This document shows positions 1 through 64,000 of a stretch of 64,000 bases of DNA, piece after piece (position 1 is the first letter of the stretch; each line of letters opens with the position of its first letter). The translations under genes were made by a program, and so were the position numbers. The notes under the pieces are model-generated. The model had not been told where the DNA came from. It searched no databases and saw only the letters and a list, made by a program, of their open reading frames with translations. Origin of the DNA: Candidatus Omnitrophota bacterium (GTDB taxonomy: Bacteria; Omnitrophota; Omnitrophia; Omnitrophales; JACROU01); NCBI GenBank assembly GCA_029261035.1, contig JAJDCD010000023.1, positions 62,001 through 126,000 of the forward strand, written 5' to 3'.

Positions 1-1187
1 GGAAACAGACCGCAAAGAGCAAGAGTTCCGATTAAAAATGTGAGTGTGGTGATAGGCATCTTTTTTGAAAGGCCACCCATTTCAAATAAGTTCTGGGTAT
101 GCACCGCATGAATGATACAGCCTGAGCCTAAGAATAAAAGGGCTTTAAAAAATCCATGTGTGAGCAGGTGATACATTCCCGAAACGGGTCCTGCGAGACC
201 CATGGCGAGTACCATAAACCCGAGTTGACTCATCGTAGAGAATGCGAGCACACGTTTGATATCGCTTTGGCAAACCGCCATTGTTGCTGCTGTAATCGCT
301 GAAAGACCCCCGATTATCGCAACAATAGTAAGTAATTCTTCAGAAATCGTAAAGATGAAAAAAGTTCTGGCTAGTAAATAAACACCTGCGGCAACCATGG
401 TTGCCGCATGGATTAAAGCGCTGACGGGTGTGGGTCCTTCCATAGCGTCTGGCAACCAAACGTGTAATGGAAGTTGAGCGGACTTACCAATAACACCACA
501 TAAAATAAGAAGTCCTGCTAAAAGAATAGCTCCAGAAGAGATGACGCCTAGTTGAACTTGAGTGGGAATACTTTGAGCGAGCCCTGCAAAGTCAACGGTT
601 CTAGAAACTCCAGTTGGATCAGAAAGAAACCACAAAAATAAAATTCCTAATATAAAACCAAAATCACCAACGCGATTAACTAAAAAAGCTTTTTTACTGG
701 CGTCAGCAGCACTGTCTTTTGAAAACCAAAAACCAATTAAAAGATAAGAAGCAAGCCCAACTAATTCCCAGAAAATAAAGGTTTGAACAAAATTATTAGA
801 AAACACAATGCCGAGCATAGCCGATGCGAAAAGTGCTAAGTAAGCAAAAAATCGAGAGTAGCCTTTATCTTCTTCCATATAACCCATCGAGAAAATAAAA
901 ATAAGACTTCCTACTCCAGAAACCAATAACCCCATCAAAATAGAGAGTTGATCGAACAGAAGCCCCAGTTCAAAGTGAAGCCCCATTATAGAAATCCAAG
1001 GAACGGATATAACTTGAGGAAAACTGCTTGGATTGGATTGCATTTGCATGAAGAGTTGAACAATCAATACGAACGGAATAAGAAGGCTACCCACAGAAAT
1101 CCATCCACACAGCTTTTTCCATCGAAACAGAAAAAGACTGATTAAAGCAAAGCCTATAAGTGGAGAAAGAATGATGAGTGAAGTCAT
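1..1187 (-). CDS. nuoL: NADH-quinone oxidoreductase subunit L (partial, C-terminus beyond window)
   Basis: The gene encodes the large antiporter-like membrane subunit of respiratory complex I, which pumps protons in the inner membrane. Reading the minus strand from ATG at 1187 gives about 395 residues of continuous hydrophobic protein. Recognisable NuoL signatures include FWELVGLASYLLIGFW, the KSAQLPLHVWLPDAMEGPTP loop, and the following SALIHAATMVAAGVYL segment with the lysine and histidine residues of the proton channel. The start overlaps the nuoK stop by one base (TAATG), so translation is probably coupled. The 3' part lies outside the window; nothing seen suggests damage. Confidence 0.95.
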   Translation of the reverse strand, partial: MTSLIILSPLIGFALISLFLFRWKKLCGWISVGSLLIPFVLIVQLFMQMQSNPSSFPQVISVPWISIMGLHFELGLLFDQLSILMGLLVSGVGSLIFIFSMGYMEEDKGYSRFFAYLALFASAMLGIVFSNNFVQTFIFWELVGLASYLLIGFWFSKDSAADASKKAFLVNRVGDFGFILGILFLWFLSDPTGVSRTVDFAGLAQSIPTQVQLGVISSGAILLAGLLILCGVIGKSAQLPLHVWLPDAMEGPTPVSALIHAATMVAAGVYLLARTFFIFTISEELLTIVAIIGGLSAITAATMAVCQSDIKRVLAFSTMSQLGFMVLAMGLAGPVSGMYHLLTHGFFKALLFLGSGCIIHAVHTQNLFEMGGLSKKMPITTLTFLIGTLALCGLF

Positions 1188-1489
1188 TATTGTTTTAAAT
1201 CCGTAAAGTCTGTTACATCGATTGTTTTTTGAGTTCTAAAAAGTAAAATACAAATAGCCAGTCCTATGGCAACTTCTCCGGCGGCAATGGCCATAGAGAA
1301 TAGGGTGACAATTTGGCCTTCCAAATTACCATGAGCTTGAGAGAAAACAACAAAACTTAAATTCACAGCATTAAATAAGAGTTCTATAGAAAGTAAAACT
1401 AAAATTGCATTTTTTCGTGTAAAAATGCCAATCAGACCAATGGCAAAGAGAACGAAAGCGACTGTTAAATAATGAGATAAAGGAATCAT
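1187..1489 (-). CDS. nuoK: NADH-quinone oxidoreductase subunit K
   Basis: This is the small three-helix membrane subunit of complex I, homologous to MrpC. It is 100 residues long, the usual NuoK length. It keeps the two membrane glutamates typical of the family, E36 in LLSIELLFNAVNL and E72 in AAGEVAIGLAI. It follows nuoJ with no gap and overlaps nuoL by one base, so the three genes form a tight operon read on the minus strand. Family knowledge places these glutamates in the proton-transfer path; the assignment is secure from length, motifs and context. Confidence 0.96.
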   Translation of the reverse strand: MIPLSHYLTVAFVLFAIGLIGIFTRKNAILVLLSIELLFNAVNLSFVVFSQAHGNLEGQIVTLFSMAIAAGEVAIGLAICILLFRTQKTIDVTDFTDLKQ

Positions 1490-1987
1490 TTACAAATCTT
1501 TCTTCGCTAAAACTACCGAGCCAATAATGGCTACGAGCAAAATTAAAGATAAAAGTTCAAATGGAAGTAAGTATTTTGAAAATAAGAGTTTTCCTAAGCT
1601 TTCAACGGTACCTTCAACTAATACGATGTTTTCAGACGTAGTTTCTTTGAAAGAACGAACCAACATAAAAAGTCCTGCAAGAGAAAGAATGCTCAGTCCA
1701 AGACTTAGGCCATAGCGAACCGGATTTTTCCAGAAAACAGGAGACTCATTGTTGTATCCAAGCAACATGAGTACAAATAGAAACAGGACTAAAATAGCGC
1801 CAGCATACAGAGTGATATGGATTATGGCGACGAAATAAGCCTTTAAAAGCAGAAAAAGGATAGCTAAAGAGAACATGCCTACAAGAAAGCTCAGCACGCA
1901 ATAAACGGGATTTCTTAAAGTTATCGCTAAAAGTGCCGAAAATAGCAGGATACTCGAAAATAAATAAAAGGATGTTGTTTCTAGCAT
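1490..1987 (-). CDS. nuoJ: NADH-quinone oxidoreductase subunit J
   Basis: This is a membrane subunit of complex I with about five hydrophobic segments in 165 residues. The family signature around residues 50-75 (AYFVAIIHITLYAGAILVLF) is clear. The start at 1987 is supported by an AGAGGG ribosome binding site a few bases upstream. It is the first gene of the nuoJ-K-L run here. No nuoI or other nuo gene lies upstream; instead about 210 bp separate it from a divergently read large gene, so transcription probably starts in that gap. A TATACT hexamer (2024-2029 on the minus strand) could be the -10 box, but no good -35 was found. Confidence 0.95.
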   Translation of the reverse strand: MLETTSFYLFSSILLFSALLAITLRNPVYCVLSFLVGMFSLAILFLLLKAYFVAIIHITLYAGAILVLFLFVLMLLGYNNESPVFWKNPVRYGLSLGLSILSLAGLFMLVRSFKETTSENIVLVEGTVESLGKLLFSKYLLPFELLSLILLVAIIGSVVLAKKDL

Positions 1988-2200
1988 AGCCCTCTGAACC
2001 GGTAAATGGGTTAGGTAAAGTTGAGTATAATAACTTAAAATGCAGCTCCTGTAAAGATGTCCAAAAGGTTACTCCTTAGGGCAATTTTCCACTAAATTAT
2101 TCGCTAAAATCTGTTCTCATTGACACATAGAATAGAATATTAGCTTCACAAATTATTAAAGACTTTAACAAGTTTTTATAAACAAAATTTTGAGAGGTTT

Positions 2201-5200
2201 ATGAGGTTTTTTTTAGTATTTCAGCAACAATTGAGAGTCCTAACCTATTTCCTTATTCTTACCTTCGGACTCGACTCTATTTCCCTGGCCCATGCTCAAT
2301 CTGTTACTGCATCCGTGAACGTTGCACCGAGCATTGGGTTGGGGGATTATTCTTCTTTTCCAGATAATCTTGGAAATATCATTCAAAAAAACGAAATATC
2401 TAAAAATGCCTTTAATCTGATTCACTTACAAGACGCCCACGCTAATCCTGAAGCCCAAAAAAAAATTGCGGAACTCATTCGATACTTTTCAGAAGAACAA
2501 GGGTATAACACTGTTTTTGTTGAAGGAGCGTATGGGAGATTGGATAAACGTTATATTGAATTTACAGATGATTTTTCATTAAATCAAAAAATTGCAGAGC
2601 GCCTCACTGCTTTGGGAGAGTTTACAGCGCCGGACGTTTATTTATCAAAAAATAAAAAAAGCACCCTTCAATTTTTAGGAATCGAAGACCCCCAACTTTA
2701 CAGAAAAAATGTAACGCATTTAAAAAAGATATACCAATCTAGAGAAGAAATTGAAAGTTGGATTGAAGCAAAAAAATTAATATTGGATCGAAAAAACTCT
2801 CGTCTAAAAAACAAAAACCTTTTCTATTTATTTAAAACATTTTTAGAACTTTCTGAAAAAACGAACAATTTCAGCCGTCATTTAGTTCAATTAAATACGA
2901 TCTCCAAAAGAGAGTTGGGAAGAGACCTTCAGGATGCGAAAGAACAAATAGAATATCCTAATATTGTTCGATTTTTAAGACTCTTTAAAGAGCAAAAGCT
3001 GGACCGCGAAAAAGCTCGTGTGGAGTGGGAGGAAATAGTAAAAACAATCTCGAAACAAAAGCAGTTCTTAAAGAGAGCACCTTCTTTTAAAGAACTCAAC
3101 GATCTAAATGTTAGGGTTCTTCTAGAAACCTTAGTGGAGGAGCAGGGGGTTGATTTTAAAGGGTTTCCCATTTTTTCAAAGTACGCAAAGGCTCTTATTT
3201 ATCAACAAGAAATGGATGGGGCGGCTTTGTTTGCAGAGCTTAACACGTGGCTCTTATCATTAATCAATCATTTTAGTTTGGAAGCTCAAAGCAAGAATCT
3301 TTTCAAAGAAATTCAGCTTTTTATTTTAATTAAAAAACTTTTGAAGCTCGAGTTAAAAAGAGAAGAGTGGGGTCTGATTAAGGATGAAGAAATCAAAGAT
3401 AAAGAAGTGCAAAACTTAATTGATGAAGCGCTTCTTTTTTATAAAGCTGCTGAGAAAAGAGAACAACCCTTTTTGGAACAAATTCAGAATCAGATCAAAA
3501 ATAAAAAAATAAAAAAAGCAATTTTACTTACGGGAGGATTTCATACTCCTGCGTTATTGAAACATGCAAATGAAGATGGCTGGAATTCTGTGGTTATTGC
3601 TCCTCAGCTTACTTCAGCAGTGGATCAAGATGATTATTTCAAAAATTTTATGGGAAGAGACCCTAAAGACATTGATGTCTCACAAGTAGTAACTCAGCCT
3701 TATTCTATTTCTCCAGAAACGGCAGTTGCGCTTGGTGTCGATCTTGCTAATAGACAGCAATTAGTAAACACTATCACTAGAGAGTTTGTGAAGGCGAGTA
3801 GCCTTGGGGAAAGGAAAGAAATCCTTCCGGGGTTTTTTGAAGAACGCCCTCTTTTTATTCCTAAAGACGGTCGTATTTTACGTTCCAATGAGAGACTTTT
3901 ACTTCAAGCAGGAGACCACTATTTTTATGTTGATGAAAAAAGAGTTGTTCAGGTGGATTCGACTGGGAAAAAAATAAAGCAAATTAAAATTGCAAATAAG
4001 CCTTTAAAACGATGGGAACTCTCTGAAGGAAAGAAGATGGTTTCTCGATCGCATTGGGCGTCTAATGAGAAAGAATTTATATGGTTGAAACACTATTTTC
4101 AATGGCAGAGATTGGCTAAAAAGGTTTATTTGAACGACCCGGTACTTATTGGACAAGGAGTTACATCTAAAGTTTACTCAATGAACGTTGCTATGCCTCA
4201 AGACGGTGTTGTTAGAACCTTAATAGGCACAGAATTTGTGAAGAAAAAAGACAAGACGATAGGCAGAAAAAGGGATTATGGTTTAGTGGGATATGAGGTT
4301 CAAAAAGGAGATTTCCAAGATGAGCCTGTTCCTGTGGGGGCAGTTAGAAAGTTGATTATAAAGACAAGCTCATTTAGCACAAAACGCTCTATTGCTTATC
4401 AAGAACTGATTCGCGATCGATTTGCGAGTACTTTTATTGCAAAGACTGCAGAGTTGCCTTCGAGGCACCCTGTAGCGCATGAGTTAGGATTAGAGCAGTT
4501 TGGCCGCGAACGCATCTTGCTTCAAGAGCCTTTGATTCCTTTAAGCCAAATTTTAAGAGAAGCTCGTGGCTATGAGAGACAATATTGGGCTAATCAATTT
4601 GTTCGGAGAGTGGAGGATTTTTGGAAGAGAGGCTACGTAGACTTAGATGCCAGGACAGATAATTGGGGCGTTAACAGCGAGGGTAAGCTTGTGTTTCATG
4701 ACTTTGATTTCGTTATGAGCTTATCGGAGATGGATAAGGGAATTAAGGGTAAAAGAGAAGACAAGTTAACCGTGTTGAGTCGTAAAATTCAGTTTTTTGC
4801 TAATTTTATTATTAATAATGTGTCATTTTTATATTCTTTAGATCCTGAGTTGGCTAAGCACTTTTATGAGCGTGTTGTTCATATTTCTTTTGAGTTAGAA
4901 AATAAGCAGAAGCTTTATTTGTTTAATGATATTTTGTCTAACGCGGCCGGGACATCTAAGCAATTAAAAAACTGGGAACAGCATTGGAAACGTATTGAGG
5001 TATTTGCTAAGCAGCTGATTCAAGCACATGAAGAACAAGCTTCTAAAGAAAAGCGAAAAGAAATAGTGAAAGATGTTTTCAATTTTTTAAGAGCTTCAGT
5101 GAAGAAAAGGCAAGCATTGATGACTCAGGTTTTACGTTTAGTAGCTCCGGCTTCACAAAGCGAACTTAAAGGAGATCAAATTAGAAGGCAAAAAGGGCGC

Positions 5201-7285
5201 ATCATTAAAAAATGGGCAGAGAAATATTCAGAGCCCTTCGCTTCGAGAGATCATGATTTTGAAAAATTTATAGAGCTAACAACAAAGTTAGTTACAGAAG
5301 GCTTTAGTGGCTTTGTGGATGGGGATCGAGCAGCAATTAGAGACATTATTGACAGTCGTCCTGTGCAATATGAAGGTGTTAGAGAGGTTGTTGTTGGTGA
5401 GATTGTGAGAATAATGAATGGCATCAACTCTTCTACATTAAATGCATTTTCCAGAAAACAAATAAATAATTTTTTCAGTTTTTTGGTTGCTAGAGATTTT
5501 TTCAAAAGACATTTTACTGCAGGAGAATCATTCGATGGCGTTCAAGAAATATATATAGGTTCTAAAGCGCCTCATTTTCAATTTCAGATAGCATCCAACC
5601 AATTGCAACCCTACCACTTTGTCGTTTTGCGTGTCCCTTTTGGAGATAGAGGAAAACATCGAGTGGTGATTTTTGACATGAGCGTTTTGAATGGCGAAAA
5701 AAGCCAAACTCAATTTAGAGGTATTTCTGAACAGGCTTATTCTAGCTTGTTATGGCAACCCTTCCGAGTAGATGGACGCGTTGTGGAAATGAGTTTGAAT
5801 ATAGATTCGTCTCAACAGCAGACGATGGAATTGCCGGAGGATGAAATTGGAGGAACTCGGCTACCTTATTTCTCTCAGACCATGATTGGAAGACTCGTTG
5901 ATTGGATGGGGGATATACAGGCTTTTGAAGCTCAGTTTGCAGACACTCAAGTTGTTCCACATGCTCCTCGAGAGGTTCCTGTTTTTACAAAACCAAGGCA
6001 TTCCAGATATAGACCCAGACATCATAGAATGGGGTCTCGGTCTATTCGAGCTAGAAAGAGAAGAAATATACAATTAGATCGGAATGATATAGAAACTAAT
6101 GTTAGACCAGGAAACTCTGCGAACTCGAGAACGTATGTTGATGCCACTCAAGCACCTAAAACGCGAGCAAAGTCAGAGGTTGTGAAAAAAAGACGTCGTT
6201 TAGGGTTGGGAAGACGGCCAGTAGAATTGCCGCCGTTGTCACCCAGAACTTCTTTTTCACCACCGATTCCAACGTCTGTGCCTAATCCGTTAAAACGATT
6301 TAAACCTATGTCGTTACCGCAAGGAGGTCTAACGTCATTTAATCGCCCTCCAGCTAGACAAAACCCAACTCCTCAGGGAGAAGGGCCGAACGTTGCGGAT
6401 CTTAGGAATCAGCATAAACGTATGTTTGGAAAAAGGCTTTCTATTTGGGATCATAGGATGCCTCCTCAGCAAGAGAAAAGACGCGGATTGAGGGGAAATA
6501 GTTTAGGCTCTATTGTTTCTGTGGCTAATCTTGTTGCAGATAAAATTGTTGCTCCTCAAGACTTAGAAAATGAAGTCATTGTATCAGCTGTTTTGAGACA
6601 GGAAGTATCTTTGGAACAACTCTTTAAACTTAGAGAGCTCTTTGATCAGGTGGGAGGAGATGGTTTTTATAAGAAATTGTTTGGCGCCAACTCCAACTTA
6701 AGTGTTGTTCTGATGCAATCTTCTCAAGTGACGGATGCGTTGGCCGCGGGGATAGATTGGGCTTTGGTGAATCAACCGAATTTAATTCTTCGAATTATTA
6801 ATGACGGAACGCAAAATGAGCAGATTGAACAATTGAAGCGCAAGGTGAAAGATTTAAATGTAAATCATAAAGCAGAGAGATTTAAAATCGTGATGTCTGA
6901 TTTGAGCGTTGTTGATACAATTAATTATATTCTCCGAGACAAAGGGAATCTCTATAAAGTGGCTCATACTTTAGATTCCGGTTTGGCAAGAATAGATGTA
7001 ACCAAGCGAACTGTTGTTTTGGCTAAGGAGCAAACCTTAGAAGATATTGATAAAGGGCTTTCCTCTAAAGTTATATTCATTCCTTCTGAAGTTGAAGGCT
7101 CAGCTCTTTATCAATTTGGAATTTCTACGGCTTTAGCAGCAAATGAGGGACGATTAACAGCAGACCTAAAAGAACATCTACGAATCTCCAAATCTGGACA
7201 TTTTGTTTTCCAGGATTTTTCTCGAATCCTTCATGAGCTGATGACAGCACACCAGGCTTTAAAAGCTATTCTACAAGCAGCCTAG
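2201..7285 (+). CDS. Large secreted modular protein with Tiki/ChaN-like domain and kinase-like fold
   Basis: This 1694-residue protein is a member of a family also found at 37816-50670 and 51025-55170. Residues 1-33 look like a Sec signal peptide. Residues 60-480 resemble the Tiki/ChaN/EreA superfamily: QDAHAN at 77-82, VFVEG at 105-109 and TGGFH at 444-448 match its first histidine motif, its acidic motif and its last histidine motif. An ASSLG motif at 532-536 follows. Residues 640-850 carry protein-kinase-like landmarks: GQGVTSKVY (651-659), K721 in KLIIK, D816-x4-N821, and DFD at 834-836 instead of DFG. Residues 1260-1430 are basic and proline-rich, probably disordered. A weaker SLG motif (1433-1436) precedes the C-terminal domain, which ends QAA. 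GAGAGG before ATG supports the start. Function unknown; the kinase reading is inference. Confidence 0.9.
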   Translation: MRFFLVFQQQLRVLTYFLILTFGLDSISLAHAQSVTASVNVAPSIGLGDYSSFPDNLGNIIQKNEISKNAFNLIHLQDAHANPEAQKKIAELIRYFSEEQGYNTVFVEGAYGRLDKRYIEFTDDFSLNQKIAERLTALGEFTAPDVYLSKNKKSTLQFLGIEDPQLYRKNVTHLKKIYQSREEIESWIEAKKLILDRKNSRLKNKNLFYLFKTFLELSEKTNNFSRHLVQLNTISKRELGRDLQDAKEQIEYPNIVRFLRLFKEQKLDREKARVEWEEIVKTISKQKQFLKRAPSFKELNDLNVRVLLETLVEEQGVDFKGFPIFSKYAKALIYQQEMDGAALFAELNTWLLSLINHFSLEAQSKNLFKEIQLFILIKKLLKLELKREEWGLIKDEEIKDKEVQNLIDEALLFYKAAEKREQPFLEQIQNQIKNKKIKKAILLTGGFHTPALLKHANEDGWNSVVIAPQLTSAVDQDDYFKNFMGRDPKDIDVSQVVTQPYSISPETAVALGVDLANRQQLVNTITREFVKASSLGERKEILPGFFEERPLFIPKDGRILRSNERLLLQAGDHYFYVDEKRVVQVDSTGKKIKQIKIANKPLKRWELSEGKKMVSRSHWASNEKEFIWLKHYFQWQRLAKKVYLNDPVLIGQGVTSKVYSMNVAMPQDGVVRTLIGTEFVKKKDKTIGRKRDYGLVGYEVQKGDFQDEPVPVGAVRKLIIKTSSFSTKRSIAYQELIRDRFASTFIAKTAELPSRHPVAHELGLEQFGRERILLQEPLIPLSQILREARGYERQYWANQFVRRVEDFWKRGYVDLDARTDNWGVNSEGKLVFHDFDFVMSLSEMDKGIKGKREDKLTVLSRKIQFFANFIINNVSFLYSLDPELAKHFYERVVHISFELENKQKLYLFNDILSNAAGTSKQLKNWEQHWKRIEVFAKQLIQAHEEQASKEKRKEIVKDVFNFLRASVKKRQALMTQVLRLVAPASQSELKGDQIRRQKGRIIKKWAEKYSEPFASRDHDFEKFIELTTKLVTEGFSGFVDGDRAAIRDIIDSRPVQYEGVREVVVGEIVRIMNGINSSTLNAFSRKQINNFFSFLVARDFFKRHFTAGESFDGVQEIYIGSKAPHFQFQIASNQLQPYHFVVLRVPFGDRGKHRVVIFDMSVLNGEKSQTQFRGISEQAYSSLLWQPFRVDGRVVEMSLNIDSSQQQTMELPEDEIGGTRLPYFSQTMIGRLVDWMGDIQAFEAQFADTQVVPHAPREVPVFTKPRHSRYRPRHHRMGSRSIRARKRRNIQLDRNDIETNVRPGNSANSRTYVDATQAPKTRAKSEVVKKRRRLGLGRRPVELPPLSPRTSFSPPIPTSVPNPLKRFKPMSLPQGGLTSFNRPPARQNPTPQGEGPNVADLRNQHKRMFGKRLSIWDHRMPPQQEKRRGLRGNSLGSIVSVANLVADKIVAPQDLENEVIVSAVLRQEVSLEQLFKLRELFDQVGGDGFYKKLFGANSNLSVVLMQSSQVTDALAAGIDWALVNQPNLILRIINDGTQNEQIEQLKRKVKDLNVNHKAERFKIVMSDLSVVDTINYILRDKGNLYKVAHTLDSGLARIDVTKRTVVLAKEQTLEDIDKGLSSKVIFIPSEVEGSALYQFGISTALAANEGRLTADLKEHLRISKSGHFVFQDFSRILHELMTAHQALKAILQAA

Positions 7286-7375
7286 CCACGCATTTTGCAA
7301 TTCCCTTACCTAGATGGTACAACTTAATTGATGGTATTGAACTAACTTAAGTAGTCAAGGAAGGGAGAATAAGCT

Positions 7376-7852
7376 ATGAACTTTCCAGCCAAACAGAAAG
7401 CGCTTCATGATTTTTGCTACGGACTTTATGTTTTAACCACGCATGATGGGAATGAGATTAATGGACTTACTGCGTCATGGGTAAGTCAAGTTTCATTTGA
7501 GCCACCATTAATCATGGTTGCTGTCGAAAAAACTCGTTACACAAGTCAAATGATCGAAAAAAGTAATGTTTTCACGCTTAATGTTCTTCGAGATGATCAA
7601 GAAGCTGTGGCGAAGCATTTCGTAATTCCTCATTGGAAAGTAAAAAACAAATTTGAGGGACACAAGTACCACCTAGGAAAATCAGGCTGTCCTATTTTGG
7701 ACGAGGCCAGTGCTTATGTGGAATGTCGTGTTATTCAGAAAGTAGATCCTGGGGACCATATGATTTATGTAGGTCAAGTCGTTGATGCGGCACCCTTACA
7801 TGAAGGCCGTGCTCTTTGTATGATGGACACTCCTTTATCTTATAGCGGATAA
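7376..7852 (+). CDS. Flavin reductase-like FMN-binding protein
   Basis: The 158-residue product has the split-barrel flavin reductase fold (flavin reductase-like domain family). The characteristic N-terminal part includes GLYVLTTHDGNEINGLTASW and VSFEPPLIMVAV, which in this family bind FMN. Members reduce flavin with NAD(P)H or serve as the flavoprotein half of rubredoxin-type oxidoreductases. The ATG is preceded by a GGGAG ribosome binding site. It stands alone between the 1694-residue protein and the opposite-strand ThyX-like gene, so its partner cannot be read from context. The broad family is certain, the substrate is not. Confidence 0.88.
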   Translation: MNFPAKQKALHDFCYGLYVLTTHDGNEINGLTASWVSQVSFEPPLIMVAVEKTRYTSQMIEKSNVFTLNVLRDDQEAVAKHFVIPHWKVKNKFEGHKYHLGKSGCPILDEASAYVECRVIQKVDPGDHMIYVGQVVDAAPLHEGRALCMMDTPLSYSG

Positions 7853-7991
7853 AGAGTGCTTCTTATATCCATTCTTTGACGAACCCTTTAGGGGGTGTCG
7901 AATTGGGAGATTAGAGAATTGTTTCATAAGATGCTACTCTCAAAGAAACCAATTCCATCCCCTTTTATTTATGTCTAAATTTTAAACTCTT

Positions 7992-9563
7992 CTAGATGAC
8001 GCGTTCGTATTCGTCTTTTTTAAGTTTCCAGACAGGCTTACCGCAAAAACGATCCCCTTCAGGGCAGAATGGAGTTACTTTAGCATTGAAGCGCATATGA
8101 CATGGAGGGTATATGTGTTTAACTAAATTAGGTTGTACTTTTTCGACTTGTTTTACCTCATCGAGACAGTTGTGCCAAATTTCTTCTTGGGCGGTATAAC
8201 ATAGACGGTGAACCCATTTGTGATGAAAGTTCAGCAAATCCCCAGACTCCACAAAACGAATAGGAAAAGAGTTTGGTACCAGATAAGTAGCAAACTCTTC
8301 CGAAACACCCAAGTCGAGTAATTTGTTAATTCCTTCCCAAATTTTTTGATGGGCCTTTTCATAGATTTCCGTTGCTTCAGCACTTTCTGAAATGAGAGGA
8401 GGAGTGATGAAGTCTACTTTATCTCGAACAAATTGAGTGATGAAAATAGGGCGAGACCCTGGAGTCATTCGATGACGTTGATCTTGAGAGTCTGCGGTGT
8501 GGCTTATTTTTTTTCTAAAAGTGAAGTGAGGATGCAGCATCGTTCGTGTTAGCTTCGCGTGCGATGTTAAATTTAAAGCTTCTTTGTAGTACGTATTTTT
8601 AGCTGGGGACATAGCCGCTTCGATGGCGTCTTCATTTGAAAGCTTTTCTTTTGGGATACCCAATACAGTTCGGACGGCTTCTCCCATTGTCTCTTCCGCA
8701 TTTGTTTTGTAGTCGATCAAAAAAGAAGTGCTATTGCCGAGATTCTTATCAAACTCTTCAACAAATTGTCGTGAGAGACCCTTGTTGCTTTGGTTGTGAA
8801 ACTGATGAAATAATTGGTATTCCGGAGTTTCTTCGATTGGGATAGAGTCTTCAATGTTTTGAAAGAAAAGAGGGTCTTGTTCTGTTACGGCGGCAATCAT
8901 TTTTCCAACGACTAACTTTTGTTCATGAGGAGTGTCATAGGAATTAACCAGTTTGTTGTAACGGTGCAATGTTAACCCGCTGATAGTGTGGTACAGGTGA
9001 GCGTGTGTTGCAACAGGCAAAATATAACGAGCGACTTCCTGAGTTTTTTTCTTAAGAGAACTCTGCCAACGTTTTTCTTCCGTATTTCTATTGGGAAATA
9101 CTTTTGAATACGATTTTAGTGTAGGCGTCATGAGAACTTCATTTAACTTGTGATACGTATCCATTTGGAAATTGGCGATTGATTCGTAAACATCAAGTGC
9201 TTCGCCTTCCAATGGAGGAACCCAAAAAGTACCTGGTTTTACAGAAACGTAGCGTTGACTGACTTGTTCTGAATTGTAGAACATATGACTATGTAGAAAG
9301 GCCCAAATAAATTGACGAGAAACTTTCTCGAGGACAAACTGAAATGTTGCATGCTGAATTGTTGTGTGATGCCCTGCTTGGTAGATACTCGTGGCAATAC
9401 GGTCTCTTAAATCCCGAGAACGCTCGTCTTTGTCGACGTCTTCAGAGTAGATTACCTTAGAAGAATAACAGGTTCGAGCTGTGGCAACGGCATTATTGTA
9501 AGGCGTTTTAAAGATATTAATCAGCTTTACTTCAGGTTGTGTGGGAGTCAATGTTGTTTGCAT
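7992..9563 (-). CDS. ThyX-like FAD-dependent thymidylate synthase, tandem-domain form
   Basis: ThyX enzymes methylate dUMP to dTMP using FAD and methylenetetrahydrofolate. This product is 523 residues, about twice a normal ThyX, and seems to contain two related halves. The first half has a motif at about 82-105 ending SEQVSQRYV that matches the end of the ThyX signature, but the RHR part reads SHM. The second half has QRHRMTPGSRP, which retains an RHR triplet in an altered setting. Long forms like this occur in several uncultured phyla. No other thymidylate synthase is in the window, so activity is plausible but unproven; a divergent paralogue with another role is the alternative. Confidence 0.8.
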   Translation of the reverse strand: MQTTLTPTQPEVKLINIFKTPYNNAVATARTCYSSKVIYSEDVDKDERSRDLRDRIATSIYQAGHHTTIQHATFQFVLEKVSRQFIWAFLHSHMFYNSEQVSQRYVSVKPGTFWVPPLEGEALDVYESIANFQMDTYHKLNEVLMTPTLKSYSKVFPNRNTEEKRWQSSLKKKTQEVARYILPVATHAHLYHTISGLTLHRYNKLVNSYDTPHEQKLVVGKMIAAVTEQDPLFFQNIEDSIPIEETPEYQLFHQFHNQSNKGLSRQFVEEFDKNLGNSTSFLIDYKTNAEETMGEAVRTVLGIPKEKLSNEDAIEAAMSPAKNTYYKEALNLTSHAKLTRTMLHPHFTFRKKISHTADSQDQRHRMTPGSRPIFITQFVRDKVDFITPPLISESAEATEIYEKAHQKIWEGINKLLDLGVSEEFATYLVPNSFPIRFVESGDLLNFHHKWVHRLCYTAQEEIWHNCLDEVKQVEKVQPNLVKHIYPPCHMRFNAKVTPFCPEGDRFCGKPVWKLKKDEYERVI

Positions 9564-9709
9564 ATCTAGCCATTATAAGCCTCCTCATACCTTCCGTCAA
9601 TCGGTCAGAAAATGATGCTCTCATATTGTATTCAGACACAAAGGTAAGTTTAGCCCCATTTTCTGGCTATCACACGTTTTATGATTTTTTGTGTTAAAAT
9701 AGGTCTTCT

Positions 9710-10363
9710 ATGGCAAATCCAAATCTTTATATAAAACAGATGGAAATGGGTCCTATGCAGAATTTTGTTTATTTTGTAGGGGATAAGAAGACAAGAGAAG
9801 TGGCAGTCGTGGACACCGCTTGGGACGTCCCTGAGATATTAAAGGCGGCCGAAAAAGAGGAAGTTACGATTACGCATGCTTTGGTTAGCCACTATCACTT
9901 TGATCATACCAATGGTCTTCCAGATTTGTTGAAAGAATTAGATGTTCCTGTTTATATTAATAAAGCGGAAGAGCAGTGGATGAAAGGATTAGCAGCAGAA
10001 AATACAAAAGCTGTAAAATCAGGAGATAAGATTAAATTAGGAGAGATTGAGATTGAGTTTTTGCATACTCCTGGACACACTCCGGGTTCTCAATGTTTCT
10101 TAGTGGATGGAAATTTAATTTCGGGGGATACCTTATTTATTGATGCTTGTGGAAGAACAGACTTGCCTGGAGGGAATCCAGAAGATTTGTATCATAGTTT
10201 AACGACGAAGTTGATGAAGCTGGACGACAGCACTATTTTATTTCCAGGGCACAATTACTCAGAGCTACAAACAGTGACTATGGGAGAACAGAAAGAGACA
10301 AATCCTTTTCTGAACATTCCCACCTTAGATGATTTTTTAAAAAAGTTTGGATATAAAGAATAG
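9710..10363 (+). CDS. Metallo-beta-lactamase fold hydrolase (glyoxalase II-like)
   Basis: The 217-residue protein carries a complete binuclear metal site: SHYHFDH (H61, H63, D65, H66), H123 in TPGHTPGS, D140 in ISGDTLF and H181 in FPGHNY. This set is typical of the glyoxalase II-like branch, which hydrolyses thioesters such as S-lactoylglutathione or related substrates. No signal peptide is present, so it is probably cytoplasmic. A possible -10 box (TAAAAT, 9695-9700) sits only 9 bases before the ATG and the ribosome binding site is poor, so a very short or absent leader is possible. The actual substrate cannot be inferred. Confidence 0.9.
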   Translation: MANPNLYIKQMEMGPMQNFVYFVGDKKTREVAVVDTAWDVPEILKAAEKEEVTITHALVSHYHFDHTNGLPDLLKELDVPVYINKAEEQWMKGLAAENTKAVKSGDKIKLGEIEIEFLHTPGHTPGSQCFLVDGNLISGDTLFIDACGRTDLPGGNPEDLYHSLTTKLMKLDDSTILFPGHNYSELQTVTMGEQKETNPFLNIPTLDDFLKKFGYKE

Positions 10364-10487
10364 CGGGTAGCGCGTAGCGTAGAGCGTATAGTTTCTGTTG
10401 TCTTTTTCCTTCTCCCTCCGACGGAGGGAGAAGGTTAGGATGAGGGTGGTGGGCCCTATACGCTAAACGCTCTACGCTATACGCTAG
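10363..10487. repeat. REP-like palindrome nested inside inverted arms
   Basis: A central hairpin of the CCTTCTCCCTCC/GGAGGGAGAAGG type followed by TTAGGATGAGGG (10408-10446) is the REP-like element seen four more times in the window. It is enclosed by longer imperfect inverted arms built from TAGCGTAGAGCGTATAG (10368-10391) and its complement (10456-10486). It begins right at the stop codon of the hydrolase gene and ends 18 bp before the next start. It could act as a terminator or an mRNA-stabilising hairpin. Confidence 0.8.
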
Positions 10488-10504
10488 TAGACAAAGGATA
10501 AAAC

Positions 10505-11017
10505 ATGTTACCAATTTTTCTTGGACTTGCAATTAGTAACACCATTTTACTTTTATTAACGATGGGCGTTGGAACTCAATATTCTGGAGGTCAAGCTGTT
10601 TTCGGTGCACACTTCAGCGCAGCTCTTTTTACAGGGATTTTCACTCTTTTTGTTCACTGCATTGTTTTTACTTATTTTGTGGGGACAGGAAAGTGGATTA
10701 AGGAAACGATTAGTAACGGAGTACTTAAAGAAGAAGAGTGGTGGCCTAAGATAAAAGCGTTCAAGAGAAAAGTGTTTCCTATTAATTTGTATGCGATGAT
10801 TGCTGTGATTGCGACTGCAGTTCTTGGGGCTACAGCATATGCTAAAGATTCTCATCTGTCTTCATGGATTCATCAGATGGTAGCTTATTTTACCTTAGTT
10901 CTTAATTTGTATGCTTTCTATGTGGAAGGAAAGAATATTAAAGAAAATTCAGAGTTGCTGGCAAAGGCAGTAGATATCAAACAAAAACATATTGATGAAC
11001 AGGAGCCCGGTTTATGA
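10505..11017 (+). CDS. Small multi-spanning membrane protein next to cytochrome c
   Basis: I do not recognise this 170-residue protein. It has about four hydrophobic segments (roughly residues 3-25, 38-62, 92-112 and 121-143). Histidines sit in or near membrane segments (HFSAALF, FVHCIVF, IHQMVAY), and the C-terminus is charged and probably cytoplasmic. The ATG has an AAAGGA ribosome binding site. Its stop overlaps the start of the following cytochrome c gene (ATGA), which suggests that the two products are made together and may work together in electron transfer. A membrane heme-b anchor is a reasonable inference but not shown by a family motif I can name. Confidence 0.82.
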   Translation: MLPIFLGLAISNTILLLLTMGVGTQYSGGQAVFGAHFSAALFTGIFTLFVHCIVFTYFVGTGKWIKETISNGVLKEEEWWPKIKAFKRKVFPINLYAMIAVIATAVLGATAYAKDSHLSSWIHQMVAYFTLVLNLYAFYVEGKNIKENSELLAKAVDIKQKHIDEQEPGL

Positions 11018-11376
11018 GGGTTTATATCACTCTACCTTTTATTTTAGTAGGCTTACTATTTTGTTCTCATAGTTTTGCTGAAGAGGCTTTGGAAGACACG
11101 ATTTCATACGAACAGTCAAAAGAATTATACCGAGATAATTGCGCGTCTTGTCATGGGAAGAAGGGAAATGCAAAAACTTTGATGGGGCGAATGTTAAAAC
11201 CTAAACCAAAAGCCTTTCAAAGTGTTTTGAGCGACCCGAGTATGAATGATGAGAAACTGTTTTCTGCAATTTCTGATGGAAAACCGGATACAGCAATGCG
11301 TGCTTTTAATACGGATCTCTCAGAGGATGAGATTAAAGCTGTGATTACCTATATCAAAAAAGAATTTGAAGATTAA
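11014..11376 (+). CDS. Small secreted class I cytochrome c
   Basis: The product is 120 residues with a signal peptide (about 1-22) and a single heme attachment motif NCASCH (C43, C46, H47). M95 in DTAMRAF is a candidate distal heme ligand. The C-terminal helix (DLSEDEIKAVITYIKK) is the usual last helix of cytochrome c. It would carry electrons in the periplasm. The start overlaps the previous membrane protein gene by four bases. Its heme would be attached by the CcsA/ResB system encoded at 15.5-19.0 kb. The identity as a monoheme c-type cytochrome is firm; its redox partners are unknown. Confidence 0.93.
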   Translation: MRVYITLPFILVGLLFCSHSFAEEALEDTISYEQSKELYRDNCASCHGKKGNAKTLMGRMLKPKPKAFQSVLSDPSMNDEKLFSAISDGKPDTAMRAFNTDLSEDEIKAVITYIKKEFED

Positions 11377-11385
11377 TTACATTCT

Positions 11386-11420
11386 GTCATTCCCGCGAAG
11401 GCGGGAATCCAGGGGATGAC
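11386..11420. repeat. GTCATTCCCG-type palindromic repeat
   Basis: The sequence GTCATTCCCGCGAAGGCGGG followed by AATCCAGGGGATGAC is a copy of the widespread short intergenic palindrome with CCCGC/GCGGG arms and GTCAT/ATGAC ends. Related but diverged copies occur at 21569-21590, 30190-30220 and 57931-57960. It lies between the cytochrome c stop and the MazG-like gene, just before that gene's ribosome binding site. Confidence 0.85.
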
Positions 11421-11437
11421 AAGTAGAGGGGGAGAAA

Positions 11438-11749
11438 ATGGGAAAAACAATTACCGAGTGGACAGAAGAATGTTTTCAAAGTTCAAAAGAAAAAGGGTTT
11501 TGGGAGAATGATCGAAATGTAGGGGAAATGTTGATGCTGATTGTTTCCGAATTAGGGGAAGCCGTCGAAGCTCATCGAAAAGGGGATATGGGTTTAGAGG
11601 CGAAAGATACTTTTGAAGATGAACTTGCAGATACAGCGATTCGTTTGTTTGATATGTGTGGGGGTTTGGGGATTGATCTTGAAAAGCAGATTGAGTGGAA
11701 GATGAATTTTAATAAGAGTAGGGAAGTTAGGCATGGGAAGGCTTATTAA
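11438..11749 (+). CDS. MazG-like nucleotide pyrophosphohydrolase
   Basis: The 103-residue protein is an all-alpha NTP pyrophosphatase of the MazG-like family, which removes pyrophosphate from (d)NTPs in the cytoplasm. The metal-binding helices are visible: SELGEAVE (E38, E41, E44) and FEDELADTAIRLFD (E60, E62, D65). The C-terminal KMNFNKSREVRHGKAY is typical of the single-domain short form. A strong AGAGGGGGAGA ribosome binding site precedes the ATG. It is followed 19 bp after its stop by the first copy of the composite fold-back element. Substrate preference cannot be told. Confidence 0.9.
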   Translation: MGKTITEWTEECFQSSKEKGFWENDRNVGEMLMLIVSELGEAVEAHRKGDMGLEAKDTFEDELADTAIRLFDMCGGLGIDLEKQIEWKMNFNKSREVRHGKAY

Positions 11750-11767
11750 GAAGTTGGGTTTTGTTGG

Positions 11768-11922
11768 GCGACCTGGAAAGGTTCCCGGCGCTCAGACAGC
11801 ACAAAAATTGTGATGCGATTTTTGTGAACTCGCGGCGGGAACCTTTCCAGGTCGCTTAAGTTATAACTTTTTTTTGGTATTGGGGGTTGAAAGCCAGAGC
11901 TACATCGAGTAGCTCTGGCTTT
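11768..11922 (+). repeat. Composite fold-back element, copy 1
   Basis: The copy consists of a 19-bp perfect stem (11768-11786 with 11837-11855) around a conserved core: GGCGCTCAGACAGC plus ACAAAAAT, a 9-base loop, then ATTTTTGTGAACTCGCGGC. A roughly 34-base spacer leads to a 14-bp hairpin (11890-11922) with loop ATCGA. The same core occurs unchanged at 21387-21473 and, inverted, at 59429-59517, each with different but self-complementary arms. The element starts 19 bp after the MazG-like stop. It may be a structured RNA, a fold-back mobile element or a terminator-associated repeat. Confidence 0.88.
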
Positions 11923-11938
11923 CTTGGTTTAGGGTGTT

Positions 11939-12027
11939 CGTTATCTGTAAGATAACGAAACGCGTATTTGTTGTTAGGGATCCCAATAAATATTGGGATA
12001 ACGGCGTTTTCTTCGTTAGAGGTTGGT
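11939..12027. other. Cluster of further inverted repeats
   Basis: Downstream of fold-back copy 1 lie CGTTATCTGTAAGATAACG (11939-11957, 8-bp stem) and TCCCAATAAATATTGGGA (11981-11998, 8-bp stem). They are enclosed by a longer imperfect pairing of TAACGAAACGC with GCGTTTTCTTCGTTA. Together they could form a branched structure. No gene is assigned to this stretch. Confidence 0.55.
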
Positions 12028-12038
12028 TTAGGATTTAT

Positions 12039-12248
12039 TTAGAAGTCGAAGGTGTCTTTTCGGTATTTGAAGGTGTGGTTATCGAAATCGCGTTTGGTGA
12101 CTTTCCAGATTTTTTCGCAGAGTGGGCATGTGCAGATATAGTTTTTCCCCCACTTGCTGTAATGCCAATGTCCGAAGTGAACTAGCCTACAGATGATAAA
12201 CTTAAACAGTGTTGTGAAGTAGCCCTGGCGGGCTTTGGTCTTACCCAT
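12039..12248 (-). CDS. Small cysteine-containing protein, unknown function
   Basis: I do not recognise this 69-residue product. It starts at an ATG with a well-placed AAGAGGTG ribosome binding site, which favours it over the overlapping plus-strand frame. It contains a CTCPLCEKIW motif and several histidines (FGHWHYSKW), compatible with a small metal-binding knuckle. It is rich in aromatic and basic residues. It stands alone in a repeat-rich gap between the MazG-like gene and leuC. It is probably a real small gene, but a decayed fragment cannot be excluded. Confidence 0.55.
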   Translation of the reverse strand: MGKTKARQGYFTTLFKFIICRLVHFGHWHYSKWGKNYICTCPLCEKIWKVTKRDFDNHTFKYRKDTFDF

Positions 12249-12362
12249 AGTAAAACACCTCTTGCTTTTATAAGTCTAGCATATGATGCTGGGATGTGCA
12301 TATTTCTCTATCTCTATATCAGTTATTAAGTTGCAGACATTACTTCACATTTTTAGGGAGTC

Positions 12363-12419
12363 GGGGACATGGGCTTTTGTAACCATTGCTAAGTAATTGT
12401 GGCAAAAGTGCGTGTCCCC
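12363..12419. repeat. 57-bp palindromic GGGGACA/TGTCCCC repeat, copy 1
   Basis: This 57-bp imperfect palindrome begins GGGGACATGGGCTTTTG and ends CAAAAGTGCGTGTCCCC. A near-identical inverted copy is at 22000-22059 and a diverged one at 37492-37548. The conserved ends and variable middle resemble REP-type elements mobilised by REP-associated tyrosine transposases, none of which is in the window. Confidence 0.85.
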
Positions 12420-12500
12420 TATACAAAGGGTGGGCTGTATTCCTTTTAAAACCATTAGCAGCAATGACATTTATCCTATTTACTAAATTGACTAATAAGA

Positions 12501-12506
12501 TATAAT
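12501..12506 (+). promoter_or_regulatory. Candidate -10 box for leuC, implying a very short leader
   Basis: A perfect TATAAT lies 10 bases before the leuC ATG (12517). A transcript starting 6-8 bases after it would begin at or next to the start codon. No Shine-Dalgarno sequence is visible (ATCTTTCACCTT precedes ATG). No convincing -35 was found at normal spacing. Confidence 0.5.
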
Positions 12507-12516
12507 CTTTCACCTT

Positions 12517-13923
12517 ATGGCTAAAACACTATTTGAAAAAATTTGGGAACAACATGTGGTTACTACCTTAGAGGATGGAACTTCGATCATGTATATTGAT
12601 CGGCATTTAATCCATGAGGTGACCAGCCCACAAGCATTTGAAGGGCTTCGTTTAACGGGTCGGAAAGTACGTCGACCTGAGTTGACGTTTGCGACGATGG
12701 ATCATAATGTGCCTACCGATGATCGTTATAATATTAAAGATCCTATTTCCAAAGCTCAGATTGAAGCATTGACGGACAACTGTAAAGAGTTTGGAATTCA
12801 GCTTTTTGATTTAAACAGCGACAAACAAGGTGTGGTACATATTATTGGTCCTGAGTTAGGCATTACGATGCCAGGCACTACGATTGTATGTGGAGATTCT
12901 CACACTTCGACCCATGGTGCTTTTGGAACCTTTGCGATGGGTATTGGAACATCCGAAGTGGAGCATGTGCTAGCGACGCAATGTTTGCCCCAAAAAAAAC
13001 CAAAGACATTTAAAGTAGAGTTTGCTGGTATTCCGAAGGCCCCCGTTTCAGCGAAAGATTTGATCTTAAAATTTATTGGAGTAGTTGGAACCGCAGGTGG
13101 GACAGGGTATGTTTTAGAATATTGTGGTGAAGCGATCCGAGCTTTATCTATGGAAGAAAGAATGACTATTTGTAATATGAGCATTGAGGCGGGAGCGCGC
13201 GGCGGTTTGATTGCACCGGATGAAACGACCATTGATTACATTGTTAAGAACGACAGACCTTACGCGCCTAAAGGGGAAGAACTAGAAAAAGCAATTGAGT
13301 ATTGGAAGTCTTTACCTTCAGATCCTGGGGCTACTTATGATCGAGAAATTACCATTGATGTTACGAATCTTTCTCCTCAAGTTACTTGGGGAACGAGTCC
13401 GGGAATGGTGATGGATGTTACAGGAACGATTCCTAACGTAGATGAAGTGCCAGGGTACAGCCCAAAAGATGTTCAACATACTTTGGATTATATGGGCTTA
13501 ACACCAGGGACCCCATTGACGGATATAAAGGTGGATACCGTATTTATTGGCAGTTGTACCAACGGACGTATTGAAGATTTAAGAATTGCCGCAAAGTACT
13601 TTAAAGGGAAAAAAGTTGCTGAGGGTGTGCATGCTTTAATTGTGCCAGGATCACAGCAAGTAAAGAAACAAGCTACGGAAGAAGGTTTAGATAAAATTTT
13701 TGTTGAAGCGGGTTGTGACTGGAGAGAGTCTGGTTGTAGTATGTGTTTAGCGATGAATCCAGATCAGTTGAAGCCGGGTGAGCGCGCAGCCTCTACATCG
13801 AATCGTAATTTTGAAGGACGGCAAGGCAAAGGCGGCCGCACCCATTTAGTTAGCCCACAAATGGCAGCTGCGGCTGCAGTCGAAGGGCATTTTGTAGATA
13901 TTAGAACTTGGGAAGAGGATTAA
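12517..13923 (+). CDS. leuC: 3-isopropylmalate dehydratase large subunit
   Basis: LeuC with LeuD isomerises 2-isopropylmalate to 3-isopropylmalate in leucine synthesis. The 468-residue product has the 4Fe-4S ligands of the aconitase family: C347 in GSCTNG, and C407 and C410 in GCSMC. It also has [20 protein letters not shown] in the catalytic region. Length and motifs fit the bacterial LeuC type rather than the shorter archaeal/homoaconitase type. leuD follows after three bases. leuA and leuB are not in the window. The ATG has no ribosome binding site and a TATAAT sits just upstream, so the mRNA may be leaderless. Confidence 0.96.
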
Positions 13924-13926
13924 GTT

Positions 13927-14580
13927 ATGTCAGAGCCCGTTAAAAACTTTAAAGGAATACTTGCAACTTTAGATCGTGCTAATGTAGATACCGACCAAAT
14001 TATCCCTAAACAATTCTTAAAATCAATTAAAAGAACTGGGTTTGGAGAGAGTCTTTTTTTTGATTGGCGCTATGATGAAGCTGGGAAAGATAACCCAGAA
14101 TTTGAATTGAATGCAGAGCGTTTTAAAGGAGCTTCTATTTTAATTACGAGAAATAACTTTGGATGCGGTTCAAGCCGAGAACATGCTGTGTGGGCGGTGG
14201 ATCAATATGGGTTTCGAGCCATTGTGGCTCCATCTCAAGGTGAAGGGGAAAACAAAATCCAGGCCTTTGCAGATATTTTTAAAAACAACTGTGCTAAGAA
14301 TTCTATTATCACAATTGAATTAACTGAGGCAGAAGTTGAAGAAATTTTTCAGATGGTGGGACGCTATGAAGGTTTAGAAGCTACGGTAGATTTGGAAGAA
14401 CAAAGATTGATTTTGCATCTACCTGAAGAGATGGCTTTTCACTTTGACATTGATCCTGCAGTGAAAAAAAATATTATTCATGGTTTGGATGATATTGGCT
14501 TAACCCTTCAAAAAGAAACAGATATTGAAGCGTTTGAGTTAAAGCACAATACTCAAATTGCTCCCTCGAATGTCTCTTAA
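13927..14580 (+). CDS. leuD: 3-isopropylmalate dehydratase small subunit
   Basis: LeuD is the swivelling small subunit that completes the isopropylmalate isomerase active site. The 217-residue product has the family hallmarks [12 protein letters not shown] (about residues 20-31), LFFDWRY, and [15 protein letters not shown], the last being the substrate-binding loop. It follows leuC with a three-base gap, so the two subunits are co-translated. The C-terminal tail is slightly longer than in E. coli. The next gene starts 10 bases after its stop and may share the transcript. Confidence 0.96.
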
Positions 14581-14590
14581 GGAATCGGAA

Positions 14591-14941
14591 ATGAATCTTC
14601 AATTAAAAACTGTTTATGCTAAACCTTCAGAAAATGATGGAATTCGTCTATGGACTGAGGCTTTGTGGCCTAATGAAGTGGATACCCGAAATATGCATTT
14701 GGATCGCTGGATTAAAGAATTGGCACCCTCTTTTGATATAACAGAACTCTATAGAAGAGGAGAAATTGATCGTCAAGGTTTTAAAGAAGCTTATTGGGAT
14801 GAGTTGGCTCAGAAGGATAAACAAACTCAGATCCAGTACATCAAAAACAAACAAGAAGAGCACACCATTACGTTGCTTTATTCCTCAAAAAATGAACAAA
14901 ATTCTATAGCCTCTTATCTAAAAGAATTCCTCGAAAAATAG
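14591..14941 (+). CDS. DUF488 (YeaO-like) family protein
   Basis: The 116-residue protein belongs to the DUF488/YeaO family: RLWTEALWPNEVDTRNMHLDRWIKELAPS corresponds to the family core of a basic residue, LWP, an aspartate and KELAPS, which I give here only as landmarks LWPNEV and WIKELAPS. The ATG at 14591, preceded by AAGGA, is preferred to an in-frame TTG at 14558 that would overlap leuD. The biochemical role of the family is not established. Its position directly behind leuD suggests cotranscription rather than a leucine function. Confidence 0.82.
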   Translation: MNLQLKTVYAKPSENDGIRLWTEALWPNEVDTRNMHLDRWIKELAPSFDITELYRRGEIDRQGFKEAYWDELAQKDKQTQIQYIKNKQEEHTITLLYSSKNEQNSIASYLKEFLEK

Positions 14942-15143
14942 CCTTTTTTCCTTCTAAATAGCTCTTTTTTTATTCGTATTTACCTATAAAAAATAAAGTT
15001 ATCAACAGTCTGCTTTTCTTGGAAAGTATCTGTGGTTTTGAACCGATAACTATATATACGTTAGGAACTGAAAGTTGATTTTAGGCAATTACATGTCATA
15101 ATTGAATAAAGATCAAACTAAACCAGTCAAAGAATACGTAGAT

Positions 15144-15259
15144 TATAATAGAGTATGAATTGGGAGATTCATACGACCCTATCTTAGACAATTTTGAAGA
15201 TAGGCATCTAATCCGGAATAAAGCCGGTACTAGCTATGCGATGAAGGGAGGACACTAAA
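15144..15259 (+). promoter_or_regulatory. Promoter -10 box and structured 5' leader
   Basis: The 318-bp gap after the DUF488 gene holds TATAAT at 15144-15149, followed by a roughly 100-base leader with ordered pairing. One stem is CCTATCTT (15178-15185) with AAGATAGG (15197-15204). A second domain has GCAT/ATGC (15204-15207 with 15236-15239) enclosing CCGG-AATAAAG-CCGG (15213-15227). A strong GAAGGGAGG ribosome binding site (15243-15251) follows. The compact fold next to the ribosome binding site suggests a cis-regulatory RNA, but it matches no riboswitch consensus I know. Confidence 0.45.
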
Positions 15260-15469
15260 ATGCTTACTAAAACTAAAGAACAAATCATGGTGGAAATCAA
15301 CGATATTTCCAAGAGAATGTGTCATCCTCTAAAGACGACGGCTTTGAAGTATTTAAAAGAAGCCATTGAGGAAGAGCGTTTCGAGATGTGTCAACAAATC
15401 ATACAAGTGGCTAAAGAATTTGGTGCCGATCGATGGGAAATTAAAAACAGTCTCATTCTGAGGAGTTAA
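15260..15469 (+). CDS. Small alpha-helical protein, unknown function
   Basis: I do not recognise this 69-residue protein. It is charged and predicted helical throughout (KEAIEEERFEMCQQIIQVAK), with two cysteines and no signal peptide or membrane segment. The start is well supported by a GGGAGG ribosome binding site, a structured leader and a TATAAT promoter upstream. A strong terminator follows 15 bases after the stop. It is therefore a monocistronic, probably well-expressed small gene whose expression may be controlled through its leader. Confidence 0.75.
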   Translation: MLTKTKEQIMVEINDISKRMCHPLKTTALKYLKEAIEEERFEMCQQIIQVAKEFGADRWEIKNSLILRS

Positions 15470-15484
15470 AACTCCTTTAAAATT

Positions 15485-15534
15485 AGGCCATAGATCAGAG
15501 CTGATTACAGCTCCTGGTTTATGGCCTTTTTTTT
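15485..15534 (+). terminator. Intrinsic terminator shared with the ccsA 3' end
   Basis: The stem AGGCCATA (15485-15492) pairs with TATGGCCT (15520-15527), with an inner GAGCTGATTACAGCTC hairpin, and eight Ts follow. It ends the small gene at 15260. The T run and right arm are also the last codons and stop of the convergent ccsA gene (stop at 15519-15521), so the two genes overlap at the terminator. Confidence 0.85.
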
Positions 15535-17165
15535 AGATTTCTTTTTCCTAGTATTCCAAGAATAATAACAAATGCTAAGTCGGCAATAACGAATGTGCTT
15601 ACCGTCCCCACACCGCCGCCTCCAAATCCGTAGCTATGCAGTCCTGCAGACAAAACATAATTAACCCCATACCAAGCCATTAAAATTCCTAAAAAACAAA
15701 CAACAGAGCTCACCGCCAAACCAAAATGTCCGATCCAGTTGATGAGACGTGCGTGTAGAACAATCAGATAAAAGATAAGTGCAATGAGTGCCCATGTTTC
15801 TTTTGGATCCCATCCCCAAAAACGTCCCCAAGAGTAATGCGCCCAAACGCCGCCTAAAATGGTTCCTGTAGCGAGAAGAATAATTCCGATTTGAATGCAT
15901 CGATAAATAAAATACCCTAAGCTTTCGATTAAATTTTTGTTACCCGGTTTGAATGCATATGTGATGAGTTGAATATGACCCACGGCCATGGCAAGGGCGA
16001 GGACGCCATAGCTGAGCGTGATTGTAAGGACATGAATTGTAAGCCAATAGTTACTTCTTAATACGGGCACTAGAGGAGTAATGCTTGGGTCTAAATAAGC
16101 AGGTAGATTGTCACACAGAATGAGCCCTAACCCTGCAACAGCACTCGCTCCAATCCAAACTGTTTTAGATCGATTAAACAGATAAATAAGAAAACAAAAT
16201 CCTATTGAGGCCCAAGAAACCCAGATGACAGACTCATACATATTGCTGACAGGTGGACGTCCTGCAATCAAACAACGGAGCAGGATTCCATAGGTTTGCA
16301 GTAAGAAGCCCACTACCAAAGAAACGGTTCCTAGTAAAGAAAGAGCTCTAAGAGACTTGAACGAGCCAAGAGAAAACATAAAAAAACTAAAAAGGTAAAG
16401 AACCCACGTCCAACGAAAAGGACGAAGGTCATTGTATTGAACTTCTAAAGGATAAGGGTTGATGCCTTTATATGAATTTAGAGCATTGATGTAAAAAGGG
16501 TTTGCTTCTGAAATAGCACGAATTGCTTTTAAAGAGGAGGCTAGCTTTTCTGAGTTGTTCTCTTTATAAGCGGTGAAAAAATCAGCGTAAGGTTCTTGAT
16601 AGCTGGATAAAGATTGAGTTTTTGAAATTTGATTTATAGGCAGCCAATTTTTAGACGTATCTTGAGGGGGAATTAAATTCCAGGTTAGCCCTTGGCTTGC
16701 AGCATAAAAAAAATTCATACGATTATAGAGTTCAATCTCTTTCTTTTCTAAGAAGGTGAGCTCTTCGTCTGCTGATTGTCTTTTCTTATGCTTCATTACC
16801 TTTTGCATAAAAAGATTGTTTGAAGCGACGGACTCAGGGCTGACTGTTTTAGTCTTGGCATTGAGGCCGAGAGAAAGAGCTAACTCTTTGGTTGAGATTG
16901 GCAAGAAAGCCTTTTGTTGCCAATCATTTCCATTAGTAATCCACTGCATTAAAATATGAGATGCGTCCTGACCCTTAATGGATTCTTTGCCAGCGGTGAC
17001 AATTAGAGTTTCTTTAGCGAAACTGGAAAAAGGTTTTATGCGGCCGCTATGTTGCATAGGCATTTTCTTTAACTCAGATAAATTAATAGAGGATGTTTCG
17101 GCGAGGCATGGGGATATTAAAAAGGCGCTTATAATTAAACTCAAATAGATTATTTTAAATTTCAT
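15519..17165 (-). CDS. ccsA: Cytochrome c biogenesis protein CcsA (system II)
   Basis: CcsA (ResC) works with ResB to bring heme across the inner membrane and attach it to apocytochromes c. The protein has a signal peptide and a soluble N-terminal region of about 220 residues, including QHSGRIKPFSSFAKE, then about eight membrane helices. The tryptophan-rich WGRFWGWDPKETWAL motif that binds heme is intact, and conserved histidines flank it. I place the start at 17165, where AAGGAACC precedes ATG, rather than at an in-frame codon 24 bases upstream. It lies 72 bp downstream of resB on the same strand. Its end overlaps the convergent terminator at 15485-15534. Confidence 0.94.
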   Translation of the reverse strand: MKFKIIYLSLIISAFLISPCLAETSSINLSELKKMPMQHSGRIKPFSSFAKETLIVTAGKESIKGQDASHILMQWITNGNDWQQKAFLPISTKELALSLGLNAKTKTVSPESVASNNLFMQKVMKHKKRQSADEELTFLEKKEIELYNRMNFFYAASQGLTWNLIPPQDTSKNWLPINQISKTQSLSSYQEPYADFFTAYKENNSEKLASSLKAIRAISEANPFYINALNSYKGINPYPLEVQYNDLRPFRWTWVLYLFSFFMFSLGSFKSLRALSLLGTVSLVVGFLLQTYGILLRCLIAGRPPVSNMYESVIWVSWASIGFCFLIYLFNRSKTVWIGASAVAGLGLILCDNLPAYLDPSITPLVPVLRSNYWLTIHVLTITLSYGVLALAMAVGHIQLITYAFKPGNKNLIESLGYFIYRCIQIGIILLATGTILGGVWAHYSWGRFWGWDPKETWALIALIFYLIVLHARLINWIGHFGLAVSSVVCFLGILMAWYGVNYVLSAGLHSYGFGGGGVGTVSTFVIADLAFVIILGILGKRNLKKRP

Positions 17166-17237
17166 GATGGTTCCTTTCATTATTAACAAAGGGTATTCCT
17201 TATCCTTCTTTAGAGGAGGGAAGGAATAAAATTTTAT

Positions 17238-18995
17238 CTATTTTCCAACTTCCGTATCTTCAAATAAAGGTTTTGGATTGGAGTATTTTTTTGTGAAGAA
17301 AATTAAAATAATACCAATCACCATAATGATCGAGCCTGCGTATTTTAGAGGGATTCCGATGTCTTTGCTGACAGTAAAAATAGAAATATCCGGTTTTCCT
17401 TCTTTGCCTAATTGATATCCGGATTGGTAGATGCGATATCCTTTGTGAATTAAAGGCTCATTCATGCTAATTAAGACTTCCTTAAACAAGCCTTCTTCAG
17501 GGTCTTTTAATAGAACTTTACTTTTAAACTCAGCAGGCTTGTTTGTGCCTTGATAATATTCCACTATAAAATCTTTAAGCTCAATCTCAAAACCCAGGGG
17601 TTGGTTCAGAGATCCTTGCGAAATGCGATAATGGTGATTGTCTAACGCAACAATCGTTTTGACGGCATGAGAGAACCATTGTTCTTTTGTGTCATTTCCT
17701 CTACGAAACTCAAAGAGAGCTGCAGGCTGAGCTCTCTTTCCACCAGAGGGAATAGGCCTTTGGGCATAGGAGGAAGAGAGGAATCCTGAGGGCTCATAGC
17801 GATCGATAATAAACTGCAAGCTCATCCAACCTGTATTATATTCTGTATTCAGAATCATAGGCTGTATTTCAGAAATTCCATTTTTAGATTTAATTTGATA
17901 GCTTAAACTTTTGTCTTCATTCACAATAATTCGAAGTTCATTAGAAGGTTTAGATGCGTCTGAAGCATTTGTGGTAAATGAAACTTTAAAACCGGACTTG
18001 TTGGTTTGTTTTCCATGAAGAGTTGTGAAGTTAGGAAAAAGAGAAAAAACGGTGTGTTTTTCTTCAACGTTGTTTCCACTAATTAAAATCTCACAAGCGG
18101 GGTTCGTAGGGTTTTCGGATTTAGTAATTAATTTGCCGTCTTCAACAATTGCATGTGGAAGGAATCGTAAGACTTGGACTTCGAAACCAGTGTCCTTTAA
18201 TGGAATTTTTCGTTGGAGAGCTTCTTCTAATGGAATTTTAATTTCCACACCCTCTTTTTGAAATAGAAGAATACCTTTGGATGAAGATCCGGGGCCTTCA
18301 GTTATGGGTTGAGTCGAAAGGCTTATTTGAGCAGGCCCTAAATTAAGGAACGCGTCTTTGTTGTTCAGACTGAGAAACCCTTCTGTTTGTGTAAAATTAT
18401 TATAAAGTGAAATATGAATAGAAGGTTCCCCATTTTCCTGTTTTGAAATAGATTGAACGGGTTGTGCATGAGGAAAATATTTTTTAAGAGAAATACTTAA
18501 ATCAGCTGTTTGGCCAAAGATAGCCAAAGGATCATTTCCTTCCCAAATAAAAGGTTTGGTTGGAATGGGTGCAATTGCTTGCGACTTTATTTCTGCATTT
18601 TGGATAAAGAGGAGAGGTTCGTCTAATATAATTCGATTAGTTTTTTCTCCCTCAGATAAAGCAATGTTCGCGTCCACCATGGTTCGTGCTGTTAATAAAG
18701 AACCGAAAAGAATAAGGATAATTCCTAAGTGTGTGATAAGAAAGCCAACGTGGTTTTTCCTCCAAGGAAGGCGGGTGAAGGGAACTAGAGTAACATTAAG
18801 ACCGATGAGAAGAAGTAGAATCACAAACCATAAACTAAAATAAACTACTTGTTGAGCTGCTTTAGCTCCGTGAAGAGATTCTATGATGGTTCCAGCAGCG
18901 AGAGAAATAGCCAAGGAACTTAACAGAACAATGGCTAGCTGTTGAGAAGCAAGGCTTTTGAAGATAGTATTACAAATTTTAAAAAGGGTATTCAT
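17238..18995 (-). CDS. resB: Cytochrome c biogenesis protein ResB/Ccs1
   Basis: ResB is the second half of the system II cytochrome c synthase. About 585 residues are present. There are three N-terminal membrane helices containing the typical LASQQLAIVLLSSLAISLAAGT and WRKNHVGFLITHLGIILILFGS features (described here by LAIVLL and FLITHLG). A large periplasmic domain follows, with a final C-terminal helix near 560-580 and the late IYQSGYQLGKEG segment usual in ResB. The ATG at 18995 with an AGAGG ribosome binding site is preferred to a TTG at 19022. With ccsA downstream it supplies holocytochromes such as the one at 11014. Confidence 0.93.
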   Translation of the reverse strand: MNTLFKICNTIFKSLASQQLAIVLLSSLAISLAAGTIIESLHGAKAAQQVVYFSLWFVILLLLIGLNVTLVPFTRLPWRKNHVGFLITHLGIILILFGSLLTARTMVDANIALSEGEKTNRIILDEPLLFIQNAEIKSQAIAPIPTKPFIWEGNDPLAIFGQTADLSISLKKYFPHAQPVQSISKQENGEPSIHISLYNNFTQTEGFLSLNNKDAFLNLGPAQISLSTQPITEGPGSSSKGILLFQKEGVEIKIPLEEALQRKIPLKDTGFEVQVLRFLPHAIVEDGKLITKSENPTNPACEILISGNNVEEKHTVFSLFPNFTTLHGKQTNKSGFKVSFTTNASDASKPSNELRIIVNEDKSLSYQIKSKNGISEIQPMILNTEYNTGWMSLQFIIDRYEPSGFLSSSYAQRPIPSGGKRAQPAALFEFRRGNDTKEQWFSHAVKTIVALDNHHYRISQGSLNQPLGFEIELKDFIVEYYQGTNKPAEFKSKVLLKDPEEGLFKEVLISMNEPLIHKGYRIYQSGYQLGKEGKPDISIFTVSKDIGIPLKYAGSIIMVIGIILIFFTKKYSNPKPLFEDTEVGK

Positions 18996-19147
18996 TGGCT
19001 TAAAACCTCTTAGGTAAGCCAACCATTTTATAGCAAAAAAAGACGACTGTCATCTATCCCGCAACAATAAAGCAAGATAGTTTCAAAATAAGCCGAATCT
19101 TTCATTTTTTAAGGGTAGAGAGATGTTTTTCGCTTCACAGCAGGCTG

Positions 19148-19549
19148 TTATGCTTTTGTTGCCCAATCCCCATTTTCGAGTTGTATTTTGTGCCCTTTAC
19201 TGGCTTTTGTTCTTTGAGTTTCAGCAAAGACTTTTTCGACGGTGGAAATTTCGCTTAGAGGGAGTTTGTTCTGTTTCAGAATAGCTTCATAGATAGTTCT
19301 TCGATCTTGATTTTCAGCACTGGCAACTTCATTCACTTTGTCGTCTCCGTTAAAGTAAATCACGTAACCTTTGTTGCCCTCACCAATTTTTTCTTGGCTC
19401 ATCAATGTTTCTAATTGGCTGAAACGAGAGCGTCTATCATCAAGAGCTTTCTTGATTTCAGGAGTTATTTTTTTTAAGTCATAACTACCTGCATATACAA
19501 GAGGTGTAACTAAAATAAGAGTGAGTATAAAGAATAATATTTTTTTCAT
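19148..19549 (-). CDS. YdbL-like periplasmic protein (DUF1318)
   Basis: The 133-residue product has a signal peptide (about 1-20) and a DUF1318 domain of the YdbL type, with the landmark RRTIYEAILKQN and a GYVIYFNG segment. In E. coli, ydbH, ynbE and ydbL are adjacent and act together in lipid homeostasis between inner and outer membrane. Here the same order is kept, ydbH-ynbE-ydbL, read on the minus strand, with this gene 17 bp after ynbE. The assignment rests on both the domain and the conserved order; the precise role of YdbL is not settled. Confidence 0.85.
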   Translation of the reverse strand: MKKILFFILTLILVTPLVYAGSYDLKKITPEIKKALDDRRSRFSQLETLMSQEKIGEGNKGYVIYFNGDDKVNEVASAENQDRRTIYEAILKQNKLPLSEISTVEKVFAETQRTKASKGHKIQLENGDWATKA

Positions 19550-19566
19550 TGTCTGTACCTCTGTTT

Positions 19567-19812
19567 TTAAATTGTTTCAGTATTACCGCTGACATAATCT
19601 TCAATTGAATCAGCAGTTTGTTTTAATTCTCGAATATCAACAATTACGTGAGCCTTGATGGTGATAGGGCGATTAGGATCTCCAACGGCTTTCACGGTAC
19701 AACTTTGAAAGAGGGGGGTGGTAAGTAAAATAAGCAAACTCAGCAAAGCAAAGAAAGAATTTCTTTTTTGCATATGCTTTATTGAGAAACTTGAAACCCT
19801 CTTAATTTCCAT
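19567..19812 (-). CDS. YnbE-like outer membrane lipoprotein
   Basis: The 81-residue protein has a hydrophobic signal segment ending in the lipobox-like sequence PLFQSC, so the mature protein begins at that cysteine with a lipid anchor. The rest, including DPNRPITIKAHV and DIRELKQTADSIEDYV, is typical of YnbE. It overlaps the 3' end of the ydbH-like gene, and an AAGGAG ribosome binding site inside that gene supports the start at 19812; an alternative start at 19773 lacks one. Family knowledge says YnbE partners with YdbH to make an intermembrane bridge. Confidence 0.86.
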   Translation of the reverse strand: MEIKRVSSFSIKHMQKRNSFFALLSLLILLTTPLFQSCTVKAVGDPNRPITIKAHVIVDIRELKQTADSIEDYVSGNTETI

Positions 19813-20872
19813 TTTCTAATCTCCTTAAGACCTTCAGTATTTTGTTTAGATAATTGTCGAGAATCTCTTGATCAAAATTAATGTCTACAAGCACCTCTAT
19901 GTCTAAATTGAGTTTCTTGCTGATAAAGGTAATCTTTGCTTGAAAAGACTTTTCATCTTTATTCTTAAGCAAAATGATGAACTTGTCAAATGGAACTCTG
20001 TTTTTTTCACTCAGCAAACTTTCTATCTTTGTCTTATCGGCATTAGACGGTAATTTGTCCAACAATATTCGAACGACTTCGGAGTTTATTTCTCCAAGGG
20101 TAATGGAGTGGGTGTTCCCCTCTATTTGAGTGATTTTACCTTTTTCTACAACCAGATGAACATTTCCATCAAAAAAGCCTTTTGCTGGAGCGATCCACGA
20201 GATCCCAAGATCGGCAAGCCCTTGAATGTTGGCTTCATGGAGTGTTCCGTCTAATATAAGAAGTTCTTTTTCGGGCTCGAATTCAATATGAGCCGTAATT
20301 TTTCCTTCTAGAAATCGGGCGCTGACAATGTCTAGGGTTAAAGGGGTCATTTCTGAAATAACCCCTGATATTTGATCGAGTGCATATTCCTGAAATTGAA
20401 GTTTGTCTATTTGAAAAGATCCATATCCCGTAGGGATTGCCACTCGATAAGCGGGGCTCCATTGAATTTGGGCCTTTTCTATTTGAATCTCTTTAGACTC
20501 GAGATCCATATCCTCTATCCAGAGGAGAGGGCTATTTAACTGTTTGAACGGAGGAAGTTCTAACCCCGCTTCTGAAAAGCGTAATGTGTAATCGTTTTGA
20601 GGGTCTGAGAATTCAAAATGTCCCTGGGTTGACTTAAGGCCATAAACCGCAAAGCTTAGTTCGTGACCATGAAGGTCGGTTTCTTTTCTTTTATAAGGCT
20701 TGATCGTTCCAAGGGAAACCTTATTTAAAGTAATGTCCGGCAAAGCTTGTTTTGCAATCAAGGGAAGAGATATTTTTAGACCAGAAGGAGTTAAGAAGAA
20801 AAAGAAGGTGATGAGAACAAAACCGCTTAAGATCAAAAAGAGCGTTAAGAGAAGCTTAAAAAAAATTCGCAT
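19802..20872 (-). CDS. YdbH-like AsmA-family intermembrane lipid transport protein (short form)
   Basis: The 356-residue protein has one N-terminal membrane helix (about 5-28) followed by a beta-rich periplasmic region. Its C-terminal part (YALDQISGVISEMTPLTLD, then repeated IT and LDG strands) resembles the YdbH C-terminal repeat domain. E. coli YdbH is more than twice as long, so this form would build a shorter groove. It is the first gene of a three-gene set with ynbE and ydbL, overlapping ynbE by 11 bases. I call it from the combination of topology and operon order; sequence similarity alone would be modest evidence. Confidence 0.75.
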   Translation of the reverse strand: MRIFFKLLLTLFLILSGFVLITFFFFLTPSGLKISLPLIAKQALPDITLNKVSLGTIKPYKRKETDLHGHELSFAVYGLKSTQGHFEFSDPQNDYTLRFSEAGLELPPFKQLNSPLLWIEDMDLESKEIQIEKAQIQWSPAYRVAIPTGYGSFQIDKLQFQEYALDQISGVISEMTPLTLDIVSARFLEGKITAHIEFEPEKELLILDGTLHEANIQGLADLGISWIAPAKGFFDGNVHLVVEKGKITQIEGNTHSITLGEINSEVVRILLDKLPSNADKTKIESLLSEKNRVPFDKFIILLKNKDEKSFQAKITFISKKLNLDIEVLVDINFDQEILDNYLNKILKVLRRLENGN

Positions 20873-20876
20873 GCAT

Positions 20877-21311
20877 TCAACTTTTTTGTTGAGAGTTTTC
20901 TAGTTTGCTTTTCTCTGAATTAATTTTTGCATTAGGATTATAGGTTAATGTGTTGTTTGGCCCTTCCCAAACAGTAATGTCCTGAAGTGTTGCTCCCTTC
21001 AATAGTTCGGGTTGGTTTAATTCGTTATAAAACCAAATAGCAATATTTTCAGATGTAGGGCTTATCTTGTCGAACGGAGCTATGATGTTGAAGAAGTTAT
21101 GATCAAAGCGTGATGAGAGCTCTTTCAATTTTGTTTCAATTTTAACGAAATCAACGCTAATGTCTTCGTGGTCTAAATTATTTGAAGTCAAACGAGCTTC
21201 GACACACCAGCTGTGTCCATGAATAGGTTCAGGCTCTCCATAATAGGCTGTTAAATTATGGGCGGCTTCGAAACGCGTCTCTACTTTGATCGTGTATACA
21301 GAATCTGTCAT
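20877..21311 (-). CDS. PTPS/QueD-family pterin synthase lacking the catalytic cysteine
   Basis: This is a 6-pyruvoyl-tetrahydropterin synthase fold protein of 144 residues. The three zinc histidines are visible as H18 in EAAHNL and H31 and H33 in IHGH. QueD and PTPS enzymes carry a cysteine four residues before the first HGH histidine; here that position is P27, flanked by E26 and E28. This pattern recalls the PTPS-III branch, in which a glutamate takes over and the enzyme can replace dihydroneopterin aldolase in folate synthesis. ATG at 21311 is chosen over a TTG upstream because it has AAGGACC before it. It directly precedes the ydbH-like gene by a few bases. Confidence 0.82.
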   Translation of the reverse strand: MTDSVYTIKVETRFEAAHNLTAYYGEPEPIHGHSWCVEARLTSNNLDHEDISVDFVKIETKLKELSSRFDHNFFNIIAPFDKISPTSENIAIWFYNELNQPELLKGATLQDITVWEGPNNTLTYNPNAKINSEKSKLENSQQKS

Positions 21312-21386
21312 AATTTGAAAGGTCCTTTTTCTAAGCAATATTTGAGAATTATTGTAACATAGAGGGGATAAGGGCGATAGAGGAGC

Positions 21387-21540
21387 GTAGAAAAACAGTT
21401 TCTCCGGCGCTCAGACAGCACAAAAATAACCCGCGATTTTTGTGAACTCGCGGCGGAGAAACTGTTTTTCTACTTAGGGGCTATCGCTGGGGTGGTGGGG
21501 GTGTGAGCAAAGAGTCTTAACGTCGAGTAAGACTCTTTGC
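21387..21540 (+). repeat. Composite fold-back element, copy 2
   Basis: A 19-bp perfect stem (21387-21405 with 21455-21473) encloses the same core as copy 1 with an 8-base loop AACCCGCG. Outside it, GCGATAG (21374-21380) and CTATCGC (21481-21487) add a further 7-bp pairing. A 13-bp hairpin (21507-21519 with 21528-21540), loop ACGTCGAG, follows at the same distance as in copy 1. The arms share no sequence with copies 1 or 3. It lies between the divergent PTPS-like gene and the thiamine-binding protein gene. Confidence 0.88.
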
Positions 21541-21568
21541 AAGAGATCCTTTGTAGTTTCTCTTAATT

Positions 21569-21590
21569 GTCATCCCCGTGAACGGGGATG
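21569..21590. repeat. Short GTCATCCCCG palindrome
   Basis: GTCATCCCCGTGAACGGGGA followed by TG is a diverged member of the GTCATTCCCG palindrome group seen at 11386-11420. It lies 10 bp before the ribosome binding site of the next gene. Confidence 0.7.
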
Positions 21591-21616
21591 CTTTCTATTT
21601 AAAAGGAGGGTTTATT

Positions 21617-21928
21617 ATGGTTACGGTTGATTTTAGTGCTTTTCCAGTTGGGAAGGGCGAACATGTATCTAAGCAGGTTGCGAAGTCTTTGGATATTATT
21701 GATAAGAGTAAACTAAATTATCAGTTCGGTCCTATGGGAACGACTATAGAAGGTTCTTGGGACGAAGTGTTCAAAGTAGTTAAGAAGTGTTTTTTGGCTA
21801 TGGGTAAGGACGCGAATCGAGCTTATGGAACAATTAAGATTGATTATCAATTCAAAGATAATAAGGGGATGAAAGCTCGTGTGAGTCGTGTTGAGAAAAA
21901 GCTGGGTAGAAAGCTGAATAAGGCTTAA
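21617..21928 (+). CDS. Thiamine-binding protein, MTH1187/YkoF-like family
   Basis: The 103-residue protein matches the small ferredoxin-like fold family MTH1187/YkoF (DUF77), with landmarks VDFSAFPVGKGEHVSKQVAK (about 4-23), YQFGPMGTTIEG and GSWDEVFKVVKKC. Members bind thiamine or its precursors, and many have unknown roles. The ATG at 21617 has a strong GGAGGG ribosome binding site; an ATG 39 bases upstream would place the start inside a palindromic repeat and is rejected. The C-terminus is basic. No thiamine synthesis genes adjoin it. Confidence 0.87.
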   Translation: MVTVDFSAFPVGKGEHVSKQVAKSLDIIDKSKLNYQFGPMGTTIEGSWDEVFKVVKKCFLAMGKDANRAYGTIKIDYQFKDNKGMKARVSRVEKKLGRKLNKA

Positions 21929-21999
21929 AGAACAATAGAAGATGAAAGGATGTTCATTTACTAGATGTATTTTAATTAGTATAGCCTGTCCTCTGCCTA

Positions 22000-22059
22000 G
22001 GGGACACGCACTTTTGCCACAATTACTTATTCGTAATGGTTACAAAAGTCCATGTCCCC
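22000..22059. repeat. 60-bp palindromic GGGGACA/TGTCCCC repeat, copy 2
   Basis: This is an inverted near-copy of the palindrome at 12363-12419, differing by a few bases and a three-base insertion in the apical loop. It lies between the thiamine-binding protein gene and the fatty-acid-type cluster. Confidence 0.85.
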
Positions 22060-22179
22060 ATCTTCCTTTTTTTTACTTCTGGAAAAGGGCTTGCTTTTTA
22101 GGGGTAATTTTAGTAGTTTTATTCTTTTGTTTATGAGTTTTAGAGCTCGTTACATTATAGGATGTCTAGGAGATCGGTT

Positions 22180-22662
22180 TTGGCTTTTCATTTTGTGGAT
22201 AAAATTGTGGCCTTGAAGAAGGGTGAATCTATCTCTATTTCAAGGGTTCTAAGAGAAGATGAGGAGTATCTTCAAGATCATTTTGCGAAGTTTCCAACAA
22301 TGCCAGGTGTGTTGATATTGGAATCCGCCATTCAGGCAGCCACATGGCTATTGCGATATACAGATTCTTTTAAATATTCCTTTTATACGGTTAAAGAAAT
22401 TAAAGCAGTAAAGTTTGGGCAATTTGTGAGACCTGGAGATGAGCTTCAAGTCCAGGCAGATCTCATGAAAGAGGAAGAAGGTCTTATACAATTTAAGGCC
22501 CAAGCAATACTTAATGGGGCTTCTGCTATTCGAGTTCGATTTCAGATGGAAAGACAATCTATTCAGGAAGAGAATGCTTCATTAAAATCGTTACATGAAA
22601 ACATCGTTGAGAGAGATCAAAAAAGTTTCAAAAAATTAACAGAAGAAGCAGTTTTTCAATAG
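22180..22662 (+). CDS. FabZ-like 3-hydroxyacyl-ACP dehydratase
   Basis: This hotdog-fold protein removes water from 3-hydroxyacyl-ACP. The FabZ core is visible as DHFAKFPTMPGVLILESAIQ, with the catalytic histidine in DHF and the glutamate in LES. I choose the TTG at 22180, with AGGAG seven bases upstream, because homologues begin just before the FVDKIV segment; the ATG at 22162 has no ribosome binding site. The C-terminal 30 residues are a charged extension. It opens a cluster with fabG, ACP, acpS, a second dehydratase and two ketosynthases. Confidence 0.88.
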   Translation: MAFHFVDKIVALKKGESISISRVLREDEEYLQDHFAKFPTMPGVLILESAIQAATWLLRYTDSFKYSFYTVKEIKAVKFGQFVRPGDELQVQADLMKEEEGLIQFKAQAILNGASAIRVRFQMERQSIQEENASLKSLHENIVERDQKSFKKLTEEAVFQ

Positions 22663-22673
22663 GAATAATATAT

Positions 22674-23429
22674 ATGAGTCGACTTAAAGATAAAGTGGCA
22701 TTAGTTTCTGGAGGTTCTCGCGGAATTGGAGAGGCTATTGTTCGCAAGTTAGTAAGCGAAGGCGCTCATGTCGTTTTTACTTATAATACCAACAAAGAAC
22801 GTGCGGAATCCATTTGCTCTGAATTGGGGTCGGATACAAGTAAAGTAATTGCTTACCCATGTTCCTTAGAAGATAAAAGCAGTATTCAAGCGGTTGTGGA
22901 TCAAACGCTAGAGCAGTTTGAAACTTTGGATATTCTGGTTAACAATGCGGGAATTATTCGAGATGGTCTTTTCTTAGCAATGGATGACAAAGATTGGGCG
23001 GATGTGATTCAGGCAAATTTGGGTGGGACCTACTTTTTTTCTAAAGCCGTTTGTCAGCAAATGTTATTTCAAAAAAAAGGAAGAATTATAAATTTGTCTT
23101 CTGTGGTGAGTTTAATTGGAGGCATTGGTCAGGCTAATTATGCCGCTTCAAAAGGTGCTATCAATTCGATGACAAAAGCATTAGCGGCCGAGTTGTCTGG
23201 AAAAGGGATTACCGTAAATGCTGTTGCTCCTGGTTTGATCGAAACAGAAATGATTCAGAATTTAAAAAGCTTGGTAGGAGACCTTAAGAAGAAGGTCCCT
23301 TGTGGACGTTTTGGGGAGCCGAGCGAAATTGCTTCTTTGGTGGCTTTTTTAGCCTCTGATGAAGCGGCTTATATTACCGGCCAAATTATTACGATTGATG
23401 GTGGTATTAGTTTACAGTCGAGACACTAG
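22674..23429 (+). CDS. fabG: 3-oxoacyl-ACP reductase
   Basis: This SDR-family ketoreductase reduces 3-oxoacyl-ACP with NADPH. The 251-residue protein has GGSRGIG (13-19), NNAG (90-93) and the catalytic S143, Y156 and K160 in the YAASK motif. The C-terminal IDGG is typical of FabG. It lies 11 bp behind the dehydratase gene and shares its direction with the whole cluster. The FabG label is well supported by context, since lone SDRs can have many substrates. Confidence 0.9.
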   Translation: MSRLKDKVALVSGGSRGIGEAIVRKLVSEGAHVVFTYNTNKERAESICSELGSDTSKVIAYPCSLEDKSSIQAVVDQTLEQFETLDILVNNAGIIRDGLFLAMDDKDWADVIQANLGGTYFFSKAVCQQMLFQKKGRIINLSSVVSLIGGIGQANYAASKGAINSMTKALAAELSGKGITVNAVAPGLIETEMIQNLKSLVGDLKKKVPCGRFGEPSEIASLVAFLASDEAAYITGQIITIDGGISLQSRH

Positions 23430-23640
23430 CTTGGTAAGCGCGGTAAATGTCCTTCTGAGCAGAATAGGGACAAAGAATCCCTTGTAATAGTAAGCATTTA
23501 GCATATATCTACATATCTTTTTTATAAAGAGATGAGTCGGAAGGATAGAAGAGTTTTTTAGTTTTTAGGGCCAGATAATTTCATAGTGGCATAAATAGCT
23601 TATTTTTAGTAGTATTGAGGGTCAAAAAGGAGGCGTAAGA

Positions 23641-24042
23641 GTGGATAAAAGCAAAGATGAAATACTTCAAGGCGTAACAGATTGCCTTGTTAATGCTCTG
23701 GGTGTTGGTGAGGATGAAGTAAAGCTGGAATCTTCTTTAGTAAAGGATTTAGGAGCAGAATCCATTGATTTTCTAGATGTGGTTTTCCGGTTGGAAAAAA
23801 ACTTTGGAATTAAGATTCCTAGAGGCGATCTTTTCCCAGAAAATCTTTTAACAAACCCCGCATTTATCTCAGACGGTCGTATTACTGATTCAGGCATGCA
23901 GGAGCTTAAAACGAAGCTTCCTCATATTGATTTCTCTGAATTTGAAAAAGAACCTTTAGTTAGTAATCTTTCTGATGTATTTACGGTGGGCATGATTGTA
24001 GATTATTTATTTGGCAAATTAGCAGAAAAAACCGGAGCTTAG
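23641..24042 (+). CDS. Extended acyl carrier protein
   Basis: The 133-residue protein carries the phosphopantetheine site DLGAESIDFLDVVF, with S41 as attachment serine. Ordinary ACPs have 75-80 residues. Here about 45 extra residues (roughly 66-112, from LFPENLL to SNLSDVF) are inserted between helix II and the final helix. The GTG start at 23641 has an AAAGGAGG ribosome binding site. A GGAGCTTAGTTC hairpin overlaps the stop codon. Together with the dedicated acpS at 24161 this suggests an ACP specific to this cluster rather than the household one. Confidence 0.9.
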   Translation: MDKSKDEILQGVTDCLVNALGVGEDEVKLESSLVKDLGAESIDFLDVVFRLEKNFGIKIPRGDLFPENLLTNPAFISDGRITDSGMQELKTKLPHIDFSEFEKEPLVSNLSDVFTVGMIVDYLFGKLAEKTGA

Positions 24043-24059
24043 TTCAAAGAACTGAGCTC
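24033..24059 (+). terminator. Hairpin overlapping the ACP stop codon
   Basis: GGAGCTTAGTTC (24033-24044) pairs with GAACTGAGCTCC (24048-24059) over a 3-base loop with one wobble. The stop codon TAG is within the left arm. There is no good T run after it, so it is more likely an attenuating or stabilising hairpin than a full terminator. Confidence 0.4.
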
Positions 24060-24160
24060 CTTAAACCTTCTATTACCCTCAGTTTCATGACCAAAAAAAC
24101 GATTAACAAACTGTCGTTAGACAAAACACACACATTTTTTTTATTTGAGGAGATTTACCG

Positions 24161-24559
24161 ATGACCGCTCTCACAAGAAGGCCTCAAGGTATTGGTGTGG
24201 ATATTGTTGATGCAACTCGAATTCAGAATTTTATAGAGAAGCATGAATCGAGTTTAAATAAGATTTTAACCGAATCTGAATTGCAGAAGATGATGGAAAG
24301 CACAGATAGAGTTAGTTATTTAAGCTATTTGTTTTCGGCAAAAGAAGCGGTGTTTAAAAGTTTAGATTTAGCATGGTTTGGAATAGAAGGTTTTAGAATG
24401 ATTGAAGTGACTTTGAATTTAGAGCAAAACCAAGCAACGGCAGTATTAACAGACAATCTTTTAGAGCAAACTCAAAGTTGGTGGGATGAAACACTTATCG
24501 ATTTTGAAACGAAAGATAACAGCGTTGTTGCAAAGGCGATCAGTTACAGCAAAACATAA
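24161..24559 (+). CDS. Holo-ACP synthase-like phosphopantetheinyl transferase
   Basis: The 132-residue protein has the AcpS signature GIGVDIVDATRI (D14 binding magnesium) and the second motif FSAKEAVFKSL (E62). AcpS moves 4'-phosphopantetheine from CoA onto the ACP serine. The region between the motifs is slightly diverged, in line with a partner-specific enzyme for the extended ACP just upstream. An AGGAG ribosome binding site precedes the ATG. Confidence 0.9.
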   Translation: MTALTRRPQGIGVDIVDATRIQNFIEKHESSLNKILTESELQKMMESTDRVSYLSYLFSAKEAVFKSLDLAWFGIEGFRMIEVTLNLEQNQATAVLTDNLLEQTQSWWDETLIDFETKDNSVVAKAISYSKT

Positions 24560-24575
24560 TGTCAGAGGAAAGTTT

Positions 24576-24603
24576 GTCATCCTAGAGCGAAGCGAAGGAT
24601 CTG
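24576..24603. repeat. GTCATCCTAGAGCGAAGCGA-type repeat
   Basis: GTCATCCTAGAGCGAAGCGA followed by AGGATCTG is a copy of a short repeat with CATCCT/AGGATC ends that is common in many bacterial genomes. It lies between the acpS-like gene and the second dehydratase gene. Confidence 0.65.
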
Positions 24604-24646
24604 TTTACTTCTATTAAAGAGGCCGTTCTATAAAGGAGAATTTAAT

Positions 24647-25135
24647 TTGCGTTGGTATATGTTGGATAAATTTAATTTTATTGATGTAGAGAAGAACCAG
24701 TCTCAAGCTGTAAAAGCCCTATCCCGTGGTGATGGTTTTTTTGAAGAACATTACGATTTATATCCCGTACTTCCAGAATCTGTTCAGATTGAGATGATTG
24801 CTCAAGCCGGAGGAGTTCTTGTAGGGGCCGCTTTAGATTTTAAAAAAGAAATTGTTCTAGGAAAAATTGATTTTGCGCGTTATGAAAAAACAATCTTACC
24901 GCCCGCCCAATTGGTGATAGATGCTTGGGTCGAAGAAAAACATGATGAAGGAGCTCGGATCCAGGGGGAAATTACCTGTGACGGACAGCTTGTAAGTGAG
25001 GCGAGCATTTTATTGATTTATATGGATCAACTTGATTCAAAAACAGATCTTAAAAGTGGAGAGTCTATTGTATTTAGTGATAACTTTCTAAATGCACTTC
25101 AAATCAGGGAGCATTTAAAGGTGTCTACTTCATGA
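24647..25135 (+). CDS. FabZ/FabA-like hotdog dehydratase, second copy
   Basis: The 162-residue protein is a second hotdog-fold dehydratase-like enzyme. EEHYDLYPVLPESVQIEMIA replaces the usual HFPxxPVMPGVLxxE block, so the canonical histidine is retained in EEHY but MPG reads LPE. The TTG at 24647 is chosen because AAAGGAG lies eight bases upstream; the first ATG (24659) is less well spaced. Its stop overlaps the next ketosynthase start by four bases, so translation is coupled. Its substrate may differ from that of the first dehydratase. Confidence 0.82.
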   Translation: MRWYMLDKFNFIDVEKNQSQAVKALSRGDGFFEEHYDLYPVLPESVQIEMIAQAGGVLVGAALDFKKEIVLGKIDFARYEKTILPPAQLVIDAWVEEKHDEGARIQGEITCDGQLVSEASILLIYMDQLDSKTDLKSGESIVFSDNFLNALQIREHLKVSTS

Positions 25136-26427
25136 AGCGTAGAGTTGTAATTACGGGTTTGGGGGCAATTTCTTGTTTGGGCCATGGAGTGAATCCTTTG
25201 TGGGAGGCGGCCGTTAAAGGAGAAAGTGGTCTTAAAGAGATTGATTCTTTTGATTATGGTGATTTTCCTGTGCGATTGGCAGGTGAAGTTAAAGAATTTA
25301 AACCTCAGGATTACATTAAGAATCGTAAATCCATTAAAGTGATGTCGCGGGATATTCAGCTGGCCTGTGCTGCCAGCACCCTTGCATTTCAAGATTCTAA
25401 AATTAAAGAGGAGGAGCTCAACCCCGAAAGAGCGGGGGTTTGTATGGGAGCGGGTCTCTTAGATAATGAAGTTGATGAAATTGCGGCAGGGATTAAGAGT
25501 TCTTTGGATGAGCAAGGTATTTTTCAGATGAAAAAATTTGGTTCGGATGGATTGGACTCGTTATTTCCTCTTTGGATGTTAAAGTACTTGCCCAACATGC
25601 CGGCTTGTCATATTTCCATCAATCATAACCTTCAAGGGCCTAGCAACACGATTACCACTTCTTGTTCTTCTTCGATCCAGGCGGTTGGAGAATCTTTTCG
25701 TATTATTGAACGGGGAGATGCAGACGTGATGTTTGCTGGAGGCGCTGAAAGCAGAGTAAATCCTTTGGGGATTTCTCGCTATCATTTATTTAATGCGCTT
25801 CTTCAAGGCAAAGATAAAACAAAAGAAGATTACAGCCCTTTTGATAAGAGTCGTTCGGGGTTTATTGTTGGTGAAGGTTCTGGGGTTGTTATTTTAGAAG
25901 AGTTGGAGCACGCTCAAAAACGAGGAGCGCGTATTTATGCAGAAGTTCGAGGTTACGGAAGCTCTGCAGATTATAATTATTTCCCCAATGAATTAACGGA
26001 TTCGGATGGTAGAGAGATTGCGATGTCTACAGCGTGTAGTGATGCGGATATTCAACCCGATAATGTAGACATGATTCATGCACATGGGAGCGGGATAGAT
26101 AAAGACGACTTGTTAGAAGCTCGAGCCATTCATGAAGTGTTTCAAGCAAAAGCGAAAGAAATTCCAGTCGTAGCAACTAAGGCATTAATGGGTCACTCTG
26201 GTTTTGCTTCTGGAGCCTTTCAAGTTATCCTTTCGGCAAAGATGTTAGAGGAGCAAAAAATATTATCCACGCTTAATTACACAACCCCAGATTCAGATAT
26301 TAACCTTAATATGAGTAAAGAGCTAAAAACAGGCGTTGATGTTTCAACGATTCTTTCTAATGCATTTGGTATGAGCGGGCAAAACGCTTCTCTCGTTTTA
26401 ACTTCTACACCCGGAGGGGATAAGTAA
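25132..26427 (+). CDS. Beta-ketoacyl-ACP synthase (first of a pair)
   Basis: This 431-residue thiolase-fold condensing enzyme has an intact Cys-His-His triad: C178 in TTSCSSSIQ, H318 in HAHGSG and H355 in ALMGHSGFASG. The second and third motifs are altered from the usual HGTST and GHxxGAAG. It lies directly before a more canonical ketosynthase and overlaps it by one base. A KS-CLF-type heterodimer is conceivable, but a chain-length factor would normally lack the cysteine, so two active enzymes are more likely. Confidence 0.9.
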   Translation: MKRRVVITGLGAISCLGHGVNPLWEAAVKGESGLKEIDSFDYGDFPVRLAGEVKEFKPQDYIKNRKSIKVMSRDIQLACAASTLAFQDSKIKEEELNPERAGVCMGAGLLDNEVDEIAAGIKSSLDEQGIFQMKKFGSDGLDSLFPLWMLKYLPNMPACHISINHNLQGPSNTITTSCSSSIQAVGESFRIIERGDADVMFAGGAESRVNPLGISRYHLFNALLQGKDKTKEDYSPFDKSRSGFIVGEGSGVVILEELEHAQKRGARIYAEVRGYGSSADYNYFPNELTDSDGREIAMSTACSDADIQPDNVDMIHAHGSGIDKDDLLEARAIHEVFQAKAKEIPVVATKALMGHSGFASGAFQVILSAKMLEEQKILSTLNYTTPDSDINLNMSKELKTGVDVSTILSNAFGMSGQNASLVLTSTPGGDK

Positions 26428-27716
26428 TGACGAGAAGGGTAGTGGTGACAGGGTATGGGATTGTTTCTCCAATGGCTCATAACGTTAAAGAAACATGGGA
26501 AGGGTTAATTCAAGGCCGTTCTGCAGTGGGCCCGATTAATTTATTTGACGCCTCTTCTTTTCCAACTCAAATTGCAGGTGAAGTTCGAAATTTTGATTTC
26601 GACCCTTGGCGGAAAAAAGATCCTCATTTAAAGTATGCTGCTCGGAATACGCAATTTGCAGTTCAGGCAGCCCACGAAGCTTTTACGAATGCGGGGTTGG
26701 ACACCTTCGATTATGACCCAAAAAGAACAGGCATCTACTTTGCTGCGGGAGATGGCGGAACCAATATCGCAAGTTTTGTTCAAGCTTTGTCGGAGTCTTG
26801 GGGGCAAAACGGACAAGTGATTAATAAAAGTAAATATTTGGAAGTCAGTCAGCCAGCATTTGATTATCATGATGAACTTGAGATTGATCCTTGTATGACG
26901 TTAGCTCACTTATCCCGAATCTTTCGTGTTCGAGGACCTGTGTCTAATTGTTTAACTGCTTGCGCGGCATCGAGCCAAGCAATCGGAGAAGCCTTTCAAT
27001 CGATTCGAAGAGGGAATGTAGATATTATGATTACGGGAGGATCTCATTCGATGATTCATCCATTTGGTCTTGCTGGATTTAATTTATTAACAGCCCTTTC
27101 TACCCAAAATGAACACCCTGAAAAAGCGAGCCGTCCTTTTGATCGAAATAGAGATGGTTTTGTTTTAAGCGAAGGTTCCGGAGTTCTTATTTTAGAAGAG
27201 TTGGAATATGCCAGAAAACGAGGAGCGCATATCTATGGTGAAGTGACTGGATATGGTTCTACAGCAGATGCTTATCGATTAACAGATACACACCCCGAAG
27301 GTCGCGGAGCTATTAAGGCAATGGAGCTTGCCTTACAAAGTGCCGGGTTAGAACCTAAAGATATTGGATACATTAATGCGCATGGAACTTCAACTGTGGT
27401 GAATGACCTTGTAGAAACGCAATCCATCAAAAAAGTGTTTGGAGATCAAGCTCAACAGATTCCTGTAAGTTCTATTAAATCCATGTTAGGGCATTTGATT
27501 GCCGCCGCTGGAGCTGTTGAACTAATTACTTCTCTGTTAGTGACTCAAAATGGAATTATTCCTCCAACCATCAATTATGATGAAAAGGATCCGAAGTGTG
27601 ATTTAGACTATGTGCCTAACCACTCAAGAGAAAAAAAGGTGGATGCGGTTTTAAGTAACTCATTTGGGTTTGGTGGCCAAAACGTTTCATTAATAGCAAG
27701 GAAGCTTAGCTCATGA
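26427..27716 (+). CDS. Beta-ketoacyl-ACP synthase II-type
   Basis: The 429-residue enzyme extends acyl chains with malonyl-ACP. The triad is canonical: C179 in LTACAASS, H319 in NAHGTSTVVND and H356 in SMLGHLIAAAG. It starts with TAATG overlap to the preceding ketosynthase and has GGAGGGG upstream. The following hydrolase start overlaps its stop. Together with the previous gene, dehydratases, reductase, ACP and AcpS it forms a complete elongation module apart from enoyl reductase and malonyl transferase, which are not in the window. Confidence 0.92.
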   Translation: MTRRVVVTGYGIVSPMAHNVKETWEGLIQGRSAVGPINLFDASSFPTQIAGEVRNFDFDPWRKKDPHLKYAARNTQFAVQAAHEAFTNAGLDTFDYDPKRTGIYFAAGDGGTNIASFVQALSESWGQNGQVINKSKYLEVSQPAFDYHDELEIDPCMTLAHLSRIFRVRGPVSNCLTACAASSQAIGEAFQSIRRGNVDIMITGGSHSMIHPFGLAGFNLLTALSTQNEHPEKASRPFDRNRDGFVLSEGSGVLILEELEYARKRGAHIYGEVTGYGSTADAYRLTDTHPEGRGAIKAMELALQSAGLEPKDIGYINAHGTSTVVNDLVETQSIKKVFGDQAQQIPVSSIKSMLGHLIAAAGAVELITSLLVTQNGIIPPTINYDEKDPKCDLDYVPNHSREKKVDAVLSNSFGFGGQNVSLIARKLSS

Positions 27717-28690
27717 TGTGGATTTATATTGTCTTAGGCATTTTTGTTGTAGCACTGTTTATTGCTTCTGCAGTTATCTCTCTAAAATATATTCGCATTG
27801 TTGCAGATAATATTTTAAATGTTCCTTTTCCTTTAGATCATCCCCGCACAAATACAGTTGTGAGCCAAGAAGTAGAATTTTCTTCTTATGACGGCACTCT
27901 CTTTCATGGCCAATTCATTGCATGTCCAAGTAGTTCCAAGAAAACCGTTATCTTCTGTCATGAGTATGGGTCGGAGCAAAGCTCTTGGAGTAAATATCTT
28001 TTTTATTTACCTCAAAATGGTTTCAATGTATTTACTTTTGATTTTAGAAAAGGAAAAGACAGGACGGGCCTTCATAAAAAAGGATTTAGCCCAAAGCAAT
28101 GGCCTACAAAAAAAGAATTACGAGATCTGCAAGCCGCTATTAATTACCTTCAAAAGCGCAATGACGTTGATGCTGAAAATTTAGGAGTGTTTGGAGTTTC
28201 TAAAGGAGGGGGGCTTGCGTTGTGTGCCGGAGCAAAGTCAAAACGAGTACGGGCTGTGATTGCTGACGGAGCTTGTCCTGTGGTTGCAACCATTAAAGAC
28301 TATATCGATAAATGGGCCAATATATATATTTACGAACCCGTATTAAAAAGACTTCCACAATTTATTTTGTACTCGCTGGCTTATTTCAGTATTCATTTTG
28401 CTTCCTTTAGATTGAGATCTAGAATTCTTTTTGTGGAAAATTATATTAAAAGATCAAAATCTCCTGTTTTTATTATTCATGGAGAAAAGGACAGTTATAT
28501 TCGTTCGGCGCATGCTAATTACCTTTATGACCGTGTGCCTACAGAAAAAGATGTGTGGGTTTGCTCTGGCGCTGCTCATAATGAGTCGGTTGTAACAGAG
28601 CCGGAAGAATACCAAAAGCGTGTCCTGTCTTTTTTTCAAAAGCATTTGAATGAAGAGAATTTAGAGCCGTCCTATAGTAAAAAGGAATAA
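27713..28690 (+). CDS. Membrane-anchored alpha/beta hydrolase
   Basis: The 325-residue protein has one N-terminal membrane helix (about 4-24) and an alpha/beta hydrolase domain. The nucleophile elbow is GVSKGG (S163), the acid is in HGEKDSY and the histidine in GAAHNE. Its start overlaps the ketosynthase stop, so it belongs to the cluster. By position it may release or remodel the acyl product as a thioesterase or acyltransferase, but that is inference; a general esterase is equally consistent with the sequence. Confidence 0.85.
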   Translation: MMWIYIVLGIFVVALFIASAVISLKYIRIVADNILNVPFPLDHPRTNTVVSQEVEFSSYDGTLFHGQFIACPSSSKKTVIFCHEYGSEQSSWSKYLFYLPQNGFNVFTFDFRKGKDRTGLHKKGFSPKQWPTKKELRDLQAAINYLQKRNDVDAENLGVFGVSKGGGLALCAGAKSKRVRAVIADGACPVVATIKDYIDKWANIYIYEPVLKRLPQFILYSLAYFSIHFASFRLRSRILFVENYIKRSKSPVFIIHGEKDSYIRSAHANYLYDRVPTEKDVWVCSGAAHNESVVTEPEEYQKRVLSFFQKHLNEENLEPSYSKKE

Positions 28691-28694
28691 TCTT

Positions 28695-29402
28695 ATGTTT
28701 AAAACGAAACTCACCGCACTTCTTATTTCTATTTTATTTATAAGCGGACCACTCAATGCAGAAACCCCAAAAACAACAGTAGAGTTGTTTGAGCTATTTA
28801 AAAACTTTGAGCCATCTTATGAAAAAATAGGGAACTATTCTGCGACTCTCAATAAAGAAGAGTTAGTTCGCGGAAAATGGGTCAAAGAGACACTGATATT
28901 TCATTTTCAAAAACCTTTTAAGATCAAGATCGAATGGTTAGAAGGGCCGAAGAAAGGTCGTAGAGCTTTTTTTGAAGAAGGAAAAAATAGTAATAAAATT
29001 ATAATCAAATTAGGCGGAGCTCTTGGAAAGATGTTTCCTAAGGTACGGATAGATCCTGATGGAGAGTTGGCAAAAGATGATGCGGATAGGACAATTCGGC
29101 AAGCTGGGTTGGGTTATCTCATGCAGGAAGTTTTTAAAGTGACTCAGGCGGGTTTGAATAACCAAGACTTAGAACTTACTTTATTGGAATCTGAAGACCC
29201 TAATGTATTTAAGGTCGAAAGAAGACTGCCATTAAAACCAGAAATTTACCCTAATGTTAAATTAATTGCCTACATCGATAAGATTACCGGAGTTCTTTTA
29301 GGTGTTGAAGAGTATGGTCTTGATGAAAAACTAAAAGGCACCTATGTTTATAATAACCTTAAAGTTAATGGACCCTTTACCGAAGAAAATTTTAAAGTTT
29401 AA
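28695..29402 (+). CDS. Secreted DUF1571 family protein
   Basis: The 235-residue protein has a signal peptide (about 1-22) and a DUF1571-type domain, with landmarks YSATLNKEELVRGKW, FHFQKPFKIKIEWLEGPKKG and YIDKITGVLLGVEEY. The fold is probably a half-barrel related to lipid carriers such as LolA, which would suit handling of the cluster's lipid product in the periplasm; that is inference from fold and position. It starts four bases after the hydrolase stop with an AAAGGA ribosome binding site and closes the cluster. Confidence 0.8.
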   Translation: MFKTKLTALLISILFISGPLNAETPKTTVELFELFKNFEPSYEKIGNYSATLNKEELVRGKWVKETLIFHFQKPFKIKIEWLEGPKKGRRAFFEEGKNSNKIIIKLGGALGKMFPKVRIDPDGELAKDDADRTIRQAGLGYLMQEVFKVTQAGLNNQDLELTLLESEDPNVFKVERRLPLKPEIYPNVKLIAYIDKITGVLLGVEEYGLDEKLKGTYVYNNLKVNGPFTEENFKV

Positions 29403-29410
29403 AATAAATT

Positions 29411-29497
29411 CCCTTCTCCTCTTTGAGGAGAGGGTTAGGGTGAGGTGTGGTTTAAATTACCCTCATCCCAACCTTCTCCCTCTAAAGAAGGAGAAGG
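29411..29497. repeat. Inverted pair of REP-like elements
   Basis: Two copies of the CCCTTCTCC/GGAGAGGG + TTAGGGTGAGG element face each other (29411-29446 and 29459-29497), as in BIMEs. The second copy runs up to the ribosome binding site region of the downstream phosphatase gene. Confidence 0.85.
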
Positions 29498-29513
29498 AGT
29501 ACAGTTGGTAAAC

Positions 29514-30176
29514 ATGAATTCTAAATACTCCCTTATTATATTTGATCTCGACGGCACACTCATAGATTCCCGCCAAGATATTGTAGATTCTGCAAACCGA
29601 ATGTTAAATGAGTTAGACTTACCCCAAAAAGGAGAAGAAGTAATAGCATCCTTTGTCGGACACGGTTTGGGCAATTTACTTTTGGACTGCATTGGTCTTG
29701 AAAACAAACATCTTGCAGATAAGGCGCTTGCGTTCTTTAAAAAAGATTACGAAGAACATATGCTTGATAAGACATGTTTGTTTCCAGAAGTGGATGATGT
29801 GCTGCAAACCATTTTTAATGGTTATTTTGATTCTGAAGTGATTCAGACGGTCGTGACGAACAAACCTCTTTATTATTCCGAGAAAATTTTACAGTTACTT
29901 AAAGCACACCACTATTTCAAAGTTATTTTAGGCGGGGATATGCCTATGCCAAAGAAACCTGCCCCGGACTCTGTGCAGCACTTATCTGAAACGTTTAAAG
30001 TGCCTAAAGAACAAATTTTATTTGTGGGGGATAGTCTTGTGGATATGCAGACAGCGAATAACGCTGGAGTTGATAGCTGTGCTGTTACCTTTGGTTTTGG
30101 ATCCTTAGAATCATTGACCAATGAAAATCCCACATATGTCATCAATAATTTCTCAGAACTCCTTGAAATTATTTAA
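29514..30176 (+). CDS. HAD-family phosphatase, phosphoglycolate phosphatase-like
   Basis: The 220-residue HAD hydrolase has motif I FDLDGTLIDS (D11, D13), the motif II threonine in VVTNKPL, a motif III lysine near KKPAPDS, and motif IV VGDSLVDMQTA. The pattern suits phosphoglycolate phosphatase (Gph-like), which clears 2-phosphoglycolate. The start is uncertain: ATG at 29514 is given, but TTG at 29505 has a better-spaced AAGGAG that derives from the REP-like repeat. A longer frame from 29445 would be translated through the repeat and is rejected. Confidence 0.87.
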   Translation: MNSKYSLIIFDLDGTLIDSRQDIVDSANRMLNELDLPQKGEEVIASFVGHGLGNLLLDCIGLENKHLADKALAFFKKDYEEHMLDKTCLFPEVDDVLQTIFNGYFDSEVIQTVVTNKPLYYSEKILQLLKAHHYFKVILGGDMPMPKKPAPDSVQHLSETFKVPKEQILFVGDSLVDMQTANNAGVDSCAVTFGFGSLESLTNENPTYVINNFSELLEII

Positions 30177-30189
30177 GAGAATAGGAAAT

Positions 30190-30220
30190 GTCATTCCCGA
30201 AATCTTTTGTCGGGAATCCA
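30190..30220. repeat. TCATTCCCGAAA...CGGGAATCCA palindrome
   Basis: A diverged copy of the GTCATTCCCG palindrome (arms TTCCCGA/TCGGGAA) lies just after the phosphatase stop. Confidence 0.7.
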
Positions 30221-30314
30221 GTTTTATTTAATGACTGTCACTTTTGAGACAGGGTGAGAAAAGTGGAATGTCTCAGATTGCCACAACTCCTTTGTTTATG
30301 TTTCGCAATCCAGT

Positions 30315-30359
30315 GTCTTTTCCCCTCTCCCCTTAGGGTAGAGGGTTAGGGGAAAAGAC
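30315..30359. repeat. REP-like element with extended palindromic ends
   Basis: CCCCTCTCCCC...GGGTAGAGGGTTAGGGG is another REP-like copy. Its ends extend the palindrome (GTCTTTTCCCC with GGGGAAAAGAC), so here too the element is set within matching inverted flanks. Confidence 0.75.
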
Positions 30360-30421
30360 CAAAGAAAAGTCCATTTTACGCTTCACCTATAACGCTTCAC
30401 GAGCGAAGAGGAACAGCCGTT

Positions 30422-30649
30422 ATGAGCAGCAATTTAGACTCCATTTTGACCGAAATGATCCTTCACCAGGAAAAAAAAGTGTTTGAAATAGCCCGCCAAA
30501 TCATCCCTCATATTACCCCCGAGGATGTGCTTAACCCCCAAGATTTCGCACAGTTAGAGCAAAACAGCCAATTCAACTATGAGGACGGAATTCTCTCGGG
30601 CCTCAAAAGTGCGCAAATGGCTGTTAGACAATCAGATACGACATGCTAG
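30422..30649 (+). CDS. Small acidic protein, unknown function
   Basis: I do not recognise this 75-residue protein. It is acidic, mostly helical, with LTEMILHQEKKVFEIARQI and EDVLNPQDFAQLEQN segments and no membrane helix. A GAAGAGGAAC sequence lies upstream of the ATG at slightly long spacing. The residue composition looks like real protein and the frame is uninterrupted between two repeat clusters. It stands alone, so context gives no role. Confidence 0.6.
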   Translation: MSSNLDSILTEMILHQEKKVFEIARQIIPHITPEDVLNPQDFAQLEQNSQFNYEDGILSGLKSAQMAVRQSDTTC

Positions 30650-30699
30650 AATTTATAATACTAAGACTGTAGTAGAGGTCTGCCTAAATAGGCCACCCC

Positions 30700-30753
30700 C
30701 CAAAGTGCCAGGCCATTCGCGACAAAAATGTAGTGAATGGCCTGGCACTTTGG
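30700..30753. repeat. GTGCCAGGC palindrome, copy 1
   Basis: Perfect 19-bp arms CCAAAGTGCCAGGCCATTC (30700-30718) and the complement (30735-30753) flank a 16-base loop. A related palindrome with the same GTGCCAGGC/GCCTGGCAC centre is at 37694-37736. Such elements are often associated with REP-associated tyrosine transposases. Confidence 0.88.
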
Positions 30754-30776
30754 AAGAAAGTTGAATTTTTGTTGCT

Positions 30777-31865
30777 ATGAAAAAAAAATTGATACCCGAA
30801 ATTCAACAATCGCTTCTTCGATGGTATCAGAAAGAAAAACGAGATCTCCCTTGGAGAAAAACAAAAGATCCCTACTCTATATGGATCTCTGAGATCATGC
30901 TTCAACAAACTCAGGTAGACACCGTTATTCCTTACTACAACCGATGGATGAAAAAATTTCCAACAATCCAAAAACTTGCTAAAGCAAACGAAGATGTCGT
31001 TTTAAAACATTGGGAAGGCCTTGGCTATTATTCTCGAGCTCGAAATATCCAACGTGCAGCTAAAACTGTTGAAAAAGACTTTGGAGGAAGGTTTCCAAAA
31101 ACAAGGGAGGACCTCCTCTCTCTTCCAGGAATTGGACTCTATACCGTAGGAGCTATTCTTAGCATTGCTTACAACAAAAGCGTTCCTTTGGTAGATGGTA
31201 ATGTAATTCGAGTTTTAACTCGTATTTTTAACATACACGATGATGTTCTAAAAGAAGACACAAAGAAAAAAATTTGGAGCATTGCTGGAGAATTAGTCCC
31301 CGAAAAAAAAGCGGGTGATTTCAATCAATCGCTTATGGAATTGGGTGCAACTCTCTGCACTCCGGGCACACCCCTATGTTTAATTTGTCCCGTCAACAGT
31401 TTATGTAAAGGGTTCAAAGAATCTACACCGAGTCTTTTACCCGTAAAGAAGAAAAAGATGGAAATAGAAAAATTCTTAGGATGGATGTTTTTAATTGAAA
31501 AAGATGGCCACTTTTTATTACAAAAAAGAAAAAAAGGAACGGTGATGGGCGGACTATGGGAATTCCCTTCTTTCAGAGAAGGTATTTATGACCATCCGAA
31601 ACTAGCCTTGAAAGCCAAAACAAAAATACTGTGTCCCAAAGCAGAGCTTAAAGGCACTGTCCCTGCCGCATTCACTAAGTACCGTGGGCTATTCCAGTTA
31701 ACCCACTGTCCTATGAGTAAGTCAAAAAGCATCAAGCCGGTTTTGGAGGAAGCAGAAGAAACCGCTTGGGCTAAACCAAAGGATTTTAAAAAATACACCT
31801 TCTCTGCCCCTACGAGAAAAGCGGTAGAGAAACTATCCCTTTCAGACTCAAGAAATAAGATTTAA
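30777..31865 (+). CDS. mutY: A/G-specific adenine DNA glycosylase
   Basis: MutY removes adenine paired with 8-oxoguanine in DNA repair. The 362-residue protein has the catalytic E39 in SEIMLQQTQVD, the helix-hairpin-helix LPGIGLYTVGAI, catalytic D140 in VPLVDGNVIRVL, and the 4Fe-4S ligands C194, C201, C204 and C210 with the usual 6-2-5 spacing. The C-terminal domain from about 225 is the Nudix-like 8-oxoG recognition domain (FLLQKRKKGTVMGGLWEFPS). The ribosome binding site is weak. Confidence 0.95.
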   Translation: MKKKLIPEIQQSLLRWYQKEKRDLPWRKTKDPYSIWISEIMLQQTQVDTVIPYYNRWMKKFPTIQKLAKANEDVVLKHWEGLGYYSRARNIQRAAKTVEKDFGGRFPKTREDLLSLPGIGLYTVGAILSIAYNKSVPLVDGNVIRVLTRIFNIHDDVLKEDTKKKIWSIAGELVPEKKAGDFNQSLMELGATLCTPGTPLCLICPVNSLCKGFKESTPSLLPVKKKKMEIEKFLGWMFLIEKDGHFLLQKRKKGTVMGGLWEFPSFREGIYDHPKLALKAKTKILCPKAELKGTVPAAFTKYRGLFQLTHCPMSKSKSIKPVLEEAEETAWAKPKDFKKYTFSAPTRKAVEKLSLSDSRNKI

Positions 31866-31870
31866 AAACC

Positions 31871-32704
31871 TTATGTCTTGAGATGCTCCGAATACATGTA
31901 CCCGTTATGAGTTTCTTGATCAAATTGTTTATTTATTTTTTGCTCGTGAGTTTCTTTAAGAGGAATGGAAAAATTTTGAACTTTAATGGCAGAATTCTGA
32001 ATTGCAGAACTTAATTCTTGAGGCGTCATTTCCAATACTTCCTCTCGCTTTGGAGGAATTTTTGGCGTTTTGATTCTTGTTCGAGAACCAATTCCCAATT
32101 CACGATATTCTGTTTCTGTTGGAGCTTCGAAAACAACAGGGGTAGTTAATCCTTCAGATGTATCCTTTGGAATAGCTAATTTAATATATTCAAAACGACA
32201 ATTAGGAGGACTTGTTCCGTATCCAATAGGACGTACGTTCGCACCTAAAATACGAATGAAATTTTGATTTCCCAAATAAAAGAAAGAAGATGAGATTTTT
32301 ATCTTATAAGTTCCTATTTCATCAATAACAACTTCTTTGATAACCGGCTTTACCCGATTAATATTCGTGCCGGCATCGATATTAAGTTTAACCGGGATAT
32401 CATTTTCATAATCTTTTTGGAGCACTTTAAAAGATAATTCAAAGTAAGGCGTATTTAACTGACGTGAGGTGAGTCTAAATATAAATGTGGTTTCATTCCC
32501 CTGCCAACCAAACTCATAAGGAATCAACTTTTCCACCCGAGCTCGATTTACATCTACTATTCGCTTTCCAAAAAAAACCATCGCATTTGCTCGTGAGGGC
32601 ACAACTTTCCATAGAGTATTCTCCTTAGACGGAGCCCCAAAAACCTCCGGAGATGGCGCCTGCAACACAAGCCCTATGATAAGAAATAAAATCCAATTTC
32701 GCAT
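31871..32704 (-). CDS. Secreted protein of unknown function
   Basis: I do not recognise this 277-residue protein. It has a signal peptide (about 1-24) followed by a beta-rich domain up to residue 200 (FELSFKVLQKDYENDIPVKL, YKIKISSSFFYLGNQNF) that could be a jelly-roll or carbohydrate-binding-like sandwich. A helical, charged tail from about 215 contains EVLEMTPQELSSAIQNSA. ATG at 32704 with GAGGAG upstream is preferred to a GTG 12 bases earlier. It converges with mutY; the two stops are only a few bases apart. Confidence 0.78.
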   Translation of the reverse strand: MRNWILFLIIGLVLQAPSPEVFGAPSKENTLWKVVPSRANAMVFFGKRIVDVNRARVEKLIPYEFGWQGNETTFIFRLTSRQLNTPYFELSFKVLQKDYENDIPVKLNIDAGTNINRVKPVIKEVVIDEIGTYKIKISSSFFYLGNQNFIRILGANVRPIGYGTSPPNCRFEYIKLAIPKDTSEGLTTPVVFEAPTETEYRELGIGSRTRIKTPKIPPKREEVLEMTPQELSSAIQNSAIKVQNFSIPLKETHEQKINKQFDQETHNGYMYSEHLKT

Positions 32705-32865
32705 TATTGCTTCCACTCCTCTATTTCGAGATTTTTCTAAACTACAACTCGTAATCCACTACTAAATAAGGGGTTATGCCAATATTACCCTTTATTAAAG
32801 TGTAACACCTACATGAGAAAATGGGAGTTTTGTACCTAAGGAAGACTAAGTTAAAACAAGAGTGG

Positions 32866-35800
32866 TTATTTCTGGTTCCCAATGGGGTCTACCCATACTT
32901 CGGGTTTTTCACCCCTCTTTAACTTATTAACGTTCATGGCAAGCTCAGACTTTATCTTTGTTTCTGTTGGAGTAGGAGAAACTTTCCAAAAATGAGGCTT
33001 AAATTCAGCCCAATTTTCGAGGATATTACGGGCATAAGCACTACTCGTAAAGTCGACATGTTTTTGAATTAGTGCTTTTAAATCTGCTTCATCTGAAGCT
33101 TCTTCAAGGCGATCAATTCGAATCAATTGTGGGTTAAACCGCTTTTCAAAACCATTCTCTAAATCGAGGACATAGGCTAAACCACCCGTCATGCCTGCAC
33201 CAAAATTTCTTCCTGTCGCGCCCAAAACAACAACGGTTCCACCCGTCATATATTCACAACAATGGTCTCCAGAACCCTCTACAACGGTATTCGCTCCTGA
33301 ATTCCGAACACAAAAACGCTCTCCTGCTTTTCCAGCAGCAAATAAATATCCTGAAGTTGCGCCATACATAACTGTATTTCCGATAATTACGTTTTCATTT
33401 GATTTAAACGTAGCATCCTGAGAAGGGCGAACAATTAGTTCACCACCACACAGGCCTTTGCCCACATAATCGTTTGCTTCTCCATTTAAAGTTAATCGCA
33501 ATCCCTTAACGGCAAAAGCACCAAAACTTTGCCCTGCTGTTCCCGTTAATTCAACGTCAATGGTTCCTGCCGGTAACCCTGCATCACCATAACGCTTTGC
33601 TACTTCATAAGACAGCTGCGTTCCGACCGAACGATTAATGTTACGAACCTCTTTTTTAATAGAAACAGTTTGTTTATTTTCTAAAGCTGCTTGAGCTTCA
33701 GAAATTAAATCCAAATCAAGGGGGTGGTCATTTTGCCAATCATTCCGCTCCATGGTTTGCTTTATATCACGGGATCCATCGGGGTTCGCGTTTGCAAGTA
33801 AACGCTCTAAATTTAATTTCTCTGCTTTTGGATACCCTTCTGGAACCATTGCTTCAAGAAGATCTGTCCGTCCAATAATTTCATCTAAAGATTTGGCTCC
33901 GATAGACGCTAAAATTTCTCTTATGTCTTCTGAGATTCCTCTAAAAAAGTTTACAACCATGTCTGCCGTTCCAGCATACTTAAGGCGTAACTTTTCATCT
34001 TGTGTCGCAACACCTACAGGACATGTATTTAAATGACATTGACGAATCATACAACAACCGGCTGCAATCAACGCCATCGTACCAAATCCATACTCTTCAG
34101 CACCTAAAAGAGCCGCCACAACAACATCTCGGCCTGTTTTCATACCTCCGTCAGCCCTCAGACGAATTCGACCTCTTAAATCGTTAAGAACCAGCACTTG
34201 CTGTGCTTCTGCAATACCCAACTCCCACGGCCCTCCTGCATTTTTAATCGAACTTAAAGGAGAAGCCCCTGTTCCACCATCGTGGCCACTAATCAAAATA
34301 TTATCTGCATGCGCTTTAGCCACACCGGCTGCAATAGTCCCGACCCCCGCAACACCCACTAGCTTTACAGTCACTCTAGCTTTTGGGTTTGCTTGTTTTA
34401 AATCATAAATAAGCTGTGCTAAATCTTCAATACTATAAATATCATGATGAGGAGGTGGAGATATTAATGTAACACCGGGTGTTGAATTTCTAAGCGCTGC
34501 AATTTCCGCTGTTACTTTATGGCCTGGTAATTGGCCCCCTTCTCCTGGCTTAGACCCTTGAGCTACTTTAATTTCCAATTCATCACATGCGCCTAAATAT
34601 TCAATCGTAACTCCAAAACGTCCAGAAGCAACTTGTTTAATTCGACTATTAGCCCAATCTCCATTTTCATAGGGTTTATATCTACTCTTATCTTCTCCGC
34701 CTTCTCCACTGTCTGATTTTCCGCCAATTCGGTTCATCGCAATAGCCAAGGTTTCATGAGTCTCTTTACTCAAAGCACCCAGAGACATTCCCGGTGTATT
34801 AAAACGAGAATAAAAATTTTCAACAGGCTCTACTTCATCGATAGAAATAGCTGCTCCCAAAGAGTTTATTTTTAAAATATCTCTTAGCGCGGTTACGGGA
34901 CGTTCTTTTACGAATTTAGCATAAGCATCATAGTCTTCCTTCTCACCACTCTTTACAAACTTATGAATCGTTTTAATTACATTAGGATTAAAAGCGTGAT
35001 ACTCACCCCCACCCCGATAACGGTAAAATCCGCCCACATCTAATTTTTTCAAAGGTTCTTGTCCATAAGCTTCTTCATACCAGCCCAAAACATCTTTTGC
35101 TAAATCTTCATAGTCAATACCGTCCACTTGAGAAACGCAGCCCGTGAAACATTCTTCAATCATTTTTTGACCTAAACCAATAGCTTCAAAAACTTGTCCG
35201 CCACAATAACTTGTAATCGTTGAAATTCCCATTTTTGAAAGAATTTTGAGCAACCCTTTAATCACTGAATATTGAAAATTTTTATTTGCTTGTTCTGCTG
35301 TCAGTTCCTTAATTTGCCCTGATGTTACCAGCTGATCAAGGGATTCTAAAGCAAGCGAAGGACAAACGGCATTAGCTCCAAAACCCACCAAAGTAGCAAA
35401 GTGATGAATCTCTCTAGCATCTCCAGTCTCTGCAACAATACCGGCTTTCATCCTCTTTCCTTGACGAATTAAATGGTGATGACACGCCCCTACAGCTAAA
35501 AGCATTGGAATGTGTGCCTGACCTTCAGAACTACCCGTATTATCCAAAACAATAATTTTTGCTCCGGAATCAATCGCCTTTTCTGCTTCAAGTACCATTT
35601 GTTTAATAGACTTTTCTAGACCGCTCACACCGTCTGCAACAGAAAAAAGACATGGAATCGTCACTGTTTTAAAAGCAGCATCTTTGCCAGACTTTATCGC
35701 TTCTAACTCTTCCCTTAGAAGACAAGGTGATGGAAGCTCAATTAAACGTGCATGCTCAGGAGTTTCATCAAATAAATTTTTTCTTTCTCCTAGATAAGTG

Positions 35801-37446
35801 ACGGACGACATCACCAACTCTTCTCGAATAGGATCAATTGCTGGGTTGGTAACTTGAGCAAAAAGTTGTTTAAAGTAGGTATACAACAATCGAGGTTTCG
35901 TAGAAAGCACTGCCAAAGGAGTGTCGTCTCCCATAGAGCCTACAGCGTCCTTTGCCGTTTCACCCATCGGCCTTAACACCATAGAAATTTCTTCAGCATT
36001 ATAACCAAAAGCTATTTGTCGTTTAAGCAACTCTTCATCAGATTTGTTTTTACTACTGTCATACTTTTGGACATCTAAATCCTCAATGCGCTTTAAATTA
36101 TCATCAACCCATTGGCCATAAGGATGTTGAGAAGAAATTTGGTTCTTAATTTCTTCATCAAAAAGAAGCTCCCCTTTGTGAGTATCAATCGCCATTATTT
36201 TTCCTGGTCCCAAACGATCTTTTAAGCGAATGTTGGATTCTGGTATTTGAACCATCCCTACCTCAGAACCCATAATAACAACGTCATCTTTAGTAACAAC
36301 AAAACGAGCAGGTCTAAGACCATTTCTGTCCAAAGTAGCTCCTACGGTGACTCCGTCCGTAAACGCAATCGCTGCAGGACCATCCCAAGGCTCCATAGAG
36401 CACACATGATATTCGTAATAAGAACGCCATTCTGGGTGAATCTCCTCATCTGCTCTCCAAGCTTCTGGAATCATCATTGTGATGGAATGAAGAATATCTC
36501 GCCCAGACATCATGATCGCTTCTAAAGCATTGTCAGCGCTCGCAGAATCGCTCGCATCCCCTTCTAAAATAGGCTTCAACTTTTCGACATCCTCTCCGTA
36601 AAAATCCGAAGACAAAGACCCTTCTCTTGCTTTCATCCAGTTTCTATTCCCCTCTACCGTATTAATTTCTCCATTGTGTGCAATCATTCGGAAAGGTTGA
36701 GCTAAACTCCAATTCGGAAAGGTGTTCGTGCTATAACGTTGATGAAATAAAGCGATCGATGTTTCATAATCCGGGTTGGCTAAGTCAGGAAAAAATTCCT
36801 TTAGCTGTGCCGCTATTAACATCCCTTTATAAATAATTGTTTTGGAAGAAAAAGAGGGAATATAAAAATCACTATCGTGAAGAGCTTCGATTTCGTGTTC
36901 CGTTTGTTTGCGAACGAGAAAAAGAATTTGTTCGAAATTTTCTGAGGAAACAGAATCCGGTCTAGAAACAAAAAGCTGTTTAATCAAAGGCATCGTTTCT
37001 CGAGCATTATCTCCAATAAGAGATGGCTCTACGGGCACTTCTCTCCAACCTAAAATATTAAGCCCTTGTTCTCGAACTACTTTTTCAGCAATTTGAGTTT
37101 CAGTCTTTTGCTTATTTGCTTCTTGAGAAAGGAAAAATACTCCAACACCCAAATCGCCTTCAGCAGGCATTTCGGCACCTATTTCCTTAAAGAAGGGTAA
37201 AAATAATTTTCGAGGAATTTGAGTGAGAATACCGGCTCCATCTCCAGTCTTCGCATCAGCACCAATAGCACCACGATGGGTAATATTAACCACCGACTCA
37301 ATCGCTTGCTCCAAAATAGAATGGCTTTTCTCGCCCTTAATATGGGCAACAAAACCCGTTCCACAAGCATCTTTCTCAAACCGAGATTGATACAGGGTAT
37401 TCTCTGGTAATGGTTTTAACCTACTATCTACTCTATACTTACTCAT
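32866..37446 (-). CDS. gltB: Glutamate synthase large subunit
   Basis: GltB makes glutamate from glutamine and 2-oxoglutarate. The 1526-residue product has the full family layout: an N-terminal class II glutaminase domain with C28 (KDACGTGF) as nucleophile after a short propeptide, a central domain, the FMN/2-oxoglutarate domain with GEGGEDKSRYKPYENGDWANS and the 3Fe-4S cysteines in CCMIRQCHLNTCPVG, and the C-terminal beta-helix (GxxxG repeats, GLCGGELIVRP). No small subunit gltD is next to it, so the electron donor is encoded elsewhere or a ferredoxin is used. AAAGGA lies 11 bases before the ATG. Confidence 0.97.
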   Translation of the reverse strand: MSKYRVDSRLKPLPENTLYQSRFEKDACGTGFVAHIKGEKSHSILEQAIESVVNITHRGAIGADAKTGDGAGILTQIPRKLFLPFFKEIGAEMPAEGDLGVGVFFLSQEANKQKTETQIAEKVVREQGLNILGWREVPVEPSLIGDNARETMPLIKQLFVSRPDSVSSENFEQILFLVRKQTEHEIEALHDSDFYIPSFSSKTIIYKGMLIAAQLKEFFPDLANPDYETSIALFHQRYSTNTFPNWSLAQPFRMIAHNGEINTVEGNRNWMKAREGSLSSDFYGEDVEKLKPILEGDASDSASADNALEAIMMSGRDILHSITMMIPEAWRADEEIHPEWRSYYEYHVCSMEPWDGPAAIAFTDGVTVGATLDRNGLRPARFVVTKDDVVIMGSEVGMVQIPESNIRLKDRLGPGKIMAIDTHKGELLFDEEIKNQISSQHPYGQWVDDNLKRIEDLDVQKYDSSKNKSDEELLKRQIAFGYNAEEISMVLRPMGETAKDAVGSMGDDTPLAVLSTKPRLLYTYFKQLFAQVTNPAIDPIREELVMSSVTYLGERKNLFDETPEHARLIELPSPCLLREELEAIKSGKDAAFKTVTIPCLFSVADGVSGLEKSIKQMVLEAEKAIDSGAKIIVLDNTGSSEGQAHIPMLLAVGACHHHLIRQGKRMKAGIVAETGDAREIHHFATLVGFGANAVCPSLALESLDQLVTSGQIKELTAEQANKNFQYSVIKGLLKILSKMGISTITSYCGGQVFEAIGLGQKMIEECFTGCVSQVDGIDYEDLAKDVLGWYEEAYGQEPLKKLDVGGFYRYRGGGEYHAFNPNVIKTIHKFVKSGEKEDYDAYAKFVKERPVTALRDILKINSLGAAISIDEVEPVENFYSRFNTPGMSLGALSKETHETLAIAMNRIGGKSDSGEGGEDKSRYKPYENGDWANSRIKQVASGRFGVTIEYLGACDELEIKVAQGSKPGEGGQLPGHKVTAEIAALRNSTPGVTLISPPPHHDIYSIEDLAQLIYDLKQANPKARVTVKLVGVAGVGTIAAGVAKAHADNILISGHDGGTGASPLSSIKNAGGPWELGIAEAQQVLVLNDLRGRIRLRADGGMKTGRDVVVAALLGAEEYGFGTMALIAAGCCMIRQCHLNTCPVGVATQDEKLRLKYAGTADMVVNFFRGISEDIREILASIGAKSLDEIIGRTDLLEAMVPEGYPKAEKLNLERLLANANPDGSRDIKQTMERNDWQNDHPLDLDLISEAQAALENKQTVSIKKEVRNINRSVGTQLSYEVAKRYGDAGLPAGTIDVELTGTAGQSFGAFAVKGLRLTLNGEANDYVGKGLCGGELIVRPSQDATFKSNENVIIGNTVMYGATSGYLFAAGKAGERFCVRNSGANTVVEGSGDHCCEYMTGGTVVVLGATGRNFGAGMTGGLAYVLDLENGFEKRFNPQLIRIDRLEEASDEADLKALIQKHVDFTSSAYARNILENWAEFKPHFWKVSPTPTETKIKSELAMNVNKLKRGEKPEVWVDPIGNQK

Positions 37447-37491
37447 GAATCTAATATCCTTTTTCTAAGGGGCTCTCAATTTCTAACACTA

Positions 37492-37548
37492 GGGGAAATG
37501 GATTTTTGATACTGTTGCAAAGCAACTGTGTCAAAAATGCGTGTCCCC
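37492..37548. repeat. 57-bp palindromic repeat, copy 3 (diverged)
   Basis: The ends GGGGAAATGGATTTTTGA and TCAAAAATGCGTGTCCCC match the GGGGACA/TGTCCCC family at 12363 and 22000. An inner GTTGC-AAA-GCAAC hairpin makes this copy fully foldable. It lies upstream of gltB, in the 369-bp gap before the giant gene; the rest of that gap holds two further repeats listed below. Confidence 0.78.
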
Positions 37549-37693
37549 ACAACCCCACTTATATATGTAAAACCTAATCAGCGTAAAAGGGCTAGAATTA
37601 TACAAGGGACGGCACCTCTATATCAAGCTTTAAAATATTTTTGATTATAGGACAGTTTATGGGGTTTTCCTACGACCCTACAAAATGCTCCAC

Positions 37694-37736
37694 TCCCTAA
37701 GGTGCCAGGCTCCTGAGGAGCCTGGCACCTTAGGGA
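37694..37736. repeat. GTGCCAGGC palindrome, copy 2
   Basis: TCCCTAAGGTGCCAGGCTCC pairs with GGAGCCTGGCACCTTAGGGA around a three-base centre, a nearly perfect 43-bp palindrome. Only the GTGCCAGGC centre is shared with the copy at 30700-30753; the outer arm bases differ but remain complementary. Confidence 0.88.
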
Positions 37737-37763
37737 TAAAATGGCTACAGTTATAGGACATTA

Positions 37764-37798
37764 ACCCTCTCCTTCATGAGGAGAGGGTTAGGGTGAGG
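37764..37798. repeat. REP-like element
   Basis: ACCCTCTCCTTCATGAGGAG followed by AGGGTTAGGGTGAGG is a clean copy of the REP-like family. It lies 18 bp beyond the 3' end of the giant gene and may stabilise or end its transcript. Confidence 0.85.
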
Positions 37799-37815
37799 AG
37801 TTCATTTTTAGAAAT

Positions 37816-40800
37816 TTAGGCCGCAACCTTAAGAGCTTGTTGAGCTTGGTGATATACGTAGAGATTTTGGATAAATTCTTGGGTCATCTGCCAAAGACCA
37901 TTTTGATTTTTAAGACCCAAAGAATGATAAAGCTGTTTTCGAGTTCTCTCATCTTGAACTAAAGCAATGCTTGTCATTAATTCCAATAGATCTGAAGTTC
38001 TAATACCGCTCTGTTCTACCAACTCTGAGTTCCAACGAACGCGTTCATAACTCTTCTTAATTTTAGGAAGATTCTGTCGGTCTGTTAAAGATTGAAAACT
38101 AATCCCGTTAGAAATTTCTTTCAATTCTTCCTTTACCTCGGAAACAAGAAAGTGTTGTTTGGCAATTACCTCAACCCCTTCTAAAGCCAACACTTGTTTT
38201 AACCCCTTCAGTTCTTCTGTTTCTTGCTGAAGTACAATAATTTTACTCCCTCGACGTCCTTTAAAAATAGAAACTAATTCTTCCTGTGCTACTTCATTTA
38301 ACATGGCTTCGCTTAAAATCCAAGCGATAGGCTCCAACTCTTTCTGTCCTAAACTCTGCGCTTTAACAATTACACCTTTAACACTATTAAGCGAAATAGC
38401 AAATTCAGATACTTGTCCAGGACCAACCTGTTTTATGTTAGATTGAATAAAGTCAAATAGAGTCTTATCCAATTGAACCTTATCTTGCTTTAACCATTGC
38501 TTTACAAGTCCTTCAGAAAAAAGATTTTTTGCGAATTCAGGAATTAACGAAATAACTTCACTATAAATTGCTTTTGTTTTTAACTTATACAGATTCTCTA
38601 TTGCAAGCTCTGATGTCTCTTCGTTAATAACGATAGCTGATGAAGATACGCTGCTAGGATCTAATCCCTTTGAAAATAATTTCATAACATACTGTCCAAC
38701 AGCATTTTGGAATACAGAAGCGTTTAGCCAAGTTTGAACATCTTCTAATGACAGGTAAGGACGCACATCTTCCGGCAATCTTTTTTCTATACCACGAAAT
38801 AACATCTCACTTATTGTTCCATGCTGTTCTTTTAATCGATACACTACCCCATGGTCTGAAGAAGACTGCATCATCGGCATTATCTTTTTAATTTCAGCCA
38901 TTTTGTCTCCAGAATACAATGCTGTTGGAACAAGATGACTCGCTTCTATTTCTACCCCTCTTTGCTTAAGCGCTTGAATAACCCAATTGTTTATAGGAGG
39001 CTTTGGAGTTGTTGTTTGTAAAATGCTAATAAAAACACTTCCACCAAAAGGACGCTTAACTCGAGCGATCAAATTCGACAAATCTTTCATCTCATCTATC
39101 GTTGAAAGTCCCCTCTCGGTATGTCCAATAAGAAAGTCTCTTCTTACCATAGACAAATAGTTTTCTGTAGACATTAAATCTACGGCCCATACATGATCAT
39201 ATGATTCATCTACAAGAATCTGACTGCTGACTTCAAATACACTTTTTTGTATCAAAGTAAAGCTACCTCCAGACTCTTGAATCTTATCTTTTACCTGTTG
39301 ATACAATGCATTTAATTGCGGCGCATAAACCGTTGAGGGTTCCACAACAGTCACCTGAGCACCCATCATTGCTGAAATTAATGAAAACACCGTATGTCCT
39401 GGCCCTATCTCCAACAACCGATCTCCAGGCTGAACGGAGACAGAATTAAAAATTTTCTCTACTTCTCTTTCAGACAAAAAGAACCCTGATTTGTACTTAA
39501 AACTTTCAACACCTGTTAAAACGCTCATTGCACTAGGAGCTGCTTTACTTGCTTTCTCAAAATCAAGGTTTTCTTTTAAATATTTAAAAACTTCTTTAAC
39601 ATCTCCTGGTTCGTTCCTGTCTAGTTTTTGCGACATTTCAGGAAAAGAAACACCTAAGCTAGCTGCTTTTACAGAACTAGCCTCTTCTACCAACCTCGAA
39701 AAAACATTATCGGTATTCAAAGAAATACTTCCTGGTAAAACTTTTGGTAAACCTGCATACGCATTCTTAATACTTATCACCTCAGAAAGCCAAGGCAAGT
39801 CCCTTTTAGCAACTACCCAATCGGCAAGACGAACAATTTTTTTTACAGACTCCAAGCTTCTCCCTTCTCGGGCTAGCTTTTCCGCAAATAGCAGCTCTGC
39901 TTGCGAGCCCAAACTTTGAGCATCAATACGATTAAAATGAAAACCACTTCCGTTATCCAACATATTGGTTCGCCAATCAATTTGACCACTTTCATCTAAC
40001 AAATTCCGATCTCCAAGCACCACTCTTACAGCAGACAAATGAGTTCCATGCCCAAATAGCACAACAACTTTTTCGTTGTCTTGATAAGTATCATTTATTT
40101 TTTCCATCAATTTCTTTGCTCGGTCTAAAACTTTTAAGAAACTCTCTCCCCTAGGAAATTGAATTCGCGCATTGGCAGCATAACGATACATGTATTCAAG
40201 CTCAAGTTCTTGAGAATCAAAGTTGGCAACTGATTTTTGATCTGCTGTACCAAAGCTCATTTCATTCAACAAGGGTTCTTCAACAACTTCCAGATTAGTT
40301 CCCGTCCGTTCTTGAAAATGCTGAATAAAAGCATCTGCAGTCTCCTTTGAACGTCCCAACTCGCTTGTCATAACAACAACCTGTTTCCCATCAAGTACTA
40401 ATTCTTCAAGTTGAGCATATAATGCTTCAGCTGCCAGCTTCGCCTGCAACTGCCCCTTTTCATTTAACTGGTTATCCGGCTCGTCTACATTCCCCTGGAA
40501 TTCTTTAATAGGTCTCCCTAAAAAAGGAAGGTTTTCGTGATAGGCTACATTACGATCTGTTTGACCATGTCGCACCCCCCAAACCGGAACACGTAATGTA
40601 ACGACAGGTTCTTTTTTCGCAAAAGTAAGACGCCCTGTCATCCCTTGCACTTTAAGTGAATCGTTCATCTCAGGAATCGATTTCCAATGCTGCTTTTGTG
40701 GAAAAAGTCCTTTTTTCATCAAATAAAGTTGGTATGTTTCATAATCTTTTTGAGCAAAAGTAACGAACACAACTTTTTTCAAGGATTTTGCTGTCTTCAA

Positions 40801-43800
40801 AAACTCATGCGCTGTATCCACAGCGATCTTAGTTCCATAATTTAAAGAGTAACGATAGACTCCTGTAGAAATAGCCGGAAAAGCAATACTTTCAAGCCCA
40901 TGGGCTTCGGCTAATCTCAAAGAATTTAAATAACTATTTCTTAACGTGCGCCTTGGATTTTTAGGAAGCGTTCTTAAGTCCGGCCCTGGAGTATGAATCA
41001 CATGCTTCACTGGCAAATTATAGCCCTTTGTAATTTTAGCTTCTCCATTATTGCAACCGCCCAGTCCTCGACATTCTTCCAACAGCTCGGGACCCGCTGC
41101 TTTGTGAATCGCGCCATCCACCCCTCCTCCGCCCAACAACGAAGGTTTCGCCGCATTCACAATAGCATCCACTTGTATCTTTGTAATATCTCCTCTAACC
41201 AACTCAATCTTCCCTAGGCTAGCACCTTTGTTTTTAATGTAATGTAGAGTTCTTTTATCTAAAAATGCTTTATTGTTTTTATCTTTTAATAGGTTTTTTA
41301 ACCTACCGTTCATATGACTAAAAACTTCGTCTATAGCTTCTTGAATTCGCATTATGGGGTGGTCTGGATGTAACGTTTTGTTTCCAACCCCTTTTTCAAA
41401 ATACACTTCTAAATCCGTTTGCCTCACTTCTGATAACGCTCCTAACTTTAAAGCCAATGCTTTTGCTAAACGATTTAAATGATTTTCACTTTCTTCCTGA
41501 ACAGGCATACTCTTTGGTGAAAAATAAATATTTGACCCTGCATCAGAGAGGAGACGATTAGCTTCTTCAAGAGTGCGCGCAAAAACTAAGGGGTAATGAC
41601 TGAAGATTTTCGTCCAATAAAGAATATCTCCAGATTGGGTCAGAATGTGGAATAAATTAATCTCTCTTTTTTGCCGTTGGAGATCGGGGTGAAATGCTAA
41701 TGTAAAAAGCTCTGAAGCCCCTTCTAAAAGATCGACATATTTTTTTGTAAGAATTAAATGAGTCCCATTCGTCGGATGGTAATTACCTATCTCAACAAAT
41801 TTTTGAGAGTGATCCAATCGAATCCATAAATGTTCTTTAGATACACTTGCATCAGAAACTGTAAGACCAATCCCCGCTCTGCGTCCAATGTTGATTTTTT
41901 CTGTTGGCTCCATAACAGCTTTGAAAGATTGTTGGCCTGGAATTTTAAAAGATACAAACCAACCTCTTCCTTCGTAGTGTTTGAAAGTAAAGTAGGGTGT
42001 TTTTGAATCAATCAAACCAAGATAAACTCTATCTACTTCTTCAATAAGAAACTGTTTCCTCTCCATAGGTTTCAGACTTTTTTCAGAGGCAGCTCTCAGT
42101 TGTTGCTTTCCAAGGCTGGATGCTTGGGAGCCATCCCCTTCCTTATCTGTTGATGGATTCAATTTAACAGAATGACGTAGGAATGTTGATTGATCGCGAT
42201 ATTGAATCTGATTATCAAATACTAACTTAAGTAATGGCCCTTTAATAGTACTGGCTTGTGATTCTGAAATTTTCCCCTGCTTTAATAAGGATTGAATAGA
42301 AACTATTTTGTAAGATTTTAATTTATTCTGAAAATAAGTTTCTCTAGATTTTAATTGGGTAGTAAATACAACATACTCTTCTTGCTGTTGTCTGTTTGAA
42401 CCTTTTAAGAATCGTTGTTTTATTTTTTTGACAAGTTCCAAGATATAAATACCTTTATCATCCACATCAATTTTTAATCTAATAATAAACTCTCCTCTAT
42501 TCGGTCCAAGCTCTATCACATACGTTCTACCTTTGATTTCTCTTTCTGTAGGACGAGTTCGAATCGTAACTTGATTAAAGGCATTAACTCTTACCGAAGT
42601 TGGATCAAATCGATGGGTTTCAAAAAATGGGTCAATTTGAAAAACATCCTCTTTAAAGTCTGTATCCAAGTTTGCTAATGTTGCTTTCTCTCCTGAGGGG
42701 TCTACAGAAACAGTAATAGCTTTAGGCGTAACGATCCTTTTTCTTTGCTTACTCCCCTTATCATCCTCTTCAAACACATGCTTTAAAAGAAAAAAACGTG
42801 TTTTCTCGTCATCCATCATTTTTTCCCCAACCTGTTCCCATCCAAGCTCTTCTTGAATCTCACCGTAAATAGTCCTAATAATTTGGGTAATCAGTTTCAT
42901 TTTTTCAGAAATTCTTCTAACAAAATCATCTACTTGCAATAGGGAAGAAAAGTCAAAGTCTTCGATTTCATTTTGAGATTTCAATTGCTCCGATTTTTTT
43001 AAAAATAAATCTAGTTGTTTTATAAAAGGAGTTAATATATCCATTATTTCAAGCCATGGAAAATCATCATCCCCTAAATTATGGGTTTGCATCCCCGTGA
43101 TTATACTTTTGAATTCCAATAAAATATTCTCAAATAGAATACGGGAAAAAGAAGTAGGGTGTATTAATTTCCCTTCAAATTCCTGTAAGGCCAAAACCTG
43201 TTCTATAAGAAGAACATTTTCAGGAAAAGACCGCCAAATCTGTAAAACTTCCGCCATTACTTCTTTCAACATTTCTTGCTTAGTGGAAAGTCCTAAACTA
43301 GAAGCTGAAGAATCATCTACGCTGAGTTTAGATACTTTGCTTTGAAACCAATCTCTGTGTTCTTGTTCCATCGTTGCAACAACTTTTCCCATAGTCAAAA
43401 CTTGCTGTTGGTAATATTCTAAATCGTCAATGTTTGGAACTTTTATTTTCCAATTGCCTAGCTGTGCCCTAAGAAAACCCTCCACATCCGCTTCTTCAAT
43501 AAACGAAATAATATGATTGTTATCTAATATAGATTTTTTTAATTTTATAAGCCCTTCTTCAAAATCAAATTCTTCTGCTTCGTTATAGGGATATGTAACC
43601 CAGTAAGAATTAGCTAAGTCCCTATAGCCAGATCGATTCTGAGCTTGCAACAAGTCTAAATATCGAACAAACAGTTCCCTATGTTCACTTAAAATATCTT
43701 CATATTTAATGATGGATCGAATAGTTTGTTTCAACTTAGAAAGCATAGAAGAATTTTTTATCGCCTCAACTAGACTTCGAAGAAACAATCCCGGATTTTC

Positions 43801-46800
43801 TTTTTTTAATCGAACAGAACGAAGTGTTTTAAATTTTTCTAATTCAGGCTTTAACAATTCCATAAATTCTTGCGTCCCTTTAAAGTCTTTCTCCTTATCC
43901 CAAGAGCCTTCTCTCCCTTCAAGGAGGAAAAGTAAAGGTCGTAAGAATTGAAAAGGAAATTGTAGTCCATGAATTTCAGAGTAACGCTGAAGGTTCTTTA
44001 TAATTTTGCTTGTCAACATATCTGAAACCATTTGTTGTTTTCTTTTATACTGAGGTGTTTTCTGCACAAAGTAATCAACAATAAACAGAAGAAAAATTAT
44101 TTTTAAAAATAAACTAGAATAAAATGAAACCCAATCCCAAATCAACGTTAAATAACTACTTCCTAAACCGGATTCACCGCTAGGTTGTTCATTAAAGGAA
44201 GCCACATACGTGGCTGGATCATTCAAGCTAATTGAATGCTGTTCAGATAAATATTTTTCAAATTGTTGTAATAGAGCTACTTCATTAAGATCATTTACAT
44301 TTTTTAACTGCTCTTTATATATTCCAGCTAAAACAGAATTAAACCACTGGCTAATAAGGTTTTCTTGCAAGTGGCTATGCAGCTCATTTGTTGCTGTTGG
44401 CAGATGCCTTCTTAGTTGTGCTTTATAACGCTCTGTAATAATACGAACAGAAGTAAAAACATCCTCTTCGTCATGCTCATCTAATATAGGATGCGTTTGG
44501 GTCAGTTTATAAGTTGCTTCAAGAACAAGCTCCTCCCTGTCTCTTTCTTCATTTTCTCGAAACTCTTCTGGCATTTTCTCCCATTCCCAAAATAGTTTTA
44601 TTTTTTCTTCCCCAAGAAAAAAAGAAGCGTATAGAAAAGCATGCTGCCATTTCATATATTCATCATTATCCATCCATCCTATATAAAGACGGCTTGTGGG
44701 TAAGTTTTGTAAGTTCTTAAAAAAAGAAGAAAAGTCTTCTCTCATCTTTTTTTGAATATCACTTAATACTTCTTGCGAAACACGAAGTGAGTCCCCAAGA
44801 GCATTCGCTTTTACCACTTCCATTCCCTTATCATTCAGTGGAAAACGAGGAAGAACTACTTCTTTGATGCCAGAAGCATTTTTTGTAATCAACAATGCTG
44901 TAGAATCATAACGCAAAGCACGAATGATTATTTCTCTGATCTTCTTCTGTTGCAAAGATCGACGAGCTGTCGAAGTTTTATTAGTCGCCCCATTTTCTCC
45001 AAACAGCCACTCTCCTTCATTCGTTACGTTGAAGCTAATTTCTGTTTCTTCTCCTTCGTCTTCGTATAAAAGGGTATGCGTTTTATTCGGGAGTAGATTT
45101 TTTAAAACTTTATCCACACGCTTCAGGTGCGCTTCCAAAACAGCGGCATAGGCCAAAGATTGCATTCTTCGCTCCCTGTTGACTTCGATCCCAAAAACTG
45201 CGGTAAATTTTTTGTGATTATCTTCGCTGATATAAGGAATACCTTTTCTCGCGAGATATTTGTGATAAAAAATTGGAGAACTGCCCACTGCAATCCAGCG
45301 GACACGCGCTTGCTGATTTCCAGAAAAATATTTTAACCATCCACTTGTTCTTTCGACCCAATCAAGTGCGTATTCCACATATGCATCCATCAGAAAAGTT
45401 CCTTTGCCCGGCGGCCCTCGTTCTGATGTAGCAAGAAGGGCAAGTTCATTCTTCCTATTATCCGAATGTAAGAAACCAAGCAATTGACCAAGCTCATCTG
45501 TCAATAACAAAACCTCGTCATTACTCTCGAAATTTAAAATTTTCTCAATGGTAGTTTCCCACTGAACATTCACAGTTTCCAACGAGGTGCCAAAAGCTTC
45601 ATGGTCTAGCACTGCCAACTGCTGTAGCAATTGCATTTTGGCGGATGATCCTAATTTCAATGAAGAAAGTAAGTGCACTTGCCCCACCCCTTTTCTTTCT
45701 AAAAAAGCGGGCGTGTTCAAAAATACATTTTGAAGTTCCTTATGGATTTGCCACGCCAATTTTTTATCAATTTTTACAGGAGTTATCCCTCTAACCTTTT
45801 CAAACAAAGAATGCTTCTTTCCTAAACTTTCCGCAGAGGATTTTAAAGACGTCTCCTTGCGATGCACTACCATTTTTTTAATCTCCGCATTTTTTTCAGA
45901 TCGTGGCTCTAACTCTTCAGCTATTCTAAGAGCAGCCAAAGCTCTATTAAACTCAGATAAGTTGGCCAAAATAATGGCTTTTAATTGGTATTCTCGAGCG
46001 TCTTCTCTTGTTGCTATTCTTACAATATTTTCCAACTGATCCAAAGCTTTGCGATAAAAAGTCTGACGCTCACTTACGGACTCCGAAATATTTCCCAGAG
46101 CTTGGAATATCTCTACTTTTTTTCGAAGCAACGAAATATATGTTGGCCTTCTACGTAACCAATCCTCCACAACTTGAAGTGCTTTTTCTAGTTTTTGGCG
46201 GGTTTTAAGTTGCACTAACACAGAAAGATAAACTAAATCATTTTGAATTACTTCTGGCTTGAGGCTTCTAGCCTTTAAGATTGCGGACTCTGCTTCTTCT
46301 ATAGCTTCAGGCTCATCGGAGCTCAACAAAATTTGAGCTTTCAACATATGATTACGGTCATCCCACCCTCGATAAAGAATAGCCTCATCAATAGCTTTTA
46401 AAGCAGCTGCCAACTCACCTAAAACCCATAATACTTTTGCCTTTTGACTTAATAGAACAGAGTCTGCTGGAGAAGTCTTTAAAGCACGCTGAATAACTTG
46501 ATAAGCTTTTGCCCATTTCTTGCTTTTTATTAATTCAGAAGCTTTTCTAGAAAAAACGACCCCTTGTACTCTTGCATAATTTCTTAGCATTTGCTCATCT
46601 TGCGGATAGTGATCAACACCTCTTTGAGCAACTTCTAAAGCCTGATAATATTGCCTTTTCCCCATTAAAAAGTCGACTTCCCGATCATATTCTAATGGAG
46701 TCAAACGACGATTGCTCCCCCTTCCTAAACTGGAAGCCTCTGAAGTTGTTGTAGGAAATTCGGAAGAAATAATTTTTAAAGAAAGCGGTTCTATTGATGT

Positions 46801-49800
46801 AGAGCTAACTATTTTTTGAATCCAGTTTTTCATTTCAGGGGTAGAAATTTTTTCTATCCACTTATGCGCTAAATCAAGGAGCAGTTCTTTCTCTTCATCG
46901 CTTAACGTTTCTCGACTTAACACGTCTTCAATTTCACTCATTAATTTAGTATTTAATTCACCAGAGGAAGTCGCTTCGTGCAGTTGCTGAATAACTAAAT
47001 AAGAAAAATAATAGATAAAAGATAATTTTTTTCTATTTTGCTCTTCATGAATTCGAAGCATGTCTTTGTTCTGAAAAGCATGAGAACGCATAAATAAATA
47101 AGTGGGCATAAACATAAATGCTGTTGGGTAAAAAACTGCGAGCTCATCTTCTAAGTCTAAAAGCAAATGGCCAATCTCATTCCCTAGCTCATAAGCATAA
47201 TCATGCTCATCATCTTCGGAAACACTCTTATTATTTCCATATTTGTCATCAAAAGCGTCTAAGTAATGCTCACTATAACTTTCTTCTTTTCTTAGGAGAA
47301 GTTGTATCTGTTCAAGCATCCACATATCTCTCACAGATTCTTCTGTTACAGTTTCAGAAGACAAAACTTTTAAAGTGCCAGAAGAAAAAGAATTTAAATC
47401 TACTTCCACATCCTCTTCATTACTTTTAAATTCAAACGATCGGAGATAGCTATCTATCATAGAAGATGTGGGCAAGTCAGAAGAAAGCACTTTCTGATAT
47501 TTGAGCCAATGAACCAATTCGTGCGCCAACGATGAAAAAGCATCTTTTTTTCCAAATACTCCAACATAATTTCTAAACTGAAACCCCATTAATTTTTTAT
47601 CAAAAGCATACTCTCTTAAATAACTGGTGATATAATAAATGAATAAAAAGATATCGATTATTAATTTAAAGACAAATAAAAAGCTGCCTAAAATAATTAA
47701 AGGAATCCAAAATAGTTGATTTAACCAAAATGAAGAGCTCAATTGCTGATTGTCTAAAATCCCTTTGGCCACTTCCTTAAGATTATCTCTTTGTCCAAAA
47801 AACAAATCCTTAAGCGATTCCATGATGAGATAAACCACAAAATCAACAATAGGCACCGTTTGAAAACGAAATCGAGTTTTTCTCATTTCTTTTTTCAACT
47901 GCTCCATCTGACTCGCGTCTTTTACTAAGAGCTGAGAAAATAAAAAAACAAAATCATGAAGCGCTCTAGGGTTTCCTCCTAAATTGCTTTCTCTCCAAAG
48001 ATAATCATATAAAGTTCGGGGGCTTTCTCCCAAACTCGAAGCTTGTATATCGGTTTTGGGTGTCATCATTGTTGCAAAAACTTCATGAGCAGAGCCTGGG
48101 GGAACCCCCTGTCCTTCTAAAAAACTCGCTGTCTTAACTATCCGCAACCAAGCTGTATCGGAAAGGCTTTTTCCCTCTCGAAAGTATTTTCTTAATAAAG
48201 AAAAATAGTTCTTCGCAACAAAAGGCTCTCCGAAAGGTTGAATCATTTCTTTTCCAAATTCGCGATACAAAATGTGTGATTGAAGTAAAACAGAGTGATA
48301 AATTCCACCGTTTTCAGAGGTCATATGATGGAGTTGACTTAGATATGTTGAATAGATCTTTTCTTTCAAATTTTGAACTTCAAACCTGACCTTCTCTTTT
48401 TCTCTCAAATAAATTGCTGTTTTTGTTCTTGGAAATTTGCTGAGTATTAGTTCCTCCACATATTTATTGAAATTCGAAGCAAGTTGAGTCATTACTAAAG
48501 AAGAAACTACATATGACGCAGATTGGGCTTCGTCCAGCTCAACCGGTTCGAATTGCATTTCTGTATTCAAAAATGCTTTTAACTGTTCAAAGAATTCTCT
48601 CACAGACTCTGATTCGAAAAGAATGGCTTCCACTCTGTGCGAAAACAAAGCGAGTCCGCCGCTCAAATCAATAATTTTTATAAACACCTTTTTTTTCAAC
48701 AGCTCTTTATCAACTAACCCACTCTCTAAAAGTAAAACAAATGTTTTTTCAACAGCTTCTTGGTTAATGTCATAAACAACAACTTCCTCATATTCTTGAA
48801 TTAATTGAGCTAGTCCCTCTAACGAATAGTCATTAGCAGCTCCCAATCCCATCAACACTGCTTTTCTTCCAGAAAATTCTTGGGCTCCCTTTAAAATATT
48901 TTTCTTACTGCGTTTTCTGTGCATCGGGTCACTCGCAGGGGCTCCGCTAAATAAATCAAAACCCTTAAGCCATTTCATAAATCCAGGGCTAATTCCTTTG
49001 ACAGAATCATCCACTGTAATGTTCAAATCCAAACCACCGCCAAGACTAGATGCCTGAGCATCAACTCCTTTTAAATCTGAAAAAAAGCTGTTCACAAATT
49101 GCTCTCTTAATTTAAAATCGACACCCATTTTCAAAGCTTGTTTAGAAGAAAGAGCCCACGGTGTGGGTTTGACTGTATAAAAATCTAAAATGGCTTTTAC
49201 ATACCCCGATTCTCCCTCTATAGTTGAGTTTGGAGAAATGACAACAGACTTCCAAGGTTGCTTTTCTATAAATGAAGTATGAAAACCTCCTGTAATTACA
49301 ATAGCTTTTTGTATTTTTTTTAATTTAATTTGCGTGTGGATTGTTTTTAAAAAAGCATTCTCTCGAGCTTCAGCGAGCTTATAAAACTCAAATGCAGATT
49401 TTTTTATTTCCTGAATAAAATCTGCGTTAAGGATTTCTCCTTTTAAACCTTTTAGAATATTCCATTCTTCTCGGGTTAGTTTTAGGGTTAAAAGTTTTTC
49501 TGATAAAATAAATTTTTTAACTTGATCCAATATTTCTTTGTCTGTCTCCGAACGCACCAACTCTTTTGATAATGCCTTTTTCCAAACGTTAACTTCTGAA
49601 AATAACTCTGTAGAATCCAACTCTTCCTGATATATTTTATTTTTGGCCAATTCGGAGAAATGAGAATGTTTTTCTAACTGAAGATTCTGGTCTTCAACCC
49701 ATTTTTCCAGTAAGAACCGGAGTTCCTCTTCCTTATTTCTTTGGTTTAAAAATAATATTTTATCTAACTCGCTTTCAAGATGAGCCTTCTCTTTTGTGGT

Positions 49801-50670
49801 AGAAAATTTTCTAAGCTTCTTCCACTCTTTTTGAGCAGCTTCTATATTAATTTTGGCTTCATTGTCTTTTAAACGAAGGAGGCGGGCTAAGTTAGGAAAC
49901 AAAGCTTGCTCGTGGACATCTCTTAAATTTCTTTTAAGATGTTTTTGACTTAATTTGTCTAGAAGACTAATTTCATTAATAAATGTCTGAGGTTTGTTCT
50001 TGAGAAGAAGTCGTAAAAATTTAAGGAGATCTTTATTTGCCTTTTGAGTGATATTCTTGTCAATTTGATATCGTTCAGAATTAATCCACTCCTGAGTTTT
50101 TATTTCTTGAATCAAAATAGTTTTTAAATATTGGATGTTTTTGCGATAGCTTTCTGGATTCTCAATTCCTAAGAACTTAACTTTTTTAGAGAGTTTTTTA
50201 TGGTGTTTATTCAGGAATATATCTGATGCCGTAAACAACCCTTTCTCTTCTAGTACCTCTGCTATTTTTTGATTGAGCTTCGGGTCCTGAGTGAACTGTA
50301 AATATTTCGAATCCAATTCTCCAACCGCTCCCTCAACAAAAACATATTGAATATCTTGCTGCTGAACTAAATATTCTATAATTTCTGCATTATTACGTTG
50401 AGCCATAGTGTTGGCGTGTGCATCTTGAAGATTAATAATGAGTGGCGCAGAAGGGTTATAGGCAGAATCTACCCCTTGTATGCTTCGAACTTGCCCTAAA
50501 ACACTTGGAATTTCTATAGGAACAAATGAATTTAGATTTTGGCGAGAAATAGGTGCTACAGAAGATAAAGAACCAGGTGTTCCACTAGCCCAAACAACTG
50601 TTTCTAAAGTAAAGCAACATAATGTTACTACCGCTACCAATTTGACGCATAATGAAGTGCTCAGCCTCAC
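37816..50670 (-). CDS. Giant secreted multidomain protein with SLG-motif-separated modules
   Basis: The 4284-residue protein has a signal peptide (1-29; GTG start with GGGGTGA upstream) and a Tiki/ChaN-like domain (about 60-490; QDAHAN 82-87, FVEG 111-114, GGFH 461-464). Further modules follow: a Rossmann-like region (600-700), membrane segments (985-1018, about 2171-2201), HELVH (1050-1054), TPR-like repeats (1320-1600), a GNAT-like region (1712-1800), FHA (IGR 2928-2930, S2944, H2947, NGT 2968-2970), a macro domain (3155-3310), a histidine phosphatase (RHGQTDRN 3367-3374, GHGTH 3540-3544) and a methyltransferase (LLEIGPGHT 3752-3760). Motifs near 540, 877, 1312, 1613, 1955, 2456, 2850, 3149, 3584, 3669 and 4104 read A-x-S-L-G or close variants at module edges. 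It ends KVAA. Overall role unknown; single-domain calls are from motifs. Confidence 0.92.
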   Translation of the reverse strand: MRLSTSLCVKLVAVVTLCCFTLETVVWASGTPGSLSSVAPISRQNLNSFVPIEIPSVLGQVRSIQGVDSAYNPSAPLIINLQDAHANTMAQRNNAEIIEYLVQQQDIQYVFVEGAVGELDSKYLQFTQDPKLNQKIAEVLEEKGLFTASDIFLNKHHKKLSKKVKFLGIENPESYRKNIQYLKTILIQEIKTQEWINSERYQIDKNITQKANKDLLKFLRLLLKNKPQTFINEISLLDKLSQKHLKRNLRDVHEQALFPNLARLLRLKDNEAKINIEAAQKEWKKLRKFSTTKEKAHLESELDKILFLNQRNKEEELRFLLEKWVEDQNLQLEKHSHFSELAKNKIYQEELDSTELFSEVNVWKKALSKELVRSETDKEILDQVKKFILSEKLLTLKLTREEWNILKGLKGEILNADFIQEIKKSAFEFYKLAEARENAFLKTIHTQIKLKKIQKAIVITGGFHTSFIEKQPWKSVVISPNSTIEGESGYVKAILDFYTVKPTPWALSSKQALKMGVDFKLREQFVNSFFSDLKGVDAQASSLGGGLDLNITVDDSVKGISPGFMKWLKGFDLFSGAPASDPMHRKRSKKNILKGAQEFSGRKAVLMGLGAANDYSLEGLAQLIQEYEEVVVYDINQEAVEKTFVLLLESGLVDKELLKKKVFIKIIDLSGGLALFSHRVEAILFESESVREFFEQLKAFLNTEMQFEPVELDEAQSASYVVSSLVMTQLASNFNKYVEELILSKFPRTKTAIYLREKEKVRFEVQNLKEKIYSTYLSQLHHMTSENGGIYHSVLLQSHILYREFGKEMIQPFGEPFVAKNYFSLLRKYFREGKSLSDTAWLRIVKTASFLEGQGVPPGSAHEVFATMMTPKTDIQASSLGESPRTLYDYLWRESNLGGNPRALHDFVFLFSQLLVKDASQMEQLKKEMRKTRFRFQTVPIVDFVVYLIMESLKDLFFGQRDNLKEVAKGILDNQQLSSSFWLNQLFWIPLIILGSFLFVFKLIIDIFLFIYYITSYLREYAFDKKLMGFQFRNYVGVFGKKDAFSSLAHELVHWLKYQKVLSSDLPTSSMIDSYLRSFEFKSNEEDVEVDLNSFSSGTLKVLSSETVTEESVRDMWMLEQIQLLLRKEESYSEHYLDAFDDKYGNNKSVSEDDEHDYAYELGNEIGHLLLDLEDELAVFYPTAFMFMPTYLFMRSHAFQNKDMLRIHEEQNRKKLSFIYYFSYLVIQQLHEATSSGELNTKLMSEIEDVLSRETLSDEEKELLLDLAHKWIEKISTPEMKNWIQKIVSSTSIEPLSLKIISSEFPTTTSEASSLGRGSNRRLTPLEYDREVDFLMGKRQYYQALEVAQRGVDHYPQDEQMLRNYARVQGVVFSRKASELIKSKKWAKAYQVIQRALKTSPADSVLLSQKAKVLWVLGELAAALKAIDEAILYRGWDDRNHMLKAQILLSSDEPEAIEEAESAILKARSLKPEVIQNDLVYLSVLVQLKTRQKLEKALQVVEDWLRRRPTYISLLRKKVEIFQALGNISESVSERQTFYRKALDQLENIVRIATREDAREYQLKAIILANLSEFNRALAALRIAEELEPRSEKNAEIKKMVVHRKETSLKSSAESLGKKHSLFEKVRGITPVKIDKKLAWQIHKELQNVFLNTPAFLERKGVGQVHLLSSLKLGSSAKMQLLQQLAVLDHEAFGTSLETVNVQWETTIEKILNFESNDEVLLLTDELGQLLGFLHSDNRKNELALLATSERGPPGKGTFLMDAYVEYALDWVERTSGWLKYFSGNQQARVRWIAVGSSPIFYHKYLARKGIPYISEDNHKKFTAVFGIEVNRERRMQSLAYAAVLEAHLKRVDKVLKNLLPNKTHTLLYEDEGEETEISFNVTNEGEWLFGENGATNKTSTARRSLQQKKIREIIIRALRYDSTALLITKNASGIKEVVLPRFPLNDKGMEVVKANALGDSLRVSQEVLSDIQKKMREDFSSFFKNLQNLPTSRLYIGWMDNDEYMKWQHAFLYASFFLGEEKIKLFWEWEKMPEEFRENEERDREELVLEATYKLTQTHPILDEHDEEDVFTSVRIITERYKAQLRRHLPTATNELHSHLQENLISQWFNSVLAGIYKEQLKNVNDLNEVALLQQFEKYLSEQHSISLNDPATYVASFNEQPSGESGLGSSYLTLIWDWVSFYSSLFLKIIFLLFIVDYFVQKTPQYKRKQQMVSDMLTSKIIKNLQRYSEIHGLQFPFQFLRPLLFLLEGREGSWDKEKDFKGTQEFMELLKPELEKFKTLRSVRLKKENPGLFLRSLVEAIKNSSMLSKLKQTIRSIIKYEDILSEHRELFVRYLDLLQAQNRSGYRDLANSYWVTYPYNEAEEFDFEEGLIKLKKSILDNNHIISFIEEADVEGFLRAQLGNWKIKVPNIDDLEYYQQQVLTMGKVVATMEQEHRDWFQSKVSKLSVDDSSASSLGLSTKQEMLKEVMAEVLQIWRSFPENVLLIEQVLALQEFEGKLIHPTSFSRILFENILLEFKSIITGMQTHNLGDDDFPWLEIMDILTPFIKQLDLFLKKSEQLKSQNEIEDFDFSSLLQVDDFVRRISEKMKLITQIIRTIYGEIQEELGWEQVGEKMMDDEKTRFFLLKHVFEEDDKGSKQRKRIVTPKAITVSVDPSGEKATLANLDTDFKEDVFQIDPFFETHRFDPTSVRVNAFNQVTIRTRPTEREIKGRTYVIELGPNRGEFIIRLKIDVDDKGIYILELVKKIKQRFLKGSNRQQQEEYVVFTTQLKSRETYFQNKLKSYKIVSIQSLLKQGKISESQASTIKGPLLKLVFDNQIQYRDQSTFLRHSVKLNPSTDKEGDGSQASSLGKQQLRAASEKSLKPMERKQFLIEEVDRVYLGLIDSKTPYFTFKHYEGRGWFVSFKIPGQQSFKAVMEPTEKINIGRRAGIGLTVSDASVSKEHLWIRLDHSQKFVEIGNYHPTNGTHLILTKKYVDLLEGASELFTLAFHPDLQRQKREINLFHILTQSGDILYWTKIFSHYPLVFARTLEEANRLLSDAGSNIYFSPKSMPVQEESENHLNRLAKALALKLGALSEVRQTDLEVYFEKGVGNKTLHPDHPIMRIQEAIDEVFSHMNGRLKNLLKDKNNKAFLDKRTLHYIKNKGASLGKIELVRGDITKIQVDAIVNAAKPSLLGGGGVDGAIHKAAGPELLEECRGLGGCNNGEAKITKGYNLPVKHVIHTPGPDLRTLPKNPRRTLRNSYLNSLRLAEAHGLESIAFPAISTGVYRYSLNYGTKIAVDTAHEFLKTAKSLKKVVFVTFAQKDYETYQLYLMKKGLFPQKQHWKSIPEMNDSLKVQGMTGRLTFAKKEPVVTLRVPVWGVRHGQTDRNVAYHENLPFLGRPIKEFQGNVDEPDNQLNEKGQLQAKLAAEALYAQLEELVLDGKQVVVMTSELGRSKETADAFIQHFQERTGTNLEVVEEPLLNEMSFGTADQKSVANFDSQELELEYMYRYAANARIQFPRGESFLKVLDRAKKLMEKINDTYQDNEKVVVLFGHGTHLSAVRVVLGDRNLLDESGQIDWRTNMLDNGSGFHFNRIDAQSLGSQAELLFAEKLAREGRSLESVKKIVRLADWVVAKRDLPWLSEVISIKNAYAGLPKVLPGSISLNTDNVFSRLVEEASSVKAASLGVSFPEMSQKLDRNEPGDVKEVFKYLKENLDFEKASKAAPSAMSVLTGVESFKYKSGFFLSEREVEKIFNSVSVQPGDRLLEIGPGHTVFSLISAMMGAQVTVVEPSTVYAPQLNALYQQVKDKIQESGGSFTLIQKSVFEVSSQILVDESYDHVWAVDLMSTENYLSMVRRDFLIGHTERGLSTIDEMKDLSNLIARVKRPFGGSVFISILQTTTPKPPINNWVIQALKQRGVEIEASHLVPTALYSGDKMAEIKKIMPMMQSSSDHGVVYRLKEQHGTISEMLFRGIEKRLPEDVRPYLSLEDVQTWLNASVFQNAVGQYVMKLFSKGLDPSSVSSSAIVINEETSELAIENLYKLKTKAIYSEVISLIPEFAKNLFSEGLVKQWLKQDKVQLDKTLFDFIQSNIKQVGPGQVSEFAISLNSVKGVIVKAQSLGQKELEPIAWILSEAMLNEVAQEELVSIFKGRRGSKIIVLQQETEELKGLKQVLALEGVEVIAKQHFLVSEVKEELKEISNGISFQSLTDRQNLPKIKKSYERVRWNSELVEQSGIRTSDLLELMTSIALVQDERTRKQLYHSLGLKNQNGLWQMTQEFIQNLYVYHQAQQALKVAA

Positions 50671-50754
50671 TCAGTTCACCCCGAAAAAGAGATTTTAAAT
50701 CTTTAATAAAGGTTTAAATTTAACCTCTAAACATCCGGTTGTCAAGCGTCTATG

Positions 50755-50969
50755 GGTAATTTAGGGAGTTGTTTTTGTCCCTAATAAGGCCCCTAAAAAA
50801 TAAAAGCTCATAACTCCTTTCCTAAAAATAAGTTACCCTCCTGCCCCTCTCAGTTACGCGGCGTCTTAAGAGGTCTGAAAATATTTATGGAGCATTGTTA
50901 TTATGAGAAGTATAGGGACGAAGAATCTTAAGGCATTGTAAGAACTTACAACTTTTTTTAAGATGCTTC
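50755..50969. other. Gap upstream of the giant gene with inverted repeats
   Basis: The 354-bp gap between the two large genes has no coding frame I accept. It holds GGGTAA/TTACCC (50755-50760 with 50833-50838) enclosing TTAGGGA/TCCCTAA (50761-50767 with 50778-50784). It also holds an imperfect hairpin at 50919-50969 with an inner TTGTAAGAACTTACAA. They could be promoter-side control elements of the giant gene or the terminator of the kinase gene; no U-run supports the latter. Confidence 0.35.
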
Positions 50970-51024
50970 TCCTCCAAAGACAGATCAGGGCTACACCCTT
51001 CAACACTTCCTAAGGTGACAAGCA

Positions 51025-54000
51025 CTAAGCGGCTTGAGCTATTTGGTTTCTAATCAGCAGCCTGTCTAAGAGCTGAGCTGTAAATTGCTCTAATGAAAAG
51101 GCAAAGACTTCGAAAGTGCCTCTTTGAGTGAGCTTGATATGAGGCGGAATTTCTATGCTTCCTTGTAGAATTTGTAGCGCAGTTGTTGGAAGCCCCAAAA
51201 CAAACCCTTCTTTTTCATCTTGAGTCCTTCCATTCACAATAAAACGAGTCAAATCCTTAGAGCCCAAATACAGAACCTCCTCGTCGTCAGTTTTATTTAC
51301 AAAAACAGCACTTCGTTTTTGCCCTCTGTATCCTCGTCCAAAACGCTCATCCGATTTCTTTTTAGCCTCTTGAAGAGAATAGCCACTCAAAACTTGGAAT
51401 TGCTTTTTCTTCCCCCACTCTCTAAATTCATTAAGCAACTGCTGCGGATCAAAATCTCTTATCTCTTTATTAATCTGTTCCGCATCTTTAGGTGTGGAAA
51501 TATAAATACGAAGCAATGGAAATCGTTTAAATAAGTCATGCAATTCCTCTACCACAGAACTCTGCTTTAATGTTTCCCAAGAAAATACTAATGAAATAGG
51601 TTCAGAAACAAGATCACTATTAATTATAATATTTTTTTCTCTTAAAAATTGTTGGTATAAAGTTAACAGCTCTTCTTGCTTCGCTCCTAAACTAGAGCCC
51701 TTGCTTATACTCGAACTGCTGTCATCAGCATTATCAAAAAACTTTCCTGCATTTCTAACCTCTACGATCTCTTCTACAAGACTAACCAATTCCTGTGTAA
51801 CACCTGTTGGCTTAACCAGAGCACCTTGAATCACACCCTGCTTTAAAAGAGGCCCATTATAAGGGTATCCGGAATTAAAGATAATAATAGCATTCTGATT
51901 TAAGGCTCTCAACTTTCGAGCCAATGTCTCTCCATCTGTATCTCCAAGAGTTAAATCCAGTAAAATAAGATCGTAAATGCTCAAATCCAGTTTCAACGCT
52001 TCCGAGCCACTCAGAACAGCGTCCACAGCATCATCTTTAATACCAAACAGCTGGGGTAGCAACGATTCCATGATTTTAACAATCATTCGGTTATCATCAA
52101 TAAATAGAATATTATTAATTTTATTGGGGGCTGTTTGCTCTTCATCTTCTAAAACTGGTGGGGCCTTATCCTCTATAGGAGCTTTAACTTTGCTTTTAAT
52201 AGGGTTATAAACTGGTAAAACAATTCGAAACTCGGTACCTTTTCCTTCTTGGCTAGAAACTTGTATGGTGCCGTCATGCGACTCAACAATTTTCTTTACA
52301 TTAGATAGCCCAAACCCAGTCCCTTTTTGTCCTTTCGTAGAAAAGAAGACATCAAACACCTTTCCCAACTGTTCTTCGGGAATCCCTTTACCTTCATCAA
52401 TAACTGAAATTTGGACATGATTATCTGGAGCATTTTGTACAGTAATTGTAATAACCCCAGAGTCTTCCCTCATGGCATCTATTGAATTAGAAATTAAATT
52501 ATTAAATACTTGCATAAGATAAATTTTATTTCCAAGAATCAAAGCGTCTTCATTGTAAACTCGATTTATTTTGATTCTACTGTGAAAACTATCAGCAACG
52601 CTATAAGCCATATCAATGGCTTCATGAATATAAAACACTTCAAACTTTTTCATTTGATTTGAGTCGGGCTTAGAAAAATTAACTATTTGCTCCGCAATCT
52701 TATAAACTTTACTTAATTCTTCCAAAAGAACATCCAACTCTTCTTTTGTTTTATCTAAACTTGAAGCTTCTAAATGATCGATTACCATTTCTAAAAAATG
52801 TAGAGTGGATTGAAGGGGACTTTTTATATCATGCAGAATCCCTGCTCCCATAAGTCCAATAGAAGCCAAACGCTCCGACTGTTCTAATTTGATTTTGTAT
52901 TTTTGTAAAGCATCCGACGCTTCTTTAAATACAGTTACATCCAACAAAACCCCATTCCAGACAACTTCACCCTCTGTAGCTTGATAAGGCATTGCTTTAG
53001 CTCTAAACCAGCGCTGTTGCCCTCCTGTTGTCATCATTCTAAAATCTTTATCCCAAATATTTAGAGTTTCTGCAGACTCTATTAAAGATGCTTTTACTCT
53101 ATCTCTGTCTTCTGAAAAAATATGTTCAATAAAAAAATCTGGATCACTTACTATTTGATTAGGCTCGATTCCAAGTAAACTATAAACACCTTCGCTAATA
53201 TAAGGGATTTTCCACTTATTTTCTGCCGTTAATTTAAATTGATATATACTTCCAGGTATGTTTGCAGCAATGTCCTCTATAATTCTATTTAGCTCTTTTA
53301 AACTTTTTATTGCTTGTTGCTCTTCTTCTGAATTTTTTTGTGTTAGATAAAATCGAAACATCATAGAAAATAACAGCATGATGGAAAGGCTGACAGAAGG
53401 AAGGAAAAGCCTCTCTAATAAAGACAATGTTTTCCCTGTTGTCATCCTAATTAGCGTAGGATCTAAAATTGAAGTTGAAAAACTAATGAAAAGAATTATA
53501 GAGGGAACAAGAATCACAGAAACAATATCCCAATTCCGTTTAAAAGTTGAAGTTGCATTTTTGATAATAGTTCTTTTATCTTGATTTCCTAAACTTGCAG
53601 CTTTTTGAATTGGCAGGTCATTTTTTTGTATAAATTCGAAATTAAATTGAATATGATCCTTATCCGATGAATCTAATGCAATAGCAATGCTTTCCCCATT
53701 TTTAAATTGGATAATAGTTTTCCCATCTACCTTTGATACAAAGAAAAGCTTAGCTTCCTGCTCTGCATGAGGTGCAACTGAGAATAGAAGCGCCTTTACC
53801 AGGCTCTGAAATAGCGGATCATTTACATTAGATGTTCTGGCTAATGCAGCAGCTCCCAGAGAAGCATGCGCTTGCAACAAAGACTCTAAAGGAAGCTTCT
53901 CCCCATGAAATAAACTCCAGTAAGGAATAGTTCTTCGAAAATCTCGAATTTTAGGACTTATTTGAGAAAAACTGTACCCTTGGTTTATGCAATAAGTCTT

Positions 54001-55170
54001 AAGGCTTTCCGCATGGAACCCTCCCATAACAACAAAAGCTTGCTTTAGTTTTTTTTGCTTTAATCCTTTTTCTAAATTTAAAAAAAGAAAAGACTCCCTT
54101 TGTTTTGCGCATTTGTAAAAATCCTCGGATAATTTTATTGAGTATTTCCATTCATTAAAAAAACTTAAATCTAAATTGTGTTTAGAAGAAATCGAGTATA
54201 AAAATCGCTCTAGCTTCTTAAAGAATTCATCCACATTTATCTTCTGATATTCCCTATATTCTGTTGAAGAAAGCTTAAGGTAGAAGATCTTTTCAAATAA
54301 GTCTATTTGTCGCTCCATTTGCATCAATTTTTTTGAGATTGGATTTTCTATCTTAGAAAAAAGCTGCTCTTCTAATACATTTACTTCTTGAAAAATTTGG
54401 TAATTAATTTGAGGGGGTATTTTTGCATCTTTGCTAAAAGAGAAAGAAAGCAGCTCTTGAATTTGTCGATAAGGTTTTATTGCAACCTGAACCTCAGTTG
54501 CCCATTCAAATAAAAATTTTAAATAAGAGATCAAATAGGTCGAATTGTTTTGTAATTTCCTTTTCTCCTTTTTCCATTTAAGAGCAAAGGGATTAACATA
54601 AATAGAATTCAAATCTTCCAACGCTTGCCTCACTTGCGTTAACCCCTTCTCACCTGCTGTTTTGTAAGGGAGTAAAGCCTTGTAGGCTTGAACATTTTCT
54701 TCATAAGCTTGTTGAGATTCGATTCCAAACAGAGTTTTTCTTTGAGGATCTAAAACACTGTATAACTCAGCCCCAGACAATCGTCCTTGTTGCAGTAAAT
54801 AGTGAGCAACTACTTTTTTTGCATTTTTATCCGGAAAATTCCAAAATGATTTCCATTGAATGGGCCCTTCTGTTCCTTCTAAAAATATTTCTCCCCTAGG
54901 AAATTGTATCTGCGCTTTTTTTAAAAGTTGATGAATTTCCAACTGAGCATCTAGACTATCATGAGCATCTTCTATCAGATAAATATGGGGCGCATTATTG
55001 TTTTTGGAAAGATGCTGAAAGGAAAGGTGGTTTGAAAAATTTATTTCTGAACCAGCTTCAGATACGAAAGGCTCTCGTGCTTGCAAGAGATCTATTTGAG
55101 TTATGAAAATAATAAAAACAAGACATACACATGTAAAGAATCGGAAAGAATTATGTCTCTTCCATAGCAT
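51025..55170 (-). CDS. Secreted/membrane Tiki/ChaN-like domain fused to hybrid histidine kinase
   Basis: This 1381-residue member of the large-protein family starts with a signal peptide and a Tiki/ChaN-like domain (IEDAH 66-70, GGFH 383-386). HASLG (435-439) and AASLG (524-528) follow, then two membrane helices (548-568, 586-608). The cytoplasmic part is a PAS domain (about 630-745), a histidine kinase with H780 in ILHDIKSP, N-box NLISNSIDAM (891-900), DEGKGIP (925-931) and GTGFGLSN (950-957), and a receiver with D1025, D1026, phosphoacceptor D1072 and K1120. GSSLG (1158-1162) leads to the family C-terminal domain ending AQAA. CAGGGAGAG precedes the ATG. It lies upstream of the giant gene in the same direction and may sense a periplasmic event through the Tiki/ChaN-like domain. 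Confidence 0.93.
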   Translation of the reverse strand: MLWKRHNSFRFFTCVCLVFIIFITQIDLLQAREPFVSEAGSEINFSNHLSFQHLSKNNNAPHIYLIEDAHDSLDAQLEIHQLLKKAQIQFPRGEIFLEGTEGPIQWKSFWNFPDKNAKKVVAHYLLQQGRLSGAELYSVLDPQRKTLFGIESQQAYEENVQAYKALLPYKTAGEKGLTQVRQALEDLNSIYVNPFALKWKKEKRKLQNNSTYLISYLKFLFEWATEVQVAIKPYRQIQELLSFSFSKDAKIPPQINYQIFQEVNVLEEQLFSKIENPISKKLMQMERQIDLFEKIFYLKLSSTEYREYQKINVDEFFKKLERFLYSISSKHNLDLSFFNEWKYSIKLSEDFYKCAKQRESFLFLNLEKGLKQKKLKQAFVVMGGFHAESLKTYCINQGYSFSQISPKIRDFRRTIPYWSLFHGEKLPLESLLQAHASLGAAALARTSNVNDPLFQSLVKALLFSVAPHAEQEAKLFFVSKVDGKTIIQFKNGESIAIALDSSDKDHIQFNFEFIQKNDLPIQKAASLGNQDKRTIIKNATSTFKRNWDIVSVILVPSIILFISFSTSILDPTLIRMTTGKTLSLLERLFLPSVSLSIMLLFSMMFRFYLTQKNSEEEQQAIKSLKELNRIIEDIAANIPGSIYQFKLTAENKWKIPYISEGVYSLLGIEPNQIVSDPDFFIEHIFSEDRDRVKASLIESAETLNIWDKDFRMMTTGGQQRWFRAKAMPYQATEGEVVWNGVLLDVTVFKEASDALQKYKIKLEQSERLASIGLMGAGILHDIKSPLQSTLHFLEMVIDHLEASSLDKTKEELDVLLEELSKVYKIAEQIVNFSKPDSNQMKKFEVFYIHEAIDMAYSVADSFHSRIKINRVYNEDALILGNKIYLMQVFNNLISNSIDAMREDSGVITITVQNAPDNHVQISVIDEGKGIPEEQLGKVFDVFFSTKGQKGTGFGLSNVKKIVESHDGTIQVSSQEGKGTEFRIVLPVYNPIKSKVKAPIEDKAPPVLEDEEQTAPNKINNILFIDDNRMIVKIMESLLPQLFGIKDDAVDAVLSGSEALKLDLSIYDLILLDLTLGDTDGETLARKLRALNQNAIIIFNSGYPYNGPLLKQGVIQGALVKPTGVTQELVSLVEEIVEVRNAGKFFDNADDSSSSISKGSSLGAKQEELLTLYQQFLREKNIIINSDLVSEPISLVFSWETLKQSSVVEELHDLFKRFPLLRIYISTPKDAEQINKEIRDFDPQQLLNEFREWGKKKQFQVLSGYSLQEAKKKSDERFGRGYRGQKRSAVFVNKTDDEEVLYLGSKDLTRFIVNGRTQDEKEGFVLGLPTTALQILQGSIEIPPHIKLTQRGTFEVFAFSLEQFTAQLLDRLLIRNQIAQAA

Positions 55171-55308
55171 AAAAGCTCTCCCTGGCTTTTACCTTATCAT
55201 TATCAAATAGATAGTATTTGTAATGTATCGACTAAATATATTTTTTACTTAAGACTCTGTATTTAAAGAACTTAGAGATTCTTAATATCAGACAAATGCC
55301 AGTAAAAG

Positions 55309-56976
55309 CTATTTCATTCCTTGAGCTAATAATTCTTTGGCGTGTTTGATTGAAATTTCTGTCTCTTCGTCACCACTCATCATTTGAGCTAATTCCTGAA
55401 TTCGAGATTCTCCCTCTACAATTTGGTAGTCTGCAATAGTTGTTTTATCTTTTACTTTTTTTCTGACCTTGATGTGCCTTTCGGCAAATGAAGCTATCTG
55501 TGGCAGATGTGTTATTAAAAGAACCTGCCGCTCACTTGAAATTTGCTTTAGCTTCTCTCCTGTAACAGTTCCCATTCGCCCACCGATGTTTGCATCAATT
55601 TCATCAAAAATGAGAGTTGGAATGGGATCCACTTTACACAGAGCTTTCTTAAGCGCCAACATGATTCGAGAAACCTCTCCTCCAGAAACTATTTTTTGAA
55701 GTGGTTGTAAATCTTGCCCTAAATTCGAGCTAATTAAAAACTCTACTGAATTCTCTCCTTCACCATTGAATTCCATTATTTCAATGGATGTTGCGAATTG
55801 TGCATTTTCAATTCCCAAATCTTTTAATTCTCTTTCAATTGTTTTCTTTAAAGAAAGGGCTGCCTGTTTCCTTTTTTTTGTTAATTCCGCGGCCAAACGT
55901 TTTATTTCGGGCAAAAGCTTTTCTAATTCTCTATCAATTTCGTTCTCATAGACCGTCACATTTATGAGCTGGTCATATTTTATTTTGGATTCATTCAAAT
56001 ACTTAATAACGTTTTCTAACACTCCCCCATACTTTCTTTCAACGGTATGAATTAAATCTAGCTTTTCTTCAATGGCTCTGAGTTGCTCGGGGTCGAAAGT
56101 GATGCTTTGTTCATACCTTTGGAGCGATTGAACAACTTCCTGTATTTGTATCTCGGACGATTCAAGCTCTTCTGAGGTTTGTTTAACGGAAGGGTCAATT
56201 GCAGCAAGCTCTCCCATTTTAGATGTTGCTTTGCCCAATAACTCAGCAATAGAAACATCCCCATTTTCAAGGAGTTGAAGAAGTGTATTTACTGTTTCTC
56301 CTAGTTTTTCTGCATTTGCCAGGCGAGTATGTTCTTGTTCCAATTCTTCTACTGCTACTTTCTCAATACCACTTGCTTCAATTTCCTCGATTTGAAATTT
56401 AAGAATATCTAACTCTTTTTCCTGATCTTCTTGCAAACCTAAGAGCTCCTCTTTTTTTCTTTTTAAAGCTGCGTATTGATTGTATGTAACTTTATAGTTT
56501 TTTTTAAGACTCTCTTCTTGCACAAATCGATCTAAAAGATGGATATGGACTTTAGGGTCAAAGAGAAGTTGATGGTCATATTGTCCGTGAATATCTAATA
56601 AGTGGGTGGTAATTTTTTTAACCTGGGAAGCAGTAACAGTTCTGCCATTTATTTGACAGCGAGAACGCGTCGTTTCTGGATTGTATTCACGTCTAAGGAT
56701 CAGAGCATCCTCTTCAGAGTCCATATATTCGTCGCAATCTGGGATCGTTTGCCTTAGTTGAGAACTAAGTTCGAAAATAGCTTCAACACGACATGTTTTC
56801 TTAGACGTTCCCATTCTGATTTGATCTATTCTTTCGCCTAACACAAATCGGATAGCATCAATCAACAGAGATTTTCCGGCCCCTGTCTCTCCAGTTAATA
56901 CATTGAGTTCAGGAGAAAATTCAACTGTGATTTGTTCCATTAAAGCAAAGTTTTCGACATGAATTTCTAACAACAT
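55309..56976 (-). CDS. recN: DNA repair protein RecN
   Basis: RecN is an SMC-like ATPase acting early in double-strand break repair. The 555-residue protein has the Walker A GETGAGKS (29-36), a long coiled-coil middle (about 160-370), the ABC-type signature VSGGEVSRIMLALK and the Walker B region PTLIFDEIDANIGG. The length matches the family. AGGAG seven bases upstream supports the ATG. It is separated from the upstream ftr1 gene by a strong terminator, so it is transcribed on its own. Confidence 0.96.
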   Translation of the reverse strand: MLLEIHVENFALMEQITVEFSPELNVLTGETGAGKSLLIDAIRFVLGERIDQIRMGTSKKTCRVEAIFELSSQLRQTIPDCDEYMDSEEDALILRREYNPETTRSRCQINGRTVTASQVKKITTHLLDIHGQYDHQLLFDPKVHIHLLDRFVQEESLKKNYKVTYNQYAALKRKKEELLGLQEDQEKELDILKFQIEEIEASGIEKVAVEELEQEHTRLANAEKLGETVNTLLQLLENGDVSIAELLGKATSKMGELAAIDPSVKQTSEELESSEIQIQEVVQSLQRYEQSITFDPEQLRAIEEKLDLIHTVERKYGGVLENVIKYLNESKIKYDQLINVTVYENEIDRELEKLLPEIKRLAAELTKKRKQAALSLKKTIERELKDLGIENAQFATSIEIMEFNGEGENSVEFLISSNLGQDLQPLQKIVSGGEVSRIMLALKKALCKVDPIPTLIFDEIDANIGGRMGTVTGEKLKQISSERQVLLITHLPQIASFAERHIKVRKKVKDKTTIADYQIVEGESRIQELAQMMSGDEETEISIKHAKELLAQGMK

Positions 56977-57013
56977 GGACTATCTCCTCTTGGAAAAGAT
57001 ATTTTAGCATATA

Positions 57014-57049
57014 AAACAAAAAAGGCCCGGGTCCAATGGGCCCGGGCCT
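57014..57049 (-). terminator. Intrinsic terminator after ftr1
   Basis: On the minus strand AGGCCCGGGCCC and GGACCCGGGCCT pair over a three-base loop (57023-57049), followed by a run of six Ts (57017-57022). It ends the ftr1 transcript before recN. Confidence 0.9.
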
Positions 57050-57074
57050 AAGAAAATTTATAATTCTGAGGAGT

Positions 57075-57839
57075 TTACACCTTTACTTTAGCTGGGACTA
57101 ATCGTTCTGCAATATAGCCTCCAACCAGCCAAAGGCCACAGCCAACAATCGTAATGGTAGAGAACCATTTTCCATAATATCCGTCTGGAGAAAAAGGTTC
57201 CGAAATTTCATGCAAATACTCTGCATTTGGCATTAACCCTGTTTCTGTGAATTCATGAAACGCATAAAGTAAAACCTGCGCAATAAATAAAAGAAGATAA
57301 ACAGAAGTTACTTGGAAGAAATGTTTCATGCTAATCAAATATCCAAACTGCTGCCATAACATAGCAACAATAGCCGCACCTAATAAACCTAACGCTGCTC
57401 CTGTGACAACTTGTGCTGAATGAACCTGTAATAAAAGTAAAGCCGTTTCCATCCCTTCACGACTAATCATTAATACAGTAAACAAAAAGACACCAATAAA
57501 AGACCCTTGAAATGTGGGTTTTGTTGTTGCTTCTGCAAGTTTGTTTTCTAATTCGTTTTTAAGCTGTGGACCCGCTTTCCACATATGAATCACTAAGGTA
57601 CTAACAAGAACTGCTGTAACTAAAGCAAAAATTCCTTCAACCATAGGAGCTTGCAACCCTTGCCCTTTCCATAACCAAAAACCAAGAAGGCCACTGGCAA
57701 TAAAAGAAACAAAAATTCCCCAGAAAACAGCAGGTAACAATTTATCCTGAGTTGTTTTTCTTAAATATGTTATCGTTATCGCTACGATCAAAAAGGCTTC
57801 AAAACCTTCTCTTAATACAATCACAAATGCCTGAAACAT
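57075..57839 (-). CDS. FTR1-family iron permease
   Basis: The 254-residue inner membrane protein has about seven helices and both REXXE iron-binding motifs of the Ftr1/EfeU family: REGFE (10-14) and REGME (127-131). It imports iron, usually after oxidation by a partner, but no oxidase or EfeO/EfeB gene adjoins. ATG at 57839 with GAGGAGAACGAG upstream is chosen over an ATG 51 bases earlier that lies in the promoter region. A Fur-box-like palindrome upstream (57883-57907) indicates iron-dependent repression. The terminator at 57014-57049 makes it monocistronic. Confidence 0.94.
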   Translation of the reverse strand: MFQAFVIVLREGFEAFLIVAITITYLRKTTQDKLLPAVFWGIFVSFIASGLLGFWLWKGQGLQAPMVEGIFALVTAVLVSTLVIHMWKAGPQLKNELENKLAEATTKPTFQGSFIGVFLFTVLMISREGMETALLLLQVHSAQVVTGAALGLLGAAIVAMLWQQFGYLISMKHFFQVTSVYLLLFIAQVLLYAFHEFTETGLMPNAEYLHEISEPFSPDGYYGKWFSTITIVGCGLWLVGGYIAERLVPAKVKV

Positions 57840-57882
57840 CTCGTTCTCCTCTTTATTTTGGAATAAGATAATAGTGTAACAC

Positions 57883-57907
57883 ATTCGCAATGATATTGCG
57901 AATCATT
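57883..57907 (-). promoter_or_regulatory. Fur-box-like operator of ftr1
   Basis: ATTCGCAATGATATTGCGAA plus T (57883-57903) is a perfect 9-bp inverted repeat. The overlapping AATGAT...ATCATT (57889-57907) matches the Fur consensus half-sites. It lies about 45 bases upstream of the iron permease start, where a repressor would block transcription. Confidence 0.7.
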
Positions 57908-57930
57908 CTCAAAACAAGGTGAAAATCACT

Positions 57931-58020
57931 GGATCCCCGCCTAAAGATTTCGGGGATGACAATAAGTCTACAACGGTCATTGCGAGGCTTTGATTATTGA
58001 GCCGCGCCAATCTCGGATGG
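57931..58020. repeat. Two short dispersed repeats in tandem
   Basis: GGATCCCCGCCTAAAGATTT followed by CGGGGATGAC (57931-57960) belongs to the GTCATTCCCG palindrome group. GTCATTGCGAGGC...GCCAATCTCGG (57976-58016) is a copy of another common intergenic repeat type. They lie between ftr1 and the convergent side of the methyltransferase gene. Confidence 0.65.
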
Positions 58021-58046
58021 ATTTTTCAAACCTCTGTCTTCAGACT

Positions 58047-59297
58047 TCAAATAAGTTGCGGCTTCGGAAGTGGCACTACGAATTTGACCCCTTTTTCTCT
58101 TAGGTGGTCAATTTTAGAGATAATTTCTTTTGCAAAATTCCAAGCAAAGATAATAAGAACATCTGGAGGGTTATCATTCAAATACGTGCTCGAAACGATT
58201 GGAACTTGCGCTCCTGGAGAAAAGTGGTTTTGTTTCAATGGATTATCATCCACAATATAAGTAACCTGGTCTTGCGTGAGTTCGCAAAAATTGATGATGG
58301 TACCAGACTTTGCTGGCGCCCCATACCCCGCAACCGTCTTACCTTCTGCCTTTGCTTCATTAATAAATTGCAGCAAATCGGATTTAATTTGATTCACTTG
58401 ATTTGAAAAAGTTTTGTATGTTTCTAACGAAAAACACCCTCTTTCTTTTTCTTTGTTTTTCAATTCATCTACAATCGCTTCTTTTGTGTAAGGGCCTCCC
58501 TTTTTCTGGGCATAAACTCGAAGAGAACCCCCATGAGAAGCTACTTGTTTAATATCACAAATATCTAAACCATATCGATCATATAAAAATTGAAGAGCCG
58601 TTACAGAAATATAAGAGAGATGCTCGTGGTAAATCATATCGAATACGAGATCATCCAACATCGTAACCAAATAAGGAAACTCAATCACAAAGAGGCCATC
58701 ATCTGCTAATAAGTCGACCACATTCTTACAGACCGACTGAACATCATCAATATGGGCAAAAACATTATTTCCGCTAATCGCATGTGCAACACCGAATTCT
58801 TTTTTTATCTCGGTAACCACTTCCGCATCAAAATACTTATTAATCGTGATAATACCTTTTCGATTTGCTTCTTCTGCTAAATTTTCTGCAGGGTCCACTC
58901 CAAGGGCTCTCATTTCTTGATCTTGATAACTCGAAACAAGTAGACCGTCATTACTCCCAATATCTACCGCAAGTGGGCATTCCACATCCGAAAGCTTTTC
59001 TCTTACTTCTTTCGCATATTGACCAAAATGTTCATGAAAGGTTTTTGTTGTAGAGCTAACGTAAAGGTAGTGACGAAACATCATATCTGGCGGAACAACA
59101 TGAGATAATTGAACCAAAAAACATTTAGGACAAAACGTCAAACTTAAAGGACAAGCAAACTCGTCTTCTGACAGTTGCTGTTTGGTCAAAAAAGAATTAG
59201 CCAGTGGCATCGCTCCAAGCTCTAAAAAAGGCTCAGGAAGATGCTCATCACAATAACGACATGTCTCTTTTTTATAAGTATCAACCGCTACAGTCAT
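58047..59297 (-). CDS. Sugar C-methyltransferase-type SAM-dependent methyltransferase
   Basis: The 416-residue protein has the three-part layout of NovU/TylCIII-like sugar methyltransferases. There is an N-terminal zinc-binding region (CRYC at 13-16, later FCPKC), a central SAM-binding domain with VDIGSNDG, and a C-terminal Rossmann-like domain with GYGAPAKSGTIINF. Such enzymes C-methylate nucleotide-linked ketosugars. AAGGGAAAAGAA precedes the ATG. It is the last gene of the minus-strand sugar set at 58.0-61.9 kb, separated from the SDR by fold-back copy 3. The exact sugar is unknown. Confidence 0.9.
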   Translation of the reverse strand: MTVAVDTYKKETCRYCDEHLPEPFLELGAMPLANSFLTKQQLSEDEFACPLSLTFCPKCFLVQLSHVVPPDMMFRHYLYVSSTTKTFHEHFGQYAKEVREKLSDVECPLAVDIGSNDGLLVSSYQDQEMRALGVDPAENLAEEANRKGIITINKYFDAEVVTEIKKEFGVAHAISGNNVFAHIDDVQSVCKNVVDLLADDGLFVIEFPYLVTMLDDLVFDMIYHEHLSYISVTALQFLYDRYGLDICDIKQVASHGGSLRVYAQKKGGPYTKEAIVDELKNKEKERGCFSLETYKTFSNQVNQIKSDLLQFINEAKAEGKTVAGYGAPAKSGTIINFCELTQDQVTYIVDDNPLKQNHFSPGAQVPIVSSTYLNDNPPDVLIIFAWNFAKEIISKIDHLREKGVKFVVPLPKPQLI

Positions 59298-59366
59298 TTC
59301 TTTTCCCTTCTAGCAAACATGAATCGGACTGTCCCACATGTGACAGTCACAACTACCAATCAAAAT

Positions 59367-59517
59367 AACAAGGGCTCAATGCGCTTGTTTTTTGCACCTT
59401 CTCACACACCCACAAAAGTATAACGAAAGATAGCCGATGTTATTTTCTGCCGCGAGTTCACAAAAATCGTTTTTTATTTTTGTGCTGTCTGAGCGCCGGG
59501 GAATAACACCGGCTATC
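59367..59517 (-). repeat. Composite fold-back element, copy 3
   Basis: Read on the minus strand this copy has arms of 19-20 bp (59498-59517 with 59429-59448, one mismatch and several wobble pairs) around the same identical core, with loop AAAAAACG. After a spacer it has a short hairpin AACAAG...CTTGTT (59367-59389) with CATTGAG in its loop, resembling the hairpin of copies 1 and 2. It begins 23 bases after the SDR stop. Confidence 0.85.
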
Positions 59518-59540
59518 CAATACAATTTTACTATTTATAA

Positions 59541-60272
59541 CTAAGCAGCAGGGCAAGGATTGATCTCTGTGATTTCGTTATGACGAATCACAATATCTCC
59601 CCCACTCTCTACATCAATTTTATCTGCAGAAACTTGATAGACTAAACCTGCAACAAAGTCTGGGCTTTGTTGTTTTTGCGCGTCTGCTTTACCAAAGAGA
59701 CTTGCTCTCATTTTAGTATTAACTCCACCTGGGCAAATAGTCACACATTTGATATTAGCATCTGCATTTTCTTTAGCAATACATTGGCTTAGAGCCGCCA
59801 TGCCAAACTTGCTCGCTGAATAAGAAAACAAATTAGGAACTGCTCGTTTTGCAGCCATGGAAGCAATATTAAGAATAACCCCTTCTTTTTGTTTTCGCAT
59901 AATAGGGATTACATACTTAGACACAAGGAAAGCTGTTTGAAGGTTGTTCTCAATGTTTTTTTGAAACTCAGCCAAAACTGTTTTTTCTACGGAAACTAAC
60001 CCTTTAGCATAACCTGCATTATTTACTAATACTTCAATATGCTTATATTTCTTCTTCAACTTTCCAATTAAAGTTTTCACCTTAGGTTCCGAAGTTAGAT
60101 CACACTGAAACAGCGAAAATCTCTCTTTGTCGTTAATCGTTTTAACGGCATTCGGCCAGTTTTTTTTTGTTTTGCTGATTCCAATTACAATATTTTTAGC
60201 TTCAACAAATTTTTTAGCTAAGCTAAGACCTAACCCTGAGCTTGCTCCAGTAACAATAACAATTTTATTCAT
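59541..60272 (-). CDS. Short-chain dehydrogenase/reductase
   Basis: The 243-residue SDR has TGASSGLG (8-15) for NAD(P) binding, NNAG, and the active-site YSASK with the preceding serine in NIASMAAK. It sits in a minus-strand run with an epimerase, a cupin and a methyltransferase, which suggests a role in sugar modification, but classical SDRs of this length have many substrates. A GAGCAG ribosome binding site is weak. The C-terminus ends in a short NPCPAA tail that is likely not functional. Confidence 0.88.
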   Translation of the reverse strand: MNKIVIVTGASSGLGLSLAKKFVEAKNIVIGISKTKKNWPNAVKTINDKERFSLFQCDLTSEPKVKTLIGKLKKKYKHIEVLVNNAGYAKGLVSVEKTVLAEFQKNIENNLQTAFLVSKYVIPIMRKQKEGVILNIASMAAKRAVPNLFSYSASKFGMAALSQCIAKENADANIKCVTICPGGVNTKMRASLFGKADAQKQQSPDFVAGLVYQVSADKIDVESGGDIVIRHNEITEINPCPAA

Positions 60273-60353
60273 TTCTACTGCTCACTTTCTTTAAAAAAGT
60301 AAAGGAGTCCTATTATCTAACAAGACTCCTTTGCTTAACGCTTCCATTACAAA

Positions 60354-60764
60354 TTAATTTGATTTTTGTAGCTCTGGATTGAGGTACCCATCAACAACTT
60401 GGAAAGCCAAAGTATCTGATTCGTACTTTCCTTCTTCTCTTTCACGTGTAGTTAAGGCCAAAAATACAGAATCTTCCGTGAAAACCTGCGCATGGGCAAT
60501 TAATGGTGGGGTATCAACAATATCACCTGGTTTAACTTGAAGAACTTTTTTTTCTTCTGGCTTATTAATATCACAGCAATGGCTTTCATAAGCACCGCTA
60601 ATTAAATAAATATACTGATAATCTTCTTTATGGTAATGATTCGCACGAACCGTTCCCTTTTTAGAAGTAATCATGGCAACATGCCCAATTTTACCTTCTA
60701 CAATGTTAAAGATATCTCCTCGATCATCAGAAAATGCTGAATTAATGTGACGGATTGTTTCCAT
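60354..60764 (-). CDS. Cupin-domain protein, nucleotide-sugar isomerase-like
   Basis: The 136-residue single-domain cupin has metal-site histidines in VRANHYHKEDYQYIYLISG and a second motif in PLIAHAQVF. It resembles the small cupins of polysaccharide clusters (WxcM/FdtA-like or capsular polysaccharide cupins), which isomerise dTDP-ketosugars or stabilise intermediates. AGGAG precedes the ATG. It lies 29 bp after the epimerase gene and shares its direction, so one transcript is likely. The catalytic role is not certain. Confidence 0.82.
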   Translation of the reverse strand: METIRHINSAFSDDRGDIFNIVEGKIGHVAMITSKKGTVRANHYHKEDYQYIYLISGAYESHCCDINKPEEKKVLQVKPGDIVDTPPLIAHAQVFTEDSVFLALTTREREEGKYESDTLAFQVVDGYLNPELQKSN

Positions 60765-60793
60765 TTATATTCTCCTCTTTTCGTCTCTGTAGT

Positions 60794-61858
60794 TTAAGTC
60801 GTTCTGTTTTGGAACCACTCAATTGTTCTTCTCAAGCCTTCTTCAAGTGTTACCTTAGGCTCAAAATCGATTACGGATTGTAATTTCGAAATATCTGGGC
60901 ATCTTCTCTTAGGATCACTAGATGCATACACTGCATGAGGAGGATCGATGTTGCGAATCTCTACTTCATAAGGCATCGTTTTAGCAACTAATGCGGCTAA
61001 ATCCTTCACGGAAATTTCGGGTCCTGGATTACCAATATTAAAAGACTCTCCATTTCCATTAGAGAATAATAATTTGAAAATCATTTCAATAGAATCGCTA
61101 ATATAGCAAAAAGAACGTGTGTTCTCTCCGTGACCATGGATTGGAAGCGGTTCTTTTCTAAGCGCATGCTCAATAAAATTAGGAAGAACACGATAATCAT
61201 CCGGACGAATACCAGGGCCATACACATTGAAAGGCCTTACAATTTTAACCGGAACACCAAACACTTTGTGGAAAGCTACACACATCGTTTCGCCAAATCG
61301 TTTAGATTCGTCATAGCAAGAACGCGGCCCTGTAACAGAAACGTTGCCAAAATATTCCTCTGTCGTAGGAACGTGCATTGGGTCTGGATCTCCATAAACT
61401 TCACTGGAACTTGTAAACAAAAAGCTTTTTACATTCTTCTCTTTTGCCAACTCCAACATATGGCGTGTGCCCAAAGTTCCAACGTCCATCGTTTCAATTG
61501 GGAATCGGGTGTAGTACACAGGAGAAGCAATCCCTGCAGCATGAATAATATAGTCAATAGGTCGATCTATTTGGAAGGGTTCAATCACGTTGTGACGTTT
61601 AAAAATAATATGTTCATTGGATAAAACTTGTTGCTCGTAACCTGTAATAAAGTTATCGAGAAGAACAGCTGTTAGCTTATCTTCTAAAATATGTTTGTTC
61701 ATGTAATCTAAAAGAAAAACCATATAACGGCCTAAAAAACCACCTGCACCTGTAATTAAAAAGGTTTTTCCAGCAAAATCATCTTGATATTCTCTGAAGC
61801 TCTCTGCCAAAAGGGCAATATCTTCAGCAATTATGGAAGATTGTGTCGTTTCGTTCAT
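60794..61858 (-). CDS. NAD-dependent nucleotide-sugar epimerase/dehydratase
   Basis: The 354-residue extended SDR has GAGGFLG (37-43) for NAD binding, SSSEVYG and the catalytic YDESKRFGE, then RPFNVYGPG. The overall pattern is closest to the UDP-glucuronate decarboxylase/GDP- or dTDP-sugar dehydratase group. It opens the sugar-modification set (epimerase, cupin, SDR, methyltransferase). The set would feed a deoxy- or methylated sugar into a surface glycan; no glycosyltransferase is in the window. Confidence 0.9.
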   Translation of the reverse strand: MNETTQSSIIAEDIALLAESFREYQDDFAGKTFLITGAGGFLGRYMVFLLDYMNKHILEDKLTAVLLDNFITGYEQQVLSNEHIIFKRHNVIEPFQIDRPIDYIIHAAGIASPVYYTRFPIETMDVGTLGTRHMLELAKEKNVKSFLFTSSSEVYGDPDPMHVPTTEEYFGNVSVTGPRSCYDESKRFGETMCVAFHKVFGVPVKIVRPFNVYGPGIRPDDYRVLPNFIEHALRKEPLPIHGHGENTRSFCYISDSIEMIFKLLFSNGNGESFNIGNPGPEISVKDLAALVAKTMPYEVEIRNIDPPHAVYASSDPKRRCPDISKLQSVIDFEPKVTLEEGLRRTIEWFQNRTT

Positions 61859-62007
61859 ATAAATCTCAGTTTCCTTTGATCGTATTTGAATTTTTCACAG
61901 CAAAAAGAAGGAGAATTATAGCATCAATCCGAAGGAAAAGCACTGTAAAACTGAGACAAAAGCTAGTTAAGTCTTTTATTTAAAACAAGTTATGTGTTAT
62001 TTAAGTC

Positions 62008-62682
62008 TTATTTCTCTTTCAGTTTATACCCAATATAAAAACCCACTAAATGGGCTACAAATACGGTTAAATAGACCTGTCCCAAAATAGCCTCCATCAT
62101 ACTGAGCGTTCGAGCCATAGGGCTAAGAGGGACAATGTCTCCATAACCCAATGTCGTTAAACTCACAAAACTAAAATAAAAAAGATTTTCTTCTATTTGA
62201 TAAACCGTATCCCCAAAATCAAAAGCACCCGTGTTAAAAAGATAAAGCAATCGATAGAGAAAGGTCCAAAGAACACCTATTAATATATAAACTGAAATTC
62301 CCCCCATCACCGTATCTGCAGAGATTCTTTTTTCTAACAGCATCTTGTAAATAAGGAAGAGTATAGAAAATCCGATTAAAAAAGCGTATGAAATATAAAC
62401 AAAAAGTGCGAAAGGTTTCTCCAAAGAAACGGACTCTTGCCCCCAATTCAACCACTGAAGAGCAAAAGCAACACTCGCAATTCCTAATAAGAATAAAAAC
62501 AAAGTTTTTTTGAGATGCATAATCCGAAGTGTAAAGACAATGAGCAACAAAAATAAAAAAGTAAATACAGGACAATCTTCCGAAAAGAGATGAATTAAAG
62601 GCGCAAACAAAAAAAGTGCCACCAAAGCCAAAAGCAAATGAGTATATCGATTAGAAATAATATGCTCTAAAACAACCTTCAA
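62008..62682 (-). CDS. Two-pore-type potassium channel protein
   Basis: The 224-residue membrane protein has about six helices and a K+ selectivity filter TLGYGD (177-182) between the last two, with a following helix to the C-terminus, the Ion_trans_2 layout. The TTG start at 62682 is supported by AGAGG five bases upstream. The four N-terminal helices lack an S4-like row of arginines, so it is not voltage-gated in the usual way. It stands alone between the sugar set and the divergent fusion gene. Confidence 0.9.
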   Translation of the reverse strand: MKVVLEHIISNRYTHLLLALVALFLFAPLIHLFSEDCPVFTFLFLLLIVFTLRIMHLKKTLFLFLLGIASVAFALQWLNWGQESVSLEKPFALFVYISYAFLIGFSILFLIYKMLLEKRISADTVMGGISVYILIGVLWTFLYRLLYLFNTGAFDFGDTVYQIEENLFYFSFVSLTTLGYGDIVPLSPMARTLSMMEAILGQVYLTVFVAHLVGFYIGYKLKEK

Positions 62683-62780
62683 ATGAGCCTCTTTATATTT
62701 TAAGGTCTAAACCTTCTTTTTAAAATTGACGATGATATTAATTACTTATCTCACTCTATAAACAGGAGTTGTTGTCTCTT

Positions 62781-64000
62781 ATGTTTAATTATCAGCATTT
62801 AAGATATTTTCTTTACTTTATATTGTGTTTTAGCCTCGGCTTTACCTTAAACTCTTCTGCTCAGGCTCAAACAGAACTTCCCAAAAAGAATATTATCATT
62901 CTTATAGATGGACAGGACTCCTTTACAAAAAGCTTGCTCCCGGAAATAAAAAAAGAACTCTTTCTTGTCTCTAAAGGTAAATACGCTCTCTCTGATATCC
63001 AAATTTTGAATGGGGGTTGGGAAAAAGCACAAATTGAGCAAAATACATTACGCACACTTCAAAGAACAGATGTGGACCTCATTATCTCTCGTGGAATTTT
63101 TAGCGCTCAGACACTTCTTGAAGATCAAAGAAATATCCCTGTTATTTTGTCAAATATTTTTGACCCCAAACTTTTAAATTTGGAAACAAGGGCAAACAAA
63201 TCAACAACACCTAATCTAACTTATGTTGAAAAACAGATAACCATTGCAGATGACTTAAACCTTTTTCACAAAATCGTAAACTTCAAAAAAGTTCATATAC
63301 TTGTTGACCCCCTCTATCTTTCGTTTGCAAAAAAATTAGTTAAATCCATTTCCAAAAATACTTCTAAGATTAAAGTCATTCCCTATCAAACTAATGTTGA
63401 AGAAACTTTAAACTTCTTAAAAAAAGATAACTGCCAAGCCGTTTATTTAACGCCTTCTGTTTTATTAAGTAAAAATGAGTACAAATCCCAGATCGATGCC
63501 CTTAATCAAGCCTCCATCCCAAGTTTCTCCATGAATGGGGTAATAGATGTTGAACAAGGAGTATTAGCAGGACAAACACCTCAATTTATTCAAAAACTTG
63601 CTCGAAGAGTTGCCTTAAATGCAGACCAAATATTACAAGGAACAAACACTTCGGATATTTCTGTTCGGTTCAATTGGACATCAAAGTTGGTTATCAATCG
63701 TCAAACAGCAAGTGCATTAAACCTTTCAATTCCCTTTGATTTACTTTTAGATGCAGACGTTTTGTATGATGACAAAGGGACAGGAGACAAGCTTTCCATA
63801 TACCGAGCTGTCGAAGAAGCGACTCAAAACAATTTAAGCTTTCGCATTATTGATGAACAAATCAAACAGTCTCGTTACGACCATCTAACTAATTGGAGCT
63901 CTTACCTCCCTCAATTGGACTTTAATTTAGACTACGAAGTGAATGATTCCGAAACAGCAAAAAATAATCCTATAGCAAACAAAGAATTTTTTCAGTACGC
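62781..64000 (+). CDS. ABC-type substrate-binding domain fused to TolC-like domain (partial)
   Basis: This gene was read from the nucleotide sequence; it runs off the right edge. ATG at 62781 has AGGAG 12 bases upstream. A signal peptide (about 1-29) is followed by about 290 residues of the ABC_sub_bind type, including the closing SKLVINRQTASALNLSIP (about 302-320). From about 335 the sequence continues in frame with IYRAVEEATQNNLSFRI, then QSRYDHLTNWSSYLPQLDFN, the start of an outer membrane efflux (TolC) repeat. The fusion would place a solute-binding lobe on an outer membrane tunnel. Only 406 codons are visible. Confidence 0.85.
   Translation, partial: MFNYQHLRYFLYFILCFSLGFTLNSSAQAQTELPKKNIIILIDGQDSFTKSLLPEIKKELFLVSKGKYALSDIQILNGGWEKAQIEQNTLRTLQRTDVDLIISRGIFSAQTLLEDQRNIPVILSNIFDPKLLNLETRANKSTTPNLTYVEKQITIADDLNLFHKIVNFKKVHILVDPLYLSFAKKLVKSISKNTSKIKVIPYQTNVEETLNFLKKDNCQAVYLTPSVLLSKNEYKSQIDALNQASIPSFSMNGVIDVEQGVLAGQTPQFIQKLARRVALNADQILQGTNTSDISVRFNWTSKLVINRQTASALNLSIPFDLLLDADVLYDDKGTGDKLSIYRAVEEATQNNLSFRIIDEQIKQSRYDHLTNWSSYLPQLDFNLDYEVNDSETAKNNPIANKEFFQY

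Follow-up and report, generated by a model that had tools for sequence, protein, structure and literature searches.

The three large proteins encoded in the window (the whole stretch of Omnitrophota DNA analysed here, 64,000 nucleotides) belong to a genome-wide family whose members have common ends, differ in the modules between them, and carry at the module edges a single short peptide, which does not change within a genome but has been exchanged for another in sister families. The chances are about even that these are exported polyproteins whose linker is read by a single factor acting in trans, an endoprotease being the likeliest candidate. Under this reading, each gene would give rise to a Sec-exported chain, usually composed of a TIKI/EreA-type N-terminal domain (N-domain), one to many modules delimited by the genome's peptide, and an alpha/beta C-terminal domain with an Ala-Ala end. 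The endoprotease would cleave the chain at the linkers during or after export to give separate modules, and the released proteins would have their effect outside the cell, with a partner or prey cell as a plausible target.

The window proteins and their family

The three large open reading frames described in the first-pass annotation are present at the sizes and places claimed for them (P0001, P0002 and P0003; Table 1). As had been noticed, each encodes a hydrophobic export signal, an N-domain and [AG]xSLG motifs, and its C-terminal region finishes with AA; D-A-H ... F[VL]EG ... GGFH occurs in the alignable N-domain of all three. The motif count needs some correction. Of the 10-11 copies attributed to the giant P0002, 11 contain SLG, but only 10 fit [AG]xSLG, the eleventh being YHSLG at 4248; P0001 has only two motifs, and P0003 has two canonical copies plus HASLG.

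Table 1. Features of the three proteins, numbered from the first nucleotide of the window
Protein	Feature	Residues	Position	Strand	Basis
P0001	Whole protein, 1694 aa: signal peptide, N-domain, two motifs, kinase-like and basic stretches, C-terminal domain ending QAA		2201..7285	+	
P0001	N-domain, TIKI/EreA/ChaN fold (predicted)	34-506	2300..3718	+	AF2, structural matches, alignment
P0001	Linker motif ASSLG	532-536	3794..3808	+	
P0001	Linker motif GNSLG	1432-1436	6494..6508	+	
P0001	C-terminal domain		6509..7282	+	Alignments
P0002	Whole protein, 4284 aa, 10 linker motifs		37816..50670	-	
P0002	N-domain (D83, H85, E113, Y430, R436, H464)	32-522	49105..50577	-	
P0002	Linker motif ASSLG	540-544	49039..49053	-	
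P0002	Linker motif ASSLG	877-881	48028..48042	-	
P0002	Linker motif ASSLG, precedes TPR module	1312-1316	46723..46737	-	
P0002	TPR module; motifs 16 aa before, 12 aa after	1333-1600	45871..46674	-	
P0002	Linker motif AESLG	1613-1617	45820..45834	-	
P0002	Linker motif ASSLG	2456-2460	43291..43305	-	
P0002	Linker motif ASSLG	2850-2854	42109..42123	-	
P0002	Linker motif GASLG, directly before macro domain	3149-3153	41212..41226	-	
P0002	Macro-domain module	3154-3320	40711..41211	-	
P0002	Histidine-phosphatase module	3366-3548	40027..40575	-	
P0002	Linker motif AQSLG	3584-3588	39907..39921	-	
P0002	Linker motif AASLG	3669-3673	39652..39666	-	
P0002	Methyltransferase-like stretch	3724-3791	39298..39501	-	Weak RrnaAD match
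P0002	Linker motif AQSLG	4104-4108	38347..38361	-	
P0002	C-terminal domain, predicted alpha/beta, ends KVAA	4109-4284	37819..38346	-	AF2 pLDDT 81
P0003	Whole protein, 1381 aa: N-domain, TM pair, PAS-HisKA-HATPase-receiver, C-terminal domain		51025..55170	-	
P0003	N-domain	33-444	53839..55074	-	
P0003	Linker motif AASLG	524-528	53587..53601	-	
P0003	Hybrid histidine kinase module	657-1102	51865..53202	-	
P0003	Linker motif GSSLG	1158-1162	51685..51699	-	
P0003	C-terminal domain	1163-1381	51028..51684	-	

The proposed plan of fixed ends and a swappable middle holds genome-wide. The 2.70 Mb source genome (labelled G000) contains 45 genes with the same N-domain, as well as further relatives without it; 44 proteins of the N-domain family comprise 134,490 aa, or 14.9% of the genome, a share that rises to ~18% when all relatives are counted. 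Lengths in this genome go up to 16,198 aa (M37), M19 has 8,077 aa, and relatives elsewhere reach 24,618 aa. Sec export is predicted from N-terminal hydrophobicity, seen in 44 of 46 family proteins. At the other end, the AF2 model of the P0002 C-terminal domain has a pLDDT of 81, with residues 1-9 below 50, and the motif lies in a disordered stretch just before the domain. No family name could be given to this domain, as its matches were generically Rossmann-like (SDRs, SPINDLY; Z up to 7.3, with ties).

Giant open reading frames of Omnitrophota were described by Seymour et al. 2023 (PMC10066038), and gigantic mosaic proteins of the phylum were noted in the lipocone paper (PMC12419801). The proteins described in the available parts of these papers come from the same phylum as the present family and likewise have transmembrane helices and a mosaic of domains, histidine kinases and methylases among them; in the former they are said to show poor conservation, to have few annotated domains and to be difficult to assess. 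The family surpasses the >20 kb that defines such giant frames, whereas the window members, at 4-13 kb, fall below this line. Relative to those parts of the two papers, the TIKI-like N-domain, the genome-constant linker with its lineage switch, the AA end and the genome share are new: the words tiki, trab and polyprotein do not occur in the available text of PMC12419801, nor polyprotein in that of PMC10066038, and no description of a polyprotein or linker motif was found in the Omnitrophota literature searched.

The N-terminal domain

An AF2 model, a structural search and the conservation of a His/Glu site all support the suggestion that the N-domain is Tiki/ChaN-like, even though Pfam PF04187 (ChaN) gives no match. 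In the VIA search with the P0001 model (pLDDT 88), the top seven matches were all EreC, HopBA1, ChaN or BcR135, at Z 8.4-9.6 (EreC 9.6, HopBA1 9.0, ChaN 8.7), and the next, unrelated row scored 7.5; the fold match is nonetheless remote, since the best Foldseek E is only 0.025. In the alignment, H, E, R, Y and GGxH vary in none of the 44 N-domains. With the catalytic residues of the TIKI-type superfamily taken from PMC6254334, the 2His/2Glu pattern (E-x-H, E 28 residues on, second H) appears in P0002 as D83-A-H85, E113 and H464, the H-to-E spacing of 28 residues being equal to that of BcR135 and RRSP. PF04187 has no match in this genome, and the N-domains of P0001-P0003 match no Pfam family; the label "ChaN family proper" was dropped in favour of a distant relationship by fold and residues. 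The N-domain is thus predicted to be a TIKI/EreA/ChaN-fold hydrolase, which resembles members of the TIKI/EreA/ChaN/TraB superfamily (RRSP, EreC, HopBA1, ChaN) in predicted fold and active-site pattern but differs from them in that the first Glu is replaced by Asp in most members, in a long helical insertion between E and the second H, and in its place at the head of giant mosaic proteins.

Such a domain could itself cut the motif in cis, as a particular variant of the polyprotein reading. Site-specific endopeptidases are known among TIKI-fold enzymes (RRSP, PMC6254334), no N-domain departs from the catalytic His/Glu residues, and the first motif is mostly found 54-200 aa downstream of GGFH. 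Even so, cutting in cis is quite improbable: giants without an N-domain carry the same AxSLG motif, stand-alone N-domains of ~530 aa occur in families without the motif, and dozens of N-domains would need a parallel change of specificity to follow the genome-wide switch described below. One N-domain may, however, act in trans on the linkers.

The linker motif

AxSLG occurs 150 times in 44 family proteins of the source genome, compared with 5.3 in shuffles, and 167 times in 50 proteins, compared with 4.26 expected (~39-fold enrichment). Chance or composition was rejected as its source, the permuted GLS, LSG, SGL, TLG and SIG being at about background. Other frames of the genome have the motif ~19-fold more rarely, so the frequency check suggested by the first-pass annotation comes out in favour of the motif; 93 unrelated neighbouring frames (32.8 kaa) contain two. 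The claimed position at module edges is likewise upheld, since none of 86 motifs lies inside a recognised Pfam domain (10.4 expected, P<0.0002). When the motif was masked, 150 edges of homologous units fell within 20 aa of a motif (48.7 in shuffles), and 19 motifs lay inside such units (65.9 expected). It is, as a polyprotein linker should be, a recurrent site at unit edges and outside folds. The spacing, said to be mostly 300-500 aa in the giant protein, has a family-wide median near 400 and extends from 18 to 8,501 aa.

Among 197 motif copies, 184 of the 15-mers are distinct, and the Gly and Ala codons are near background, so selection acts on the peptide rather than on DNA. This bears on the proposal that the modules were assembled through a recombination or insertion site, of which the motif would be the translated scar. 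Units between motifs are indeed exchanged among the proteins, and the motif's S and L are encoded with a bias towards AGT TTR; yet with codons randomised to this extent no fixed DNA site survives, and a DNA element was rejected as the main cause. Such a cassette is very improbable as an explanation of why the peptide is retained, though it may account for past module movement.

It is also improbable that the motif is a plain flexible linker, a spacer copied with its modules by descent and without a reader. The motif flanks are hydrophilic, and the motif's serine codons favour one class, as would be expected of copies from common ancestors (AGY 73% in G000 and 78% in genome G028, TCN in nearly all copies in the RSExR lineages described below). 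However, spacers drift, whereas here four residues do not vary even though synonymous sites are randomised, and in at least four N-domain clades sister families differ in their entire genomic complement of linkers.

Modules between the motifs

Whole genes have been captured as modules, and motif-delimited units have been exchanged among family proteins. The modules include signalling proteins, kinases and central-metabolic enzymes, and most are unrecognisable. A complete PEP carboxykinase (PEPCK), with its P-loop PSASGKT retained, fills the stretch from the motif at 2165 to that at 2845 of M41, and the ICL module retains KKCGH. The P0002 macro domain starts at the residue right after its motif; no second macro match was found in this genome, and in related genomes the domain is a stand-alone gene. 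Several modules are of cytoplasmic type (a histidine kinase with receiver, PEPCK and a sigma-70 region 4 HTH). Proteins of this type make little sense outside the cell unless delivered into another, which counts against the exported-polyprotein reading.

A lineage switch of the linker

In sister families, the place of AxSLG is taken by RSE[LVM]R. The source genome has 167 AxSLG and no RSExR (3.0 expected), whereas G020 has 105 RSExR (2.0 expected) and one AxSLG (2.8 expected), and G009 has 66 RSExR compared with 0.5 expected. In the tree set, every protein from SLG genomes has the motif except M13, which consists of the N-domain only; RSExR is found in 23/23 genes of G020 and 9/10 of G009, the tenth being a 638-aa frame with neither peptide. 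A homologous unit of ~1,000 aa is followed by SLG in M38 of the source genome and has RSExR on both flanks in G072. Both the AxSLG and the RSExR group are represented in each of four disjoint N-domain clades, all supported at 0.98 or more. The argument rests on these four clades rather than on the parsimony count of 11 changes, because some outgroup tips in that count owe their label to chance hits. Because the linker switched genome-wide although old N-domain paralogues interleave between the groups, the comparison of sequences offers strong evolutionary evidence for a putative reader acting in trans and weighs against a linker that is purely structural.

The motif is not universal in the phylum. 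In G184, from another Omnitrophota class, the family is expanded but no linker peptide is detectable, and other distant families lack it too, so processing by a linker peptide would not be universal to this platform. A candidate linker in G080, KYPT, proved to be an internal repeat of one protein.

The main rival to the polyprotein reading is that the peptide is a docking tag, i.e., a repeated binding site for one protein, be it a surface scaffold, a chaperone or a partner in secretion, by which uncut giants would be arranged. Repeated binding sites would leave the same trace as cut sites, and docking accounts for the constancy within a genome, the concerted switch and the placement in exposed linkers as well as cleavage does; moreover, surface coats and adhesins have been proposed for Omnitrophota giant proteins in the available part of PMC10066038. 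We nevertheless regard docking as unlikely. There is hardly any gap between the motif and the start of captured enzymes, and PEPCK exactly occupies the space between two motifs; such abutment would be expected of cut sites, because the motif would replace gene ends. In addition, some proteins have a single motif in >1,000 aa, and docking has no known binding partner. For the polyprotein reading, a fuller version falls slightly short of an even chance: a single protease would read a shared cut site in scores of chains, its specificity would have changed between sister families, and cytoplasmic enzymes would have been captured for delivery outside the cell.

Comparison with known systems

In viral polyproteins, many folded units are made as one chain, and repeated short cut sites co-evolve with one protease. 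The present family shares the many folded units and the repeated short sites, but the system is cellular and bacterial and spread over dozens of separate genes, and here both cleavage and protease are inferred. MARTX toxins are also giant exported chains with fixed ends and swappable effector modules, which in MARTX are released by proteolysis, and one MARTX effector itself has the TIKI fold (PMC6254334). Unlike MARTX, the family comprises tens of genes per genome, with one linker peptide at unit edges and metabolic enzymes among its modules; in the proteins scanned, no Pfam match to RTX repeats or the cysteine-protease domain was found, and most modules match nothing.

Implications

Giant proteins of Omnitrophota were already known, but their logic was not. 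The motif provides a parsing rule, by which giants can be split at AxSLG or RSE[LVM]R into domain-sized units for cloning, folding and annotation. The lineage switch, in turn, predicts a trans-acting reader that should be findable by comparing SLG with RSExR genomes. If the peptide is cut, this would constitute a new layer of bacterial protein production, with about a sixth of the genome encoding exported polyproteins, which would likely represent the molecular arsenal of presumed predators or symbionts.

Architecture of the family

The three large reading frames described in the first-pass annotation were recovered with the same places and lengths (see table), as were the ends said to be common to them: their N-terminal domains (N-domains) align over ~500 columns, retaining D-A-H, F[VL]EG and GGFH, and all three proteins end in AA. 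The motif count given for the giant P0002 also stands. With two hydrophobic helices ahead of it and an exported N-domain, the P0003 kinase would sit outside the cytoplasm unless the chain were cut beforehand.

Family proteins and features of the window (motif, [AG]xSLG)
Feature	Position	Strand	Length	Observation
P0001	2201-7285	+	1694 aa	two motifs
P0001, residues 772-853	4514-4759	+		weak AceK kinase domain match; D-x-R-x-D-N and DFD-like motifs occur here, and the stretch may be a divergent protein kinase
P0002	37816-50670	-	4284 aa	ten motifs
P0003	51025-55170	-	1381 aa	two motifs
P0003, hydrophobic segment	53335-53538	-		two hydrophobic helices between an AASLG motif and the histidine kinase

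A profile built from these three N-domains matches 56 stretches, in 45 genes, of the 2.70 Mb genome (G000). Forty-four family proteins comprise 134,490 aa, whose coding takes up 14.9% of the genome; fifty family entries total 142,572 aa, and the largest protein has 16,198 aa. Relatives without a detectable N-domain carry the same motif and, in most cases, the Ala-Ala end; when these longer or further relatives are included, the sum reaches ~168,000 aa, which corresponds to 18-19% of the genome. A hydrophobic N-terminal stretch, read as a Sec signal, is found in 44 of 46 family proteins, and the final residue is Ala in all 44 aligned C-termini.

The N-domain model (AF2, from 44 paralogues; pLDDT 88) is structurally closest to EreC (Z 9.6), HopBA1 (9.0), C. 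jejuni ChaN (8.7) and BcR135 (8.4-8.7); matches by Foldseek alone are weak (best E 0.025). HopBA1, BcR135, ChaN and the Ere enzymes have been placed with the TIKI superfamily, whose catalytic set comprises E-x-H, a Glu 28 residues on and a second His (PMC6254334). The P0002 counterparts are D83-A-H85, E113 and H464, with an identical 28-residue step, and 44/44 paralogues conserve H, E, Y, R, GG and H without variation. Because of this agreement in fold and catalytic residues, the N-domain is predicted to be, and likely is, an active hydrolase.

The motif marks unit edges

AxSLG occurs 150 times in 44 family proteins vs 5.3 in shuffles (167 vs 4.26 in 50 proteins), with only 2 copies in 32.8 kaa of adjacent non-family ORFs. 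The position at module edges that the first-pass annotation gave the motif is borne out: of 86 motifs, 10.4 would be expected inside Pfam domains and none lies there (P<0.0002). When different proteins were compared with N-domain and motif letters masked, 150 of 508 edges of homologous segments lay within 20 aa of a motif vs 48.7 (maximum 87) in shuffles, and just 19 motifs fell inside such segments (65.9 expected). In the C-terminal domain model, the motif lies within the disordered first nine residues.

Units are common to proteins whose N-domains are not closely related, e.g., M19 and M24 of G000 and G028_L218. A sub-group (L034, i.e., M44; L041, i.e., M15 and M46) has tandem modules of ~350-450 aa, each with an EWLR.EAQSLGA-like end, suggesting that the unit was duplicated together with its linker.

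The DNA pattern of the AGY-form motif occurs 187 times in the whole genome vs 33 for a reversed control. Selection acts on the peptide, because 184 different 15-mers are found among 197 motif copies and the Ala and Gly codons are close to background. The serine codons are largely of one class (AGY 73% vs 32%), a sign that the copies descend from a single ancestral one.

Modules and gene capture

Most modules have no Pfam match. Among those recognised are protein kinases (M02, M33), PPDK-like (M20), sigma-70 region 4 and LuxR-type HTHs (M19), ARMT1 and an AprA-type methyltransferase (M00), a nucleotide-sugar dehydrogenase (M38), an amino-acid kinase (M22), NUDIX (M09), and isocitrate lyase, malate synthase, PEPCK and Glu/Leu/Phe/Val dehydrogenase (M41). 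In M41, the space separating the motifs at 2165 and 2845 holds a PEPCK that can be aligned almost end to end and retains the P-loop; a canonical stand-alone PEPCK is encoded elsewhere in the genome (541 vs 303 bits). The M41 isocitrate lyase, split by insertions, retains KKCGH, and no second full-length copy was detected in the genome.

The macro module of P0002 begins directly after GASLG and is the sole macro match in G000, while in other Omnitrophota its relatives (≤61% identity) stand alone as proteins of ~170-250 aa. Thus, it appears to be an ordinary gene that was absorbed, with the motif at the former start codon.

A lineage-specific linker and its putative reader

The N-domain is present in 173/384 genomes of the phylum, and the fused form is abundant in the window's order. 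Some families have one stand-alone copy of ~530 aa; those of f13, f21 and f22 (L085, L086, L087, L088), predicted to be secreted and with charged tails in several, are likely the ancestral form. Beyond Omnitrophota, records of Elusimicrobia and Candidatus Auribacter contain the domain (L163, L164, L110).

[AG]xSLG is used by G000 and G028 (both f1) and G097 (f8), and RSE[LVMA]R by G020, G009, G072 (f2), G048 (f3) and G062 (f7). RSExR counts are 105 vs 2.0 in G020 and 66 vs 0.5 in G009, and this peptide too lies at unit edges (e.g., RSELR-LPGE-KVAVIGGAGFV); none was found in the G000 family (3.0 expected). Nearly all RSExR copies use TCN serine codons, and because the codon classes differ, the two peptides may be of separate origin. 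No linker peptide was found in the distant expanded families (L171-L177 of G184, L078, L079, L083); their C-termini are often S-V, S-L or S-A, not A-A, a further lineage-specific rule for the C-terminus. Open frames of 44,856 aa (G106 contig C3, L240, with a histidine-phosphatase module resembling that of P0002) and 24,618 aa (G028 contig C1) were also noted in relatives.

A tree built from 117 N-domains contains four non-overlapping clades (support at least 0.98) in each of which genes of both linker groups are mixed. The linker follows the genome, not the clade; the two exceptions are an N-domain-only frame (M13) and a 638-aa frame with neither linker. In G000 (M38), SLG follows a homologous unit of ~1,000 aa that RSExR flanks in G072. 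The switch is genome-wide, across old paralogues, and the simplest account would be one trans-acting reader per genome. Reading in cis by the N-domain is unlikely, because it would require parallel change dozens of times and giants without an N-domain carry the motif.

Beyond what is directly observed, namely the architecture, motif-marked edges, unit exchange, gene capture and concerted switch, it is about an even chance that the reader is an endoprotease, which would cut the chains and free the modules. The main alternative, a rather improbable one, is that the reader binds the linker peptide. Giant mosaic proteins of Omnitrophota are already known (PMC10066038, PMC12419801); no description of the linker code, of the linker switch or of the TIKI-like head that the proteins share was found in the papers searched, which took in neither preprints nor most subscription journals. 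The predicted signal sequences would place the destination outside the cell, and, given the predatory or symbiotic habit presumed for the phylum (PMC10066038), one guess is that the exported products act on a partner cell.
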